Source: Ricordea florida (taxonomy: Eukaryota; Cnidaria; Anthozoa; Corallimorpharia; Ricordeidae). Taken from it: a DNA stretch of 64,000 bases. The stretch spans positions 1,204,501 through 1,268,500 of the forward strand of contig OX453287.1 in the NCBI GenBank assembly GCA_949710005.1, in the 5' to 3' direction. The notes below the pieces were generated by a model. That model was not told where the DNA came from and ran no database searches. It worked only from the letters and a program-made list of their open reading frames with translations. This document shows, in pieces, positions 1 to 64,000 of the stretch (positions are counted from its first letter, which is position 1; every line of letters starts with the position of its first letter). Position numbers and translations under genes: made by a program.

Positions 1-403
1 AAAATCGTCTGGCGTTAGCCAGCGTAAAATCTGTAAAGACACTATCGGGGCTTAAAGGGTTAAGGAGATAGTTTTTAACCCTTTAAGCCCCGAGGGGTCT
101 CCCTGTGACGAGTAAAATCGTCTGGCGTTAGCCAGCGTAAAATCTGTAAAGACACTATCGGGGCTTAAAGGGTTAAGGAGATAGTTTTTAACCCTTTAAG
201 CCCCGAGGGGTCTCCCTGTGACGAGTAAAATCGTCTGGCGTTAGCCAGCGTAAAATCTGTAAAGACACTATCGGGTCTTAATGGGTTAAGGAGATAGTTT
301 TTAACCCTTTAAGCCTCGAGGGGTCTCCCTGTGACGAGTAAAATCGTCTGGCGTTAACCAGAGTAAAATCTGTAAAGACACTATCGGAGCTTAAAGGGTT
401 AAT
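1..403. repeat. 113-bp tandem satellite, about 3.5 copies
   Basis: Units begin at 1, 114, 227 and 340 (exact period 113) and the array runs off the left edge. Each unit contains an inverted repeat, GGGGCTTAAAGGGTTA ... TAACCCTTTAAGCCCC, so each copy can fold. The third and fourth copies carry a few substitutions. Confidence 0.95.
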
Positions 404-930
404 ATCCTCATATTAAAATATCTCAGCCTAAAGCAATAAAGCTATGAATATCTTGCCGTAAAATCAGGAATTTTAACCGACAGTAATTTTTTGGCAATGC
501 GACCAAAAAGGCTCAGTCAGTGTTATCGTGAAATTCACAGCCTTCATAAATTATTTACGTACATACGGCTTAAAAGAGTAGAATAAGCTGATAAGATTAA
601 ACCAATCATGGGTCATTTGATTCTCCTACAACAAATTAAAGCGATTTACTGGATTTAAACTGTTTGTTTTGTGATTAGTTATATTGAAACCACGAAACAG
701 AATTTTGATTTTTTTGTTCGTTTTTCTGTGCAAATGGTTTTAAAAGAAGTTCCGGTTAACTGTACTGGTGGCTAAGAAGAGTTTAACAAGTTCCGCGGCC
801 ATAGGACGCTGCTTTTCTAACATTTAAAAAAGTAACTATCGAATTCTATAATTTGTACTTTGGTAGAGCAAGAATTCCACAAAAATCCTAACAAAGAAAG
901 CATTGGCTCACGAATTTATTGACAGGTAGA

Positions 931-1109
931 ATAGAGCGTTTTCACATGACGTCACAGCAGCCATATTGGTGTTCCAAAACAATGAAACGGCGGCCATGTT
1001 GGTGTTCCAAACTAATCCTCTGGGAGTTGAGGTCCTTTCTTATGTAAAAACTTTCTTTTGTTTCAAAAAATTTGCATGGCTGCTGGCCACGTGAGTGAAA
1101 ACGCTCTAT
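931..1109. mobile_element. MITE with GAGCGTTTTCAC termini
   Basis: The inverted ends GAGCGTTTTCAC and GTGAAAACGCTC bound about 175 bp and are flanked by TA on both sides (932-933, 1107-1108), which suggests a Tc1/mariner-type MITE. Inside, a motif reading GCCATNTTGGTGTTCCAAA occurs twice. There is no ORF. Confidence 0.65.
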
Positions 1110-2021
1110 AGTTTTAAGACAACTTCGTCAATGGTTGCTCATTATACTTAAATCAATATAGAAGACACCGTTTTTCAGTCGAACTTTCATAATCATGCCG
1201 GAAAAAAACTCCCATGAAATTTCTACATGCATAAACGAAAACATTGAAAGATATTGGATGACATCCGCGTAATGGAAGATAATGTGATCACCTCGTGAAC
1301 TGCCAAGGATTTTACCTGCTAATATGCGGAATAATAATTGTTCTTCGCTTCTTTTTTCCATTTGTAGTCTTTTTTCTTGGTCCGTACTGTAAGTTACGGA
1401 CCGAGTTTTTTTCCGCTCGGATTTGTGGCCCAAGCGCGAATTTGTGGAACACATGAACTGCCTGAATGGGGGAACAGAATTCCGAGGTGCTTTGCTAGGA
1501 ACTGGCTTTGAGTTCCTCACAAGTCCCAAGACGTTTCGAGAAGTTTTCTTGGGCAACGAATTACACTGTAGTTAGTATGTGATAAAGAAGTTTCTGCCTC
1601 TCAAACATTGCAAGAGAAGAAGACTTTTCCCCTTTAGAAACATGTTAAAAGAACAGATTAGTAGAGTGAAGGCCCCAAGTTTTATTACGATGAGTTTTCC
1701 CGACCCTGAAAGCTTTTCAGGATTTTCGAGAAACGCACACCATCCAATTGTCGTGCGGACCTACTTTTGTCAGTGTGTGCTCCTCTTTTATGATGTCTCT
1801 AGCTATTAACATTCTCTTGTTGTTTTGATTAGGATCCCCGCTTTAATGCGGAGATAGACAAGAGTACGGGTTACAGAACACACAGCATACTGTGCATGCC
1901 CATCAAAAGCCATGATGGAGAGGTGTGTTACAACTAAGTCATAAATTAACAAGACTTCGTTGGCAAAATATTGGCTAAGCAGCTGCGCTTTGTATATATC
2001 ACCCGAATAGGACTCCATGCT

Positions 2022-2140
2022 GTCCAATTAAAATATTGGATGAGAAAATTCAGAGGAACACCAAAATTAGACAAAGCCGCAGGCCGAGTCCAATTTGGTG
2101 TTCCAAGGAATTTTCGAATCCAACATTTTCTTAATTGGAC
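2022..2140. repeat. Imperfect foldback, about 50-bp arms
   Basis: The left arm starts GTCCAATTAAAATATTGGAT and the right arm ends TTAATTGGAC. The arms pair imperfectly around a GC-rich centre (AAAGCCGCAGGCC). It shares TCCAAT-rich sequence with the perfect hairpin just downstream. Confidence 0.75.
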
Positions 2141-2174
2141 AAGCACGGAGTCTTGTTTTTTGTTAATTATATAG

Positions 2175-2251
2175 CTACCTCTAAATCCAATATTGGCAAC
2201 TGTCCAATTTTTCTTAAATTGGACAGTTGCCAATATTGGATTTAGAGGTAG
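2175..2251. repeat. Perfect 36-bp hairpin with 5-nt loop
   Basis: Arm 2175-2210 (starts CTACCTCTAAATCCAATATT) and arm 2216-2251 are exact reverse complements around the loop TTCTT. Perfect arms suggest recent formation or gene conversion of a foldback element. Confidence 0.95.
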
Positions 2252-3958
2252 TTGTATAATTAAGGTTCTTATGTTTGTTGTATTTAGCGTGCGGTAACGG
2301 GCGTCCATGGCCAGATGCCTGATATGCAATAGAACGCGTTCATTAGTTGGCAAGTTAGCCAATATTTAGAACTGCACTAATAGATTTTTCAAGAGGAAAT
2401 ATGTGACAGCTGCGTGTGGGTTCTGACCCTAGATCAGGTCCTTGAGAAATGAAAGTCTATTCCCCTATCTAGTAGGTTGTGACTACAGTCTGTAAGCTCC
2501 TTATTGTCAGAGGTGTCGTCGTCGTAAGTTCCCGTGATTTTCCATTATTGATTTCGATGGCACTCATCTTATAACTTTGGATAATACGGTCCACTCAGCC
2601 TCACCATTTTCATGAACATATATTTTTTTTTACTTTTAAAAAGCCACTTCGATTACTAAATTGCATCGCGATTAGACTTGCAATTACGCTTTGAACTTTT
2701 GCTTTTGTTTTTCTTGTCTTTGGGTAAAATATTCCTAAACTTTGAACTTATATAATATTTATTAGGTGCCCTCATGTAGTTTAAATCATGCAAGCTGGGA
2801 TAAAACTCGATTAAGTTTGCCTTCACTTCAACCAGCAATTATTTGTTTTAAAATGAAAGGTAAGAGATTTATTCTACATAGTTTACCTGAAAATAAATGC
2901 ACCTGCTGCTTGTACAAATAACTTGCAATTCTTAAATTTTCCTTCATTTTATGGGCAGCGGATGCATAGATAACTGACAGCTGTGATCCTTCAGTTAACA
3001 TCCGTTTGTAGGAAATCGACAGAGAGGAACATCCCGGAAGGAGTTAATTTTTACGTATTCTAAAATATTCAACACAGGTGGAACCCTGATTCAGTTTCGC
3101 GATAGTTACATTTACACCCTCTACCGAGTCATTTGACGACAAAGCCTTTTTTTCCATTAGGTGATTGGGGTTGCTCAAATCATAAACAAGAAGTCTGGGG
3201 CTCACCGTTTTACCGAGAAAGACGAAAAGGTAATCATGTGCCATGTGTGGAATAACGAGCTAGGCGAGTTGTACTCCTGCAAGGCTTTGGCAACCTATGG
3301 GGCCATTCGTTTTAATAATGTACAGATAACGGATCGTTAGCGTTTCCTCTTAGGTCGTTGTCGTTGGGACTACGAAATGTTAATTGTGTTTTCTACTTTT
3401 TTCAAACTCTGCGAGCGAGGAGCTGGCTTACCAGTCATTTGACTGATTTGAAGGGTGGGGGGGGGGGGGGGAGGGGGTTGATGGGTGCCTTACCGTTCGT
3501 GCAGTTCACGGAAATAGATTTTCAGTCCTTATCTCGGGAAAACACTGTAAAGAGTGGAAATAGATATAGTCTTGCTAGTTCCGTGCGTATGTACTCTTAT
3601 TAAGAGCAGTTTGGTAGCCAACCAGAAACGAGGAAGCCATCTGGTGGAAAATTTGCGGTTGAGGTAAAGCGGCTTTAAGGAAATTTGGGAGAACATGCGA
3701 CCGAGAGAGCTTGAGAACTTTTTAAAATGGTGGCTGACAATAACTTTTTTCCCTCGCAACTCATTTGTTATACATTCATAATGATTAATCATCATCATCT
3801 CGTTTTTTATTGTTTTTTAGTTAATTGATTAAGGAAGAACCTTTAGAACTGTACAGTTTTCTTAACGTAAAAGGTTATGATTTAAATGTTTGTTAATTAA
3901 ATGACCAGTTGCCCTTAAAATAGGATGACTCGTAGGTTTGATTCTCTTTCATTTTCAG

Positions 3959-4048
3959 GTTTTCAGGAACTACCTTACCTTCTGTGGGATCGGAATTACC
4001 AATGCCCAGCTATTTGAGATTTCAGTGCAAGAGTTCAAAAGAAATCAG
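3959..4048 (+). CDS. Phosphodiesterase exon 1 of those recognised (end of GAF-A)
   Basis: The exon is bounded by a TTTTCAG acceptor and a CAG|GTACAA donor and encodes 30 residues including [20 protein letters not shown]. This is the conserved last strand and helix of GAF-A in PDE5/6/11 enzymes. It ends in phase 0. The whole gene (19 exons, 3959-55285, + strand) keeps one frame through 1821 coding nt. It encodes a cyclic-nucleotide phosphodiesterase that hydrolyses cGMP and/or cAMP; GAF-B here is closest to PDE11A as I recall it, and the C-terminus resembles PDE6. Confidence 0.85.
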
Positions 4049-4159
4049 GTACAACAAACGCAGCCATTGAAGAAAAGTCAGAATCAGTTTCGTACTCGGT
4101 TCAAATCAAAATGTTCGTGTTTTGCATTACGAGGCATTGAATGGGAGTACCTGTACTTG

Positions 4160-4420
4160 TAGGCGGGGGGTACTCTGGTACACTGGAGATGGGGTGGTTC
4201 TTAGGTGTACTAGTGGCGGTAGGGTAGGGCTCGGGAAATATTAGTTACAAGGGGTATCCAGGTGTTCTAGTAACACGAGGTGCTTAGATATACTAATGTC
4301 AGGGGGTGCTATTGTATGTTAGTCACAGAGGGCTGGCTCTCAGGAGTACCAGTGACAGAGGAGCCCTGGACTTTAATGGGAGTGGGATGAGGTAGTTTGA
4401 ACGCAGTCCTGGCACTCCCT
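4160..4420. repeat. G-rich degenerate repeat, copy 1
   Basis: Degenerate units of the form GGGG-TAC-TCAGGTGTACTAGT are spaced roughly 25-30 bp apart. The block is homologous to 7345-7690 in a later intron of the same gene. It is non-coding. Confidence 0.75.
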
Positions 4421-4920
4421 TCCATCCCCTCCCACCCGTTCTGTGTAATGAAAAACATTCAATTGCATTACCGTAACGTACAGCATTTTGATGGAAGGTG
4501 CACGTGAAGGGGGTAATGATTCACGTAGAATTTGGGGTTGTATTCAATTTTGATAAGATAAGAGTAATCTTCCTGAATGTTTACCCAGTACCAGGATGTA
4601 CAAGTAGGTACTGCATCCCCCTGAATCCTGTTTGCCATTGGTTTTATGTCTCCCAATTGATGCATTCCTCCTGCTTTTTAGAATATATCCTAGCAGCAAC
4701 TTGTTAACAGCTCTGACAAGAGTTGAAACATTGTATTTGTCATGTGAACTTTATGCTCTACTACGCATGTGCGAAAGTAATCTTACGGACCGCGTGCTTT
4801 GAGTCGTAGCACAATTTTCCAGATCTGTACCTTTGGCGATGTACCATTAACGTTTGTTCTTGACATGGTGGCAGTGGTGGGATAACACACGCAAAAGTTA
4901 TAAGAGAAAGCGGCTAGAGA

Positions 4921-5118
4921 ATGGAATTGGTGATGTTGATGCTCGATCCAACGGAGAAATTCGACTTTTCAAAGTCAGAAGAGTGGCCAAACTGGAAGTC
5001 ACGCTTCGAACACTTCAAATGTGCTAAAAAAAGAAGCGAAGAAGACGAAGTACTTCAAATCAATGCCCCGCTCTATTCAATAGGAAAAGAGGCCGAACAC
5101 ATATTCAATCGGGTGTGA
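4921..5118 (+). pseudogene. Gag-like N-terminal fragment of Gypsy element
   Basis: A 65-aa frame just after the putative primer-binding site contains FDFSKSEEWPNWKSRFEHF, a pattern seen at the start of Gypsy Gag proteins. The rest of Gag and the protease are missing: sequence passes directly into the late part of reverse transcriptase, so a large internal deletion is implied. Confidence 0.6.
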
Positions 5119-5820
5119 AGGTAAACGAAAAGAAATGTGAGATTTGCAAGCCAGAAATTCGCTTCTTTGGAAGTGTCATTACTGAGTAAGGAGTCAGCCC
5201 AGATCCTGATAAAGTGAAAGCAATTCAGGAACTTGCGCCACCACAGAATGTATCCCAATTGCGACAAGTATTGGGTATAGTTAACTACCTTTGCAGAGTT
5301 CTTCCAGACCTGTCAACTGTGATCAGCCCAATGAATGAGTTACTGAAATCGGATGCTACATGGACTTGGTCCCACAGGCAGCAACAAGCAAGCAAGCAAC
5401 AGTATGAGCTTTCTATGTTCCAAACAAGCCAACTGTGGTCAGCGCAAACGTAGTTATGGCCTGGGTGGTGTCTTTCAGAAACATGATGACTAACTACGTC
5501 CTGTAGCATTCGTCTCCTGCTCGATGACCGATGCAGAGAAGAAATACACCCAATTTGAAAAGTAATGCCTGGCATCCGTTTAGGCTTGTGAGACGTTCTC
5601 CCGCTATCTTTGTGGCCCGGAGTTATTCAAGCTGATGACCGACCCTAAGCCGCTTGTACCGATGTTCACCAAGCAAGATCTTAACAATGTTCTTTTAAGA
5701 TGTCAGCGTCTCCTTATGCCTATGATGAGGTTCAACCCAAAGGCGAAGTATGTGCCAGAAAAGGAGCTTGTACGTAGTTGCTGACACTCTATCCAGTAAC
5801 CCCCTTGCAACTACTTCTGA
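5119..5820 (+). pseudogene. Gypsy reverse transcriptase / RNase H remnant
   Basis: Fragments in one or more frames match the end of RT and the RNase H region: RFFGSVIT, SPDPDKVKAIQELAPP, LGIVNYLCRVLPDLS, then RPVAFVSCSMTDAEKKYTQF and LCGPELFKLMTDPKPLVPM. Stops interrupt the frame (for example just after RFFGSVITE, and in the RNase H part). The catalytic RT palm is absent, so this cannot encode an active enzyme. Confidence 0.8.
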
Positions 5821-6633
5821 GGCAACAGACTTAGAACATGACATCAAAGCCTTTTTTGATGCAGCAGAAATGTCACGTCCAGCATCACCTGACAAACTTG
5901 AGCAAGTCAAGCAAGCTATAATGTCCGATGGGGAATTCCGGAGGAGATCATCAGTGATAATGGGCCGCAGTTTTCGTTTGAACAATTCTGCAAATTCAGC
6001 TAACAGTATGATTTCAAACACACCACCACGAGCCCATATCACCCCCAAGCAAATTACGAAGCTGAAACTGGCGTCCGCATTGCCAAGAAGATCTTAATGC
6101 AGAGTGATCCCTTTGTTGCACTGACGAGCTACAGAGCCACACCCCACAAGGTAACCAGGGCAAGTCCTTGCAAGCTGTTAATAGTAAGAGAGATCCGTAA
6201 CCTCCTTCGGTATGGTGCACGACCACTACCAGAACTACAACCAGGAGATGCCGTCTGCATTGAACTTGATCACCAGAAAGGATGTAAGACTCGGGGCGTG
6301 GTCGTCTCCAGAAGTACTACGCAACGATCTTATGGCATAGAAATGCCCCATGGTATCGTGCGTCGGAAAAGGAAACAACTGCGATTGACAATTGTAAAGA
6401 AGCCTAAAAGAAGAGAGTCATTCGTAGATCCCGAGCAGGATCCGTGTCCACAGTCTCCACTAGCTAGTGCACAAGAGATACCAACTGTAACCCCCTTGGA
6501 TGAGCCACAAGTCACACAGCCACACCCTGATCAGAGGAGTACTAACGGAATCACCAAACCCTCTAGGCAAGAAGTCAGAACCTCAAGTGGTCGAGTCGTG
6601 AGAAAGCTAATCCGCTTTCGTGAAGACATTTGA
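5821..6633 (+). pseudogene. Gypsy integrase C-terminal remnant
   Basis: A broken integrase core with a frame change is followed by an open 178-aa frame (6097-6633) containing LTSYRATPH, then PGDAVCIELDH and SYGIEMPHGIVRRKRKQLR. These are the typical end of the core and the SH3-like C-terminal domain of Gypsy integrases. Most of the core, including the N-terminal zinc-binding part, is missing. Confidence 0.75.
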
Positions 6634-6768
6634 TTTAGTGCATAACACAGAACACATTTTACAAGCTGTTCAGTTCCATTTACATTAAGCTAAGAGATAT
6701 TGACACTTTGATTCACGTGTTATACATTAAAGTTTGTTCTTGACAGTATTAATATTTTATTTATTTAG

Positions 6769-6912
6769 GTGCTCCTCCAACTTGCACGAGGTATTTTTGA
6801 AGAGCAAAGTAACTTGGACACGTGTGTTCATAATATCATGCTGAAGGCTCAAGAACTACTGCATGTTGAAAGATGTCTTGTGTTTCTCATTGATGATACA
6901 TCAACTGAAAGA
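6769..6912 (+). CDS. Phosphodiesterase exon 2 (start of GAF-B)
   Basis: The exon encodes 48 residues (gene residues 31-78), including [16 protein letters not shown] and [10 protein letters not shown], the first helix and strand of GAF-B. Acceptor TTTAG, donor AGA|GTGAGT, phase 0 at both ends. Confidence 0.92.
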
Positions 6913-7234
6913 GTGAGTACATACGCACTTAAAAATGAATATCTCATTAATAGAAACCACCTCATTGGGTTTTAGAAATCTGGAAATCTGATTGGTTAAA
7001 AGCAAGTAGCATTAAAATCATGTACTTTGAACTAAACAATATCAGGAGCGAATCACCCCTGACAATATACAACCTCTTCTTGGTGTTTTGTATGTGATGA
7101 AATACTATGTGTCATATTCGATAAACTGCATCATTTTGGAGGGATCAGAAACTGAAACAAATGTTTTTTCTATGAAGAAAAGTGACCTGAAACTGATAAC
7201 GACAATAAACAACGTTTCTCTTTTTTCTTTACAG

Positions 7235-7296
7235 GATGTGATATTTTCCAAGGTGTTTGAGCTGCATTCTGGAGCTGATGATGGAGCAGGCCCGAG
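7235..7296 (+). CDS. Phosphodiesterase exon 3 (GAF-B)
   Basis: Encodes DVIFSKVFELHSGADDGAGP and the first two bases of a split codon. Acceptor TTTACAG, donor GAG|GTACTT, ending in phase 2. Confidence 0.85.
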
Positions 7297-7344
7297 GTAC
7301 TTTCCTTCCTCACACACAGTTTGGGCTTAGTTTATTCTAGTAGC

Positions 7345-7690
7345 AAGCGAGTACTTGGGGGGGGGGGGGGGCACTCAGGTATTCTGGAGACGGGGTGGTT
7401 CTTAGGTGTACTAGAGGGGAGGACTCGGGAAATGCCAGTTACAAGAGGTACCCAGGTGTACTAGTAATAGGAGGTGCTCAGATCTACTAATGTTAAGGGG
7501 GTGCTCAGGTATACTATTGCCAGGGGGTACTCAGGAGTACCATTTTCAGAGGAGCCCTCTCGTGTATCTGAGACGGGAGTACTTACTATATAGAGGGGGG
7601 TAGTCATGTATGTAGAAGTGTTCACGTGTACTTCTGATTGGGAGGGCTCTCTGGTATGTCAATGACAAGAGGCAGTCAGGTAATCAATAA
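7345..7690. repeat. G-rich degenerate repeat, copy 2
   Basis: It opens with a G-run and then repeats GGGGTACTCAGGTATACTA-like units. Over long stretches it matches 4160-4420, for example GGGGTGGTTCTTAGGTGTAC in both. Confidence 0.8.
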
Positions 7691-7737
7691 GCAGTGGGTA
7701 TCCCACGTGACTTGTGTTTTTGCTGCATCTCTTGCAG

Positions 7738-7801
7738 TTCAGCTGATACTCATCTTTCCATGAACACTGGTATTGCGGCCTTAGTGGCATCAACTGGAAA
7801 G
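7738..7801 (+). CDS. Phosphodiesterase exon 4 (GAF-B)
   Basis: Encodes SADTHLSMNTGIAALVASTG plus K. The GIAALVASTG segment is the conserved GAF loop preceding the NIPDAY motif. Acceptor CTTGCAG, donor AAG|GTTTGT. Confidence 0.92.
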
Positions 7802-8264
7802 GTTTGTTAAATTAATGGTTATCATTAATACCAAACATAACCTTTTATTGTTTTTTTTTTAAGTTCGCTTGTTCATTCATTTATTGTGGACAAGTTGAAT
7901 CCCGGAGATTCGTATGAGTATCGTCAGTTCTTCTTTTTGTAGGAACCTGGAACCTTTCTCTTTATAACATGCTCATTAAAAAATTCTTGGGCTCTTTCAA
8001 GGCACTCAACCTACCCGTAGTCAGACAGTCAAATGTGACTTAGCAGCTTCGCAAGCTGTGAACGGACCTCTTCTACTTGGCATTAGTAAAAGTCAATTCA
8101 AGGAAGTAATTGATTTAAGGTTTAAATATTTTGACTCAACAACCTCTTTGAGTGAAACTAACTACCAAAGATCAGTTTCAAGTTGTATAACGATGTGGTC
8201 AGGTTTATTTTTTAAATGTTTTAAAGAAAGGCCTATAAATATAAGTTGTTTTACTGCTTGACAG

Positions 8265-8312
8265 GCTGTGAATATTCCAGATGCGTACGCAGACAGCCGC
8301 TTTAACCCTGAG
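8265..8312 (+). CDS. Phosphodiesterase exon 5 (GAF-B NIPDAY motif)
   Basis: A 48-nt exon encoding AVNIPDAYADSRFNPE, the NIPDAY..RF signature of cyclic-nucleotide-binding GAF domains. Phase 0 on both sides. Confidence 0.93.
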
Positions 8313-8626
8313 GTTGGTCTGACGGTTACGTAATGAATAAGTCATGTGCTATACCATAGAGTATCCATACCTCTCCCTTTAATGGAATTTCTCTCTGATC
8401 CTTCTCCACGTCATTCGTTTTAGTTTTTTTTTTCTCTGAATCAATTAACGTTTATATTTTGTATTGCCCTCCTAATAATTATTTGCACACTCAACGACAG
8501 GGGTAGACGTTGTTTACACACCGCGTTTGTGGTCTTAAGAAAAAAAGAAGTGGAAAATTGGGATTTATTCAAAGCACTTGCAAAACACCTGAGTGGCTAA
8601 TCAATTTTTTCACTTTTTTTTCTAAG

Positions 8627-8702
8627 GCTGATATCGGAACAGGTTTTACGACTAAATCAATTCTAGGAATGCCAATATTTGACAGACAGCAAAAGATCAT
8701 CG
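8627..8702 (+). CDS. Phosphodiesterase exon 6 (GAF-B)
   Basis: Encodes the TGFTTKSILGMPIFDRQQKI strand region of GAF-B. Acceptor TCTAAG, donor ATCG|GTGAGT, ending in phase 1. Confidence 0.92.
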
Positions 8703-9240
8703 GTGAGTGCAAAACGAATATTAATGATTCTAAAATTCGTATACCCGTCGTTTCTGGGTGGAGCATAACTAGTGTTGATACTTTCTTACCGAACAACATT
8801 GGTAAAATGACTATAAACATTGGTTTGATAAAAAAAGGTCTGTTTGAAAACACTGTAGTTTTTCGTGTATCACGCCTATACTCGTTCCAACTTATGGCAA
8901 CGTATTCCAGTCGGAAAGAAATACCTTTTAACAACAAACTTACGTCCTTGTAACAACAGCCATGTCTTCCAAGCATTTCTTTGAACGTTGCAAAGCGACG
9001 GAGACAAAATGTCAAAATATTTTCAAAAACCCCGACTGCAATAAGTTGCAATTGTATTCTTGTTCATTTTTGTCCATTTTTTTCTTCTGTTGTAGTTGTG
9101 GTTGTGTTATTTAAGATGCTTTATTTTTTCATCCTCATATTTGTGAACTACGTTTACATATAAAAAAAAAAACATTTAGTCAGGTCGCACCCTACTTAAA
9201 CTGAATTGCGTTAGATCTTACTTTCGTTCATTTTCATTAG

Positions 9241-9308
9241 GTGTGGCCCAGCTTCTAAACAAAATGAATGAAAAACCTTTCAATGATAGCGACGAGAATC
9301 TTTTCGAG
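9241..9308 (+). CDS. Phosphodiesterase exon 7 (GAF-B)
   Basis: Completes the split Gly codon and encodes VAQLLNKMNEKPFNDSDENL plus FE, the NK..F...DE..F motif typical of PDE GAF domains. Confidence 0.93.
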
Positions 9309-9544
9309 GTGAGACTCTTGTTCACTTGCCTGTAATAAGAATCAGATTTAGTACATGTAATTAGAATATTATATTACTAAGTAAACGAACTATGTGGATA
9401 TTCTAACACCTTCTTATGACTCAGTGGTACTGTGTAAAATGTATGGAGGAAATTAAGGAGAACTTGCATTTTGTACATTAACATAAGTCTTGCCAAAAGT
9501 AGTATACTAACCTGCTTTAGGTAAGTACCTTGTACAGACAGATC

Positions 9545-10030
9545 TTCAGAAACGAACGACTGCGCCAACTATACCGTTCTAGAGTATTGCGCACCAGAGT
9601 TTCACCACAGTCTACCCGCCTATAAGCAATGATATTGAACGTGTACAGAAACGCGCCTTGTCTATTATGGATCCATACCAGGAGAACTCATCGTGCGTTA
9701 ATCTTATTAACCCTTTGAAAGAAAGGCGCTCCGGCTTGTGCGAGAAGCTATTTAATTCAGTAATGTTAGATAGTAGCCATAAGTTATTTCCTTTTTTGCC
9801 TAAGGTAAATGTAAATAAGTACAATCTGAGGCGGCAACGTCATTTTGAGCCATATAAGGTCCGTACCAATCGTTTCAAGAAGAGTTTCTTCCCAGCAATG
9901 GCCAATTTTTAATATTTAAATCTTTCTAGTATTTAATGTTTCAATTTTTAATTTTTCAATGTAAATTTTTACGCAATTCAGTCTGCGACTGCTGTATGTA
10001 GAAATCTTTAGTAAACTATCTATCTATCTA
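9545..10030 (+). mobile_element. LINE 3' fragment with TCTA tail
   Basis: A 5'-truncated non-LTR retrotransposon. The last part of the ORF is open (LEYCAP, then FHHSLP, ERVQKRALSIMDPY, then FKKSFFPAMANF and a stop at about 9910). This is the standard RT C-terminus of CR1/L2-like elements. A short AT-rich 3'UTR ends in a TATC/TCTA microsatellite (10017-10030). Inserted in sense in the intron between exons 7 and 8. Confidence 0.75.
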
Positions 10031-10095
10031 AGTGCGCCCTTTCTTTAATTTGTTCCGATAAATACACCTGAAGATAATACCATTTTGACTTGTAG

Positions 10096-10188
10096 GCATT
10101 TGCAATCTTCTGTGGCCTGGGAATCCATAACACTTTGATGTACGAGCAGGCTTGCAAGTTGCTGGCTAAACAATCTGTTGCCATGGAG
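10096..10188 (+). CDS. Phosphodiesterase exon 8 (end of GAF-B)
   Basis: 31 codons including [19 protein letters not shown], the terminal GAF-B helix. Phase 0 on both sides. Confidence 0.93.
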
Positions 10189-10834
10189 GTACGCCGAATG
10201 AAACACGCACGACATTTCGATTACTTGAATATCAAATGAAAGCACAATTTGGGTGATATGAAGTCTTTGTTCGATTTCTCATCCACTCACGTCTCTGCTC
10301 ATATACGTTTTAACATTGTATGGTTTGGGAAGAAATAGAGGAGTAATTTGGTGTAAAAGGAGGGCACCTTTTCCCGGTTAAGTAAGTTATTAAAACAAGA
10401 AGATGTTAGCTTTCAAGGTGAAGTCTTAAACGACGATTTTTCAAGATTTTGTATGAGATATGATACTTTTGACCAAGGAGTCTCTGGCTTTAAAGCTCTC
10501 GAGTGCAAAAGCGGTGCACTATGCTGTTGTTACAACGTTCCGAATCCTTGTAGACATGTAGAGACGGTCACAAACCACGCAAAACGTCCCTACTGGCCCT
10601 GAAAGAGAATGACTGTGGCTTTAGAGGTTGAATAAATTTGAAAGGTTAAACAGTTGGGCGGTACCCTTGAAAGCGTAGCGTAGAACTGAAAAATGATTAT
10701 TGTTATGAAGGACTTGAAAAGATTAATTATAAGAGACCGCGAAAACTAATACTTCATCAATGCATGATTGCCATGATGTTTCCGTGTTGTCTTTTATTCT
10801 AGACTTCCTGCTTTTTACATCTTTTTTTCTTCAG

Positions 10835-10885
10835 GTTCTGTCATATCACGCCTCTGCACAACAATCAGAAGTCGACAAAATTATG
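10835..10885 (+). CDS. Phosphodiesterase exon 9 (linker to catalytic domain)
   Basis: 17 codons, VLSYHASAQQSEVDKIM. VLSYHA is near-invariant in PDE5/6/11 between GAF-B and the catalytic domain. The following intron (10886-27732) holds element A. Confidence 0.92.
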
Positions 10886-11027
10886 GTAAGCGCTCTATAG
10901 AACAAAAGAAAATACTATTTCAAATATTTACCTAAGCAGTTTACCATTTTATGTAAAAAAAAAGTAAATATGAATAGAATCATTGAAATAAGTATACACA
11001 GTTTTCCTATTATGAGTCAAACCTACA

Positions 11028-11032
11028 GCCCT
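11028..11032. repeat. Target-site duplication GCCCT, left of element A
   Basis: GCCCT immediately precedes the left TIR and recurs at 27075-27079 immediately after the right TIR. Five bases are consistent with a retroviral-type integrase. Confidence 0.9.
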
Positions 11033-11290
11033 AGTAGTATGTAAGCGGGTTTATAAGTAGATTTTTAGCTTATTTTTAAATTTTGACTGGAAAATCTCTG
11101 TCCTTTTTTTAGCTTACGGTTTTTTTAGCTTATTTTTTAAATTTGACAGAAAAATCTCTGTCCTTTTTAGCTTACGGGTTATTTTAAATTTGTCAGAGAT
11201 TTATCAGAAAACTAAACAGAGATTTTTTCAGATTATAAAATAAAAATGATATTTAAAAGATTAGAAAAATACCCATAGAAAGTAATTATG
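11033..11290. repeat. Element A left terminal inverted repeat
   Basis: Matches the reverse complement of about 26812-27074 with small indels near the inner end. It contains two AGCTTA..AAATTTGAC..AAATCTCTGTCC repeats. The inner edge reaches the ATG of the SAP/zinc gene. Confidence 0.93.
11242..11249 (+). promoter_or_regulatory. AAAATTGA-like box in left TIR
   Basis: AAAAATGA followed by TATTTAAAAGA, 38 nt upstream of the SAP/zinc ATG. It differs by one base from the AAAATTGATATTTAAAAAG block found in element B. Confidence 0.5.
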
Positions 11291-11779
11291 GATCAATTAA
11301 ATAATTTATGTTTGTATGAACTAAAAAGAATTGCAAGAGAGTTAAAAACGAAAGGAAGATCAAAAATGGGTAGAATGGATTTAATTAATGAGTTTAAAAA
11401 ATATAAAGAGGAGGAGATTATTGATTTAATTGAAAAAGTTACTACTACTACTAGCGATTATATTTGTATTCATGGAAAAATTAAATATTTTTGCAAAGAA
11501 TGCGGTGGATCGCAAATATGTGAACATGATAGAATTAAGTATGCTTGTAAAAAATGTAAAGGATCAATGTATTGTATGCATAATAAGCAAAAACAAAAGT
11601 GTAAAGAATGTGGTGGATCACAAATATGCATACATAATAAACAAAAACAACAATGTAAAGAATGTGGAGGATCACAAATATGCGAACACATGAAACAAAA
11701 AGCTTCTTGTAAGGAGTGTCGTATAAAATTAATTTATGATTTAAGGATTAGGAAAAATTGTAAAATAAAATGGAAATAA
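11288..11779 (+). CDS. SAP-like plus zinc-knuckle repeat protein (element A)
   Basis: 163 aa. The N-terminus (residues about 1-45, MDQLNNLCLYELKRIARELK) has a SAP/Rho-N-like helix-extended-helix pattern, a DNA-binding fold. It is followed by five repeats of the form C-x2-H-x3-K-x2-C-K-x-C-G-G-S (ICIHGKIKYFCKECGGS and variants), each able to supply four metal ligands. I recall similar CKECGGS repeats in large algal viruses. The ATG lies at the inner edge of the TIR, so transcription probably starts in the TIR. The 3' end overlaps the next gene by 10 nt. The homologue in element B has four full repeats. Role unknown; terminal-repeat or DNA binding is plausible. Confidence 0.85.
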   Translation: MDQLNNLCLYELKRIARELKTKGRSKMGRMDLINEFKKYKEEEIIDLIEKVTTTTSDYICIHGKIKYFCKECGGSQICEHDRIKYACKKCKGSMYCMHNKQKQKCKECGGSQICIHNKQKQQCKECGGSQICEHMKQKASCKECRIKLIYDLRIRKNCKIKWK

Positions 11780-12330
11780 TAGTAAAAGAAAAATATAGTG
11801 GAAAAACTTCTATGAGTTTTGAATATTATAATGAAAAAAAACTTGGTGTTAATGATTTTTTAGATTCAATTAAGGAAGATTTATTAAAACATATATCAAA
11901 TATTAGAGGTTTTATTGATGAAAATTATGAATATTATAACGATTTTGGGTATGATGAAGATTCCGAAGGGGTTGAATTTGGAATTTGGCATGATGATAAT
12001 GAAGAGTATTTTTATTTTTCTATTTTTGGTATAATGGGTTTATATTTAGATGGTATATCTAATAATGAGTTTGTTAGTGATTTAATATATTATGCTAATA
12101 GAGAAAAAGATGATAAGATGAAATATAATATTAATAATTTTATTATTGATTCAATTTGGATTTCTATAAATGTAAATGCTGATAAGTTGAAACATAAACA
12201 TAAATTTTATAAAAAATTATATGACGAATTAATGCCTATAGCATGGCATCCAAGTAGGTATTTAGATTGGTGTATTGGTGTTGAGGAATTAAGGTTTTTG
12301 GAAGAAGAGGTATTTGGTGAAGAAGATTGA
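11770..12330 (+). CDS. Uncharacterised acidic protein with AWHPSRYLDWC motif (element A)
   Basis: 186 aa, rich in Tyr, Asp and Glu. The conserved C-terminal block YDELMPIAWHPSRYLDWCI is followed by ELRFLEEEV. The same block closes the 176-aa homologue of element B, while the rest has diverged strongly. I recall WHPSR..WC motifs at the C-termini of uncharacterised giant-virus proteins, but cannot name a family. The start overlaps the end of the SAP/zinc gene, so the two may share a transcript. The 3' end faces a hairpin at 12332-12361 shared with the convergent next gene. Function unknown. Confidence 0.85.
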   Translation: MEIIVKEKYSGKTSMSFEYYNEKKLGVNDFLDSIKEDLLKHISNIRGFIDENYEYYNDFGYDEDSEGVEFGIWHDDNEEYFYFSIFGIMGLYLDGISNNEFVSDLIYYANREKDDKMKYNINNFIIDSIWISINVNADKLKHKHKFYKKLYDELMPIAWHPSRYLDWCIGVEELRFLEEEVFGEED

Positions 12331-12331
12331 T

Positions 12332-12361
12332 GTTATATAACCCAATAAATGGTTACATAAC
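12332..12361. terminator. 3' hairpin between convergent genes (element A)
   Basis: GTTATATAACC, 8-nt loop, GGTTACATAAC. It lies in the 37-bp gap between two convergent stop codons and can fold on either strand. Likely a bidirectional transcript-end signal. Confidence 0.75.
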
Positions 12362-12367
12362 AAAAAT

Positions 12368-12994
12368 TTATTTAAATCTTAAACTAAAAGTTACAGATTC
12401 TCCTTTTAGATCAAACTTTTTCCAATCAGAGTCTAAAATGGTTAAATCAAAGTGATTAATCAAGTTATCATATTTTCTAATTGGAATAGATGGATAATCT
12501 TTTGATGGAATGTTTGCTAGCAATTGGGATGGTTGTATTTTTACAACTCCATTTTTACCTTTATTAGTGTATGACATTCTATTATCAACTATGCTGCATA
12601 AAAGTCTCAAAGGTTCTTTTATAGTTATATCTATTTGACTTATTTTAAATAAAACCCCTGGCAGCCCTAAAGAATTTTGCAAACCCTGGCTAAATTTAAT
12701 GTTAAATGTTTTATTGTTGATTATGTAAGCAAAATTATCTCCGATAATCATTGTTATATTTTTACCCTTTTCGCTGAGATCAATTAATATTTTTATATCA
12801 TTTATGGAATATGTTCCTGGATTAAATATTACTAAAGGTTTATCTTGTTCATCAGTTATTTTTTCTTGATTCTTTAAAGTTATTAGTCTTTTTGTTTTAA
12901 TATTACAATCTAAAAGTTGTAATTCACTAACATATTTCATTGGAGGGTCTAAATAAACCCTAGTTTCTGAATTATACATTGTAATGCTAAACAT
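12368..12994 (-). CDS. Putative minor virion protein, 208 aa (element A)
   Basis: The protein is beta-rich without TM segments or a signal peptide. Conserved blocks shared with the 211-aa homologue in element B are SITMYNSETRVYLDPPMK, QLLDCNIKTKRLI, PGTYSI, KEPLRLLCSIVDNRMSY, LLANIPSKDYPSIPI and the C-terminal NHFDLTILDSDWKKFDLKG ending in TFSLRF. The PGxYxI and D.G..xTFxLxF patterns resemble a recurring Polinton virion-protein family (possible penton or spike), but that is inference. A TCTAAA box lies 21 nt upstream of the ATG. Confidence 0.8.
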   Translation of the reverse strand: MFSITMYNSETRVYLDPPMKYVSELQLLDCNIKTKRLITLKNQEKITDEQDKPLVIFNPGTYSINDIKILIDLSEKGKNITMIIGDNFAYIINNKTFNIKFSQGLQNSLGLPGVLFKISQIDITIKEPLRLLCSIVDNRMSYTNKGKNGVVKIQPSQLLANIPSKDYPSIPIRKYDNLINHFDLTILDSDWKKFDLKGESVTFSLRFK

Positions 12995-13015
12995 TTTTCA
13001 TTTAGAAGGTATATG

Positions 13016-13021
13016 TTTAGA
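13016..13021 (-). promoter_or_regulatory. TCTAAA box for the 208-aa gene
   Basis: Reads AATCTAAAC on the minus strand, 21 nt before the ATG at 12994. Confidence 0.6.
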
Positions 13022-13028
13022 TTATTTT

Positions 13029-14627
13029 TTATCGAAATAAAAACCAAGATAATAATCCTCCAGCAAATATTAAAACAATAAGAGTATTTTGATGAGAAGA
13101 TGTTTCTATATTACTAACTTTATCTGTTTTGTTTGATTCATCACTATTTTTTAATTTAGGATTCCTTGGTTGAGTATTAGTATTTAATAAAACCTTTGAT
13201 GTTCCTAAACTATGAGTTATTCCAACATTTTTTGTTCCAACATTTATTGAATTATTTACCCCAAATTTCATATCTTCTGTTGCTATTTTCAGATTATTAT
13301 TGTATCCAATAACGCTTTCTGTATTTATAATTAAATTGCTTGGCATCAATAAAACATCAGGAGCTATAGCCAAATCAAGCCGTACTTTTGATTCTTGAAC
13401 CGCCATTTGATATCTTTGATTTGAATTTGCGATATCATTTTCAATAACAGAGCTTTCAAATAAATCTATAAATTCTTGCTGAGTTTCAAATGCTCTTCCC
13501 CCATTACCAATAATTGAATTCCTAGTATTAACTTGGGCTCCCAAAACACAATAAACAAAAGCTTCAACCGATCTATTTATTCTTCCTAATCCAGCATTTG
13601 TTAATCCATATCCAGATTCTGGTATAAACCATGCATATTGAAAATCAACAAAATAATCATTTCGAAGCATAGATATTAAATTCCCATCTATTTTTTTACC
13701 CCCATCATCGGAAAATCTATTTGAACCGCTTGGCCAAATATTTGCATCAGGATCGTAGCTCCTTATAATTCTGACATCTTGATTTCCACCACCTATCGCT
13801 TGCCCACTAGCGCTTCCAGGAACACTTCCTGGTGGTACGTATCCTTTTCCATAATCAATGAATACATCTCCAACACCGTGATTTGCACCCCCTTTCCATC
13901 TAAAATCAGCCAAAGGTTTATTTAATCCTCTATAATCTTGATTATTGCTTAAGCCAAATTCTGCGCATAAACGATTATAAGCATTTTTGTTGTATGGATT
14001 ATTTTTTAAAGAAAAAGTTTGTTCGCCGGGTAATGGTACAGATAATTCATATAATATTCTTCTTATTGTAAAGTAAATGTGAAATATAAAAAAACTTCTA
14101 ATAACTTTTGGGTAATTTAAACTATCATTTAAACTTACACCGCATCCTGATGTTGCACACCAAACCGCCATGTTTAATTGCTGAGGCCAGTGATTAATAT
14201 TTGGTTTATTCAACCAAGCTCTAGCTTCTTTACCGCTAGTAAGTCCTACAGTCTGATTTTTAAATACATTTTTCATGGGGGAAATGAAGTTGTCTTTATC
14301 TGAAACATATATATTTAAAATAGTTAACATTTTTGTTACATTTTTTGCAGATTCATCGAATTTAATACCGGGTATTGGATATGTTTTGTTTGTAGATGAT
14401 AAACTTTCTGGAAAGGAACTATTTTCTAACCCTAAATCTTTCCATAATAATGTTTTCAAATTAGAAGGAAGATCATCGGTCCATGTTTTTCCAGAAGGAT
14501 CATCATAAGACATTACAGTCATTCCATTAACTTTCCATTTAATATATCCACCATACGAATCATTCACAAATGTAAATTTATTGAGGTTAGCGTTTGGGTA
14601 TCGGGTTTTGAAATCGTCTAATAACAT
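13029..14627 (-). CDS. Large tail-anchored virion-type protein, 532 aa (element A)
   Basis: A long, soluble-looking chain with one C-terminal membrane segment (LIVLIFAGGLLSWFLF) followed by R and stop, so probably tail-anchored. Strongly conserved blocks with the 537-aa homologue of element B include YPKVIRSFFIFHIYFTIRRI, FVDFQYAWFIPESGYGLTNA, GLGRINRSVEAFVYCVLGAQ and LMPSNLIINTESVIGYNN. I do not recognise the family. It sits between the hydrophobic 199-aa gene and the 208-aa gene in both elements, within the virion-side block, and has a TCTAAA box 30 nt upstream. It may be a membrane-associated structural or entry protein; no direct evidence. Confidence 0.85.
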   Translation of the reverse strand: MLLDDFKTRYPNANLNKFTFVNDSYGGYIKWKVNGMTVMSYDDPSGKTWTDDLPSNLKTLLWKDLGLENSSFPESLSSTNKTYPIPGIKFDESAKNVTKMLTILNIYVSDKDNFISPMKNVFKNQTVGLTSGKEARAWLNKPNINHWPQQLNMAVWCATSGCGVSLNDSLNYPKVIRSFFIFHIYFTIRRILYELSVPLPGEQTFSLKNNPYNKNAYNRLCAEFGLSNNQDYRGLNKPLADFRWKGGANHGVGDVFIDYGKGYVPPGSVPGSASGQAIGGGNQDVRIIRSYDPDANIWPSGSNRFSDDGGKKIDGNLISMLRNDYFVDFQYAWFIPESGYGLTNAGLGRINRSVEAFVYCVLGAQVNTRNSIIGNGGRAFETQQEFIDLFESSVIENDIANSNQRYQMAVQESKVRLDLAIAPDVLLMPSNLIINTESVIGYNNNLKIATEDMKFGVNNSINVGTKNVGITHSLGTSKVLLNTNTQPRNPKLKNSDESNKTDKVSNIETSSHQNTLIVLIFAGGLLSWFLFR

Positions 14628-14657
14628 CTTATTCTTTGTGTTTCAAATAAACCGTTC

Positions 14658-14663
14658 TTTAGA
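14658..14663 (-). promoter_or_regulatory. TCTAAA box for the 532-aa gene
   Basis: Minus-strand AATCTAAAG, 30 nt before the ATG; the leader ends GAATAAGATG as in element B. Confidence 0.6.
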
Positions 14664-14745
14664 TTAAGAATAAGATGTCAATTAATTTCTTTTCTAATTC
14701 CTGCAAAACAATTGAAACCAACTTCAGTTTTCTCATATGAAATTT

Positions 14746-15345
14746 TTAATGTCCTTTCCCTCCGGTAAGTTCTTTTAATAGATCTTCGCGCACTTCCCTC
14801 CTTATCATGGACATATCCAAGTTTTTTTCTGCTTTTTCTCTAAATTTTTGTCGTATTTCAAGTTTTAGTTTTTGAAACTTTTCCAACTCTGCTAAAATTA
14901 TAGAAAATTCTTGATCGGATATAACATTATCTTTCAAAGCTTTTGAAACTAAATCGTTAATTGTGTTTAATTTTGATTTTGCAATTGCAGCGGTTTGTTC
15001 GTGTTTACTAACTTTATTTGAAAGTTTTTTAGAAGCAATACCAAATCCAACCGATAACCCACCAAAAAAACCACCTACAACACCCAAAGGCACACCGACA
15101 ATAGCACCAAAACCCGTGAGAGAAGTTCCTAAACCGCTTGCTGATAGAATAACTGAAATCAAACCACCAGAAACACTAATTTTTGTACATATTCCTCTAG
15201 CCCTATTATATTTTTTCCTTACTTCTTCGTAATGTTTAATTTCTTTCTCGAGATTTTGTAATACTTCGCTTGATTTTTGTAGTCTGAAATTAATAGGATC
15301 TGGATTATTAGGTAATACAGGGTAAATTCTATTGTATTCATCCAT
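14746..15345 (-). CDS. Glycine-rich hydrophobic hairpin protein, 199 aa (element A)
   Basis: Residues about 20-50 form a charged coiled coil (SSEVLQNLEKEIKHYEEVRK). A Gly/Ala/Val-rich hydrophobic stretch follows (about 57-105, containing GLGTSLTGFGAIVGVPLGVV) that could insert as a membrane hairpin. Then comes a basic helix, the block LVSKALKDNVISDQEFSIIL, and a charged tail. I recall this architecture from cnidarian Polinton loci; its function is unknown. Leader contains a TCTAAA box 28 nt upstream of the ATG. Confidence 0.85.
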   Translation of the reverse strand: MDEYNRIYPVLPNNPDPINFRLQKSSEVLQNLEKEIKHYEEVRKKYNRARGICTKISVSGGLISVILSASGLGTSLTGFGAIVGVPLGVVGGFFGGLSVGFGIASKKLSNKVSKHEQTAAIAKSKLNTINDLVSKALKDNVISDQEFSIILAELEKFQKLKLEIRQKFREKAEKNLDMSMIRREVREDLLKELTGGKGH

Positions 15346-15373
15346 ATTGTATTTTACTACTCAACATGATATC

Positions 15374-15379
15374 TTTAGA
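15374..15379 (-). promoter_or_regulatory. TCTAAA box for the 199-aa gene
   Basis: Minus-strand GGTCTAAAGATATCATG, 28 nt before the ATG at 15345. The element B copy is TTTAAAGATATCATG, slightly degenerate. Confidence 0.55.
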
Positions 15380-15380
15380 C

Positions 15381-16607
15381 CTACTTTCTCTTCTTTTTTA
15401 TACTTTCCACAAAATATAGAACCACAGCCATTATCAATAACCAAGCATTTTCGCCTAAAAATCCAATAACCTGCCCAGCTGTTTTGAATAGAAAGCTAAC
15501 TATTGCGCCAACCATTCCTGGCAATATTTCACCTAATTTTTTACCAAGAGTTTTCAAACCATTACCAACTCCCCTGCCTAATGTTGATAAACCCCTTGAA
15601 AGATTAGAAACGATAACACCAATGATAACACCTACTGCAGCAATAACAGAAAAAACTGTAAAACCATACTTTTTGAATATATACTTTAGTCGCTCTCGTA
15701 ATGGCAAATTTTTAAGTATTTCATCTTTTCGTCCATCTATAGCTGATAATTGTTCTTCGATTGAAATTGTTTTATTTCTAATCTGTTCTCTTAATTTATC
15801 AACCTCAGATTTTAATCTCTCATTGCTTTGTTCTAACTTTGATAAATTAGATTTTCCCTTCTTATATTTGTCTATTTCTTCTTTGTATAATTTTGTTTCA
15901 TCCAAAAGTTTCTCTGCTTGTATTTTTAATTCTATATTCTGTTTAACGGTTTGATCGAAAAGACTTTTATTTTCTGCTTTTTGCACCTGTTGTTTCTCAA
16001 TGAATTGGCGTAGTTCTTTTTCTCTTTCGTCATATCGACTAATCTCCTCCGTTCTTGTTGCTAAAAGTGAATCTATTCCTTGTACTGCAGAAAGTAATTC
16101 ATTATGTTTTTCTTTTTCTTTATTAAATTGTGATATGGCATCATTATATTTATCTAACATTGTTTCATAATCGGCACCTAGAGCTTTTCTCATTGTTTTT
16201 GGTAAATCTTCAAGCATAAGAACTTTATCTTTAGTAAGTATGACATGTGGTGCAGAACCCTTCCTATTACTAAATTCTGCTAATATACTACCATCTTCTC
16301 CATATGTTACATTAAATGTCGCATCATTAGGATTGAAAGTTGGTAAATAGCGTTTGAGTTCCTGACCTGCTTCTCGCCTTCTGTCATATTTCTCATCTCT
16401 TTCTACAATATTTGGCGTTTTTTTCTCTTCATCTTTTATTTCCCATTGAAGTCGTTTTCTTTCCGCCATATATTCTGAATAACCAAGATATCCTTGATCA
16501 ATAGATGTGGATGTGGATGTGTTTGGGCTTTGGTAAAATGTGTCATCCCCATCATCATTATCATCATCTTTTGGTAAATTTTCTAATGGTATTTCTTCTT
16601 CTTCCAT
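15381..16607 (-). CDS. Long coiled-coil protein with C-terminal membrane domain, 408 aa (element A)
   Basis: The frame opens at 16721, but the start MEEEEIPLENL at 16607 is preferred: it aligns with MAEEIPMEDF of element B and puts the TCTAAA box at the usual 30 nt. Layout: acidic N-terminus, about 150 residues of coiled coil (Glu/Lys-rich, for example KQNIELKIQAEKLL), then a conserved C-terminal domain with three hydrophobic segments (GFTVFSVIAAVGVIIGVIV; GEILPGMVGAIVSFLF; ENAWLLIMAVVLYF) separated by a Gly/Lys-rich loop, ending in a basic tail. Likely a virion membrane or tape-like protein; function not established. Confidence 0.85.
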   Translation of the reverse strand: MEEEEIPLENLPKDDDNDDGDDTFYQSPNTSTSTSIDQGYLGYSEYMAERKRLQWEIKDEEKKTPNIVERDEKYDRRREAGQELKRYLPTFNPNDATFNVTYGEDGSILAEFSNRKGSAPHVILTKDKVLMLEDLPKTMRKALGADYETMLDKYNDAISQFNKEKEKHNELLSAVQGIDSLLATRTEEISRYDEREKELRQFIEKQQVQKAENKSLFDQTVKQNIELKIQAEKLLDETKLYKEEIDKYKKGKSNLSKLEQSNERLKSEVDKLREQIRNKTISIEEQLSAIDGRKDEILKNLPLRERLKYIFKKYGFTVFSVIAAVGVIIGVIVSNLSRGLSTLGRGVGNGLKTLGKKLGEILPGMVGAIVSFLFKTAGQVIGFLGENAWLLIMAVVLYFVESIKKKRK

Positions 16608-16637
16608 GATTTTTTTTTTACTCATCAGTAAGAAATC

Positions 16638-16643
16638 TTTAGA
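16638..16643 (-). promoter_or_regulatory. TCTAAA box and leader of the coiled-coil gene
   Basis: Minus-strand AATCTAAAGA is followed by TTTCTTACTGATGAGTAAAA, a leader also found before two genes in element B. The box is 30 nt before the chosen ATG at 16607. Confidence 0.65.
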
Positions 16644-16659
16644 TTGAAAAATAAAAGTA

Positions 16660-16667
16660 AAACTTGA
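16660..16667 (+). promoter_or_regulatory. Variant AAAATTGA box for the 270-aa cargo gene
   Basis: AAACTTGA followed by an AT-rich block, 33 nt before the ATG at 16701. One base off the canonical form. Confidence 0.35.
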
Positions 16668-16700
16668 TTTAAATTTTAAAAATATATATATAAAAATAAA

Positions 16701-17513
16701 ATGATGAACGAAACTACACAATTAATAGATGTTAATAATTATATTCCTAAAGTAAGCATGATCTTTTCTAAACCAATTGTTGGTGAAATTCCTGGAACAA
16801 AACCAAAGGTTGAATTCAAAAGAATTAAAATTTTTACAAAAAATGATGATGGAACAGAAGGAGAACTTGTTATTCCAACCGGTAATTTATATTCTTTTGG
16901 TGTTTCTACAAACACAAATCAACAAACAGGTGCAATTTCAGGATATGTGTTTCCATTATGTTTATGGAGTGGAAGCAGTCCAACACCCGAAGAAGAAAAA
17001 TGGATTGATTTATTCAATGACATAGTTGACAATTGCATTGATCATTTGCTTATTAATAGAGCAAAAATTGGCAAATTTGAGTTGGAAAGAAATGAGCTTG
17101 AAAAACAAAAAGGGGGTTTAAATCCTCTATATTGGAAGTTGGAAAAATCTTCAATGGATAGAGTTCCAGATAGAGGTCCAACTTTATATGCAAAATTAAT
17201 TTGGGATAAAAAACAAGACCAAATTTTAACCAGATTTTATAACTCTAAAAATGATAAGTTAATTGATCCATTAAAATTATTAAATAAAGGTTGTCGAGTT
17301 GAAGAAAGTGTAATAAAAATTGAATCAATATTTATTGGTTCTTGTATTGCACTTCAAGTAAAACTTTATGAAGCAGTTATAGAACCAAACAAAGAAATGA
17401 AAAGATTAACTAAACTTAGATGCTTAACTATTTCTGATAGTAAATCTGCTGCTGAAGAAATGGAAAAATCTGAATATGAAGAAGAAGATTCTGATGTTGA
17501 GAGTCTCATGTAA
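16701..17513 (+). CDS. DUF2738-like giant-virus-type protein, 270 aa (element A cargo)
   Basis: Read opposite to the virion genes. Blocks I associate with the NCLDV family DUF2738: IPTGNLYSFGVSTNT, GYVFPLCLW, LNPLYWKLEK, GPTLYAKLIWDK and ESIFIGSCIALQVKLYEAVI. The C-terminus is acidic (SEYEEEDSDVESLM), as in many single-stranded DNA-binding proteins. The family name is from memory; a DNA-binding role is inference. The gene lies between the coiled-coil and 130-aa genes, exactly where element B has an unrelated 90-aa gene. Two ATGs open the frame (16701 and 16704). Confidence 0.8.
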   Translation: MMNETTQLIDVNNYIPKVSMIFSKPIVGEIPGTKPKVEFKRIKIFTKNDDGTEGELVIPTGNLYSFGVSTNTNQQTGAISGYVFPLCLWSGSSPTPEEEKWIDLFNDIVDNCIDHLLINRAKIGKFELERNELEKQKGGLNPLYWKLEKSSMDRVPDRGPTLYAKLIWDKKQDQILTRFYNSKNDKLIDPLKLLNKGCRVEESVIKIESIFIGSCIALQVKLYEAVIEPNKEMKRLTKLRCLTISDSKSAAEEMEKSEYEEEDSDVESLM

Positions 17514-17532
17514 ATCAAAATAATAAATATAC

Positions 17533-17570
17533 TTATGTTATATAACCAAATTACTGGTTACATAACATAT
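17533..17570. terminator. 3' hairpin between convergent genes (element A)
   Basis: TTATGTTATATAACC, 8-nt loop, GGTTACATAACATAT, between the stop of the 270-aa gene and the stop of the 130-aa gene. Confidence 0.75.
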
Positions 17571-17576
17571 AATAAT

Positions 17577-17969
17577 TTATAAAAATTTACTTACCGCATA
17601 ACCTAAACCTAACATTCCAGCTCCAACATATACCATTTCTCCTGTTTTTTGTTCATCACTTGGTTTGTAATAATCAGAGAATTTTGGCTCTTGCATTTGC
17701 CAGTACAATTCAAAAGCTTGGTTTGTAGTCGAAATATTTTTTGATGCTTGATATTTTTCATCTTTTTTCTTCATTTTCCAATCAATCATTTTTTGTCTTT
17801 TTTCCTGATATTCTGCATAATCTTTTTGATATTTTTCTAATGCTTTATCGTGTCGTATTTTTTCTGCATCTACATTATGCCCTGAAAGACTTTTTGCAAG
17901 ATAATTTCCACCAACAAATGCCGTTGCATTCAATATAGCCCCACCAATCATCATCGCTATTGCTGCCAT
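17577..17969 (-). CDS. Small two-membrane-segment protein, 130 aa (element A)
   Basis: A hydrophobic N-terminus (MAAIAMMIGGAILNATAFVG), a long charged central helix (ALEKYQKDYAEYQEKRQKM), the conserved SDYYKPSDEQKTGEM block and a hydrophobic C-terminus (VYVGAGMLGLGYAVSKFL). The ATG lies 1 nt after the stop of the 72-aa gene, with no promoter-like box of its own, so the pair is probably bicistronic. I recall the family from other cnidarian Polintons; function unknown, probably a virion membrane protein. Confidence 0.85.
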   Translation of the reverse strand: MAAIAMMIGGAILNATAFVGGNYLAKSLSGHNVDAEKIRHDKALEKYQKDYAEYQEKRQKMIDWKMKKKDEKYQASKNISTTNQAFELYWQMQEPKFSDYYKPSDEQKTGEMVYVGAGMLGLGYAVSKFL

Positions 17970-17970
17970 T

Positions 17971-18189
17971 TTATTTTGGTAAAATCTTTTGATCCTCTAA
18001 ATATGTTTTAAGATACATACTTCCAGATAATACAGCAACCCATTTTGCATAATTTGTAATACTTGAGGATGGGTCATTCAAAAATGATTCTTTCATCATT
18101 TTTTTAGCTAGATACCCAACTCCAGACCCTAATCCGATAAGTACTGCAGAATCAGTTACAGTTTTCACAAGTTTATTTTCGTTTGACAT
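17971..18189 (-). CDS. Small membrane protein, 72 aa (element A)
   Basis: Two moderately hydrophobic segments (SAVLIGLGSGVGYLA and YAKWVAVLSGSMYL) flank a polar NDPSSSITN turn. Nearly identical to the 72-aa protein of element B. Leader TTTAAAAGTTTCTTAATGATG resembles a degenerate TCTAAA-type leader. It is followed after 1 nt by the 130-aa gene. Confidence 0.85.
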   Translation of the reverse strand: MSNENKLVKTVTDSAVLIGLGSGVGYLAKKMMKESFLNDPSSSITNYAKWVAVLSGSMYLKTYLEDQKILPK

Positions 18190-18249
18190 TTTTTACTACA
18201 TCATTAAGAAACTTTTAAATAACTTTATGTAGTAAAAAATAATTTATAA

Positions 18250-18666
18250 TTACATCATTCCAATTTTTGGACGATCTAGGGTATTTGTTTGTGGATTATG
18301 AATCTTTATGGGTGGTATTTGGGGAACTTGAGATAAATCAGGTATTCTATTTTTATAATATCTCATAAACATATCAAATGCTGTAAAGCCTATTCCAACA
18401 ATGGATAAAACAGTAGTAAAAGATAGCTCTGGAAGCCACGCTTTTGCTTCATTGTTTGACTTTTCTTCTTTATCTTCACTATCCACTTGTTCCCTTTCAC
18501 GTTTCATCTCCCTAGCTAATGCTTCTTTAGCTTTTTTATTATATTCAGCTAATTTTTTACCGGCCGCTACTTTTTTAGGATCTTTCTCTTTCTTTTTAGT
18601 ATCTTTATTTTCGGGTGCGGGATCTGCCGTAATTTGTTCAACTTCTACTTCAGATTGTTCAGACAT
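18250..18666 (-). CDS. Lys-rich membrane-anchored protein, 138 aa (element A)
   Basis: An acidic start, then a strongly basic stretch KDTKKKEKDPKKVAAGKKLA followed by EYNKKAKEAL, then a membrane segment (FTTVLSIVGIGFTAFDMFM) and a Pro-rich tail. The basic KDPKKVAAGKKLA motif suggests nucleic-acid contact, so it may link DNA to a membrane or capsid inner surface (inference). The element B homologue has 132 aa. TCTAAA box 25 nt upstream. Confidence 0.85.
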   Translation of the reverse strand: MSEQSEVEVEQITADPAPENKDTKKKEKDPKKVAAGKKLAEYNKKAKEALAREMKREREQVDSEDKEEKSNNEAKAWLPELSFTTVLSIVGIGFTAFDMFMRYYKNRIPDLSQVPQIPPIKIHNPQTNTLDRPKIGMM

Positions 18667-18691
18667 TGTTATTTATATGCTAAAATAAGTT

Positions 18692-18697
18692 TTTAGA
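18692..18697 (-). promoter_or_regulatory. TCTAAA box for the 138-aa gene
   Basis: Minus-strand CAGATCTAAAAACTTAT, 25 nt before the ATG. Element B has CAGATCTAAAAACTTAT 26 nt before its homologue. Confidence 0.65.
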
Positions 18698-18702
18698 TCT
18701 GT

Positions 18703-19233
18703 TTAATATACAGTATCAATACCTTCATTAGATTGCTTAGTTTCCTGATCAGTTGTGTTAGAATTTACTGGTTTTTGTTGTATTTTTCCTATTTTAACGT
18801 GTTTAGCTACTTGAAATAATCCGCTAGCAAGTGCTACCAACCTTCCTCCTTTTAATGCTAAGAGACCTGCAAAGTTTTTCAGTTCACGATTAACCAACTC
18901 ATCATTCTTCAAATCTTTACAAAGCGCATCAATATCATCTACAGGAACCATGTAAGAAATGGCATGAGAAATTAATTGAAGAGATGAATCTACCAATCCA
19001 TCATTAATTTTCTTACCTAATACTGCCTGATATCTATTATAATATTTTTCAACATCTTTTTCTGTTAGTCTCTTTATATCACCTAGACTCATATTAACAC
19101 CTAAATATTCCTTTGTAGTTCCAAGAACTGAGATAATAGCTAGTGATTCTTGTTTTATTTCAATATCATCATTATATTTTACAACATCTTTTACCCCAGT
19201 CTTTTCTTCTATATAATCTTCAACTTCTGTCAT
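18703..19233 (-). CDS. Conserved Polinton protein downstream of ATPase, 176 aa (element A)
   Basis: The frame is open from 19269, but MTEVEDYIEE at 19233 is chosen because the upstream part is the ATPase tail read in another frame and element B starts MTKVEDY. All-helical prediction by eye, with conserved blocks ESLAIISVLGTTKEYLGV, LTEKDVEKYYNRYQAVLGKK and NFAGLLALKGGRLVALASG, and a polar tail ending DTVY in both elements. It begins 5 nt after the ATPase stop and has no box of its own, so probably co-translated with the ATPase. Function unknown. Confidence 0.82.
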   Translation of the reverse strand: MTEVEDYIEEKTGVKDVVKYNDDIEIKQESLAIISVLGTTKEYLGVNMSLGDIKRLTEKDVEKYYNRYQAVLGKKINDGLVDSSLQLISHAISYMVPVDDIDALCKDLKNDELVNRELKNFAGLLALKGGRLVALASGLFQVAKHVKIGKIQQKPVNSNTTDQETKQSNEGIDTVY

Positions 19234-19238
19234 CTTTT

Positions 19239-19865
19239 TTAAATCACTTCGGGAATCTCTAAATAGCAATTAAATGGATAACGCAAACTCAAACAAAGTC
19301 TAGAATATTTTTCAGTTTTTAGGAGTTGTACAAACTTTTTACCTAATTCATAATCCAAATCACCACCATAATCTTCAAAAAACATTTTCATACCTTTTTG
19401 CGATGGATTATGGAAAGTAACAACGCAGGCTACATTTTCCCGGAATGGTTTTGCTATTGATGTTAATTGCTGGGTTAAAACCCACATTGATAAACCATGA
19501 TGTCTGCCAGAGAATGCTAAATCTATAAATTTATTAGATCTTTTCTTCAGATCAGTGGATACAGCGCAATCATCTAAAATTATTAATGTTTTTGTTCCAG
19601 AGAATAAAGTTTGGCAATCAGTTAATAACTCATTAATCTCATCTACATTACTTGCATCGGGTGATAATACAAAGAATCTCTTGTCTCCGCGAGCGAAATT
19701 ATGATATGTTTTATTTTTAGAATAAGTTGGACAAATTAAAACAATATATTCAAAAACTTTTCGGAAAGGACCTCGGAGCTGTTCAATTAGGTACTTTGTT
19801 TTTCCACAATTTGTTGGTCCAGTTATGATACAATGGAATGGTATTTTATCTCGTAAATCTTCCAT
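19239..19865 (-). CDS. FtsK/HerA-type genome-packaging ATPase, 208 aa (element A)
   Basis: Walker A GPTNCGKTKY at residues 16-25, Walker B LIILDD at 94-99, and the polar VLTQQLTSI block at 129-137. Size and motif spacing fit the A32-like packaging ATPases of Polintons, adintoviruses and NCLDVs, which pump DNA into preformed capsids. The ATG at 19865 is preferred: an upstream ATG in the leader is out of frame here, and element B also has MEDLRDKIPFHC. Directly downstream of the capsid candidate, as is usual. TCTAAA box 24 nt upstream. Confidence 0.93.
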   Translation of the reverse strand: MEDLRDKIPFHCIITGPTNCGKTKYLIEQLRGPFRKVFEYIVLICPTYSKNKTYHNFARGDKRFFVLSPDASNVDEINELLTDCQTLFSGTKTLIILDDCAVSTDLKKRSNKFIDLAFSGRHHGLSMWVLTQQLTSIAKPFRENVACVVTFHNPSQKGMKMFFEDYGGDLDYELGKKFVQLLKTEKYSRLCLSLRYPFNCYLEIPEVI

Positions 19866-19889
19866 ATTTTTGTATCATAACATTATGTT

Positions 19890-19895
19890 TTTAGA
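19890..19895 (-). promoter_or_regulatory. TCTAAA box for the ATPase gene
   Basis: Minus-strand GAATCTAAAAACATAATG. The leader is almost identical in element B. Confidence 0.65.
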
Positions 19896-19908
19896 TTCTT
19901 CCCTTCGT

Positions 19909-21153
19909 TCAGTACTTAATTGATCTCAAACTTGAATTCATTATTTCCATCATTGCATCGGCTACAACAAACATATGACAGGTTATTACTACTGAGCTTG
20001 ATGAGCCACTTTTTTTCCTTTTAATTTCTATTTTTACTCCATCATGTGTATTATTTAGAGCTAGTCCTCCACCATGAATATTATTATCTGGGTGAGTTCT
20101 AGTATCAAGCCAAAGGGCAAACTTATTTGTATAAAAATCCCCTTCTTTTAAATTATACTCTACTATTTTTGGGAATCGTTTTTTCACAGATTCCCAAAGA
20201 TCTGATATAATCATACCTTTAGAGTATATTCTATTTGGTACACCATCAACATCAATATTAACAGAAGTTATTCCGGGGTAAAAAAAATTTTCTGAATCTC
20301 TTGCACCGCCGGCATATGGAGTAATAAACAAAAATAATATTCCACTCATTGATCTTCTAGGTAAATTAACATGTTGATTAATAACTTCATCAGCTCCAGT
20401 TAAAAATGTAAAAGTTTTGTGTAAAGTAACATTTTCATAAAAGAATCCTTTACCAATTTGATAAGTTGATTTAGCTTCTTTAGCTAAATATTCGCTTGAA
20501 ATTGATGAATATTCTAACTCTAAATTTTTGAGTGAATATGATGGTGTTTTAGTTGTATCAGAATAAACAACAATATCAGAAACTGGGGCTAATGTAATCT
20601 CAAATATTAAATGATTTTCTAATGCTTTTGGATAAAAAACCCCATGATCTTTTAAAATAGGATGATTTATTGGTATTCTATACTTTGAGCCGTGAACATT
20701 AGCGAGAGCAACTTCTTTTACATCTTGTGTTTTTGCGTCTCCAGATTTTGTTCTAAGTTTTCTAATATTTGGAGAAGAAATACCTTGTTTTAATCTATCT
20801 TCTAGCTCTTCTTTGGTTAAGAATAAATCATGATATGTTTGAAATAGATCATATCTTTGAGTATCCTGCAATGTTTCGCCTCCAAAAAGAACCTTTAGTC
20901 TGGTTACAAGATTACTGGCTAAATTATTAACAACAGTATTATTTGCATGACCCTCGACATCTAAATCAAACAAAAGAGATACACTTCCAGGTACAATCAC
21001 TAAATTCTCAGAAAGTTTTGGAATATTTATGTATAATGTTTCGCCGGGGCTGGCTGATGATGGGTTTAGAGTAATTCTATTTAATGTTGATTCTGCTTTC
21101 AAACCAAATGGTTCTTTTGGAATTCTGTTTGGATTAATTTTTTTAGACGTCAT
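19909..21153 (-). CDS. Putative major capsid protein, 414 aa (element A)
   Basis: A beta-rich protein without TM segments. Blocks: SPGETLYINIPKLSENLVIV, LKVLFGGETLQDT, YRIPINHPILKDHGVFYPKA, NHLIFEITLAPVSD, NLPRRSMSGILFLFITPYAG, FALWLDTRTHPDNNIHGGGL and a C-terminal VVADAMMEIM. The position (next to the packaging ATPase), conservation (near-collinear 413 aa in element B) and beta character favour a double jelly-roll capsid protein. It is shorter than the roughly 600-aa MCPs of classical Polintons and Mavirus, so the role is inference. Preceded by an AT-rich TATCTTATAAAT box 5 nt before the ATG. Confidence 0.75.
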   Translation of the reverse strand: MTSKKINPNRIPKEPFGLKAESTLNRITLNPSSASPGETLYINIPKLSENLVIVPGSVSLLFDLDVEGHANNTVVNNLASNLVTRLKVLFGGETLQDTQRYDLFQTYHDLFLTKEELEDRLKQGISSPNIRKLRTKSGDAKTQDVKEVALANVHGSKYRIPINHPILKDHGVFYPKALENHLIFEITLAPVSDIVVYSDTTKTPSYSLKNLELEYSSISSEYLAKEAKSTYQIGKGFFYENVTLHKTFTFLTGADEVINQHVNLPRRSMSGILFLFITPYAGGARDSENFFYPGITSVNIDVDGVPNRIYSKGMIISDLWESVKKRFPKIVEYNLKEGDFYTNKFALWLDTRTHPDNNIHGGGLALNNTHDGVKIEIKRKKSGSSSSVVITCHMFVVADAMMEIMNSSLRSIKY

Positions 21154-21158
21154 ACTTG

Positions 21159-21171
21159 ATTTATAAGATAC
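21159..21171 (-). promoter_or_regulatory. GTATCTTATAAAT box for the capsid gene
   Basis: Lies 5 nt before the ATG. The same 13-mer at the same distance precedes the capsid gene of element B. Confidence 0.6.
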
Positions 21172-21176
21172 TTTGG

Positions 21177-21368
21177 CTAACCTTTAAACCCCTTTGCACT
21201 ATTATTCTTTAATTTTTCAATATGTTTTAATAAACCTTCTCTCGCCTCGGGAATTAAAATCATAATATTAAAAATTTTATCACCATCTTCCATATATAGA
21301 ATTTTTTTTCTAATAATTTTTTTCATAAGATTAATTTGATATTCGCTAAATTTTATTTCTTCCACCAT
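21177..21368 (-). CDS. Small basic protein, 63 aa (element A)
   Basis: A Lys/Ile-rich helical chain (EIKFSEYQINLMKKIIRKKI, then MEDGDKIFNIMILIPEARE) with a basic end. The element B version is 82 aa, with a longer basic tail. Divergent from the integrase (32-bp gap) and 23 nt upstream of the capsid gene. Could be a core or assembly protein; unknown. Confidence 0.75.
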   Translation of the reverse strand: MVEEIKFSEYQINLMKKIIRKKILYMEDGDKIFNIMILIPEAREGLLKHIEKLKNNSAKGFKG

Positions 21369-21372
21369 TTTA

Positions 21373-21385
21373 ATTTATAAAATAC
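21373..21385 (-). promoter_or_regulatory. GTATTTTATAAAT box for the 63-aa gene
   Basis: Variant of the capsid-gene box, 4 nt before the ATG, within the divergent spacer shared with the integrase. Confidence 0.5.
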
Positions 21386-21400
21386 TTTGTTAATTTTTAA

Positions 21401-22375
21401 ATGATGTCAAAAATATATTATTCGGCTGAAGGGTATTGGAAAGGATATTCCGCGATTCCTAAATTAGCTGAAAAGGCTAAAGTAAGTGAAAATGAGGCAA
21501 AACAATGGTTGCAGAAACAGGCAATATGGCAAATCTATCTTCCAGCTCCAAAGTATATACCTAGACCACACTGGACAGTGGATAAACCTAACCAGATTCA
21601 CCAAGCAGATTTATTATTTTTACCGCATGATAGAGTTGGAAGAAAAACATATAAATATGCGTTAGTTGTGGTTGATATCGCCTCGAGATATAAAGATGCG
21701 GAGCCATTAACTTCAAAAGAAAGTCGAGAGATATCAGAAGCTTTTACAAAAATATATTCTAGAAGATTGAAATACCCTAAAACATTAATGGTTGATCCTG
21801 GAAAAGAATTTATGGGTGAAGTTGGTAAACTCATGAATTACCATAATGTAAGAATACAAAGAAGTGAAGCTGGTAATCATAGAGCCCAAGCATTTGTAGA
21901 AAATGCAAACAGAATATTAGGTGAAAGATTATTTAGTCATCAATATGCGCAAGAAATGATACAGAATGAAAGATCCAGAGTATGGGTGAAAAGATTACCA
22001 GCTATTCTAAAAACTTTGAATAATACAAAAACAAGAATAACCGGTAAAGAGCCTGATGAGGCTATAAAAATGAAAGATGTAGATATTGAAACTAAAAATT
22101 ATAAACGTGTGGTGGGGCTTGATGAGGTGAGACTACCAACTGAAGTTAGGGTTAGATATTTATTATCTCCGGGCGAACTTGAAGGTGGTGAAAGAAGAAG
22201 AGCCACAGATCCTATTTGGAGTATAAAAGTTTATTATATTTCTGGAAGTAGAATTTCTCCTAATCAGCCGATTTTATACTTTTTACAAGATGGCCCAAGG
22301 CGAGGTTTTGTAAGGGAAGAGTTACAGGTTATTCCTTATGATACAGAGTTACCCCCTAATTCTGTTTTGAAATGA
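21401..22375 (+). CDS. Retroviral-type DDE integrase, 324 aa (element A)
   Basis: rve-type integrase. The catalytic triad reads D70 (NQIHQADLLFLPHD), D132 (LMVDPGKEF) and E167 (AFVENANRILG), with 34 residues between the last two. A basic and beta-rich C-terminal part includes GPRRGFVREELQVIP. It catalyses insertion of the linear element into host DNA and accounts for the 5-bp duplication. Convergent with the polymerase, with a single base between the two gene ends, and no hairpin there. Two ATGs start the frame. The homologue in element B has the same length and triad positions. Confidence 0.95.
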   Translation: MMSKIYYSAEGYWKGYSAIPKLAEKAKVSENEAKQWLQKQAIWQIYLPAPKYIPRPHWTVDKPNQIHQADLLFLPHDRVGRKTYKYALVVVDIASRYKDAEPLTSKESREISEAFTKIYSRRLKYPKTLMVDPGKEFMGEVGKLMNYHNVRIQRSEAGNHRAQAFVENANRILGERLFSHQYAQEMIQNERSRVWVKRLPAILKTLNNTKTRITGKEPDEAIKMKDVDIETKNYKRVVGLDEVRLPTEVRVRYLLSPGELEGGERRRATDPIWSIKVYYISGSRISPNQPILYFLQDGPRRGFVREELQVIPYDTELPPNSVLK

Positions 22376-22376
22376 T

Positions 22377-25300
22377 CTAATACAATGGTTTTGTGTGAAT
22401 TCCATCCTCATAAACCCGTCTTTTATCATAATATGCATTAAATGCTTTTTTATTTTGTGTATATGTCACAATTTGATTATCATTAACCCTAAACCCTGTA
22501 TTTTGTGCCATATCATTTGCCCCTTTTAAAGCAGCCCAGTAACCATTCCAGTTTATTTCGTTTTGACTATGAATTGTGCCTTTAGCACTATACTTTGCTT
22601 TTCCTTTCTCATCCTCCGCATAATAACATTTTGAAGAAAGTGCAATCATTCGTATACCATCAAACTCTTTTTTGAACAAACCTGGGGTCCTTTCATGATA
22701 TTTAGATGTTGATAGGAATTTTTCTTTTCCACCATTAAAGTATTCTTTTCTCATTTCAGGTTTTATAATATCATCCAAATTTTCATCTGAAATTGCCATG
22801 TACATAGAATCTGTATCCATTTGTATCAACTCAAAATCCTTTCTATCTACATATTTATCTAGAAAATCGTAATAAAATTCCAACATTCTTAATTTTGCTA
22901 GCTGATATACCGCAATTCCGCATTGATAAGGTCTGTCTATTTTTATTAATCTTTTTCGTTTTACTATTTCATATGTGTCATTTATTTCTGTAAGATCTTC
23001 AAAGAAAGCAGATCTTAAGGCTTTTTCAACCTCTTCTTCATCCTGAGTATACCTTGTGTTCTTATGTTTTTCTTTATCTTCTATCATTTTTCCATAGAAT
23101 GAATTCCCTTTCAGTTTATTAGTGTCGGCTAGTTCTTTACAGCCTTTATACTTTGGTTTTAGTTTTTCAATCAATACTTTAATGTCTTTGTTATCTTCAA
23201 TAATTTTAAATATATCAGGGAATTGTTTTAATTCATTAGTAATTTTTACTACATCATCAATCTTGTTTTCATCAAAAGCTTTACTTAATTTTTCCAACAT
23301 AACCTCTATATCACCATCTCTTCGCGCGTTTGAAACCTCTTTTGGGAACCATTCAAAAGGCCTTCCCGATTCATACTTTAAAATATTATGAATGTTTGTA
23401 ATCTCCAAACCATGATTAAGATACCATTTTAATATAGGTGTATATAACAATATCTTTTTTGCCTTGGTAACACCAAGCAATTTTTTATTATTTTTTAGAT
23501 GTTTTCTTCCTGTCGATTTTTGATATTCTTTCATGTGATCTGGTACCAAATCTTCAGTAACGGCATCTACAATAAATAACGGTGAAAACTCTTCAAACTT
23601 TTCTTTTAGGTGAACAGGGGCATGGATATCAACTTGACAAAATCCGAAAAGGTTACCATCAAGAATCTCTTTGCAAATCTTCTTAATAAATTTAGGATCT
23701 GATGGATTTTCAACCTCAATGCATTCTTCTTTTCCGCATGGCATTTCTTGCCCTGCACAGTATAAATATAAACCATTTGCGTCATAACCAGCAATTCTAT
23801 CACAGTTTTTGGGAAATTTATATTTATGGGGGCGAATCTTTGTTTGATCTTTTTCTGAATATCGCGTAAATATAATACTAGGCCCTCCAACCATACCCGT
23901 TTTCAATAATTTATAAATCTTATTTTTATCGCATATTTTACAATCTTTCTTTATTTTGTAGCATTTTTTGCAAATCTTGTTATTACAACAACTATGAATA
24001 CAGTATTCCCCAGGAGCGAATAATTCTGGATCACTTTTCTTTTTCATTTTTTGATATTTATTTAGAACATACCGCATTGAGACTCCTGGGATAGAAACTG
24101 CGTCTTTTAATATATCTATTTCGTCTGGATAATATAAACGCCTTGTTTTTTCTAAAGCTTCTTTGAAAGGTATAACATCGTTTAGGTTATACTCTCTCAA
24201 CCAGTCCAGCATTGTAACACAGCCCCTCTTTTTGAATTCAAACAAATATTCTTCATATTCTTCTTTGGAAATGTTTTTCTTTTTCAAACTAGAGTAAAAA
24301 TCTTCATGTTTCACCGGTCCAACATGAGAAAGCTTATCATAACTATCCAAAAATTCATACGGAAGTACAAGTTTTTTTGCTTCACAATTATTTGCTTTAC
24401 ACCACTTATCAAAAGAAAGTCCAGGTGCAAGGTAAGACATTACATCCAAGAATTTTAAATTAGGTGTTGATAAAAACATATACTTATTATCTTTCTTTGC
24501 AATAAAAATCTCCTTAGTTTGATTGGTCATGTGTTTTATAAAATGTCTTTTAATCAAATTGATATCATATTTTCCACTATTAAACCCAAAAACAGGTACT
24601 TGATTACACCATTCTTCATATTTTTCTAAAACATGTTTTTGTAAAGAATCTTGATCAGGAAGCGGGTATTCTTCTTTAACTTTTTCAACTATGATTTTTC
24701 TTATTTCCTCCAATTTTTCAACGAATTCTTTTATAAGCTCATCAGGGTTTTGGTTGTAAAGAAAAACTCGTTTGTATGTTAAATTATCGATTATTGCAAC
24801 ACTAACTGGAATGTGTATATTTGAAAAAATTAAATCATCAGTAATATTTTTATCTTCTTTTTTTAATATTGACTCAAAATCGAAAATAATATTATATGGA
24901 TATGGAAAAAATTTCTTTTTGAACCATATATTGGGTAATTCAGGATTTTCACACTCCCAAACCGATACTACATTATAACCCAAGCTTTTTATCTTCTTTT
25001 CTCTTTCAATAGTTTCATTATATTTAATTTTGTCGGTTGTTGAACACGGACACCCGTGCCATTTACAACCATAAAACTCAAAAACAGTATTTGTCTCAGG
25101 TTCGTATCCATCAAACAAAATCTCATTCCCTCCTTCATCCCTATAACACCTTTCACCACCATGACCACAAAGCCCATGATGAATATGTTTACCTATAATT
25201 TTAGATTGGTTTTCTATCCACCTACAAGCTTTATAACTAAATTGGATTTTACCCCCATAAAAAACATTTTCAGATTCATTCCTGATGTGTTTTATCTTTT

Positions 25301-26816
25301 CTCCTGTGCATAATATTTTTGTCTTTCCTCCTGTGCATGTTTCATTAGTAAAATGCCTTTTTAAATCTTCGTGTCTGGTAAATTTTTGTTTACATCCTTG
25401 GCATACCCAGTTTTGAGCAAGAAGGTTAAGATTTTTAATGAAAAAACCATGATTATTATAAAGACCTAAATTTAAAGTTGGTAAATTGTCTTTGAAATTG
25501 TTTTTTCCAAACACCAGTTTCCAAACTTTAAAATTTGTTATATCTTTCTGCTCGTAAGCCCGGATATTTATGGAAAAAACTTTTGAAATTTTCTCAAAAT
25601 CAACTAATTTTGTTGATCTAACATCTGCTTTTTTTATTTTTTTGTTGCCATAAAAAGTTTTAGCTAAATTTAGAGCTTGTTTCTCTATGAATTTTTCAGG
25701 ATTTTGTTTACCATCAATAATATTCATGAGAATAGCCAAACACCTCCATACGCAGAGATTATCATCTTTATCATCTACGGAGTAAATACATCTTTTCTTT
25801 CGTAATTCATCAGGTAATCTTCCACACCCAACTAAAGGTTGTCTAGTGTTAATAACTTTTATTTGTACTTCTCTAAACTCAACTCCACCCTCATTAACAC
25901 CTGGTTTATTAATTTTCTTTTCTGGGGGTAAATATGCCCTACTCCAAGCAGCTCCTTCTAAACTCAATCTCTCACCCTCACACCTTTCTATATAATCTTT
26001 TATTTCTGAAAGGGAATTAAAAGTTCCTCCACTTCTAAATGTGTGTACGTGATAAGCTATTTCCCCATTTCCTCTTTGAATCAAAGCAGTAAAACTGAAA
26101 ACAATTCTTGCCCCCATTTCTATTTGGGGTTCCAATTCATTATAAATTGTTTCTGTTAAATCATTATTTAGATCCCTCCTAAATCTAATGATATTTCCAT
26201 TTATTTCTTCGGTATTACGAATTGGGGGGTCGTCTTCATTTTGGATTATTGAAAATATTTTAAGAACTATTGTTCTTTTCTTTTTAGTTTTTTCCTTCAA
26301 TTCATCTCTCACACTATCAGATATAGTTACCTTTCTTTTTGTTTTAATTTTCCTATTATTATTATTAATTTTTATGATGTTTTCATTTGTTAATTCTTCA
26401 AGCTTTCTGAAAAACTCGTCTTTATCCATTACCCTAAATGAATAATTTCCCCAATTAAAATTTTGTTTTAATCGTTTTTTGGGTTTTATAAAAGTGGGTG
26501 CGAGTTTTCTTTTCCTTTTAGGTTTTGCACCTTCTTTTTCATAATTTCTTTCATACGGTATTTCAATTATAAGTTCTGGTCTATTACCTAAAACTTCATT
26601 GAGTTGATTTCTGGTCATACTTTTATAATCTTCAATGCCAAAATCTTTTGCTACCATTTTTAATTGTCTATCAGTAAGTATTTCTGACACGTTAATTCTT
26701 AAACCCGGTATATTATTCAAAGCCGCGATAAGTTGAGATCTAACCATTAAGTTGGTGTTTAAAACACCATTTTCCTTGGCTATTTTCTTTAATTGATGAA
26801 CATTTAATTTATCCAT
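22377..26816 (-). CDS. Protein-primed family B DNA polymerase, 1479 aa (element A)
   Basis: Replicates the element. N-terminus: two SAP-like repeats (residues about 1-40 and 43-83). C2H2-like finger WVCQGCKQKFTRHEDLKRH near 469-490. A nuclease-like block FDGYEPETNTVFEFYGCKWH near 568-590, common in Polinton polymerases. Exonuclease motif I FDFES with D646, then FNSGKYDINL and YNLNDVIPF. A Cys-rich insert precedes polymerase motif A (YDANGLYLYC, about 1011). Motif B KLKGNSFYGK lies near 1235 and motif C MDTDS near 1333-1337. All motifs intact and the frame open. Starts at the inner edge of the right TIR. Confidence 0.96.
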   Translation of the reverse strand: MDKLNVHQLKKIAKENGVLNTNLMVRSQLIAALNNIPGLRINVSEILTDRQLKMVAKDFGIEDYKSMTRNQLNEVLGNRPELIIEIPYERNYEKEGAKPKRKRKLAPTFIKPKKRLKQNFNWGNYSFRVMDKDEFFRKLEELTNENIIKINNNNRKIKTKRKVTISDSVRDELKEKTKKKRTIVLKIFSIIQNEDDPPIRNTEEINGNIIRFRRDLNNDLTETIYNELEPQIEMGARIVFSFTALIQRGNGEIAYHVHTFRSGGTFNSLSEIKDYIERCEGERLSLEGAAWSRAYLPPEKKINKPGVNEGGVEFREVQIKVINTRQPLVGCGRLPDELRKKRCIYSVDDKDDNLCVWRCLAILMNIIDGKQNPEKFIEKQALNLAKTFYGNKKIKKADVRSTKLVDFEKISKVFSINIRAYEQKDITNFKVWKLVFGKNNFKDNLPTLNLGLYNNHGFFIKNLNLLAQNWVCQGCKQKFTRHEDLKRHFTNETCTGGKTKILCTGEKIKHIRNESENVFYGGKIQFSYKACRWIENQSKIIGKHIHHGLCGHGGERCYRDEGGNEILFDGYEPETNTVFEFYGCKWHGCPCSTTDKIKYNETIEREKKIKSLGYNVVSVWECENPELPNIWFKKKFFPYPYNIIFDFESILKKEDKNITDDLIFSNIHIPVSVAIIDNLTYKRVFLYNQNPDELIKEFVEKLEEIRKIIVEKVKEEYPLPDQDSLQKHVLEKYEEWCNQVPVFGFNSGKYDINLIKRHFIKHMTNQTKEIFIAKKDNKYMFLSTPNLKFLDVMSYLAPGLSFDKWCKANNCEAKKLVLPYEFLDSYDKLSHVGPVKHEDFYSSLKKKNISKEEYEEYLFEFKKRGCVTMLDWLREYNLNDVIPFKEALEKTRRLYYPDEIDILKDAVSIPGVSMRYVLNKYQKMKKKSDPELFAPGEYCIHSCCNNKICKKCYKIKKDCKICDKNKIYKLLKTGMVGGPSIIFTRYSEKDQTKIRPHKYKFPKNCDRIAGYDANGLYLYCAGQEMPCGKEECIEVENPSDPKFIKKICKEILDGNLFGFCQVDIHAPVHLKEKFEEFSPLFIVDAVTEDLVPDHMKEYQKSTGRKHLKNNKKLLGVTKAKKILLYTPILKWYLNHGLEITNIHNILKYESGRPFEWFPKEVSNARRDGDIEVMLEKLSKAFDENKIDDVVKITNELKQFPDIFKIIEDNKDIKVLIEKLKPKYKGCKELADTNKLKGNSFYGKMIEDKEKHKNTRYTQDEEEVEKALRSAFFEDLTEINDTYEIVKRKRLIKIDRPYQCGIAVYQLAKLRMLEFYYDFLDKYVDRKDFELIQMDTDSMYMAISDENLDDIIKPEMRKEYFNGGKEKFLSTSKYHERTPGLFKKEFDGIRMIALSSKCYYAEDEKGKAKYSAKGTIHSQNEINWNGYWAALKGANDMAQNTGFRVNDNQIVTYTQNKKAFNAYYDKRRVYEDGIHTKPLY

Positions 26817-27074
26817 AATTACTTTCTATAATTATTTTTTTCTAATCTTTTAAATATCATTTTTATTTTATAATCTGAAAAAATCTCTGTTTAGTTTTCT
26901 GATAAATCTCTGACAAATTTAAAATAACCCGTAAGCTAAAAAAGGACAGAGATTTTTCTGTCAAATTTAAAAAATAAGCTAAAAAAACCGTAAGCTAAAA
27001 AAAGGACAGAGATTTTCCAGTCAAAATTTAAAAATAAGCTAAAAATCTACTTATAAACCCGCTTACATACTACT
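26812..27074. repeat. Element A right terminal inverted repeat
   Basis: Inverted copy of 11033-11290, ending CCCGCTTACATACTACT, and flanked by GCCCT at 27075-27079. The polymerase start codon lies at the inner edge. Confidence 0.93.
26857..26864 (-). promoter_or_regulatory. AAAATTGA-like box in right TIR (polymerase)
   Basis: Minus-strand AAAAATGA followed by TATTTAAAAG, 40 nt before the polymerase ATG; the TIR copy of 11242-11249. Confidence 0.5.
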
Positions 27075-27079
27075 GCCCT
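27075..27079. repeat. Target-site duplication GCCCT, right of element A
   Basis: Pairs with 11028-11032. Confidence 0.9.
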
Positions 27080-27137
27080 CCATCAATATGATTTGGACGC
27101 GCCACCATGTTTAAGGAAAGTCTAAGTATATAACAAA

Positions 27138-27256
27138 GCACTTAATGTATTGTCCCTCGGGAAACTAGTTAGTTTCGTTTTCCCTCGAGTTTTTTCCATG
27201 ATGTCAGGACTCTCGGGAAAACAAAACTGTTTCCTTCGGGACCATGCATTAAGTGC
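27138..27256. mobile_element. Foldback MITE with GCACTTAATG termini
   Basis: GCACTTAATGTATTGTCCC ... GGGACCATGCATTAAGTGC; the interior also pairs (CTCGGGAAAC / GTTTCCTTCGGG). About 119 bp, non-coding, just right of element A. Confidence 0.8.
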
Positions 27257-27732
27257 ATGCTGCAACACTTGTGCAGTGAAGCAAGAAATGTGATCGTCTG
27301 CGTTTAAAAAAAAAATTTGAATGCCTTGCTGTTAAAAGAAGAGAGAGCGAGGTTGCGTTGTTTTATCTGTTAGAACTTAGAAAGTTCATCTGAGTAACAG
27401 GAAATGAACGTCACGTTTAACACTGTAAAACTCGCGCTTTGATAGGCCCAGGAGAGAAACGTATGTAGACGCGCGAATGGCTTCGTGATCGCTGAAATGT
27501 CCTTTGATTTCACCAATGTATTAAGCAAATAGATTTGATTTGGTCGTGCGTGTGTTTTGTTTTAACGGAAAGAGCGCGAACCTTAGTCACGCTACCCGGT
27601 TTTGTGCTGTAGCGTGACACTTCTTTGTACGTACGTATCACGTTATGACATTAATCATTGCTTTTTCTAGAGGATACACGCGGCTGGCAAAGTGCAATCC
27701 GTTTTTAACACTTTGAACAAATTTTATTCTAG
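27257..27732. other. Host intron sequence, no feature seen
   Basis: The remainder of the intron before exon 10. A poly-A tract lies near 27306; no ORF or repeat was recognised. Confidence 0.5.
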
Positions 27733-27879
27733 AATCAAGCAATTCCACCCTCGTCTGAGATGCAGCTGTTCACGTTTGAGTTCAGTGACTTTGATCTAAC
27801 TGAGGATGAAACAATATTGGCCTCCATACGCATGATGTTAGAGCTGGACTTTATGGACATTGTGCACACATCAACAGAG
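27733..27879 (+). CDS. Phosphodiesterase exon 10 (start of catalytic domain)
   Basis: 49 codons including MQLFTFEFSDFDLTEDET, the conserved FxFsdFdL entry to the catalytic domain. Acceptor TTCTAG. The only splice that stays in frame with exon 11 is after GAG at 27879, giving a GC donor (GAG|GCCAGT); nearby GT dinucleotides are out of phase. Confidence 0.85.
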
Positions 27880-28218
27880 GCCAGTAGTCAGTTTTCTCCC
27901 TTATAGTAGCCACTGGTAATAGGCAGTAACAGAATTTATCAAAATTACAAAATTAAGTGTTATAGGAAGTGGTGAAAACTCGATAATAATTATGGGTGCG
28001 TTTTGTTGGTATGATCGGGGCCCTGTTAGTGAGGTTCTTTATGTCGTACGTCTGAGTTTGAAACCTTTTCACGTCGCAATTTGGAAGGTTCGCAGGTCGC
28101 TGTCGTAATTTCGCGTGAGCGGCTCGTCGTTCGTCGTCATTTCAGTTCCCTCGTGTCGCCGTTTCAAGGCCATGTCGCTTGTCGGAATTTACCCCTAACA
28201 GGGCCTCATGATCCAGCT

Positions 28219-28349
28219 ATGGATTAGTGATCCAAGATCAGTGAACGGATCGTGTCGCATCAAAGAAACCGATGAATTCACACTGGGCAAGGACTTATCG
28301 GTTTCTTTGATGTGCCGTGATCCGTGTAATCCGGGATCACTAATCCAAA
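28219..28349. mobile_element. Foldback MITE with TTGGATTAGTGATCC-like termini
   Basis: The left end ATGGATTAGTGATCC pairs with GGATCACTAATCCAAA at the right. Inner arms carry CATCAAAGAAACCGAT on both sides. Non-coding. Confidence 0.8.
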
Positions 28350-28372
28350 TAATATACATGAAAAAAATATTC

Positions 28373-28405
<33 letters not shown>

Positions 28406-28509
28406 TGTAACAACTGACGTCACGTTACCATGGAAGCATTTTGGCTGGTTCTAAACAAAAGATCAACATAGCGTCTCTCTTTGGGTAACGTAACGTGGAC
28501 AAGTCGAAA

Positions 28510-28622
28510 ATGTTTCAATGTTTTGCCCCAGATTGTAATCATCAATCAGAAAGGGAGACATGTAAATTTTTTAGGTTTCCGAAGGATCCTGTGGAGTTCA
28601 ATTGGTGGAAAAAGCTCCTAAG
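28510..28622 (+). CDS. THAP zinc-finger exon of ISL2EU transposase
   Basis: Begins MFQCFAPDCNHQSERETCKF followed by FRFPKDPVEFNWWKKLLR, the first half of a THAP domain (C-x4-C, FxFP, W). It ends at an AAG|GTAAGG donor. THAP domains bind transposon ends. The rest of the THAP domain (second C-x2-H pair) was not located; the next recognisable part is the transposase body. Confidence 0.75.
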
Positions 28623-28709
28623 GTAAGGTAAAACACGCTAGAAATACGGGCGCTAGGTAGTGGCGTGACGACTCGAACAATTGAACTCTGACTCTTTGAA
28701 TTCTTCTTA

Positions 28710-29621
28710 TTGATATACTCGGTAATGGCTTTAAGAGATGAAGTAATATGTATGGAAACAGGACTACCAAACAAGCAAATATTTTCAATTGTTGTGAACT
28801 ATGTCAGACGGTTCTCGGCAGAAATTAACTATTTTTATGGCTGGAGGGTTGAAAGGATCCTGTTGGAAGATCAAGTTTTTATAACCCTTATGAAGTTACG
28901 ACAGAACTACACAAACCTGCACTTGGCTGAGCTCTTTCACTGTAGCACTGCAACAATCAGTAATATAATACTTACATTGGTTCATGTATTATACAAGCTA
29001 CTATATGAAGATTGTTTACAATCTGTGCCATCCAAAGAGAAGAACAGAACCTCTATGCCAGAATCTTTTTCACCGTTTGGGCATTGCAAAATGGTCATCG
29101 ACTGCACTGATATAGAAATTGCAGCACCTGGTTTAATGAGTGACCAAAAATTGACTTACTCAACATACAGGGGAATGAACTCCTTCAAGACACTTATTGG
29201 TGTTGCACCAAATGCTGTTATTACCCATGTTAGTAAATTGTTTCCAGGCTCAACATCAGATAAAGCCATTGTGGAAAAATCTGGTGTACTAGCTAGAACA
29301 CTTTAAACCTGGGGATCTGATACTTGCTGACAAAGGCTTTTGATAGCTGATATTGTTCCAAATGGTGTGTCTGTTAATATTCCCCCATTTTTATATAATG
29401 GGAAATTTAACGAGAGTGAAATTAAACTAACTAAGACTATTGCACGGTGCAGAATTCATGTGGAAAGGGCAAATGCACGCATCAAAGATTTCAAGATTCT
29501 AACCTTCATTCCACCATACTTGAGATGCTACACTGAAAAAGTTTTGAAATTATGTGCTGGCTTGGTAAACTTACAAAACTCCCTCATTAGAGAAGTTAGA
29601 GATTCTGTTGACATGGAATAG
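28710..29621 (+). pseudogene. DDE_Tnp_4 transposase of ISL2EU element (frameshifted)
   Basis: First open part 28710-29306 with a helix-turn-helix region (LRQNYTNLHLAELFHCSTAT) and the first catalytic region MVIDCTDIEI. The frame breaks near 29300-29345, where a second catalytic Asp region (DLILADKGF) lies out of frame with both open parts. The third open part to 29621 has RIHVERANARIKDF, carrying the Glu. So all three acidic positions survive but the reading frame is broken at least twice. Confidence 0.82.
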
Positions 29622-30264
29622 AATTATTTTTTTCTAATTCTTTGTTGGGTATAGTTGAGATGAAACATGCATCCCTAGCTGTGAGCTTAATTTTGATACT
29701 TAGAACATGCTGCATGTATAGCATAATATGATTTTGTTTGATTCCATTAAATGTTTATATCCCTACAGTCTTGATTGCAGTGTTTTGAGTATTCACTTTT
29801 GCAAAACTTAAAATAAAAGTGAGTGTTTCAACTGACATTCATCTCTGTTTATTTCATGTTAAGATTTTACTGTAATTATAGTTGTTACCATCTATTTGAA
29901 AAGGAAGAAAAAGGAGTGGCTTAACCTGGTAAATGTGTATTAATTACGGTAAGCTAGTGTATATAAAAAACAAATAAAAGAAATTATGGAATAGTGGAGC
30001 TGCACTCCTTAAAAACAGTGTTTTTGAAAAAATGTTGAATTGCATTTTACAGTTTATAGGTTACCCAAAGACTTAAGTTAATTAACATCACAAGTTTGCA
30101 AAACACAACCAATTTATTCTGTACATCACATCAGATGACCACAACCCAAAGTTGTTTTTCACAATGCTGAAAAAAACATGCATGAGATTTTAACAATGTT
30201 CAGTCTCCAACAATTTCATATATTCATGAAAATCAGTCTGCGGAGCTGCTGACTGCCTGTAGCC

Positions 30265-30603
30265 TTACAGTAGATCATTAGAGAATGCTGGAATAATATG
30301 CTTAATATAAAAGTCCTTTAAGAGTTGAAGATTGTCAGCCCAGGCAGGATCTTCCTTGATTTGGAGGATGAGGGTTTCTTTTGTTGTCCACACAACAAAA
30401 AAGCAAATCTCCCTTCCAGTTAAATATAACTGTCCTTGTACTTGATGCCAGTAAACATGTCCTTTATCGAGTTCATAGTGTCCTTGTGAATTCTTCTTGA
30501 TATAAAATTTACCTGATGATACTGCCGCGGCATGGCTACATTTATAGTTTCCACGGGGACATTCGCACTTAGCAGACTTTATTTCATTCCCATGAAGAGA
30601 AAC
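30265..30603 (-). CDS. YqaJ-type nuclease with SWIM-like zinc finger (ISL2EU second gene)
   Basis: 113 codons to a TAA at 30265-30267. Opens with a SWIM-like CxCx6CxH motif (CECPRGNYKCSH), then GHVYWHQVQGQLYLTGREIC and FFVVWTTKETLILQI, the QVQGQL/TG signature of YqaJ viral-recombinase nucleases. An upstream exon probably exists in 30685-30859 (starts MAAMTITSLTSFFS, ends at a GTAAGT donor). The phases of the two pieces as I read them do not match, so the exact splice is unresolved or the gene is decayed. Confidence 0.7.
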   Translation of the reverse strand, partial: VSLHGNEIKSAKCECPRGNYKCSHAAAVSSGKFYIKKNSQGHYELDKGHVYWHQVQGQLYLTGREICFFVVWTTKETLILQIKEDPAWADNLQLLKDFYIKHIIPAFSNDLL

Positions 30604-31133
30604 CTGTATTGCAAAGTAAACATAGGGAACATTAAAGTTTTATACAAACGATTACGAGTGTTCCGAACTTGTGAGTTTACTTACCGTGACCTTGTAAGAC
30701 TTGTCCTTCATACTGGCATTTACCAAATCCTATAATCATTCCATTGGAATACTGAAAAGACTCTATATGGTCGGATTTGTAATGATTTTCACCACGTTCG
30801 ATTGATTTCGGCTCACCAGAAAAGAAAGAAGTAAGAGAAGTTATCGTCATGGCCGCCATGTTGGTTCGAATGCTCTTTGTTTAGAACCACTCAAATCGTG
30901 CCCATGGTAACGTGACGTCACACTTCGGTACTCTATTACACATCGATATTCTGGATTATGATATTCTTTATTTTTAAACGAACCGCTTTGAGTTCGTAGC
31001 GTTATCAGCTTATCTTCATCAGCCAATCAGTAAATAAAGTGTCAAATCCGCGTCAAATGCTCACTTCCTGTCCGGAATGAGTTCTTCCGGCTCTTCCTCC
31101 AGGTGAATTTTTTCATGTTTATATTATTAATAA

Positions 31134-31296
31134 GTAATCATACGGTTTTTCTCGTTCACTTTGGAATTAATTTGCACTTGTTAGTTTTTCAAAAAGCTGA
31201 AATTGCACTCGCCCAAGCGGCTCGTGCAATTTCAGCTTTTTGAAAAACTCACTCGTGCAAGTTAATTCCAAATTGAACTGGAAACCGTATGATTAC
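31134..31296. mobile_element. Foldback MITE, near-perfect long palindrome
   Basis: GTAATCATACGGTTTTTC ... GGAAACCGTATGATTAC, with inner arms TTTTTCAAAAAGCTGAAATT and its complement around a short CCCAAG loop. Confidence 0.85.
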
Positions 31297-31752
31297 CTTT
31301 ACAAATCCGGATCATACCAAAAAATGCACCTAAATCACACAAGTGTGATATTTATGGCGGGGCTGGCACTCGTTATATCACTTTCTAGCTTAATTTTATA
31401 TTATAAAGAAAAGATTCTTTGCCATTTGGAGATACAAAATTTCTCTTCTCATGTTGAAACAGATTTCACTCGTTCGCAGTCGAAGAGACATATTGTATCT
31501 AAGCGCGTCCATGCAATAGCTGTTATATGCCCACAGGTCCGCGAACGGGCAATCTAAGCCAAATCCCGAACGGTAATTGGCTACCCCACTAGGCAAGATG
31601 GAGCTATATTATATTGCTGCGGGTTCCGCAAGTGGATAAGATGAGGTGACTGTTGAGTTCCGATTAGCTACCCGAGCATGCTCATCTTGCCCGCTCGGGA
31701 TTCCCGCCTCGTCCCGCAAAACAAAATGGCCGTATAATAAAACATTTATTAA

Positions 31753-32019
31753 TTAGGGACGGACCATTAGAAAAGTGATGGGGGGGGGGGGGAATTTTCA
31801 GCTTGCACGAGTTTTTTTTTCGCTCACTGCTTGTGCAGGAATTTTTTTTCAGGTGAACCTCTCTGCACGAGTTTTTTTTACTACGTTTGAAAAAGTCACA
31901 ATTGGACCTTCCTTCTGCATGAATCTTTGCATGAATTTTTTTTCTTGGCATTTTCCTTGCATGAATTTTTTTTTGTTTCCCCCCCCCCCCCCATCACTTT
32001 TCTAATGGTCCGTCCCTTA
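31753..32019. mobile_element. MITE with G-run/C-run termini, TTA flanks
   Basis: GGGACGGACCATTAGAAAAG then a TGATG G-run at 31756-31792. The right end is a C-run then ATCACTTTTCTAATGGTCCG and TCCC, ending at 32016. TTA flanks both ends (31753-31755, 32017-32019), suggesting a 3-bp duplication. The interior has several TGCA(C/T)GA-plus-T-tract repeats. Confidence 0.85.
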
Positions 32020-32357
32020 ACCAAGCTTGTTCGACAAGACGGCAGGATATTGGCCTCGTTTTTTTTTTTTTCGTTTTTATTGACCTCCACTGCGTCTCGG
32101 TTAATAAAAACGCAAAGAAAGAACTCGGCCTCTGTGCAGCCTTCCTGACTTCACGCTTGTTCAACGCATATATCTTGCCCACTTGGGATCTCCTGCACGC
32201 TGTCACAAGGTCAGTGTTAGCATACAATAAATCCTAATGAGAGTGGATTAGATGTATTATATAATTGCGATTTTTTAAGTAATGTGAGGCGCGAAAAATA
32301 GTCAAAAAGCAGGAAGACCTTAACTGATTTATTTTTGTGTGTTTGTTTGTTTTGTAG

Positions 32358-32465
32358 ACGTTATGCCGGTGGCTGTTGAGCGTGAGAAAGAACTACAGAC
32401 CGGTCATTTACCACAACTGGAGACACGCATTCAACGTTGCGCAGAGCATGTTCACTATGCTCACT
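32358..32465 (+). CDS. Phosphodiesterase exon 11 (first metal-site His motif)
   Basis: 36 codons, including [16 protein letters not shown] and [15 protein letters not shown]. HNxxH supplies the catalytic general-acid His and a metal ligand in class I PDEs. Acceptor TTTGTAG, donor ACT|GTAAGT. Element B lies in the intron that follows. Confidence 0.93.
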
Positions 32466-33811
32466 GTAAGTTTAAAGGGCTTAGTTCTTTAGAAACGAGT
32501 TAATAGCGGGGCTCCCGCGCGCGAAGCGCGCGTGGAGCAGAGCCCCATACTCATGGAATATGGTCAACCTCTTTTCTTTTGGTTGTCACGTGACTGACCG
32601 AGCGTACGTACGTACGTACGCGTCTACAGATTGTACGGGTAGGGTAGGGGAGACTATCAAAAGGAAGGGAGGGGTATCTCAGGCTTGTCTTGGCAAATCC
32701 ACATCTTTTATATTGGACATTCATAATATGATCAATTGACAGCTGTCAAAACGGGATAGCCACTGACCAGCATCACATGACCATATTGTGGGCTCATGTG
32801 TCAACTTATCGAGGTGACGTGATTTATTTGGAAGCTGTTCTGGTAGCCCGCATATTTTTGGCGGGAAATTGCGTTGACGACTGAAAAAGAAATTTTCAGT
32901 TCATTGTCTTTTTGAGACACAATATTACTACTCTACACTGTTAAAGTTTTACTAAAGGATAAACGAAACAATTTCTATTGCTATGTCAACAAACAATAGC
33001 AGAGAAAATATAATTTGCAGAACACAGGGTTCAGGTGAAGAGCAACGGGAAAGAGAGCAAGAATTAACTGAGGAAGAATGAGCAAAGTAGATCGCCAAAG
33101 AAGGCGCGCTCGGGAAAGAGAAAGGAGACGAAATTATAGCGAAGAACGCCGACAAGCAGAAAGAGTCCGGGCTCGAGAAAATAGACAAAATGTTAACGAA
33201 GAACGCCGTGAAGCGGAAAGATTCCGTGCTGTGGAAAACAGACAAAATTTTAGCGAAGAATGCCGAGAAGCGGAAAGACTTCGTGCTGTGGAAAACGGAT
33301 AAAATTGTACCGAAGAAAGCCGAGAAGCGGAAAGACTCCGTGCTGTGGAAAACAGACAAAATTGTAGCGAAGAAAGCCAAGAAGTGGAAAGACTCCGTGC
33401 TATGGACCACAAATTTGCATAAGTTTTGTCTGTAAAATATTTGCTCACTGATGCGTGACTCAGCACTCGCACTTTCCACTTTCCCTTAAACTTGACACTT
33501 GACTTGGAAAACCGACTTCTAAACAAACCTTCTTCAGAAAAATGATCTTCTGAATGCACTGCTTTTGAATGAGAAGCAAACTGATGAAAGATTTCAAATT
33601 TTTATGTCCTTTAATCATATAAACATCTCCCCTGTCGACGGCTAAGAAATACTCCCGCGGGAATTTTCTCTTGGCGGCAAATTGCAGAATGTAGCGCTTT
33701 CACTGGCAGCTTTTCGCGTTGTCGACGTTGTCATTTAGTGTGTCGATTGAGAACTTTGGTTTCAACGCCGTTGTTTTCGTAAAAAATGTTCTTCTAAATT
33801 GTAAAATGTCT
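32466..33811. other. Host intron left of element B
   Basis: Contains a GC-rich palindrome near 32505-32545, a GTAC microsatellite (about 32604-32620) and the 57-bp coding-like repeat described separately. No exon was recognised. Confidence 0.5.
33078..33425 (+). repeat. 57-bp tandem repeat, coding-like (19-aa unit)
   Basis: About four and a half 57-bp units encode RQNFSEECREAERLRAVEN-like charged helices after a basic start (SKVDRQRRRARERERRRN). One frame stays open to a stop near 33301. Probably a fragment of a larger mobile-element protein with an Arg/Glu-rich helix; the family is not recognised. Confidence 0.7.
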
Positions 33812-33816
33812 CAAAT
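33812..33816. repeat. Target-site duplication CAAAT, left of element B
   Basis: Immediately precedes ACTACTATGTAAGCGTG; repeated at 49719-49723. Confidence 0.9.
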
Positions 33817-34332
33817 ACTACTATGTAAGCGTGTTTATAAGTACGTTTTTAGGTTATTTTCAAATTTGACTGAAATTCTCTGTCCTTTTTTAGCTTAAGG
33901 CTCATAAGTACGTTTTAGGTTTGGGAGGGTCTGCTAAGTTCATAAGTACGTTTTAGGTTTGGGAGGGTCTGCTAAGTTCATAAGTACGTTTTAGGTTTGG
34001 GAGCCTAGGGAGGGGCAAGTCTCTGCAAAGTTCATAAGTACGTTTTAGGTTTGGGAGGGTCACAAGTCTCTGCTAAGTTCATAAGTACGTTTTAGGTTTG
34101 GGAGCCTAGGGAGGGGCAAGTCTCTGCAAAGTTCATAAGTACGTTTTAGGTTTGGGAGGGTCACAAGTCTCTGCAAAGTTCATAAGTACGTTTTAGGTTT
34201 GGGAGTCTAGGGAGGGGCAAGTCTCTGCAAAGTTCATAAGTACGTTTTAGGTTTGGGAGGGGTTACCAAGTCTCTCTGCGAAAAAATTTGAAAATAATTA
34301 CGGTTTAAAAGAAAAATTAGTGAAATACAATA
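33817..34332. repeat. Element B left terminal inverted repeat (expanded)
   Basis: Outer about 85 bp and inner about 60 bp match the right TIR. Between them is a tandem array that is longer here than on the right. Confidence 0.9.
33898..34270. repeat. Eight tandem copies of a CATAAGTACGTTTTAGGTTT unit in left TIR
   Basis: Units of 38-54 bp share TTCATAAGTACGTTTTAGGT followed by TTGGGAG and alternate between two tail types (GGGTC... and CCTAGGGAGGGGCAAGTCTC). The right TIR has only three units (about 49523-49635). Confidence 0.92.
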
Positions 34333-34336
34333 CTAA

Positions 34337-37300
34337 ATGGAACAACAATTACGAGGATTAAAAGTACCGCAACTAAAATCTTTAGTTAGATGGTATAATA
34401 TTCGTGGACGATCTGCGTTTAATAAACCAGAACTTATTAATGCATTGGTTAATATACCTGAAATAACTAATAATATTCAACAAATAACTAATAATATTGT
34501 GGGGATTGTTAATGAGCTGCGTAATATGCCAATGAGACCAGTAAATCAACCAAATTTACCTCTCCCAATTCCGAATATTGCGCCACCTTTAACTATTCCC
34601 CAACCAATACCAGGTACTCCACCTGGATCACCTCCGCCAAGAACTCCGCCTGTTACACCACCTGGTTCTCCTCCGCTAAGAAAAAGGAAACTAGCACCAA
34701 CTTTTATAAAACCACAAACACCAAGAACTCTACCCGGTTCTATTCCGTCAAGAAAATTAGCATCACAAATACCAATTCTTGATGAGCCGGTTCCTAAAAT
34801 TAATGTACCAATTCTCAAACCAAAGAATATTTTTAAGGTGTTAGATAAAGATAAGTTTGCCAAAAAGCTTGAAGAATTAGCAAAGGAAAATATCATAAAA
34901 TTTACTAATAAGAAAACTAAACCAAAAAAGGGGGTAACTATATCTGATAGTGTGAGAGATGAATTGAAGGGAAAAACTAAAAAGAAAAGAACAACAATCC
35001 TCAAAATATTTTCAATAAATCCGCATGAAGATGATCCCCCAATTCAAAATAATCGGGAAAATATTATTAGAATTAGGAGGGATCTAAATAATGATTTGAC
35101 AGAAACAATTTATAATGAGTTGGAACCCAAAATAGAAATGGGAGCAAGAATTGTTTTCAGTTTTACCGCTTTGATTCAAAGAGGAAATGGAGAAATAGCT
35201 TACCACACGCACACATTTAGAAGCGGAGGAACTTTTACTTCCCTTCCAGAAATAAAAGATTATATAGAGCAGTGCGAGGGAGAAAGATTGAGTTTAGAGG
35301 GTATCGCTTGGATGAGAGCATATTTACCCCCAGAAAAGAAGATTAATAAACCAGGTGTTAATGAGGGCGGAGTTGAGTTTAGAGAAGTACAAATAAAAGT
35401 TATTAATACCAGACAACCTTTAGTTGGGTGCGGAAGATTACCCGATGAATTACGAAAGAAAAGATGTATTTATTCTGTAGATGATAAAGATGATAATCTC
35501 TGTGTCTGGAGGTGTTTAGCTATTCTAATGAATATTCTTGATGGTAAACAAAATCCCGAAAAAATTAAGCAAAATCCTGAAAAAAGAATAGAAAAAAGAT
35601 CATTATATCTAGCTAGAACTTTTTATGGCAACAAAAAATTAAAAGGAGAAGAAGTTAGATCGACAAAATTGGTTGATTTTGAGAAAATTTCAAAGGTTTT
35701 CTCCATAAACATCCGGGTTTATGAGCAGAAAGATATTTCAAATTTCAAAGTCTGGAAATTGGTGTTTGGGAAAAATAATTTCAAAGATAATTTACCAACC
35801 CTAAATTTGGGACTTTATAAAAATCATGGGTTTTTCATTAAAGATTTAGATTTTCTTGCCCAAAATTGGGTATGCCAAGGATGTAAACAAAAATTTACCA
35901 GGCACGAAGATTTAAAAAGGCATTTTTCCGATGAAACATGCACAGGAGGAAAGACAAAAATATTTTGCACAGGAGAAAAAATAAAACATATTATGAATGA
36001 ATCTGACAAAGTTTTTTAAGGGGGTAAAATCAATTTTAGTTATAAAGCGTGTCGGTGGATAGAATACCAATCCAAAACTATAGGTAAACATATTCATCAT
36101 GCGCTTTGTGGTCATGGTGGCGAAAGGTGTTATAGGGATGAAGAGGGGAATGAGATTTTATTTGACGGATACGAACCCGAGACAAAAACCGTTTTTGAGT
36201 TTTATGGCTGTAAATGGCATGGGTGCCCATGTTCAGAAACCGACAAAATTAAATATAATGAAACTATTGAAAGAGAGAATATGATAAAAAGCTTGGGTTA
36301 TAATTTAGTATCGGTTTGGGAGTGTGAAAATCCTGAATTACCTAATATATGGTTCAAAAAGAAATTTAACCCATATCCCTATTTTATTGATTACGATTTT
36401 GAGGGGTTATTACAAAAAGAAGATAAACAGATTACCGATGATTTAATTTTCACCCATACTCACATTCCAGTTAGTGTTGCACTAATCGATAATTTAACAA
36501 AAAAACCCGTTTTTATTTGCAACCAAAATCCTGATCTCCTCATAAAAGAATTCGTTGAAAAATTGGAGGAAATAAGAAAAATTATTGTCGAAAAGGTTAA
36601 AGAAGAATATCCGCTTCCTGATCAAGATTCCTTGCAAAAAAATGTCTTGCAAAAATATGAAGAATGGTGCAATCAAGTACCTGTTTTGGGATTTAATAGT
36701 GGAAAATATGACATCAATTTGATCAAAAGGCATTTTATAAAACACATGACCGAAAAAACTAAGGAGATTTTTATTGCAAAGAAACAGAATAGGTATATGT
36801 TTTTAACAACACCGCATTTCAAATTCTTGGATATAATGTCCTACCTTGCGCCTGGGGTTTCTTTTGATAAGTGGTGCAAAGCAAACAACTGCGAAGCCCA
36901 AAAACTTGTTCTACCTTATGAAAAATTGGATGGTTATGATAAGCTTTCCTTAGTTGGACCCGTGAAACATGAAGATTTTTACTCTTCCTTGAAAAAGAAA
37001 AATATTATCAAAGAAGAATATGAAGAATATTTGCTCGAATTCGAAAAGAGGGGTTGCGTTACAATGCTGGACTGGTTGAAAGAGTATAATTTGAATGATG
37101 TTATTCCCTTTCTAGAAGCCCTTGAAAAAACAAGGCGATTATATTATCCGGATGAAATTGATATATTAAAAGATGCCGTTTCCATTCCCGGCGTATCAAT
37201 GAGGGCTGTTCTAAATAAATACCAAAAAATGAAGAAGAAAGGTGATCCGGAATTGTACGCCCCAGGGCAATATTGTGCCCATAGTTGCGGTGAATCTTGT

Positions 37301-38908
37301 AAAGACAAGTTTTGCAAAAAATGCTGTAAAATAAAGAAAGATTGTAAAATATGCGATAAAAACAAGAGTTATAAATTATTGAAAACGGGGATGGTTGGAG
37401 GCCCTAGTATTATATTTACACGATATGCAGAAAAGGAAGAAACAAAGATTCGCCCCCATAAATATAAAATTCCGAAAAATTGTGCGCGAATTGTTGGGTA
37501 TGACGCAAATGGTTTATATCTATCCTGTTCTGGACAAGAAATGCCATGCGGAAAAGAAGAATGCATTGAGGTTGAAAATCCATCGGATCCTAAATTTATA
37601 AAGAAGATTTGTAAAGATATTCTTGCCGGAAATCTTTTCGGGTTTTGTCAAGTTGATATCCATGTACCTGATCACCTAAAAGAAAAGTTTGAAGAGTTCT
37701 CCCCCTTATTTATTGTAGACTCCGTTCCTGAATATTTAGTACCAGAGAATATGAAAGAATATCAAACAGCGACAGGTAGAAAACACCTCAAAGATAATAA
37801 AAAATTACTTGGGGTAACCAGAGCAAAAAAGATATTTTTATATACTCCTATGATAAAATGGTATCTTAATCATGGGTTGGAGATTACCGCCATCCATAAT
37901 ATTTTAAAGTATGAATCGGGAAGGCCCTTTGGATTTTTCCCCAAAGAGGTAGCGGACGCAAGAAGAGATGGGGATATTGAGGTTTTATTGGAAAAACTAA
38001 GTAAAGCCTTTGATGAAAACAAGATTGACGATGTGGTGAAAATTACCAATGAATTAAACCAATTCCCCGATATATTTAAAGTTATTGAAGAAAATAAAGA
38101 TATCAAAGTACTGATTGAAAAACTAAAACCAAAGTACAAGGGTTGCAAAGAATTAGCCGACACGAATAAACTTAGGGGAAATTCTTTTTACGGGAAAATG
38201 ATAGAAGATAAAGAAAAACATAATATCACAAGGTATACTCAGGATGAGGAAGAGGTTGAAAAAGCCCTAAGATCCGCGTTCTTTGAGGATCTTAATGAAA
38301 TAAATGACACATATGAAATAATAAAACGAAAAAGATCAATAAAAATAGACAGACCCTACCAATGCGGCATCGCGGTGTATCAGCTAGCAAAATTAAGAAT
38401 GCTGGAATTCTATTACGATTTTCTAGATAAATACGTAGATAGAAAGGATTTTGAGCTGATTCAAATGGATACAGATTCAATGTACATGGCAATCTCGTCT
38501 GAAAATTTGGATGATATTATAAAACCCGAAATGAGAGAAGAATACTTTAGTGGCGGAAAAGAAAAATTCCTTTCAACTTCTAAATATCATGAAAAGACTC
38601 CGGGTTTGTTCAAAAAAGAGTTTGACGGGATTAGAATGATTGCCCTTTCTTCAAAATGTTATTACGCTCAGGATGAGAATGGAAAAGTAAAGTATAGCAC
38701 TAAAGGAGAAAAGCATGGGCAAAATGAAGTAAAATGGGATAGATTCATGGCGGCTTTGAATGGTTCAATTGATATGGCACAAAATACAGGATTTAGGGTT
38801 AATGATAACCAAATTGTGACATATACACAAAATAAAAAGGGATTGAATGCATATTATGATAAAAGATGGGTTTATGCGGATGGAATTCACACAAAACCAT
38901 TATATTAG
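34337..38908 (+). pseudogene. Family B DNA polymerase with one in-frame stop (element B)
   Basis: Homologue of the element A polymerase. One SAP-like domain (MEQQLRGLKVPQLKSLVRWY) is followed by a Pro-rich linker (PPGSPPPRTPPVTPPGSPP), then collinear sequence. A TAA at 36017-36019 interrupts the gene between the zinc finger (about 35870-35945) and the nuclease-like block. The frame on both sides is the same, with no other break, so two pieces of 560 and at least 875 aa could be made. Exonuclease DFE (about 36395), motif A DANGLYL (about 37503), motif B GNSFYGK (about 38180) and motif C MDTDS (about 38465) remain. A small in-frame QNPEK duplication lies near 35560. Confidence 0.93.
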
Positions 38909-39874
38909 AACAGAATTAGGGGGTAACTCTGTATCATCCGGAATAACCTGTAATTCTTCACGCACAAAACCCCGCCTTGGGCCGTCTTCCAAAAAATACA
39001 AAACCGGTTGATTAGGAGAAATTCTACTTCCAGAAATATAATAAATTTTTATACTCCAAATAGGATCTGTGGCTCTTCTTCTTTCTCCGCCTTCAAGTTC
39101 ACCGGGAGATAATAAATATCTAACCCTAACTTCAGTTGGTAGTCTAACCTCGTCAAGCCCCACCTCGCGTTTGTAATTTTTGGGTTCAATATTCACCTCT
39201 TTCATTTTTATAGCCTCATCGGGCTCTTTACCGGTTATTCTCTTTTTCGTATTATTCAAAGTTTTTAGAATAGCCGGTAATCTTTTCACCCATACTCTTG
39301 ACCGATCATCACTGATCATTTCCTGCGCATATTGATGGCTAAATAATTTTTCTCCTAATATTTTATTTGCGTTTTCCACAAATGCTTGGGCTCTATGATT
39401 ACCAGCTTCACTTCTTTGCATTCTCACATTATGGTAATTCATGAGTTTACTAACTTCGCCCATAAATTCTTTCCCAGGATCAACCATTAAAGTTTTTGGG
39501 AATTTCAATCTTCTAGAATATATTTTCTTAAAAGCTTCTGATATCTCTCGACTTTCTTTTGAGGTTAATGGCTCAGCATCTTTATATCTCGAGGCGATAT
39601 CAACCACAACTAACGCATATTTATATGTTTTTCTTCCAATCTTATCGTGCGGTAAAAATAATAAATCCGCCTGATGAATCTGATTGGGTTTATCCACGGT
39701 CCAGTGCGGTCTAGGTATATATTTAGGGGAGGGTAGATAGATTTGCCATAGTGCTTGTTTCTCTAACCACCGTTTTGCTTCATTTTCACTTACTTTAGCC
39801 TTCTCTGCTAATTTTGGAATCGCGGCATATCCTTTCCAATACCCTTCAGCCGAATAATATATTTTCGTCATCAT
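38900..39874 (-). CDS. Retroviral-type DDE integrase, 324 aa (element B)
   Basis: Same length as in element A, with the triad at D70, D132 and E167 (QADLLFLPHD, VDPGKEFMGE, FVENANKILG). The 3' end overlaps the polymerase end by 9 nt. Intact, so this copy could have supplied integration activity in cis or trans. Divergent from the 82-aa gene across a 31-bp spacer. Confidence 0.95.
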   Translation of the reverse strand: MMTKIYYSAEGYWKGYAAIPKLAEKAKVSENEAKRWLEKQALWQIYLPSPKYIPRPHWTVDKPNQIHQADLLFLPHDKIGRKTYKYALVVVDIASRYKDAEPLTSKESREISEAFKKIYSRRLKFPKTLMVDPGKEFMGEVSKLMNYHNVRMQRSEAGNHRAQAFVENANKILGEKLFSHQYAQEMISDDRSRVWVKRLPAILKTLNNTKKRITGKEPDEAIKMKEVNIEPKNYKREVGLDEVRLPTEVRVRYLLSPGELEGGERRRATDPIWSIKIYYISGSRISPNQPVLYFLEDGPRRGFVREELQVIPDDTELPPNSVLI

Positions 39875-39888
39875 TTAAAAGTAAACAA

Positions 39889-39901
39889 TTATCTTATAAA
39901 T
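39889..39901 (+). promoter_or_regulatory. TTATCTTATAAAT box for the 82-aa gene
   Basis: 4 nt before the ATG; same type as the capsid-gene box. Confidence 0.5.
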
Positions 39902-39905
39902 TAAA

Positions 39906-40154
39906 ATGGTAGCTGAGGAAGAAGAAATAAAATTTACCGAATACCAAATTAATCTCATGAAAAAAATCATTAGGAAAAAAATTCTGTATATGGAAGATGG
40001 CGATCAGATTTTTAATATTATGATTTTAATTCCAGACGCAAGAGAAAGTTTATTAAAACATATGACCAAGTTAGAAAAAAGTAGGGCAAAACAGGCGATA
40101 AGGTTTAGTAAAAAACATATTCCAAATTTAGGAAATAGGACAACTCAGGTTTAA
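39906..40154 (+). CDS. Small basic protein, 82 aa (element B)
   Basis: Homologue of the 63-aa protein in element A (KFTEYQINLMKKIIRKKIL, then MEDGDQIFNIMILIPDARE), with a 20-residue longer basic tail (AIRFSKKHIPNLGNRTTQV). Either the tail was lost in A or gained here. Ends 30 nt before the capsid gene. Confidence 0.75.
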   Translation: MVAEEEEIKFTEYQINLMKKIIRKKILYMEDGDQIFNIMILIPDARESLLKHMTKLEKSRAKQAIRFSKKHIPNLGNRTTQV

Positions 40155-40166
40155 AGATTAACCAAA

Positions 40167-40179
40167 GTATCTTATAAAT
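40167..40179 (+). promoter_or_regulatory. GTATCTTATAAAT box for the capsid gene
   Basis: 5 nt before the ATG at 40185; same sequence and spacing as element A. Confidence 0.6.
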
Positions 40180-40184
40180 TTACA

Positions 40185-41426
40185 ATGACGTCTGAAAAAA
40201 TTAATCCAAACAGAATTCCCAAAGAACCCTTTGGCTTGAAAGCAGAATCAACCCTGAATAGAATTACTCTAAATCCATCCTCAGCCAGCCCCGGAGAAAC
40301 ATTATATATAAATATTCCAAAACTCGCCGAGAATTTGGTGATTGTGCCCGGAAGTGTATCTCTTCTATTTGATTTAGATGTCGAGGGCCATGCGAATAAC
40401 ACAGTTGTGAATAATGTGGGCCGTAATCTTGTAACCAGACTAAAAGTTCTTTTTGGAGGAGAAACATTGCAAGATACCCAAGGATATGATTTATTTCAAA
40501 CATATCATGATTTATTCTTAACCGAAGAAGAGCGCGAAGATAGATTAAAACAAGGAATTTCTTCGGTAAATATTAGAAAACTTAGAACAAAAGCCGGAGA
40601 TGCAAAAACACAAGACGTAAAGGAAGTTGCCCTCGCCAATGTACATGGAACAAAGTACAGAATACCAATAAATCATCCTATTCTAAATGATCATGGAGTT
40701 TTTTATCCGAAAGCATTGGAAAACCATCTTATATTTGAGATTACTCTTGCCCCGATCGCCAATATTCTTATTTATTCTGACACAACCAAAGCGCCATCGT
40801 ATTCAATCAAAAACTTAGAGTTAGAATATTCATCAATTTCTAGCGAATACTTGGCGCGCGAGGCTCAAGCAGCTTATCAAGTTGGGAAAGGATTCTTTTA
40901 CGAAAATGTTACTTTACACAAAACTTTTACATTTTCCATTGGCGGCGATGGCGTTATTAATCAGCATATTAATTTACCGAGAAGATCAATGACGGGAATA
41001 TTGTTTTTGTTTTTAATGCCTCAAGCTGCAGGAGCAAGGGATTCTGAAAATTTTTATAATCCGGGCATATCTTCCGTTGAAATTGATGTTGATGGCGTAC
41101 CAAATAGAATATACTCTAGAGGAATGATTCCGTCCGATCTTTGGGAATCCGTGAAGAAAAGATTCCGACCAACGGGAGGAGAACAAATTTCTTTGAAAGA
41201 AAAAGAATTTTACGCGGATAAGTTTGCTCTTTGGGTTGATACTAGAACTCATCCAGATAATGGTATTCATGGGGGAGGGCTTGCTCTAAATAATACGCAC
41301 GACGGCGTAAAAATAGAAATAAAAAGGAAACAGGGCGGAACCGGAACCATAACTTGTCATATGTTTGTCGTGGCGGATGCAATGATGGAGATTATGAATT
41401 CGGGTTTGAGATCAATTAAGTACTGA
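40185..41426 (+). CDS. Putative major capsid protein, 413 aa (element B)
   Basis: Collinear with the 414-aa protein of element A, with matching blocks SPGETLYINIPKLAENLVIV, YRIPINHPILNDHGVFYPKA, NLPRRSMTGILFLFLMPQAA and WVDTRTHPDNGIHGGGL. Differences cluster in the loop after DLWESVKKRF and near the C-terminus. Intact. Capsid assignment is by position, beta-rich character and conservation, not by a diagnostic motif. Confidence 0.75.
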   Translation: MTSEKINPNRIPKEPFGLKAESTLNRITLNPSSASPGETLYINIPKLAENLVIVPGSVSLLFDLDVEGHANNTVVNNVGRNLVTRLKVLFGGETLQDTQGYDLFQTYHDLFLTEEEREDRLKQGISSVNIRKLRTKAGDAKTQDVKEVALANVHGTKYRIPINHPILNDHGVFYPKALENHLIFEITLAPIANILIYSDTTKAPSYSIKNLELEYSSISSEYLAREAQAAYQVGKGFFYENVTLHKTFTFSIGGDGVINQHINLPRRSMTGILFLFLMPQAAGARDSENFYNPGISSVEIDVDGVPNRIYSRGMIPSDLWESVKKRFRPTGGEQISLKEKEFYADKFALWVDTRTHPDNGIHGGGLALNNTHDGVKIEIKRKQGGTGTITCHMFVVADAMMEIMNSGLRSIKY

Positions 41427-41429
41427 GAA

Positions 41430-41435
41430 TCTAAA
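41430..41435 (+). promoter_or_regulatory. TCTAAA box for the ATPase gene
   Basis: GAATCTAAAAACATAATG, 26 nt before the chosen ATG at 41462. Confidence 0.65.
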
Positions 41436-41461
41436 AACATAATGTTATGATACAAAAAATT

Positions 41462-42088
41462 ATGGAAGATTTGCGAGATAAAATCCCATTCCATTGTATA
41501 ATAACAGGACCCACAAATTGCGGAAAAACAAAGTACTTAATTGAACAGCTCCGGGGAACTTTCCGGAAAGTTTTTGAATATATTGTATTAATTTGTCCGA
41601 CCTATTCCAAAAATAAAACTTATCATAATTTCGCTAGGGGAGATAAAAATTTCTATGTATTATCGCCGGATTCAAGTAATCAGGATGAGATCAATGAATT
41701 GCTGAATGATTGTCAAACCTTATTCTCCGGAACTAATACTTTAATAATTTTAGATGATTGCGCCGTATCTACTGATCTGAAGAAAAGATCAAATAAGTTT
41801 ATAGATTTAGCATTCTCCGGAAGGCATCATGGATTATCACTTTGGGTTCTAACTCAGCAATTAACTTCAATAGCAAAACCATTTCGGGAAAATGTTGCCT
41901 GCGTCGTTACTTTTCATAATCCCTCTCAGAAAGGCATGAAAATGTTTTTCGAAGATTACGGCGGCGATTTGGATTATGAATTGGGGAAAAAGTTTGTGGA
42001 ACTCCTGAAAACCGAAAAATATTCTAGGTTATGTTTGAGTTTGCGTTATCCATTTAATTGTTATTTAGAGATTCCGGAAGTGATTTAA
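41462..42088 (+). CDS. FtsK/HerA-type genome-packaging ATPase, 208 aa (element B)
   Basis: Walker A GPTNCGKTKY, Walker B LIILDD and VLTQQLTSI at the same positions as element A. An upstream in-frame ATG at 41447 would add MIQKI, but it lies in the conserved leader and is out of frame in element A, so MEDLRDKIPF is taken as the start. Very high similarity to the element A protein. Confidence 0.93.
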   Translation: MEDLRDKIPFHCIITGPTNCGKTKYLIEQLRGTFRKVFEYIVLICPTYSKNKTYHNFARGDKNFYVLSPDSSNQDEINELLNDCQTLFSGTNTLIILDDCAVSTDLKKRSNKFIDLAFSGRHHGLSLWVLTQQLTSIAKPFRENVACVVTFHNPSQKGMKMFFEDYGGDLDYELGKKFVELLKTEKYSRLCLSLRYPFNCYLEIPEVI

Positions 42089-42093
42089 CAAAG

Positions 42094-42645
42094 ATGACAA
42101 AAGTAGAAGATTACATTAATCAAACAGAAGAAAAATCTGAAGATGGCGAACTGGAAATAAAACAAGAATCACTGGCCATTCTCGCTGTTCTCGGGACCAC
42201 AAAAGAATATTTTGGGGTTGAAATGAGTCTGGGAGATGTAAAGAAATTATCTGCAAAAGATGTAGAAAAATATTTTAATCGTTATCAATCGGTAATGGGT
42301 AAGAAAATTAACGGAGGATTGGTTGATTCTTCCCTTGAATTAGTTTCCAAACTTATTTCGTATTTTGTTCCGGTAGATGACATAGATGCTCTTTGCGATG
42401 ATTTGAAGAAAGATAATTTGGTTAATCGAGAATTAACAAACTTTGTAGGTCTCTTGGCATTAAAAGGAGGAAGACTGACGGCACTTGCTAGCGGGGTATT
42501 TCAGGTTGCTAAACACGTTAAATTCAACAAAAATCAACAAAAATCAAGAGAAGAACCAATAAATTCTAACACAACTGATCGGTCCTCTACAGATCTTGAA
42601 CAGGAAACTAAGCAATCTACTGAAGGCGTTGATACTGTGTATTAA
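42094..42645 (+). CDS. Conserved protein downstream of ATPase, 183 aa (element B)
   Basis: Starts MTKVEDYINQ 5 nt after the ATPase stop, as in element A. Shared blocks include ESLAILAVLGTTKEYFGV, DVEKYFNRYQSVMGKKI and NFVGLLALKGGRLTALASG; the C-terminus is TEGVDTVY. A small insertion is seen before the tail (KSREEP). Function unknown. Confidence 0.82.
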   Translation: MTKVEDYINQTEEKSEDGELEIKQESLAILAVLGTTKEYFGVEMSLGDVKKLSAKDVEKYFNRYQSVMGKKINGGLVDSSLELVSKLISYFVPVDDIDALCDDLKKDNLVNRELTNFVGLLALKGGRLTALASGVFQVAKHVKFNKNQQKSREEPINSNTTDRSSTDLEQETKQSTEGVDTVY

Positions 42646-42650
42646 ACAGA

Positions 42651-42656
42651 TCTAAA
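42651..42656 (+). promoter_or_regulatory. TCTAAA box for the 132-aa gene
   Basis: CAGATCTAAAAACTTAT, 26 nt before the ATG at 42683. Confidence 0.65.
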
Positions 42657-42682
42657 AACTTATCTGTAGCATCTAAATAATA

Positions 42683-43081
42683 ATGTCTGAAGAAGTAGAA
42701 CAAATTACTGCAGAACCCAAAACAGAAAATAAAGATACTAAAAAGAAGGAGAAGGATCCCAAAAAGGTTGCCGCTGGAAAGAAATTGGCGGAATATAATA
42801 AAAAAGCAAAAGAAGCATTAGCCAGAGAGATGAAAAACGAAGAACAACCGAAAACTTCTGAAAACATAGAATATAAATCATGGCTTCCGGAGTTATCTTT
42901 TACTACTGTTTTATCTATTGTCGGGTTGGGGTTTACAGCGTTTGATCTTTTTATGAGATATAAGGAAAAAGCCAGAGATGAATATACCAATAGGATACCT
43001 GACTTATCACAAGTTCCTCAATTACCGCAGCCAAAAAAGATTCCATTTTCTGCAACACCAAAATCTTTGGGAATGGAATAA
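42683..43081 (+). CDS. Lys-rich membrane-anchored protein, 132 aa (element B)
   Basis: Basic block KDTKKKEKDPKKVAAGKKLA, identical to element A, then a membrane segment (FTTVLSIVGLGFTAFDLFM). The flanking acidic and Pro-rich parts differ between the elements. The invariance of the basic block suggests it is the functional part, probably nucleic-acid contact. Confidence 0.85.
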   Translation: MSEEVEQITAEPKTENKDTKKKEKDPKKVAAGKKLAEYNKKAKEALAREMKNEEQPKTSENIEYKSWLPELSFTTVLSIVGLGFTAFDLFMRYKEKARDEYTNRIPDLSQVPQLPQPKKIPFSATPKSLGME

Positions 43082-43094
43082 AGTTATTTAAAAG

Positions 43095-43115
43095 TTTCTT
43101 ACTGATGAGTAAAAA
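43095..43115 (+). promoter_or_regulatory. Shared leader before the 72-aa gene
   Basis: TTTCTTACTGATGAGTAAAA precedes the ATG at 43118 and recurs at 44140-44160 before the coiled-coil gene. A degenerate TTTAAAAG lies just upstream in place of TCTAAA. Confidence 0.6.
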
Positions 43116-43117
43116 TT

Positions 43118-43336
43118 ATGTCAACAGAAAACAAACTTGTGAAAACTGTAACTGATTCAGCCGTGCTCATCGGATTAAGTGCGGGGGTAGGGTATGTGGC
43201 AAAAAAGATGATGAAAGAATCATTTTTGAGTGATCCGTCCATGAGTATTACAAATTACGCAAAATGGGTAGCGGTATTATCCGGAAGTATGTATCTAAAA
43301 ACATATTTAGAGGATCAAAAGATTTTACCAAAATAA
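43118..43336 (+). CDS. Small membrane protein, 72 aa (element B)
   Basis: Differs from the element A copy at only a few residues (for example SVGYLA/GVGYVA region and NDPSSS/SDPSMS). Same two hydrophobic segments. Stop codon 1 nt before the next ATG. Confidence 0.85.
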   Translation: MSTENKLVKTVTDSAVLIGLSAGVGYVAKKMMKESFLSDPSMSITNYAKWVAVLSGSMYLKTYLEDQKILPK

Positions 43337-43337
43337 A

Positions 43338-43730
43338 ATGGCATCAGTAGCAATGATGATTGGTGGGGCCTTAGTTAATGCAGCAGCATTTACCGGAGGA
43401 AATATTCTTACAAGATTTATATTCGGGAAAAAAGCGGATACGGAAAAAATACGGCACGATAAGGCAATGGAAAAATATCAAAGAGATTACGCAGAATATC
43501 AGGAAAAAAGACAAAAAATGCTTGATTGGAAAATGAAGAAAAAAGAGGAAAAATTTCAAGCATCAAAAAATATTTCGGCTACAAATCAGGCTTTTGCGCT
43601 GTACGCTCAAATGGCGGAACCTAAATTCTCTGATTATTATAAACCAAGCGAAGAACAAAAGACCGGAGAAATGATATATGTTGGCGCAGGAATGTTAGGA
43701 TTGGGGTATGCGGTAAGTAAATTATTATAA
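43338..43730 (+). CDS. Small two-membrane-segment protein, 130 aa (element B)
   Basis: Same length and layout as in element A (MASVAMMIGGALVNAAAFTG ... GAGMLGLGYAVSKLL), with the shared SDYYKPSEEQKTGEM block. Translation probably depends on the preceding 72-aa gene. Confidence 0.85.
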   Translation: MASVAMMIGGALVNAAAFTGGNILTRFIFGKKADTEKIRHDKAMEKYQRDYAEYQEKRQKMLDWKMKKKEEKFQASKNISATNQAFALYAQMAEPKFSDYYKPSEEQKTGEMIYVGAGMLGLGYAVSKLL

Positions 43731-43737
43731 ATTATTA

Positions 43738-43778
43738 TTATATAACTTGAAATACAGAAATTACAATAAGTTATATAA
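43738..43778. terminator. 3' hairpin between convergent genes (element B)
   Basis: TTATATAACTT, 19-nt loop, AAGTTATATAA, between the stops of the 130-aa and 90-aa genes. Perfect 11-bp stem. Confidence 0.75.
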
Positions 43779-43787
43779 CATAAGGCA

Positions 43788-44060
43788 TTATTTTTTATTA
43801 AATTTCGAAGCTACTTTTCCCAACATTTCTTCATCACTAATTCTATTATCATTTTCTATTCCATATTTTTCAGTTACTTTTGCTCTCATTTGTCTTTTAT
43901 ATTCCAAAAAATCTCTATCTGGATCATGTTCTTTTTGCATTTGACTTAATACTTTACAAACATCTTGCGGGCTCATATTTATTCCAAATTTTTTAGCGTA
44001 ATTTACTAAATCCAAATTACTAATTGTATTAGTATAATATTTTTGTTCTTCGTTACTCAT
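43788..44060 (-). CDS. Unrecognised 90-aa protein (element B cargo)
   Basis: Soluble, charged and mostly helical by eye (NLDLVNYAKKFGINMSPQDV; DRDFLEYKRQMRAKVTEKYG). Not related to the 270-aa gene in the same slot of element A. An exact AAAATTGA lies 39 nt upstream. Family unknown. Confidence 0.75.
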   Translation of the reverse strand: MSNEEQKYYTNTISNLDLVNYAKKFGINMSPQDVCKVLSQMQKEHDPDRDFLEYKRQMRAKVTEKYGIENDNRISDEEMLGKVASKFNKK

Positions 44061-44099
44061 TTTATTTTACTTTTATTTTATATTTTTTCTTTTTAAATC

Positions 44100-44107
44100 T
44101 CAATTTT
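44100..44107 (-). promoter_or_regulatory. AAAATTGA box for the 90-aa gene
   Basis: Minus-strand AAAATTGAGATTTAAAAAG, 39 nt before the ATG at 44060. Confidence 0.65.
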
Positions 44108-44131
44108 GATTTTATTACCGACTCAAGGTAA

Positions 44132-44160
44132 TCTAAAGATTTCTTACTGATGAGTAAAAA
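44132..44160 (+). promoter_or_regulatory. TCTAAA box and shared leader of the coiled-coil gene
   Basis: AATCTAAAGA at 44130-44139 is followed by TTTCTTACTGATGAGTAAAA. The box core (44132-44137) is 26 nt before the ATG. Confidence 0.65.
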
Positions 44161-44163
44161 ATC

Positions 44164-45339
44164 ATGGCAGAAGAAATACCAATGGAAGATTTTTCAAGAG
44201 ATAATGACGATGCCGACGATAATAATTGGGATTGGGATGATGCCTTTTACCAAAACGCAAACACATCAACATCCCTTGAACAAGATTATCATGGTTATGA
44301 TGATTATAACCAATCAAGAGACAGGGCTCAATGGGATCAGACTGCGGAAGATGTGGGCCGGGATAGTTTTAGAGATGAAAGAAGGGTAGAAGCAGCCCAA
44401 TATCTAAAACGGTATTTTCCTGAATTCGATCCGAAGAACGCATCATTTAACGTTGAATTTGGGAAAGATGGTAGTATAATCGGGACATTAAGTGGTAGGA
44501 CAAATGCCGTGCCGCATATCATACTTGATAAAGATGGAAATCTTAGGGTCGAAGATTTACCAAAAGGAATGAGAAAAGAACTGGGCGCAGATTATGAAAC
44601 AATGTTGAATATTTTAAATGAAGAGAAAGAAAAACATAATGAATTACAATCCGCAGTGCAGGGAATAGACGCGCTTTTGGCAACACGAACGGAGGAGATT
44701 GAAGGATATGTGAAGAGAGAAAAAGAGCTTCGATTATTCATTGAGAAACAACAGGAAAAACAGGCGGAGAATAAATCCCTTTTTGACCAAACCGTAAAAC
44801 AGAACATAGAATTAAAAACACAAGCGGAGAAAATTTTGGAAGAAGTAAAATTGTACAAAGAGGAGATTGATAAATATAAGAAAGATAAGTTAAATTTACA
44901 AAAGCTAGAAAAGAGCAGGGATCGTCTAAAAACAGAGAACGACAAATTGAAAGAGCAAATAGGTGAACAATTGTCAGACATTGAGAGCAGAAAAGATGAA
45001 ATACTTAAAAATTTACCATTAAGAGAGCGAATAAAGTACATCTTCAAAAAGTATGGATTTACGGTCTTTGCTATTTTAAGTGCGGTGGGGGTCGTCATTG
45101 GTGTTATAGTTTCTAATCTTTCAAAGGGTTTATCTGCATTGGGTAGGGGTGTTGGTAATGGATTAAAAACTTTAGGTAAAAAACTGGGCGAAATATTACC
45201 AGGAATGGTTGGTGCAATAGTTAGCTTTCTTTTCAAAACCGCGGGCCAGGTTATTGGATTTTTGGGGGAGAATGCTTGGCTTTTAATAATGGCGGTGGTT
45301 CTATATTTTGTGGAAAGTATAAAAAAGAAGAGAAAGTAA
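44164..45339 (+). CDS. Long coiled-coil protein with C-terminal membrane domain, 391 aa (element B)
   Basis: Acidic Asp/Asn-rich N-terminus, coiled coil from about residue 135 to 280, and the same C-terminal triple-hydrophobic domain as element A (GFTVFAILSAVGVVIGVIV, GEILPGMVGAIVSFLF, ENAWLLIMAVVLYF). The last about 110 residues are almost unchanged between elements while the coiled coil differs by indels. Function not known; a structural membrane protein is likely. Confidence 0.87.
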   Translation: MAEEIPMEDFSRDNDDADDNNWDWDDAFYQNANTSTSLEQDYHGYDDYNQSRDRAQWDQTAEDVGRDSFRDERRVEAAQYLKRYFPEFDPKNASFNVEFGKDGSIIGTLSGRTNAVPHIILDKDGNLRVEDLPKGMRKELGADYETMLNILNEEKEKHNELQSAVQGIDALLATRTEEIEGYVKREKELRLFIEKQQEKQAENKSLFDQTVKQNIELKTQAEKILEEVKLYKEEIDKYKKDKLNLQKLEKSRDRLKTENDKLKEQIGEQLSDIESRKDEILKNLPLRERIKYIFKKYGFTVFAILSAVGVVIGVIVSNLSKGLSALGRGVGNGLKTLGKKLGEILPGMVGAIVSFLFKTAGQVIGFLGENAWLLIMAVVLYFVESIKKKRK

Positions 45340-45377
45340 CAAATTTAAAGATATCATGCCGTTCAGTAAAATACAAT

Positions 45378-45992
45378 ATGGGAGAATACAATGGAATTTA
45401 TCCACAAATACCAAATAATAATTTTCAAACACCGGGTGGAGATGGCGCAATTAATTTCAGATTACAAAAATCGAGCGAAGTATTGCAAAATCTCGAGAAG
45501 GAAATTAAACATTACGAAGAAGTGAGGAAAAAATATAATAGAGCAAGAGGAATATGCACAAAAATTAGCGTTTCTGGCGGTTTTATTTCCGTTATCCTAT
45601 CCGCAAGCGGGCTTGGAACCTCTCTCACGGGTTTTGGTGCAATAGTCGGAGTTCCTTTGGGTGTGGTTGGTGGTGTTTTTGGAGGATTATCGGTTGGATT
45701 TGGAATAGCCTCAAAAAGTCTTTCCTCAAAAGTTAGTAAACACGAACAAACCGTTGCAATTGCGAAATCAAAATTAAACACCATTAACGATTTGGTTTCA
45801 AAAGCTTTGAAAAATAATGTCATATCCGATCAAGAATTTTCCATAATTTTGGCGGAATTGGAAAAGTTTCAAAAACTGAAACAAGAGGTTCGCCAAAAAT
45901 TCAGAAAAGATTCGGAAAAAAACTTCGACATGAGTATGATAAGGAAGAAAGTCCGAGAAGATCTGTTAAAAGAACTTACCGGAGGTCATTAA
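45378..45992 (+). CDS. Glycine-rich hydrophobic hairpin protein, 204 aa (element B)
   Basis: The frame is open from 45276, but MGEYNGIYPQIP at 45378 matches the element A start and follows the same GTAAAATACAATATG leader. Coiled coil, then GLGTSLTGFGAIVGVPLGVV hydrophobic region, then LVSKALKNNVISDQEFSIIL. An extra FQTPGGDGA insert lies near the start. Confidence 0.85.
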   Translation: MGEYNGIYPQIPNNNFQTPGGDGAINFRLQKSSEVLQNLEKEIKHYEEVRKKYNRARGICTKISVSGGFISVILSASGLGTSLTGFGAIVGVPLGVVGGVFGGLSVGFGIASKSLSSKVSKHEQTVAIAKSKLNTINDLVSKALKNNVISDQEFSIILAELEKFQKLKQEVRQKFRKDSEKNFDMSMIRKKVREDLLKELTGGH

Positions 45993-46067
45993 AATTTGTT
46001 TACGAGAAAACGGAAGTTGGTTGCAATTGTTTCGCCGGCATTAATTGATTTTACATCTTATTCTTAA

Positions 46068-46073
46068 TCTAAA
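46068..46073 (+). promoter_or_regulatory. TCTAAA box for the 537-aa gene
   Basis: TTAATCTAAAGATCAG, 30 nt before the ATG; the leader ends GAATAAGATG as in element A. Confidence 0.6.
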
Positions 46074-46103
46074 GATCAGAAAAATTGGAAAACAAAGAAT
46101 AAG

Positions 46104-47717
46104 ATGTTATTTAGCGATTTCAAAAACCGATACCCAAGGGCAAACCTTGAAAAATTTTCATTTGTGAATGACTCATTCGGGGGATATATCGAATGGAAAG
46201 TTAATGGAACAACAATTATGTCCGATGACGATCCTTCTGGAGAAACATGGACTGCAAATCTTTCCGATAATTTGAAAAAGTTGTTATGGGAAGATTTGGG
46301 TTTAGAAAATAAAGTAAAAGTAAGTTCATTTCCCCAAAGTTTAACATTTACAAAACAACCATATCCAATACCCGGAATTAAATTCAACGAATTTGCTCTT
46401 GATGTTACAAAATTATTAACCAATCTGAAAATATATGTTTCAGAAAAAGATAATTTCACAGCGACAATGAAGAATATTTTTAAAAATCAAACTGTGGGAT
46501 TTACCAGTGGAAAAGAAACTAGAGCCTGGTTAAGTAAACCAAATATTAATCAGTGGCCACAACAATTAAACATGGCAGTTTGGTGCGCATCGTCAGGATG
46601 CGGAGTAAGTTTAAGTGATATTTTTGGATACCCCAAAGTTATCAGAAGTTTTTTCGTATTTCACATTTACTTTACAATAAGAAGAATAATAGAGGAATTG
46701 AAGGTGTCATTACCAGGGGTAGAAACTTTTTCTTTGAAAAATAATTCGTACGACAAAAATGCTTATAATAGATTATGCGCAGAATTTGGGTTAAGCAATG
46801 ATCAAGATTATAAGGGCTGGAACAAACCTTTAGCGGATTTTAGATTCAAGGGCGGGGCAAACCATGGAGCTGGTGATATATTCATTGATTATGGGGGAGG
46901 ATATACAGACCATGATGCAGTTCCGGGAAGTGAAGCCGCGCAAGCAAAGGGCGGCGGATTTCAAAATGTGAGGGTCATAAGAAATTATGATACAGAAGCT
47001 AATATTTGGCCGAGCCGCGATCATAAATTTTACGACGATGGCGGAAGAAAAAATATGGGAAATTTAGTTTCAATGCTCCGAAATGATCATTTTGTTGATT
47101 TTCAATATGCTTGGTTTATACCAGAAACTGGTCATGGATTAACAAAGGCGGGATTGGGGAGAATAAATAGATCGATTGAAGCTTTTGTTTATTGCGTTTT
47201 GGGCGCACAAGTTAATACTAGAACTTCAATTGTTAGTAAAGGAGGTGGAGGTTTTGAAACTCAGCAAAACTTTATAAAATTATTTGAAAGTTCGGTGATT
47301 GAAAATGATGTGTCCCAATCAATTCAAAGATATCAAACGGCGGTTCAAGAATCAAAATCCCGACTTGATTTGGCCGTAGCTCCTGGTGTTTGGCTAATGC
47401 CGAGCAATTTAATTATAAATACGGAAAGCGTTATTGGATATAATAATGATTTGAAAAGGGTAACAGAAGATATGACTTTTGGGGTGAATAATTCAATAAA
47501 TGCGGGCACAAAAAATGTCGGAATAAGACATAGTTTGGGAGCAACAAAGGTTTTATTAAATACCGCCCCACAACCAGCAAAACCCAAACAAACTAAAGTT
47601 ATCGAAACAGAAAATGAGGAAGAAGAAATTAGCAATATTGAAACATCTTCTCATCAAAATAATCTTATTGTTTTAATAATTGGAGGAGGATTATTATCCT
47701 GGTTTTTATTCCGTTAA
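46104..47717 (+). CDS. Large tail-anchored virion-type protein, 537 aa (element B)
   Basis: Same blocks as element A (YPKVIRSFFVFHIYFTIRRI, FVDFQYAWFIPETGHGLTKA, LMPSNLIINTESVIGYNN) and the same C-terminal anchor (LIVLIIGGGLLSWFLF). The region after the Gly-rich loop (about residues 265-300) and the Glu-rich stretch before the anchor are the most divergent parts, as expected for exposed or linker segments. Confidence 0.85.
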   Translation: MLFSDFKNRYPRANLEKFSFVNDSFGGYIEWKVNGTTIMSDDDPSGETWTANLSDNLKKLLWEDLGLENKVKVSSFPQSLTFTKQPYPIPGIKFNEFALDVTKLLTNLKIYVSEKDNFTATMKNIFKNQTVGFTSGKETRAWLSKPNINQWPQQLNMAVWCASSGCGVSLSDIFGYPKVIRSFFVFHIYFTIRRIIEELKVSLPGVETFSLKNNSYDKNAYNRLCAEFGLSNDQDYKGWNKPLADFRFKGGANHGAGDIFIDYGGGYTDHDAVPGSEAAQAKGGGFQNVRVIRNYDTEANIWPSRDHKFYDDGGRKNMGNLVSMLRNDHFVDFQYAWFIPETGHGLTKAGLGRINRSIEAFVYCVLGAQVNTRTSIVSKGGGGFETQQNFIKLFESSVIENDVSQSIQRYQTAVQESKSRLDLAVAPGVWLMPSNLIINTESVIGYNNDLKRVTEDMTFGVNNSINAGTKNVGIRHSLGATKVLLNTAPQPAKPKQTKVIETENEEEEISNIETSSHQNNLIVLIIGGGLLSWFLFR

Positions 47718-47733
47718 TGTTTTGATTACGTAA

Positions 47734-47739
47734 TCTAAA
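47734..47739 (+). promoter_or_regulatory. TCTAAA box for the 211-aa gene
   Basis: GTAATCTAAAGGAG, 27 nt before the ATG at 47767. Confidence 0.6.
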
Positions 47740-47766
47740 GGAGAATATGGTGTAATCAAAACAAAA

Positions 47767-48402
47767 ATGCTCAGTATTACAATGTACGATTCAGAAACTA
47801 GAATTTATTTAGATCCGCCGCTGAAAAATCTTCGGGAGATACAACTCCTGGATTGTAATATACAAACCAAAAGATTGATTAATTTCAAGGAGGAACAGAA
47901 AATATTATATGGCAAAAATCAGAGCTTCATAATTGAGCCGGGCACATATACTATTCATGGTATTCAATCAATCTTTCTTAATAATGATCCTGGTTTGGAA
48001 AAAATAACAATAATTGAGACTGATACCATTGACTATCTTTATTCAAATAAGAACTCCAAAGTTATAATTACGAGAGGATTGTCAATTGGTTTAGGAGTTC
48101 CTATAGTTTTAAATCCTGGCAAATTATATCCCATAAATATTCAGTTTAAGGAGCCGTTGAGACTTATGTGTAGCATAGTGGATAATAGGTCGTCATATAT
48201 GAATATCACCAAATATGGAGAACTTGTAAAACTCGCGCCATCTAATTTACTAGCAAACATTCCTTCACAAGATTATCCGGCAATTCCAGTTCAAAAATAT
48301 GAAAGTCCCATAAACCACTTTGATTTAACCATCTTTGACAATGAATGGAAAAAACTTGATCTGAAGGGTTCACCCATAACTTTTAGTTTAAGATTTAGAT
48401 AA
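47767..48402 (+). CDS. Putative minor virion protein, 211 aa (element B)
   Basis: Conserved with the 208-aa protein in SITMYDSETRIYLDPPLK, QLLDCNIQTKRLI, KEPLRLMCSIVDNRSSYM, LLANIPSQDYPAIPV and the C-terminal HFDLTIFD...ITFSLRF. The central part (residues about 45-105) is much more divergent than the ends. Ends just before the hairpin at 48410-48439. Confidence 0.8.
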   Translation: MLSITMYDSETRIYLDPPLKNLREIQLLDCNIQTKRLINFKEEQKILYGKNQSFIIEPGTYTIHGIQSIFLNNDPGLEKITIIETDTIDYLYSNKNSKVIITRGLSIGLGVPIVLNPGKLYPINIQFKEPLRLMCSIVDNRSSYMNITKYGELVKLAPSNLLANIPSQDYPAIPVQKYESPINHFDLTIFDNEWKKLDLKGSPITFSLRFR

Positions 48403-48409
48403 ATTTTTT

Positions 48410-48439
48410 GTTATGTAACCAGTAATTGGGTTATATAAC
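48410..48439. terminator. 3' hairpin between convergent genes (element B)
   Basis: GTTATGTAACC, 8-nt loop, GGTTATATAAC: the element A hairpin (12332-12361) in the opposite orientation, conserved across the two elements. Confidence 0.78.
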
Positions 48440-48453
48440 ATAATTATTTATAA

Positions 48454-48984
48454 TTAATCTTCATTACCCCACACCTCTTCTTCCAAAAACTTTAACTCAT
48501 CAAATTCAATACACCAATCTAAATATCTAGATGGGTGCCAAGCAACAACCATTAGTTCATCATATAAAGATTCATAAATATTCTCTTTATAAAATATCTT
48601 ATATGGTTCAACCTCTATTTTTAAAGAAAAAGAATCATGAATAATTTTTTTTTTCATCTCACTCCCGTGCCAATATGTAAAAGTATTATCCATTGATTTT
48701 ATTAATTCTGAAACAAGCTCTTCATCAGTAAAATTTTGACAAAAACTAAAAACAAAAAAAATATCCTGTAATCCATAACAAATAGTACACCCAAAATCTT
48801 CATCTTTTTCATAACCTAGATTTCTTACAGATATTGTTCTTTTTTCACTCATAAAAAACCTATATTTTGGGATGTCTTCCATTAAATATTCCTTTAATAC
48901 AGTAATAAAAGTATATATATCTAATCTTTCTTCATTAATATATTCAATAGTAATATTTTCTTCTTCTGCATCTTTTCTATCCAT
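48454..48984 (-). CDS. Uncharacterised protein with AWHPSRYLDWC motif, 176 aa (element B)
   Basis: C-terminal YDELMVVAWHPSRYLDWCIE and KFLEEEVWG match element A. Upstream similarity is weak, limited to acidic and Tyr-rich segments. Unlike element A it does not overlap the SAP/zinc gene and has its own AAAATTGA box 39 nt upstream. Function unknown. Confidence 0.83.
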   Translation of the reverse strand: MDRKDAEEENITIEYINEERLDIYTFITVLKEYLMEDIPKYRFFMSEKRTISVRNLGYEKDEDFGCTICYGLQDIFFVFSFCQNFTDEELVSELIKSMDNTFTYWHGSEMKKKIIHDSFSLKIEVEPYKIFYKENIYESLYDELMVVAWHPSRYLDWCIEFDELKFLEEEVWGNED

Positions 48985-49023
48985 TTTTATGTTATTTTAT
49001 TATATGTTTTTTCTTTTTAAATA

Positions 49024-49031
49024 TCAATTTT
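49024..49031 (-). promoter_or_regulatory. AAAATTGA box for the 176-aa gene
   Basis: Minus-strand AAAATTGATATTTAAAAAG, 39 nt before the ATG: the same spacing as the 90-aa gene. Confidence 0.65.
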
Positions 49032-49032
49032 T

Positions 49033-49061
49033 GTTATGAAACCAAAATAGGGTTACATAAC
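49033..49061 (-). terminator. 3' hairpin of the SAP/zinc gene (element B)
   Basis: GTTATGAAACC ... GGTTACATAAC with one mismatch, 7 nt after the stop of the SAP/zinc gene and directly abutting the AAAATTGA box of the next gene. Confidence 0.65.
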
Positions 49062-49068
49062 ATAATTT

Positions 49069-49455
49069 TCAACATTCCTTACAATGATACTTTTGTTTAT
49101 TATGTTTGCATATTTGTGATCCGCCGCATTCTTTACAAAAACTTTTTTGCTTGTTATGAACACATATTTCTGAACCATCACATAATATGCAGTAAGACTT
49201 TCTTTTCCCATGAACGCATATTTGTGATCCACCGCATTCTTTGCAAGAATATTTTTTAATTCTATGTTCACAATAATAATAATAATTATACATTGAAATA
49301 GCTTTAAAAAATAACTTATCAACATCCTCATCTGGAAATTTTCCCAACTCATTAATTAAAACAGCTTTAGTCATTTTATGGCGTCCCTTAATGTTCAACT
49401 GCCTTGCAATAAATTTTAGTTGCGGAATATTCAAACTTTGTAATTTTTGATCCAT
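49069..49455 (-). CDS. SAP-like plus zinc-knuckle repeat protein, 128 aa (element B)
   Basis: The frame is open from 49473, but the ATG at 49455 (MDQKLQSLNIPQLKFIARQL) aligns with element A and sits just inside the TIR. SAP-like N-terminus, then four C-x2-H...C-x2-C units (ICVHGKRKSYCILCDGS, ICVHNKQKSFCKECGGS and others), ending KYHCKEC. One repeat fewer than element A and no basic tail. Confidence 0.85.
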   Translation of the reverse strand: MDQKLQSLNIPQLKFIARQLNIKGRHKMTKAVLINELGKFPDEDVDKLFFKAISMYNYYYYCEHRIKKYSCKECGGSQICVHGKRKSYCILCDGSEICVHNKQKSFCKECGGSQICKHNKQKYHCKEC

Positions 49456-49460
49456 CATAA

Positions 49461-49718
49461 TATTGTATTTCACTAATTTTTCTTTTAAGCCGTAATTATT
49501 TTCAAATTTTTTCGCAGAGAGACCCTCCCAAACCTAAAACGTGTTTATGAATTTTGCGGAGACTTGAAACTCCCAAACCTAAAACGTACTTATGAACTTA
49601 GCAGACCCTCCCAAACCTAAAACGTACTTATGAGCCTTAAGCTAAAAAAGGACAGAGAATTTCAGTCAAATTTGAAAATAACCTAAAAACGTACTTATAA
49701 ACACGCTTACATAGTAGT
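49461..49718. repeat. Element B right terminal inverted repeat
   Basis: Ends CACGCTTACATAGTAGT and contains three copies of the ACCTAAAACGTACTTATGAA unit against eight on the left. Confidence 0.92.
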
Positions 49719-49723
49719 CAAAT
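49719..49723. repeat. Target-site duplication CAAAT, right of element B
   Basis: Pairs with 33812-33816. Confidence 0.9.
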
Positions 49724-50812
49724 GTATGTTAGTCATTCACGTGTTGCGTTGGACCAGGTCTAATTATAGTTCACACTTTTACGGTTATTTATTTCTTATG
49801 TTAAGTAACTACAGCTGATTGTAGTGAATAAATGAAGGCAGTACTTTTTTAAACTTACAATGTAATTAAGAATAATTAATAATTATTTTTTCATTCTCGT
49901 GAAAAATGTTTTTCGGGCTGGTAGATGTTGGTTACAGCTTGCCCGAAGGGCAATCTGTAAAATTAATTTTCTTTGCACCCTGCTTGGAGTAAACATTTAT
50001 TTTACCGAGGTGTTCGTTTTTACACGAAAATGACAAGAGTTGGGTCCTGCATTTCCCAGTAGCGTGTACAAATCTTTTAAATACATTTACGCAAATAGAA
50101 TAGTTAATTTCATCAGGAATAGAATACAGTACATTGATAATTTGTGTTTTTTGTAGAATATACTCCATGACTTTGTAGGTAGAAAGACCGTACTTATGGC
50201 AGACGAAAGTTTAGACAAAAATCATAGCAAGTTAAACGACCTCGACACTTAACTTTAGTTAAAAACGTTTGTGAATTCCTTCGCAATATTTTAGAATGCT
50301 TTTACAGTTTAAAGTGAAATGAAAGTACTAACGGGAGCCCCGCTTTTAGGCTTGGCTAAATCTATATATTAGGATGACTTGTAGCAGCCTTGCCAGAGTG
50401 ATTTGAGAGCAGACAGGACAAACACTCTACCTTAGATCTTGTGTTTGCACCAGCTCGAAAATTCTCCCAAACGCACCATGATTTTACATTCTTAGACAGA
50501 CACAACTACAGTACTCCTACTATCTCTTTTATCTTGAATTTTGTGGATGAAAAAATTTTTCTAGCAGCATTTACCAGAAGGCCGGCCAGGAGCGGTTTGC
50601 AGCCATCTTCTTTCCTTCACCATCGGTTACTAAACAAGTCTGAACTAAAGCCACACTAACCAAAATCACAGTTGACAAGCACCCTGAAACCCTGTTGGGC
50701 TCCCCCATAAATGTTATTGAAGACCCTGTTTTCACATTGCCTAATTAAAATTTGATGCTGCCATTGATATAAGTGTGATTTTTGTGATTGTTTGTCTAAT
50801 CTTATGCAATAG
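49724..50812. other. Host intron right of element B
   Basis: AT-rich with no recognised gene. CGGGAGCCCCGCTTTT near 50333 is the reverse complement of the GCGGGGCTCCCG block near 32505, the same intron's other end, so a divided MITE family may be present. Confidence 0.5.
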
Positions 50813-50922
50813 ACTGGAAACATGAGAAGGTTTTTCTCTGATATGGAAGTGTTTGCCTTGATGGTGGCTTGCTACTGCCACGATCTTGATCACCGTGGCA
50901 CCAACAACGCATTTCAAACCAA
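50813..50922 (+). CDS. Phosphodiesterase exon 12 (HD metal-binding motif)
   Basis: Encodes [20 protein letters not shown] and TNNAFQT. HDLDHRG is the invariant HD-type metal motif of class I PDEs. Donor AA|GTACGT, phase 2. Confidence 0.95.
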
Positions 50923-52273
50923 GTACGTTTATACAAAAATATAGAAGTTACTATTAATGAAAGAAACTATGTTTACAACACTAAAAAGGTAGTCTTTGGA
51001 AACCTAGATCAGGGGAATAACAAGTACCTCGAAATAAGGTGTTCATGAACAACTTGTACTGCACAAACATGATAAAGCCTGGCAATTGTCTTTGTCGTCC
51101 TGTGTAAAGCTACCAAATTAAATGGCCTTTTTCAAAGTTTTCGTGGGAATTTTAAACAAGTGACTATAAAACTCAGGCAGTTTAATTTTGATCCTTAAAA
51201 GATGACTTTGTCTTTTAAACGTTGCCATCGTTGCTGGTTTTATTTTTATTTTAATTTCTATTTTTTGTTTTGCACAGTTAATGGAAAGGTATGTTATAAG
51301 TCTGAAAACGTTATATAGGGTGGCGTGAAAGAAACCATCACCAGTTAAATATTTTTTATATCAGCTGTGAACGTATATCTGCCGAACAGATGAAAAATAT
51401 TGTCTCAAACGAAAGTGTTTTCCCGGCTCAAATGCGCAAGCCATTTGCCATGGATTTTCAATGGCAAGCTTGGGGTCACTACGTTGTGTCCCGAGTTAAC
51501 AGACTAACGCGTGCATAAGGTACAGAGAATGAGAAACGTTATCACAACTTGCTAGCAGAATAACACAACATTTCAAGATAACGATGATGTTGGGCACCAC
51601 TCCGTCTGCATTTGTCACGTGGTGCTTGTGCTCATTCCACGTGAAAGCATCTGCGTGGTTTTGTCTATGCTTATACCAAGAGAAAATGAGGAAAGAGAAC
51701 TGACCCCGTCTGATATGATAGGTGGACAGAATCTATTTTTAGCGCAGAATCTATTTATATCTCGTTCCATGGCTGCGCGGTTTCCACATGGCGCATTGAA
51801 ATTACAACCACGTGATGAGAAGGACATTAGCCATTGGTCAGTTAAAATAGTTTCCGGATCTAAAAAGAGATTTCGTCCCCTTATCATAGTAAGAGAGCCC
51901 AGTTTGGAAGATATGTTCTCTTACCTCATTTTCTCTTCATTACGGTCCCCTTATCATAGTAAGAGAACCCAGTATGGAAGATACGTTCTCTTACTTCATT
52001 TTCTCTTGATTGTGTCTCCTTATCATAGTAAGAGAACCAAGTATGGAAGATACGTTCTCTTACCTCATTTTCTCTTGATTGTGTCTCCTTATCATAGTAA
52101 GAGAACCAAGTATGGATGATCTGTCCCCTTATCATAGTAAGAGAACATAGTATGGAAGATACGTTCTCTTACCTCATTTTCCCTTGCTTATAGGTATAAG
52201 TGTACCGCAGGTGGTAGCGGGCTTTTTCACGTGGAAAATTTTGATGTTTCTGTGTTGACCTTTGTTATCACAG
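50923..52273. other. Host intron with tandem repeat
   Basis: Contains the 70-bp array at 51877-52180; otherwise featureless. Confidence 0.5.
51877..52180. repeat. About 70-bp tandem repeat, 4.4 copies
   Basis: Units TTATCATAGTAAGAGAACCC...GGAAGATACGTTCTCTTACC start at 51881, 51951, 52020, 52089 and a short one at 52129. AGAGAAC / GTTCTCT inside each unit gives a local hairpin. Confidence 0.92.
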
Positions 52274-52361
52274 GGCAGAGTCTCCTTTGGCGCAGCTTTA
52301 CGGAACCTCTACAATGGAACATCATCACTTTGATCACTCCATCATGATCCTTAACTCAGAA
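52274..52361 (+). CDS. Phosphodiesterase exon 13 (catalytic)
   Basis: Encodes [20 protein letters not shown] and [17 protein letters not shown] is diagnostic of the PDE5/6/11 catalytic core. Confidence 0.95.
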
Positions 52362-52913
52362 GTATATATCACTGTGTTAGATTTTGGTTGAAGAACAATT
52401 TAAACTGTCTTGAATAACTGTAGAGGTTTTAGTCATGGTCAAAAACCTTCCACTGCTGTCTTATTGACCTGACTAGAGTAGAATCGACCCTGCGCACAGT
52501 CGATCTTACTGAGCGTATAGTCGATTCAGTGTGCGCATGTGTAACGTGAAGTACGTGTAGCTCGTGCTACAAGCGAGTGAGGACCAATGGCTAAATTCTG
52601 GGGAAAAACGTTGCCACATCATTTATTAGACGTTCAGTGGATTGTGGGGTCCGCACAACTTCTCCACATGTAGAGATATTTACACGAAGATACAATTTTG
52701 TTGTTATTTTGGTTAATTCCTTTATAAAAGTGGCCAATATCATAAGAAAGTTGATTGGCTGAGTTTTGTTAGTTGCAATTCAGATGTCTTTCAACTCTGT
52801 TCCATTGATGTAGCACTTGAGTAATAATCGAATAATAACAAGAATTATAAAAGGCAAAATGGTCAGCTCCCAGAGAAAGGAACGGCTGATTAGTTTGGTT
52901 TTCTCTTTTACAG

Positions 52914-53014
52914 GGGAACAACATTTTTGCAGCACTTGCTCCAGATGACTATCGTCTCACAATAAAACTGCTGGAACACGCCATCTTATCTACGGACCTG
53001 GCGCTGTATTTCCA
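52914..53014 (+). CDS. Phosphodiesterase exon 14 (catalytic)
   Basis: Encodes [20 protein letters not shown] and [21 protein letters not shown]-type block. Donor CCA|GTGAGT, phase 2. Confidence 0.94.
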
Positions 53015-53437
53015 GTGAGTCGATGATTTTGGTGTGGAGTTCAAAGCAATGTTTCGCAACAACACACCCTCGATATTTTCCCGCTTGGACCAGTTGGCTG
53101 GAATAAGTGTGAAGGAAGGGTGAAAAATAAAGGGTGTTATTGCTTCTATTTTTTTCTATTTTTGCCCCGTTCAGAACCTGTTTAGCCAACACTATTCCTT
53201 GCAACCTCAAGCATTAAACTTAAGCTGCCCTTAACCAGACACGGTCCTTATTAAAAGTATCATCTTTTGTCCTGTCTGTTTTCTCAATAGTCCTCATTGT
53301 TACGTGTCTCATCTCATCTCTATCTCATCATGCTCTTGTAGGTTTTATTTACCTATCATGCTTCTGTACCTGATATTTTACCCATCGTTATCATGTACGT
53401 TGTGTTTTCTCCATCACCTTGTCTTATGGTTTCACAG

Positions 53438-53579
53438 GAAGAGAGGCGATTTTGAGAAAGTCGTTCATGCGGACGAGCCCAACTGGACCACAGATAATAA
53501 CCGCGAACTTCTACGAGCTATGATGATGACAGCATGTGATGTTGCAGCCATTACAAAACCTTGGGATGTTCAAGAGCAG
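53438..53579 (+). CDS. Phosphodiesterase exon 15 (catalytic, metal Asp)
   Basis: Encodes RAMMMTACDVAAITKPWDVQ, containing the metal-ligand Asp. The MMMTACD wording is PDE6-like. Confidence 0.95.
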
Positions 53580-54005
53580 GTACAGTATGTATGATGTGTG
53601 TGAATTTTCGTACACTACTCGGCTATAAGGACATGCTGCAGTGTCAAGCTTTGACGCCAGTCTTAATTGTCTTTGGGTCTTTCCTTGTTTTAAGTAATTT
53701 TTTTTTCTTTTATACTTGTATGGGCTAGGATTAGTTGGATCAATGGACGTTTCTGGGCAACCGTGCACCTACCCCTCTCCTAACCCAACATAAATAAAGC
53801 CAAAGGTGATCGTACACAAAACAAAAATGTGTGGACAAAAGATCCTCCTTTCCTTCAATTGTCTTTTATCACTAAGTTATGTGGCTTTGGACTAACGCTC
53901 ATGCGTACCATAGGGACTCAGCTGACACAATTGTTTGTCATTTTTTGCTGTGTAAGCAATTTTTCATTAGTTTATTTTGTGATTGTTGCTCCTTCCTTAC
54001 CGCAG

Positions 54006-54080
54006 GTTGCCAATTTAGTTGCTAGTGAGTTCTTTGAGCAAGGCGACCTGGAACGAACACAACTCCATGCCGAGCCTATT
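54006..54080 (+). CDS. Phosphodiesterase exon 16 (catalytic)
   Basis: 25 codons, VANLVASEFFEQGDLERTQL then HAEPI; EFFEQGDLER is the substrate-pocket helix. Confidence 0.95.
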
Positions 54081-54417
54081 GTAAGTTGCATGTAAAGATT
54101 CTTTTGTTTCATGGTAACATAATGTTAAGTTTCACGAAAAAAAGAACCAACGTTGAGGTTTTCGTGAAACTTGTCACCCCTTGAACTATTTGGCATAGTG
54201 TTTCTATTTAGGTTCCGTTATGTATTTCAAACTTGCAATCCTTTTTTGGTGGGGAGAGTGAACTGCAGAGTCGTCAGTCTACTTGATGTGTAGTATCAGT
54301 AAACAAAGTTGGTCAGAAATATGAAGGGATGTCTCAGTAAGTGAAGTCCAACTTTAAACTGCAGTAAAGACTATTTGTTCCCCTTGTTTCGTCTGATATT
54401 TTTTCTGTATTTTGTAG

Positions 54418-54501
54418 CCAATGATGGATCGCAAAAAGAAAGATGACCTTCCAAAAATGCAAGTGGGCTTTATCGATTTTATCTGTATGCCAGTGTACAA
54501 G
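54418..54501 (+). CDS. Phosphodiesterase exon 17 (invariant Gln)
   Basis: 28 codons, [20 protein letters not shown] then FICMPVYK. The Gln in MQVGFID is the nucleotide-binding glutamine of all class I PDEs. Confidence 0.95.
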
Positions 54502-54697
54502 GTGAGATGCAGAACATTTCCATTGCTAGGGAAAATCACGCATTCTATCTTACATCTCGTGTGTCCCTTTACGACACGCGTAACATTACCCAGGCAATCT
54601 TCCTTCTGAAACCCTATTGTGCTGTGCTGAAAGCATTTCTTAAAAGAGATCGTAAAACGTAAGTGTGCTAATACGTTTATTTACTTTACTTTTGTAG

Positions 54698-54788
54698 TTA
54701 TTTTATGATCTCGAACCGTGTCTTAAGCCATTGTATGATGGATGCGAGAACAACAGGCACAACTGGCAGGCATTGGCTGACAAAAAAG
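54698..54788 (+). CDS. Phosphodiesterase exon 18 (end of catalytic domain)
   Basis: Encodes LFYDLEPCLKPLYDGCENNR and HNWQALADKK, the terminal catalytic helix. Donor G|GTGAGA, phase 1. Confidence 0.93.
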
Positions 54789-55106
54789 GTGAGAGTTGTG
54801 ACAAGGTATCAGCCAAATTTATTTTTCTTTTCCTTGAATCTTTCATTCTCTACTCTTTTTCCTTTCCTTAACGTACAGAACAAGGACTTCGAAATATTAA
54901 GTATCGAAACTATCCAAATTGGCAGGTATTTCATGAGAAACTTGAGGTCTGTTATTTGATCAAAGTCTCCCAAAAAAAATCAAAAAATTAAATGCCTTAA
55001 TTTGTTTAAGGGGAAAATTAAATAAACAAAGTAGAACTATGCGGACTCCTAAGCTGAGTTGTACTTACCCAGTTCTTTGCTTTACTTAGTTCTACTTTAC
55101 TTCTAG

Positions 55107-55285
55107 AGTTGACGGAGGCCAATAATGGAACTAGCAATAATGCCAAGGGCAAAAAGAATTCAGCTGCTGAAAAGAGCGTTAAATCCACCGAAGGAGACCG
55201 GAAGGTGTCTCAACCAAAAGATCCATCGACCGAAGCTGGCTGCAAGAAACAACAGAAGAGATCAAAGTTTTGTGTTATTCTGTAA
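55107..55285 (+). CDS. Phosphodiesterase exon 19 (polybasic tail and CaaX)
   Basis: Last exon, 58 residues after the split Glu codon. A low-complexity Lys/Asn/Ser tail runs into CKKQQKRSKFCVIL and TAA at 55283-55285. CVIL is a CaaX box with a C-terminal Leu, which favours geranylgeranylation, and the adjacent Lys/Arg cluster favours membrane binding. PDE6 and, as I recall, the Drosophila PDE5/6 enzyme are prenylated; human PDE11A is not. So this is probably a membrane-attached PDE5/6/11 relative. Confidence 0.88.
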
Positions 55286-56210
55286 ACTGAAACTGTTCAT
55301 TTTTCGTATTCAAACCAAAGAATAATTTTTAAAGTCGAATACCTTTTATTTTTAACGTATTCTTTTTTCGTCTTTCTAATGCTTTCATGGATTATTCTTG
55401 ATACCGGGATAATTTTTTTCAGATTCCTTTTGGCGCACAAGTTTGAACTGTAAGGGAGAAAAAGTGTTTCTTTAGAATCGAGCTTTCTTCTTTTTACCGT
55501 TCAGTTTAACATCTTTCTAGCTGTTGTTGAGTGGCTTCTTAAGTGTCAGATTCTTTGAATCTGATCTCTCGAAAATATTTAACTAAATCGTGTAAGGTTT
55601 TACTATGGCATCGTTTCTATGATGAAGTTACGTGCCAGATGGTCAATTGTGCTTTTGGAGTATCTGGAATGAATGTAAAAATTAGTAGGAAATATTTATT
55701 CTGTAAATATATATTTATCAAGCAGATGCTTCTGAAGAATGGAAAAAGTAATATATTGGTGTCCTGGAAAAGAAAATGTAAAACAAGGAAATTACACAGT
55801 TTATTTTTATACCAATGAAATACAATTTCACTCAGCTGATGTTTTTCTATTGTTATCATCTAACACCACCAAAAGTTCTCGTCACCTCTTTGGCTCGCAT
55901 ATGCTATAATTCATTGTAACATGGCTTTGGGAAAGCGCGCGCTATGATTGGCTAATACGCGCCAGCCATTTGCCTATAGACCACTTCCGTAAATAGCGGC
56001 CGATTTATTATTCTTTTGTATGTATGTTAATTAGACCCACTAACCTCTTTTGGAACAAAAATTTTATTGAATTTTGCACATCCTAGCGAGGCCAGTAAGG
56101 CTGATTAACATGAAAACAAAAGGGTTTTTTTGTTTGGCCTCCATTATGAAAGAGCTCTATGGGTTGCATGCTGAAGTCAGATTGTGAAGTTGTGGGGTCT
56201 TGTGTTATAA

Positions 56211-56378
56211 AAGAAATGGTAAACGTAGCAGCTGTGCAACCATCGAGTTATGAAAGCACTTGGGAGGTTGCTAAGCACTCAAGAAGTTGGAGATCTCTTA
56301 CGCTTCTTTCGTGCTTAGCAACCTCCCGCGTGCGTCCATAACTCGATGGTTGCACAGCTGCTACGTTTACCATTTCTT
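56211..56378. mobile_element. Foldback MITE with AAGAAATGGTAAACG termini
   Basis: A 40-bp arm at 56211-56250 matches the complement of 56339-56378, continuing imperfectly inwards (GGGAGGTTGCTAAGCAC on both sides). Confidence 0.9.
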
Positions 56379-56817
56379 CATCAATAGGCCGTAAATGGTT
56401 TCATATGTACAAAGGAAATGTCCTTGGTCTTTCAACTCACTTTTGACTTGTCTGTGATAATTACGCGCAAAGTGATCGCTAAACTCGGGGCAAATATAAA
56501 ATAAGTGAAAAAAAAATCATTTATTTGCCTCTTTCCCTAATATTAACAATTAATACATACTTCAAAGTATGGCGAGGTGGTCGCTGGAAACCACCAGGCT
56601 TAAATAGTTGAGGCCAGCTTTAACATAACAATATGTTTACATAAATTGTGCTTAAAACTGTGTACGGCTTTGCCAATTCAGTAATTATTTTTCTAAAAAC
56701 TCTATAGCAGTTTTTTCTTTAAGTTACTAAAACTTGACAGAAAATTATTCGCTCTCGATTTCTACGACGTGGTAGTTGATTCGGCCTTCGGCCCCATCAA
56801 CTATGACGTCATATAAA

Positions 56818-56943
56818 TCTCGGCACCTTCACCAGTTACCGGCACAGATGACGTAGCACATTGTTTCCCCATTGTTTTTCATTGCCTGGCTTTTTTTTTT
56901 ACGTCATCTGTGCCCGTACCTGGAGAAGGACCCAAAATCTCGA
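56818..56943. mobile_element. Foldback MITE with GCACAGATGACGT arms
   Basis: ACCGGCACAGATGACGT and ACGTCATCTGTGCCCGT pair, with imperfect outer arms (GGCACCTTCACC / GGAGAAGGACCC). Confidence 0.7.
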
Positions 56944-57605
56944 GCTCATAATCTCATTGTTAATTAGTAGAAACCAACTGGCATCATTATGAATCCTGCA
57001 ATCTGATTGGCTAACGTAATCACTATCTGTTCTGATATTTACCAATGATTCTCTAAAATGGAGGTGAATAGTACAGAAGCGAACACACACAAGAAAACTG
57101 TGACCATCAGAGCAGCGTGTCTTGTTTAAATCATTTCAAAGGAACCATTATTATTTAGTTGAGGGAGAGGGTGGGGAACAAGGATTCTGTATTTGGAGGG
57201 AGGGTCACACTTTTTTTAGTGTCATGTTTTGTAGAAAAAAAAAAACATGAAAAAGTCTTAAGCCTTATCCTTTTTCCAAAATACTTTATAACTGTGTTTG
57301 TTTTGTAGTACAAAGCTTACACAGATTAATAAAATGGAACGTGAGTGGAACTCATCAAAAGCAAAGTTGATAGATCTTGTTGGAAACACTGGATGTCATT
57401 TCTTGTTTTGAAATACATATGGAGCGGTACAACTGATTTGCGCAAACTTTTTCAATATGGACTATTAAGAGATATCGGGGCGTGTCTAAGTTATGCTATC
57501 TTAAACCTTTTACCGAGTAAAATGCCTGAGTAGCCAAAATTGCTTGTTACAAAACAATTTTATCATCAGCAAGCGTTTAAAGTCTCCAGATATCTGTTAA
57601 CGCCA

Positions 57606-57770
57606 AGGGCGCTTTCCATTCAACAAAAATTCCGACCGGTCAGACCGCTCAAAGTGGACCACCTTCAAAGCTCGTCCCGAATATTCCGCTCGGACCAAAC
57701 CGAAATGGTGCGTTCCATTTGATGTACCAACCGAAGTTACCGGACTTTTGGCTTGAATGGAAAGTGCCCC
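57606..57770. mobile_element. Foldback MITE with GGGCGCTTTCCATTCAA termini
   Basis: Left GGGCGCTTTCCATTCAA pairs with right TTGAATGGAAAGTGCCC; the interior also pairs around CCGACCGG. Confidence 0.8.
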
Positions 57771-58571
57771 AAATTTAATTTGAAGCCTTGTAAAAATTAT
57801 TTTAAAATTCAAATATTTTATGCAAATTTAATGTATTCATTTTTTGTTTGACACCTTCGTTCTGGCCCCGCTGAAAGGGAAGAAAAGTTTCGAACGATGA
57901 ATGTCTACCATTTCAACCAAAAAAGCAACGTTTTAGACTGGGAAATCGTTACTGTAATGGAGGTTGCGTGGAGACCGTTCCAAGGAGTTTGTTTTTTGCG
58001 AAACTTGGGTTTGGGGAACGTTGCAGTTGATGAAAGCCGAGACATACGACCGTTGAAACCACCCCAAAGCGAACGAGGTCGATGAGGAATTCAAGTCCGT
58101 CGCATCTGCCTTATAGGTAACTGTATTGTGTTTATTATTTGTGTCTTAGTTGCTGTACAACTGAAGGATATTTCTCAAAGAAATATATTTGTCCCTATTC
58201 CGAATTCTTCGCTACTATAATCCTTTCTCATGTCAATGTGTATGGTGTTACAATAATACAAACTCCTTAAGGTGGAAAATGTATCATACAGTTTTAGTGT
58301 AATTGCTACATATTGTTGGTAGTTGATACGATATTTCACTAAGAATTAACGTTTGAAAGGCTCTATTATATTTTTAAAACCAAGCACCTCCATCCTGATT
58401 TTAACATCTTATATTTATTTAAATGAAGCAATAAATGTTTATTTTACCAGTGAGTATCGTCAGCTCTAATTTAAATTATTTCTGAGCTGCCACATAAGTA
58501 CCAATAAAGATGTACAACGCTGGGCAAATGAAGCTAGTAATAATGACTTCTTTCTATCATCCTGTACACAG

Positions 58572-58726
58572 GTATCCCAAGGAGAAGATCATTTTTGGTG
58601 TTGATCAAGCTGCAGCCAGTTGCACGCGCCGCTTTTGAGACATCATCACCACCACCACCACCAGGAATTGCGCCTAAATGTGAGAGAAAAGCAACAGTGA
58701 ACCCACCTTGGGATAAGTTAAGTTAA
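58572..58726 (+). other. Candidate terminal exon, weak
   Basis: After a TGTACACAG acceptor a frame stays open for 50 codons to TAA (LQPVARAAFETSSPPPPPGI, ending NPPWDKLS). Pro-rich, no recognised family; no upstream exon found. It could be an alternative last exon or chance. Confidence 0.25.
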
Positions 58727-58750
58727 TTTTTACGTTTTGCAAATGTGTAT

Positions 58751-58928
58751 GTTGTAGGTTAGAATGAGTTTCAGGTCAAAGTGGTTCCAAACTAGTTTGA
58801 TTTGTTTTTTCCTTTTTCGTTTGTTTCAGATTGATTTCCATAATCCTCCAATAATCTAAAACAAAGGAAAAAACAAATCAAACTGGTTTGGAACCATTTT
58901 GACCTGAAATTCATTTTAACCTACAACA
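58751..58928. mobile_element. Foldback MITE with GTTGTAGGTTA termini
   Basis: GTTGTAGGTTAGAATGAGTTTCAGGTC... pairs with ...GACCTGAAATTCATTTTAACCTACAAC at the right. Confidence 0.85.
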
Positions 58929-59221
58929 TTAACATAACAGCCACAGTGGATTTTCCATTTCTTGGTGCGCTAATATCTTCTCTTGAAAATCAATATTTCA
59001 TCAAGAGGAGGTATTTGTTACGAAATAGGCCAATTCTTCATCTTTTGCAAGAGACTTGGAATAGTCGGTAGCTTTCCAATGAACGATCACAATGGATTGT
59101 TTGATCCACAGATGAAAAAGTTATAAGCAAACTATATAGTAAACAAACACTATCACAGTAGAGTACTTTTAATTAGCTTTGAAAGGATGATCACATACTG
59201 CATGAAGATTTAAGAACTACA

Positions 59222-59336
59222 TTATTTAGGATTGTATAGTATTGTGTATAGTATTGTGTATAGTATTATGAATAGTATTGTGTATAGTATTGTGTATAGC
59301 ATTGTGTATAGTATTGTGTATAGTATTATGAATAGT
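59222..59336. repeat. 12-bp microsatellite-like repeat (ATTGTGTATAGT)
   Basis: About nine units of ATTGTGTATAGT with regular ATTATGAATAGT variants. Confidence 0.92.
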
Positions 59337-59466
59337 ATTTCTGATTGACGCGCAGTAGTGCGCTGTGTTCTTGAAATGCACATTATGGTTGTATATTTTA
59401 CGGTTCCCCTGTGCAATCGTAATAGTTACTAGAAATATGACCTCCGCAATTATTAAGTGATTTCAG

Positions 59467-59790
59467 GAGCGCATCACCAGGAGCTTTCCTCTGTGTTGGG
59501 TGGCGTCCTCAGCACAGTAGCAGATGTGGTTATTTTTAGAACTCATATTTCCCGCGAAAAATTTTCGCACGATCCGTCGCTATCATTCGCCATTATAAAG
59601 CGACAATAGAAATTCACATCAGAAATTAACATGTACGTAGCGCAATTTGATTGGTCGTTGTAATAATATGTTTGTTTTCTTTGCCGCGAAATAGAAGTTA
59701 AAAATAGCACCATCTACTACTGTGCTGGGGCAAAGGGGCTGATATGGGAGAGAACCGCTCCTGGTCATGGGCTCCTGGTGATTTTCAATT
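59467..59790. mobile_element. Foldback MITE with CACCAGGAGC arms
   Basis: The left part (CATCACCAGGAGC, CAGCACAGTAGCAGATG) pairs with the right part (CATCTACTACTGTGCTGG, GCTCCTGGTGATTTTC). The centre is AT-rich. Confidence 0.7.
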
Positions 59791-60040
59791 GACTGTCGCA
59801 TGTAATTTTTCACTTGCCATGCTTTTGCATCGCTATGATAAGTGATTTATTGGCTAAAAAATTTATCATAAGTAAAACTATGACCAGTGGTGATCAGCTT
59901 CCACGCGTTTTCCCGCGCTAAGGGCTAGCGAAAATTGTGATTAGTTCATGACTAATTGATTTTGCAGTGATTGGTCAGAGTAATTACTTTGTACTTGAAT
60001 TCGGTTTTGCGACGGTCATTTGAAAACGGCTGTAATTTGA

Positions 60041-60217
60041 CAAGGTTGACACAGTTCAGTTCTCTGAACAAGTTTTAGAGACCTTCAAGCTTAGATTGCA
60101 AAGAATTGATATTACGCGGTTTAGCGTTATCCTCAAAAAATTCTCCCAGAATCTCTTTAGGATAGCGCTATTGACAAATCTAAAATATTTCCAGAGAACT
60201 CAACTGTGTCAACTTTG
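60041..60217. mobile_element. Foldback MITE with GTTGACACAGTT arms
   Basis: AAGGTTGACACAGTTCAGTT / AACTCAACTGTGTCAACTTT inverted pair about 175 bp apart, with imperfect interior pairing. Confidence 0.75.
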
Positions 60218-60749
60218 CTGATCATTAACTGAAAAATTCACCACTAAGCCAATCTAAGTTTAAAGATTTAATTTCAGTGGTTGATGAGGCGGTCAGTGAA
60301 CACTGGCACGCGTTGATGTATATTTTCAGTAGAATCATAGTATCGTGGCAGAAAGTGATTGAGTATTTAACTGCTGTTTGATTGTATTTTCAGATGTGAA
60401 AGCAAGAAACACAGCCAAAAACAGAAGAAACCAAATCTGACTGTACACTGTTGAAGCAAATAAAGATTGTTGAACAAGAACAGAGTTTGTAAAACGTTAA
60501 ACCAGTGCGCTAGCGTTGCGTTTCAGGTGGTAAAGGCCTAATTCCAAAAAAAAATTCAAGTCTCGATTTTGACTCAGTGCGCATGCGCGGAAAGTTTTCC
60601 TTAAAAAAAATACCAAGTCTCTATTTTGCCTTTCTGCGTATGCGCGAATATCTAGAATATCTAAGCATGCACTGGTTTAATATTTGCACTCTCTAGTTGC
60701 AGTCTCTTTTTCTCTATTTACATAACGAGTCTTTCCAGCAGCTCCCTGT

Positions 60750-60935
60750 TCAATTTGGCCTAATTTTCCCGCCAAAAGACTTAGAAAATACCAGGGCGCC
60801 AAATACGCATGCGCCAATTTTTTTTTTTAATTTTCTAGGGAGACCCCTGTTCAAATGTTGGCAATTTTCCCGCCAAAAGACTTAGAAAAAAAAATACGGC
60901 GTGCCAGATACGCATGCGCCGTTTTTTTTTTAAAA
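60750..60935. repeat. Duplicated about 100-bp unit
   Basis: TTTTCCCGCCAAAAGACTTA then GAAAA...ATACGCATGCGCC occurs twice in tandem. Confidence 0.75.
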
Positions 60936-61094
60936 AAAATCACAAGGTGATCATTAAAATACAACTCATTTTCTTCCTTCATTTCTTTATTTGCAAGTCA
61001 TGTTGTTTACAGGAGTGAATTATGTTAATGAATAAAGCAGCTAATTTACATCACTTGTGTCATTCTGATGCGTCCTATTTACAAATCTTCTGAA

Positions 61095-61570
61095 TAATAT
61101 AAAGTGCACGTGAAAGCGTTGCTTTGTCTCCAAGTGAAATCTCAATTCACGCTGGAGTTTTTGTTACCCACAACTCTCCAGCATGAATAAATATTCAACT
61201 TGGGAGGCTCGCAAACAAAGCAAAGCTTTCACTTTACATTTCTAAGACCTACAATGAGATTACAAGCTCCACCGTGGTCTGGCCGCCAAGATAAATTCTC
61301 AATTTACACAGGGTATTAATTTCTATGTTTGACTTCAAGTACTCCGGCAGAAATTGAGGTCTAGCTTGGCTAGCCAAACAAAGTGAAGCTTTTAACTCAT
61401 TTATAAGCCTACTACACGATTAGAATCCTTACTTTGTCTCCCTCCCAAGTAAAATTCTCAATTCACACCGGAGTCTCGACAATGTTTTGTTTTTGTAGCT
61501 TCCAATAGGTTTTCGAGAACATTCCGGCATAAAATGAGGTTTGACTTGGCTCGTAAACAAAGTTGAGCTT
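61095..61570. repeat. Diverged about 155-bp tandem repeat, 3 copies
   Basis: Units share (C)CAAGTNAAATTCTCAATTCACNC near 61130, 61287 and 61445, and TTGGCTNGNAAACAAAG-like ends. Degenerate. Confidence 0.55.
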
Positions 61571-62108
61571 TCATCTGAATTACGTAATATTTAAAGAGTA
61601 TGATTCCCTGGGATTCTTCCACGCTGCGTGAGTTTTGAGCTGCAACATTGAATGCGTAAAATAAAAATTGCCAATTCTACAAAAAAAAACGCCATAAAAC
61701 TAAATTCTTGCGCTCTATCCAAGGCAATGTTATTTCCGAAACAAAACACGCAGTCGCTAAAAAATATTTTTAGCATATTTTAGCGCGAATTTGTAGCTGT
61801 ACTTTTAGAGGAAATGCTCTTGAAACCGTGGAAGGATCCGCTGGATGTCGCAACTAAATATTGAAGCTCATGAAACCACAAGCGGAAACAACACTGAAAT
61901 TAGAAAAGCAGTGAAAACTAAACTAATTTGAATTTTTTGATGGAATGGGTTTTCAGCAAGAAACGTTCCAAAGAAAGTTTTGGTAATAAGATCAATGTGC
62001 CAGTTCAGCTAACATCTAAACATCTTAAGTTTTTTTTTTGGCAAAGTGGTGTGAGGTTCCCGTCGTGATTTCTTTGAAGCTCTGTACAATTAATTAAAGA
62101 TACAGTGA

Positions 62109-62847
62109 TTAAGGTGTGCCACGTAAAATCTAATTGGCTTTCTAGGTAACAGCTTGACCCAGAAATAAGTCATTCACACATTGAGTTGCACAATGGAGGT
62201 CACAGCCCAAAGAAACTGTTGTTAAGACTGTAATACAACAAGTGCCTTATTGAAAACGTGTACTTCTAAATTTTGTTGAAATAAATTGAAACCAATTACA
62301 TATTGGAAAGCTATTGAACAGTACTGTTCTGTGGTATTGTTTGTTGCACTATACAGTGTGTTACTTAATTTTTCATCTGTGGATCAAACCATCCAGTGTA
62401 ACCTATTCTTTGTAAAACTACTTAACAGTACTGTACTGTGGTACTGTTTATTTTACTATACAGTGTGGTTCTAACATTTTCATGTGTGGATCAAACCATG
62501 CAGTGTGATCATTCTTTGTTAAACTACTTAACGGTACTGTTTATTTTACTATACAGTGTGGTTCTAACTTTTTCGTGTGTGGATCAAACCATGCTGTATG
62601 ACCATTCTTTGTTAAACTACCGAACAGCATTGTATTGTGGTACTGTTTCTTTTTCTATACATCGTGGTTCTAACTTTTCATCTTTAGATCAAAATACGCA
62701 GTGTAACTATTCTTTGGAAAGTTACTGAACCGGTAATGTATGGTACTGTGCACGATCAACGAAAGACGAAAGACGAAAGAAAGTTTGCAACATTGCGCAA
62801 CTCAAGTTTCTTGCGCGTTTTAGTGCACTTCACGTGGCACACCTTAA
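62109..62847. mobile_element. Non-autonomous element with 16-bp perfect TIRs
   Basis: TTAAGGTGTGCCACGT at 62109-62124 is the exact reverse complement of 62832-62847. The interior is a tandem array (see next entry) and no transposase is present. Confidence 0.85.
62295..62745. repeat. About 110-bp tandem repeat inside the 62109 element, 4 copies
   Basis: Units contain TACTATACAGTGTGGTTCTA then TGTGGATCAAACCATGCAGT and GTTAAACTACTTAACAGTAC, with small indels between copies. Confidence 0.85.
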
Positions 62848-64000
62848 GGTGACATAAGCCCCAAGAGTTATCTGAATTATCCCTACAGATTTTGTCGCTT
62901 TAGCATTAGCATTCTAGTGTACTGATTTGGCCGCACTAACGAGAACTTTAAAAGCGCGAATTGTCTGGCTAAACAACAAGTTTTGCATTTCAAAAATGTT
63001 CGCGAAATGTAAGCATTTTAGGCTGCAAAAATATATATTGTCTAACTCGCTTCTGGTTTTTGGTACAAAAACGCCTGGCTGATTTCGCTGTGCTGAAATT
63101 CTTGCGAGAATTCAGTTTTCACCCTTGAGGCTATGATGAATCAAAATATATTGTGTACTAGCTTTTATAAGGTTATCTAGCGAGGAACTTTCAAGTAAAC
63201 ACGACGGAGCCAGGCGAAATTACAATGTCCAATGCAATGCCTTAGGTGTCGCACAGCGGAGCCACTTTCGTCAAGGTTTCATCTTTTCACTTGAGCAACT
63301 AAATCCAATTCCAACTCACGTGATTGATCAAAGCACGTGTGTTACCAACGACAGACATTTTGGACAGGAGAAAATAAATGAATTAAAGAAAATATGAGCT
63401 CAACAGGTTTTAAATATTTAACTTATATACATGGTTTATTCTTTGATCTTGTTTGAAGCTGGTTATTTTGCTTAATTTTGTGGACAGAATTTTTGTGACA
63501 ACGTACTGCCAACTTTTGACTGAAAATATGATATACAGTACCTCAAACGCTGCAAGTGAATTCATATGAGAAAATAACATTTTTTCCAAAACGCTAAGAA
63601 TTTTTTGTGCATAAGACGAAGATGTTGCAGGTTTATTTAAGCCGATATGATCTGTGTTGTAGTTTTGTGGTGAGCCAATTGTTTGTGCACAAGACATTCT
63701 TAGGAATAAAGTAAACATTATGAATTGTCCAGGAGACTTCACAATGTAAGAAAAGCCTGGGGCCTATCTAAACAAAAGCGTCTTCTATCGTGACCTGGGC
63801 GGGTGTCTGTGGCAAATTATGCAGTCAGTTAACGGACGCCGCAAGCCTACTCGTTGGCCGCGCCTTTTCGCGTCATAGTTTACTCAAGTTCCTCGTTTAA
63901 GCTTACAAAGTGTTTTAAGTTTAATAAAAAATTTCTACCTTTGAAGCCACCAACTAGATTCTCGTTTTTGACCGCTGTGACTCATGTCTCTTGTAGAGAG
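62848..64000. other. Right end, no feature recognised
   Basis: AT-rich sequence; a 110-codon minus-strand frame at 63410-63742 has no recognisable motif and is not annotated. Confidence 0.5.

Follow-up and report, generated by a model that had tools for sequence, protein, structure and literature searches.

Conserved promoter-like boxes and late-strand hairpins in Polintons of Ricordea florida are consistent with a nucleocytovirus-type expression programme

The two Polintons A and B detected in the window (the whole stretch of 64,000 nucleotides analysed here) share a set of conserved sequence boxes, for which a nucleocytovirus-type expression programme with two gene classes is the best reading, with a probability of roughly one half. 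The boxes, their spacing and conservation, a hairpin with its strand bias and a gene for a single-stranded DNA-binding protein (SSB) are direct observations. In the proposed programme a late box T[C/T]TAAA, at a distance of about 30 nt from the ATG, would lie upstream of the start of virion genes. For some early genes, namely TIR-side and cargo genes, this role would be taken by AAAA[A/T]TGA followed by TTTAAA, and late gene runs would terminate in a hairpin pairing best on the late strand. The boxes would act as promoters and the hairpins as RNA 3' signals, presumably read by a nucleocytovirus-type apparatus and not by host TBP and RNA polymerase II. Elements A and B contain no recognisable RNA polymerase gene, so that this apparatus would most likely be provided by a nucleocytovirus present in the cell at the same time, a relation also proposed for mavirus and CroV.

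To our knowledge the mode of virion gene expression in animal Polintons is unsettled. With a conserved box code that has features of nucleocytoviruses, the question becomes directly testable, and the code suggests that virophage-like relations may extend into animals.

Structure and gene content of the two Polintons

Polinton A (11033..27074) and Polinton B (33817..49718) are bounded by terminal inverted repeats that are 100% identical over 136 + 106 nt in A and over 149 nt in B, and by flanking target duplications (GCCCT and CAAAT, respectively), a combination characteristic of Polintons/Mavericks. The duplications comprise 5 bp, while those of Polintons usually comprise 6 bp. The elements are homologous to each other and consist of about 65-70% A+T. 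In A the predicted integrase (21401..22375, forward strand; rve, 36.4 bits, cut-off 32.6) and packaging ATPase (19239..19865, reverse strand; Pox_A32, 45.2 bits, cut-off 22.8) both exceed the Pfam cut-off, as is characteristic of Polintons/Mavericks. The putative major capsid protein (MCP) of A (19909..21153, reverse strand) matches Capsid_N with 16.9 bits, which is under the cut-off of 24; it has 562 homologs, some of which match PF16903. The protein of 1,479 aa encoded at 22377..26816 on the reverse strand, which we take to be PolB from polymerase motifs recognised by eye and from its position in the element, gave no match to a polymerase when compared with Pfam, PHROGs and PDB. In B the polymerase frame is broken into two ORFs (34337-36019 and 36281-38908). 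No maturation protease was detected among the above-cut-off Pfam matches of the 14 ORFs of A that were scanned.

Terminal repeats, rve integrase, packaging ATPase and the putative capsid gene are shared with the animal Polintons/Mavericks and adintoviruses, which include a Stylophora coral adintovirus and Hydra polinton 1 and thus have coral and Hydra hosts (PMC11071308). The available part of that paper does not mention a promoter code, VLTF3, hairpins or a DUF2738 cargo.

The cargo gene of A (16701..17513, forward strand) encodes a nucleocytovirus-type SSB according to its match to DUF2738 (PF10927; 177.1 bits, cut-off 23) and to a fold resembling nucleocytovirus proteins and CP312R of ASFV. 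The DUF2738 fold is common to the cargo protein and to the SSBs of ASFV (CP312R) and iridoviruses (P31K), with 11-25% identity to the named SSB structures and models listed first. Unlike these, the version in A is located on an integrated element of 16 kb, and the gene occupies one fixed slot in all 30 loci fetched.

The late box upstream of virion genes

In both Polintons and in their relatives from the same 538 Mb genome the core box T[C/T]TAAA starts about 27-38 nt upstream of most gene starts. The first-pass annotation had reported TCTAAA before 11 virion-side genes, all of which were recovered: on the reverse strand of A it precedes genes 208 (13016..13021, with another copy at 13001-13006), 532 (14658..14663), 199 (15374..15379), 414 (16638..16643), 138 (18692..18697) and ATPase (19890..19895), and on the forward strand of B the ATPase gene (41430..41435) and genes 138 (42651..42656, with another copy at 42672-42677), 414 (44132..44137), 532 (46068..46073) and 208 (47734..47739). 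TCTAAA was found before virion-side genes only. The gap of 21-30 nt between box and ATG claimed for these genes applies to ten of the 11; in A_414 the first ATG follows after 12 nt, and an ATG lying 18 nt further on is 30 nt from the box, in a position that 13 of 17 relatives share.

Furthermore, TTTAAA takes the usual place of TCTAAA at both MCP genes (A, 21183..21188, reverse strand; B, 40150..40155, forward strand) and at B_199 (45344..45349, forward strand). A motif search without a preset motif returned [GA]AT[CT]TAAA-type motifs from A alone and from B alone. Taken together with the TTTAAA boxes, this search indicates that the box is better described as T[C/T]TAAA than as TCTAAA. No clear box was detected before genes 130, 176 and integrase. 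Gene 130 was judged to have no box, as only one of 11 relatives carried it; the TCTAAA of B_130 (43294-43299) falls, in our reading, inside the reading frame of the preceding small ORF.

TCTAAA starts between -20 and -45 at 11 of 28 genes, a count which leaves out A_414 (at -18) and includes B_130 (at -44), while 500 dinucleotide shuffles gave a mean of 0.7 and a maximum of 4. At other ATGs inside the elements it occurred in 15 of 1,124 cases. The motifs might alternatively be chance words of an A+T-rich region, to which the base composition and the homology of A and B would contribute; counted by ortholog groups, TCTAAA reached 7, and the best chance hexamer of the shuffles averaged 7.2. As the best shuffled hexamer thus equals TCTAAA in this count, the significance of the box depends on testing it as a named motif, on the motif model and on the relatives. 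Here the box held up against shuffles, internal ATGs and relatives whose 5' flanks have drifted; in addition, TTTAAA lies upstream of 20 of 20 capsid genes in a second lineage. We therefore consider chance highly improbable and regard it as refuted for the late box, though not fully for the strict early motif AAAATTGA.

Among non-redundant upstream regions of relatives, T[CT]TAAAGA was present in 11/11 for gene 138, 5/5 for gene 199 and 7/11 for gene 414 (9/11 for the shorter T[CT]TAAA). For these three genes the box contains 1.83-1.88 bits in the relatives compared to 0.43-0.78 bits in the 5' flank.

Alternatively, the boxes could be read by host RNA polymerase II in the nucleus, with T[C/T]TAAA serving as a variant TATA box or as the target of an element-encoded TATA-factor substitute, as used by some herpesvirus late promoters, so that no giant virus would be needed. 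The integrase needs nuclear DNA, TTTAAA is able to act as a weak TATA box, and T occupies position 2 in the early boxes tested as well as in roughly every second late box. However, TATAAA was absent from all 27 upstream regions of genes 138, 199 and 414 in the relatives, and the TNTAAAG sites of these genes had C at position 2 in 14 cases, T in 11 and A in none. Moreover, given a spacing of about 30 nt between TATA box and transcription start, transcripts would be expected to start close to the ATG, and no homolog of a TATA factor was recognised. Taking furthermore into account the 3' ends described below, we regard transcription by the host polymerase as possible but rather doubtful.

The early-type box

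The motif AAAATTGA had been claimed to lie exactly 39 nt upstream of two reverse-strand ATGs in B, which was confirmed (44100-44107 and 49024-49031). Both copies are part of composite boxes with TTTAAA on the reverse strand, which belong to a cargo ORF of 90 aa (44092..44107) and to B_x186 (49016..49031). The variants announced for the terminal genes of A were likewise found: AAAAATGA lies 38 and 40 nt upstream of two TIR-side genes, forming composite boxes with TTTAAA before A_x163 (11242..11257, forward strand, within the terminal repeat) and before A_PolB (26849..26864, reverse strand), the latter being a copy of the A_x163 box through terminal-repeat identity. An early-like box composed of AAAACTTGA and TTTAAA precedes the cargo gene of A (16659..16673, forward strand).

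The combination of AAAA[A/T]TGA and TTTAAA characterises some, not all, early genes, and the strict form AAAATTGA is a minority form. Upstream of the 22 non-redundant DUF2738 relatives, AAA[AT][AT]TGA was found in 15 (shuffled maximum 7), the strict AAAATTGA in three and TCTAAA in none. In the relatives of x186, for which four of 19 stretches had been dropped because they had no open start, AAAA[AT]TGA was weak (3/10 non-redundant; reached by 5/200 shuffles) and AAAATTGA occurred in 1/10 (reached by 41/200 shuffles). An excess of AAAATTGA across the window was rejected, with 8 copies found and 16.5 expected.

Hairpins and 3' ends

Hairpins had been described at gene 3' ends. This was retained for the ends of late gene runs, on three pattern matches only: they close the runs after A_208 (12331..12362, reverse strand), A_130 (17536..17567, reverse strand) and B_208 (48409..48440, forward strand). 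It does not extend to genes in general: of 28 gene ends examined in the window, three attain the 95% level obtained for random positions. Across the genome the hairpin pattern gave 1,849 exact matches compared to 0 for the control. At the loci where gene order was read, a stem of 10 or more was formed on the late strand in 23/26 loci and on the other strand in 4/26. The hairpin is near-invariant, and its covariation score was equalled in 41 of 500 shuffles.

The polyadenylation-type motif AATAAA was scarce 3' of genes 138, 130 and 414; its occurrence within 60 nt in 0/29 cases after gene 138 and 2/30 after gene 130 argues against the host polymerase, while its presence at 9/30 DUF2738 gene ends (random 9.7%) fits it.

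Boxes, hairpins and SSB might also be an ancient inheritance or have been exchanged between Polintons and nucleocytoviruses, the present elements being silent relics or using them differently and having no current helper. Nucleocytovirus genes are described to get into cnidarian genomes in the available part of PMC5294986, and both the broken polymerase frame of B and the decay of the VLTF3-like gene described below would fit this explanation. However, boxes and hairpins are kept where flanks have drifted, and by our count among the matches scored, frames are open in 144 of 150 DUF2738 matches and 96 of 100 matches of the second capsid lineage. As this conservation and the mostly open frames suggest recent function, we consider pure heritage unlikely.

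Comparison with virophages and search for a helper

Mavirus and EMALE virophages resemble A and B in the TCTA-type motif upstream of genes, the integrase and the provirus state, and CroV reactivates that EMALE type which carries its late motif (PMC10945749). A further resemblance would be an expression programme shared with a giant virus. A and B differ from them in residing in an animal and having no known helper; besides, half of the late boxes are TTTAAA, and the motif is longer, reading TYTAAA(G/A). The pair of Sputnik and mimivirus is described, in the available source, to use the early motif AAAATTGA and hairpin end signals as in A and B. In the Polintons, in contrast, AAAATTGA is the minority form and hairpins close gene runs, not most genes; that source attributes no integration machinery to Sputnik.

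Relatives of the capsid protein or DUF2738 were detected neither in viral contigs, using single proteins and alignments, nor in two genome-contig scans and a phage collection, and no giant virus with matching promoters was found in those scans. The proposal of the first-pass annotation that a giant virus transcribes these elements is favoured by the two-class non-TATA boxes, the late-strand hairpins, the few AATAAA after genes 138, 130 and 414, the SSB in its fixed slot and a VLTF3-like gene in a diverged Polinton. Against it stand the failure to find a virus with the same promoters, the missing late box in the VLTF3-bearing Polinton, the counts of the strict AAAATTGA (3/22 and 1/10) and the restricted occurrence of hairpins. 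That the elements depend on a live giant virus as helper is plausible but unproven. Tentatively, and with more doubt than confidence, one may envisage virophage-like Polintons stored in very large numbers in the germline of an animal, their capsid genes being switched on only if a nucleocytovirus provides its late transcription machinery within the cell. This would be a system of three partners, possibly an inducible antiviral defence, with a sister lineage of the Polintons that once had its own VLTF3-like late factor.

VLTF3-like genes

Four VLTF3 matches were detected in the genome (loci C12, C15, C8 and C6). The gene at C12 is decayed and lies within a diverged Polinton, from which late box and hairpin arms are absent. 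Its remaining piece matches PF04947 with 30.5 bits (cut-off 25), and three of the four homologs scanned match this family as well; a fold search gave no match at E 0.001 or better, and eight of its first 12 rows were named late factors.

The other three matches do not fit the profile of Polinton-linked VLTF3. No homologs of capsid, ATPase or polymerase were found beside those at C8 and C6, and the match at C15 is located about 2 kb from remains of a Polinton polymerase. We do not claim the three as giant-virus fossils. A weak integrase match is present near the VLTF3 match at C8.

Putative late promoter box of the Polintons

Polintons A (11033-27074) and B (33817-49718) lie in opposite orientation. 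The terminal repeats of each are identical, and each is flanked by a duplication of 5 bp (11028-11032 and 27075-27079 for A; 33812-33816 and 49719-49723 for B); Polinton target duplications usually comprise 6 bp. Among 28 genes, which form 15 ortholog groups, a TCTAAA starting at -20 to -45 from the ATG was detected before 11 genes and in seven groups (shuffled mean 0.7, maximum 4) and T[CT]TAAA before 20 genes (mean 3.7, maximum 9), TATAAA preceding two (mean 2.7). The first-pass annotation had assigned TCTAAA to 11 virion-side genes; the enrichment holds, but the counted set includes a match within the coding sequence of B_130 (gene 130 of B) and omits A_414, the box of which lies at -18. 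At the same distance, TCTAAA and T[CT]TAAA occurred at 15 and 45 of 1,124 other ATGs within the elements and each before two of 40 ORFs outside them.

A motif search with shuffled controls, run without a preset motif at width 10, recovered a GAT[CT]TAAA-type motif in each element analysed by itself, scoring 35.1 in A against at most 26.0 in shuffles and 36.5 in B against at most 28.1; none of the 40 shuffles reached either score. At width 8, B exceeded its shuffles only narrowly (22.8 versus 22.3). The tests in A and B are not fully independent since the elements are homologous.

The relatives comprised 30 DUF2738 loci of this genome (the best 30 of 150) and their neighbouring late genes, the proteins of which are mostly 46-88% identical. 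After removal of upstream regions more than 80% alike, T[CT]TAAAGA preceded gene 138 in 11/11, gene 199 in 5/5 (shuffled maximum 1 each) and gene 414 in 7/11 relatives (maximum 2; T[CT]TAAA in 9/11). The box columns hold 1.83-1.88 bits versus 0.43-0.78 in the 5' flanks. As the 3' side is likewise conserved (1.36-1.45 bits), the conservation may partly reflect shared descent or a further signal. At position 2, 14 TNTAAAG sites have C, 11 have T and none has A or G, and TATAAA was absent from all 27 upstream regions of 138, 199 and 414. TTTAAA also lies 29-37 nt upstream in a second lineage of capsids (20/20 loci, hand-picked from the 100 listed and unfiltered for redundancy), whose members share 66-70% identity with the query P0090, itself 60% identical to the capsid of the window.

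A box for gene 130 was rejected, T[CT]TAAA preceding it in just 1/11 non-redundant relatives and the TCTAAA of B_130 being the coding-sequence match. Neither element has a separate box for gene 176, which starts 5 nt past the ATPase stop (19233-19239 in A; 42088-42094 in B); this arrangement suggests transcripts spanning both genes, or reinitiation.

Early box

AAAATTGA is reportedly shared by the giant viruses CroV and mimivirus. Excerpts of one report give it as the mimivirus early motif (PMC11998528). An early signal had been claimed for both elements. AAAATTGA precedes the 90-aa cargo ORF and the TIR-side gene x186 of B, and the two TIR-side genes of A have the variant AAAAATGA; these boxes lie 38-40 nt ahead of the ATG, with a TTTAAA starting 10 nt downstream of each box start. 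Among DUF2738 relatives, the strict AAAATTGA is a minority form (3/22, reached by 6/200 shuffles). The boxes of A are copies because its terminal repeats are identical, and those of B are similar enough for a common origin to be possible. Before DUF2738 relatives, AAA[AT][AT]TGA was found in 15/22 (shuffled mean 2.4, maximum 7), TTTAAA in 18/22 (mean 5.6, maximum 12) and TCTAAA in 0/22. The early box is weak before x186 relatives.

The TIR-side proteins (11288-11779 in A; 49069-49458 in B) contain five and four CxH...CxxC repeats, respectively; that of A has a weak N-terminal Rho_N match below the cut-off, and the polymerase of A one above it.

Hairpins at gene ends

The hairpin TGTTATRTAACC-N8-GGTTATATAACA has exact matches at 12331-12362, 17536-17567 and 48409-48440, and at the 130/cargo junction of B it occurs in degenerate form only. 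Its arms are present in 25/26 loci in which DUF2738 faces gene 130, with stems of at least 10 on the 130 strand in 23/26 and on the DUF2738 strand in 4/26, the difference arising because G-U on the former strand corresponds to C-A on the latter. They are absent from all four tandem loci, in which other stems (9-13 bp) overlap the cargo promoter. The earlier view of hairpins at gene 3' ends is supported by the window matches and gene 130, but does not extend to 138 or 414, the ends of which have such stems in 1/25 and 0/21 convergent loci, respectively. Genome-wide, 881 + 968 exact matches were detected (control 0), the variable pair being A-U at 44 sites (88 matches) and G-U in the remaining 1,761.

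Within 60 nt past the stop, AATAAA was found in 0/29 relatives for 138, 2/30 for 130, 4/29 for 414, 6/27 for 176 and 9/30 for DUF2738 (random stretches 9.7%). Its shortage is best supported for 138 and 130 and is not general to all genes.

Proposed mode of transcription

Based on position and conservation, we infer that T[C/T]TAAA and the early boxes would act as promoters and the hairpins as RNA 3' signals. A reader other than the host TBP is suggested by the absence of TATA forms and by how close the boxes lie to the ATG. As the least certain step, a helper nucleocytovirus would supply the apparatus reading the boxes, which fits the virophage precedent and the fact that no transcription enzyme was recognised in A or B. 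CroV and its virophage mavirus use a TCTA motif according to excerpts of PMC8547959, compared with T[C/T]TAAA here, and the mimivirus hairpin is described at 16 Sputnik gene ends in parts of PMC6723459. In the portions covered of the open-licence literature (PMC8547959, PMC6723459, PMC11998528, PMC11071308, PMC7642931, PMC5294986, PMC11464507, PMC10945749, PMC5636890) no report of promoter boxes or VLTF3 in animal Polintons was found.

VLTF3 models matched four places in this genome, none in the window, and 0/14 control genomes. One VLTF3-like gene lies in a diverged Polinton with fibre-like ORFs and a different polymerase (G000:C12:7224400-7244100, loci L043/L044), where its neighbours are a 532 homolog (61%) and, on the opposite flank, homologs of the capsid (54%) and the integrase (69-74%). 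The VLTF3-like gene has decayed, its coding sequence being split between reading frames; many of its 99 homologs, which reach up to 93% identity, are about 186 aa long. No late box precedes the genes of this element; an exact AAAATTGA lies within 75 nt upstream of its x186 homolog and of a SLOG/DprA-type gene (L043:5162-5539, above Pfam cut-offs). According to excerpts of PMC5294986, the anemone Exaiptasia carries an isolated VLTF3 gene and Hydra contains inserts of giant-virus origin.

Cargo gene and family size

The swappable cargo slot between 414 and 130 holds DUF2738 in A (16626-17576) and the unrelated 90-aa ORF in B (43731-44163). DUF2738 (PF10927) was assigned by profile match (177.1 bits, cut-off 23). 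At E <=0.001, its predicted model (mean pLDDT 72.7) aligned with 95 viral models; among the 50 listed, every named entry, including iridovirus P31K and ASFV CP312R, is from a nucleocytovirus. Of the solved structures, CP312R, which is described as binding ssDNA, ranks first (E 6e-7), ahead of phage SSBs (E >=0.015).

Among the 120 homologs listed, the only named relatives are from the coral Stylophora pistillata. In a midpoint-rooted tree of 100 rows (69 of these homologs, the 30 loci and the window copy), the latter groups with genes from this genome and other assemblies, and metagenome rows are nested in a group also containing Stylophora and the four tandem-type loci, a topology compatible with gene exchange in either direction. 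Parts of PMC7642931 list 21 and 12 DUF2738 copies in two Hydra species, compared with at most one copy in each of five further cnidarians, and the Hydra copies are probably Polinton cargo too.

In the source genome (537.8 Mb, 48 contigs) first-look candidates, as distinct from confirmed copies, numbered 5,041 for the ATPase (150 scored), 6,136 for the second capsid lineage (100 scored) and 918 for DUF2738 (150 scored); 144/150 scored DUF2738 and 96/100 scored capsid matches are without internal stop. With thousands of ATPase and capsid candidates and 1,849 exact hairpin matches, the Polinton family looks extremely numerous in this 538 Mb animal genome.
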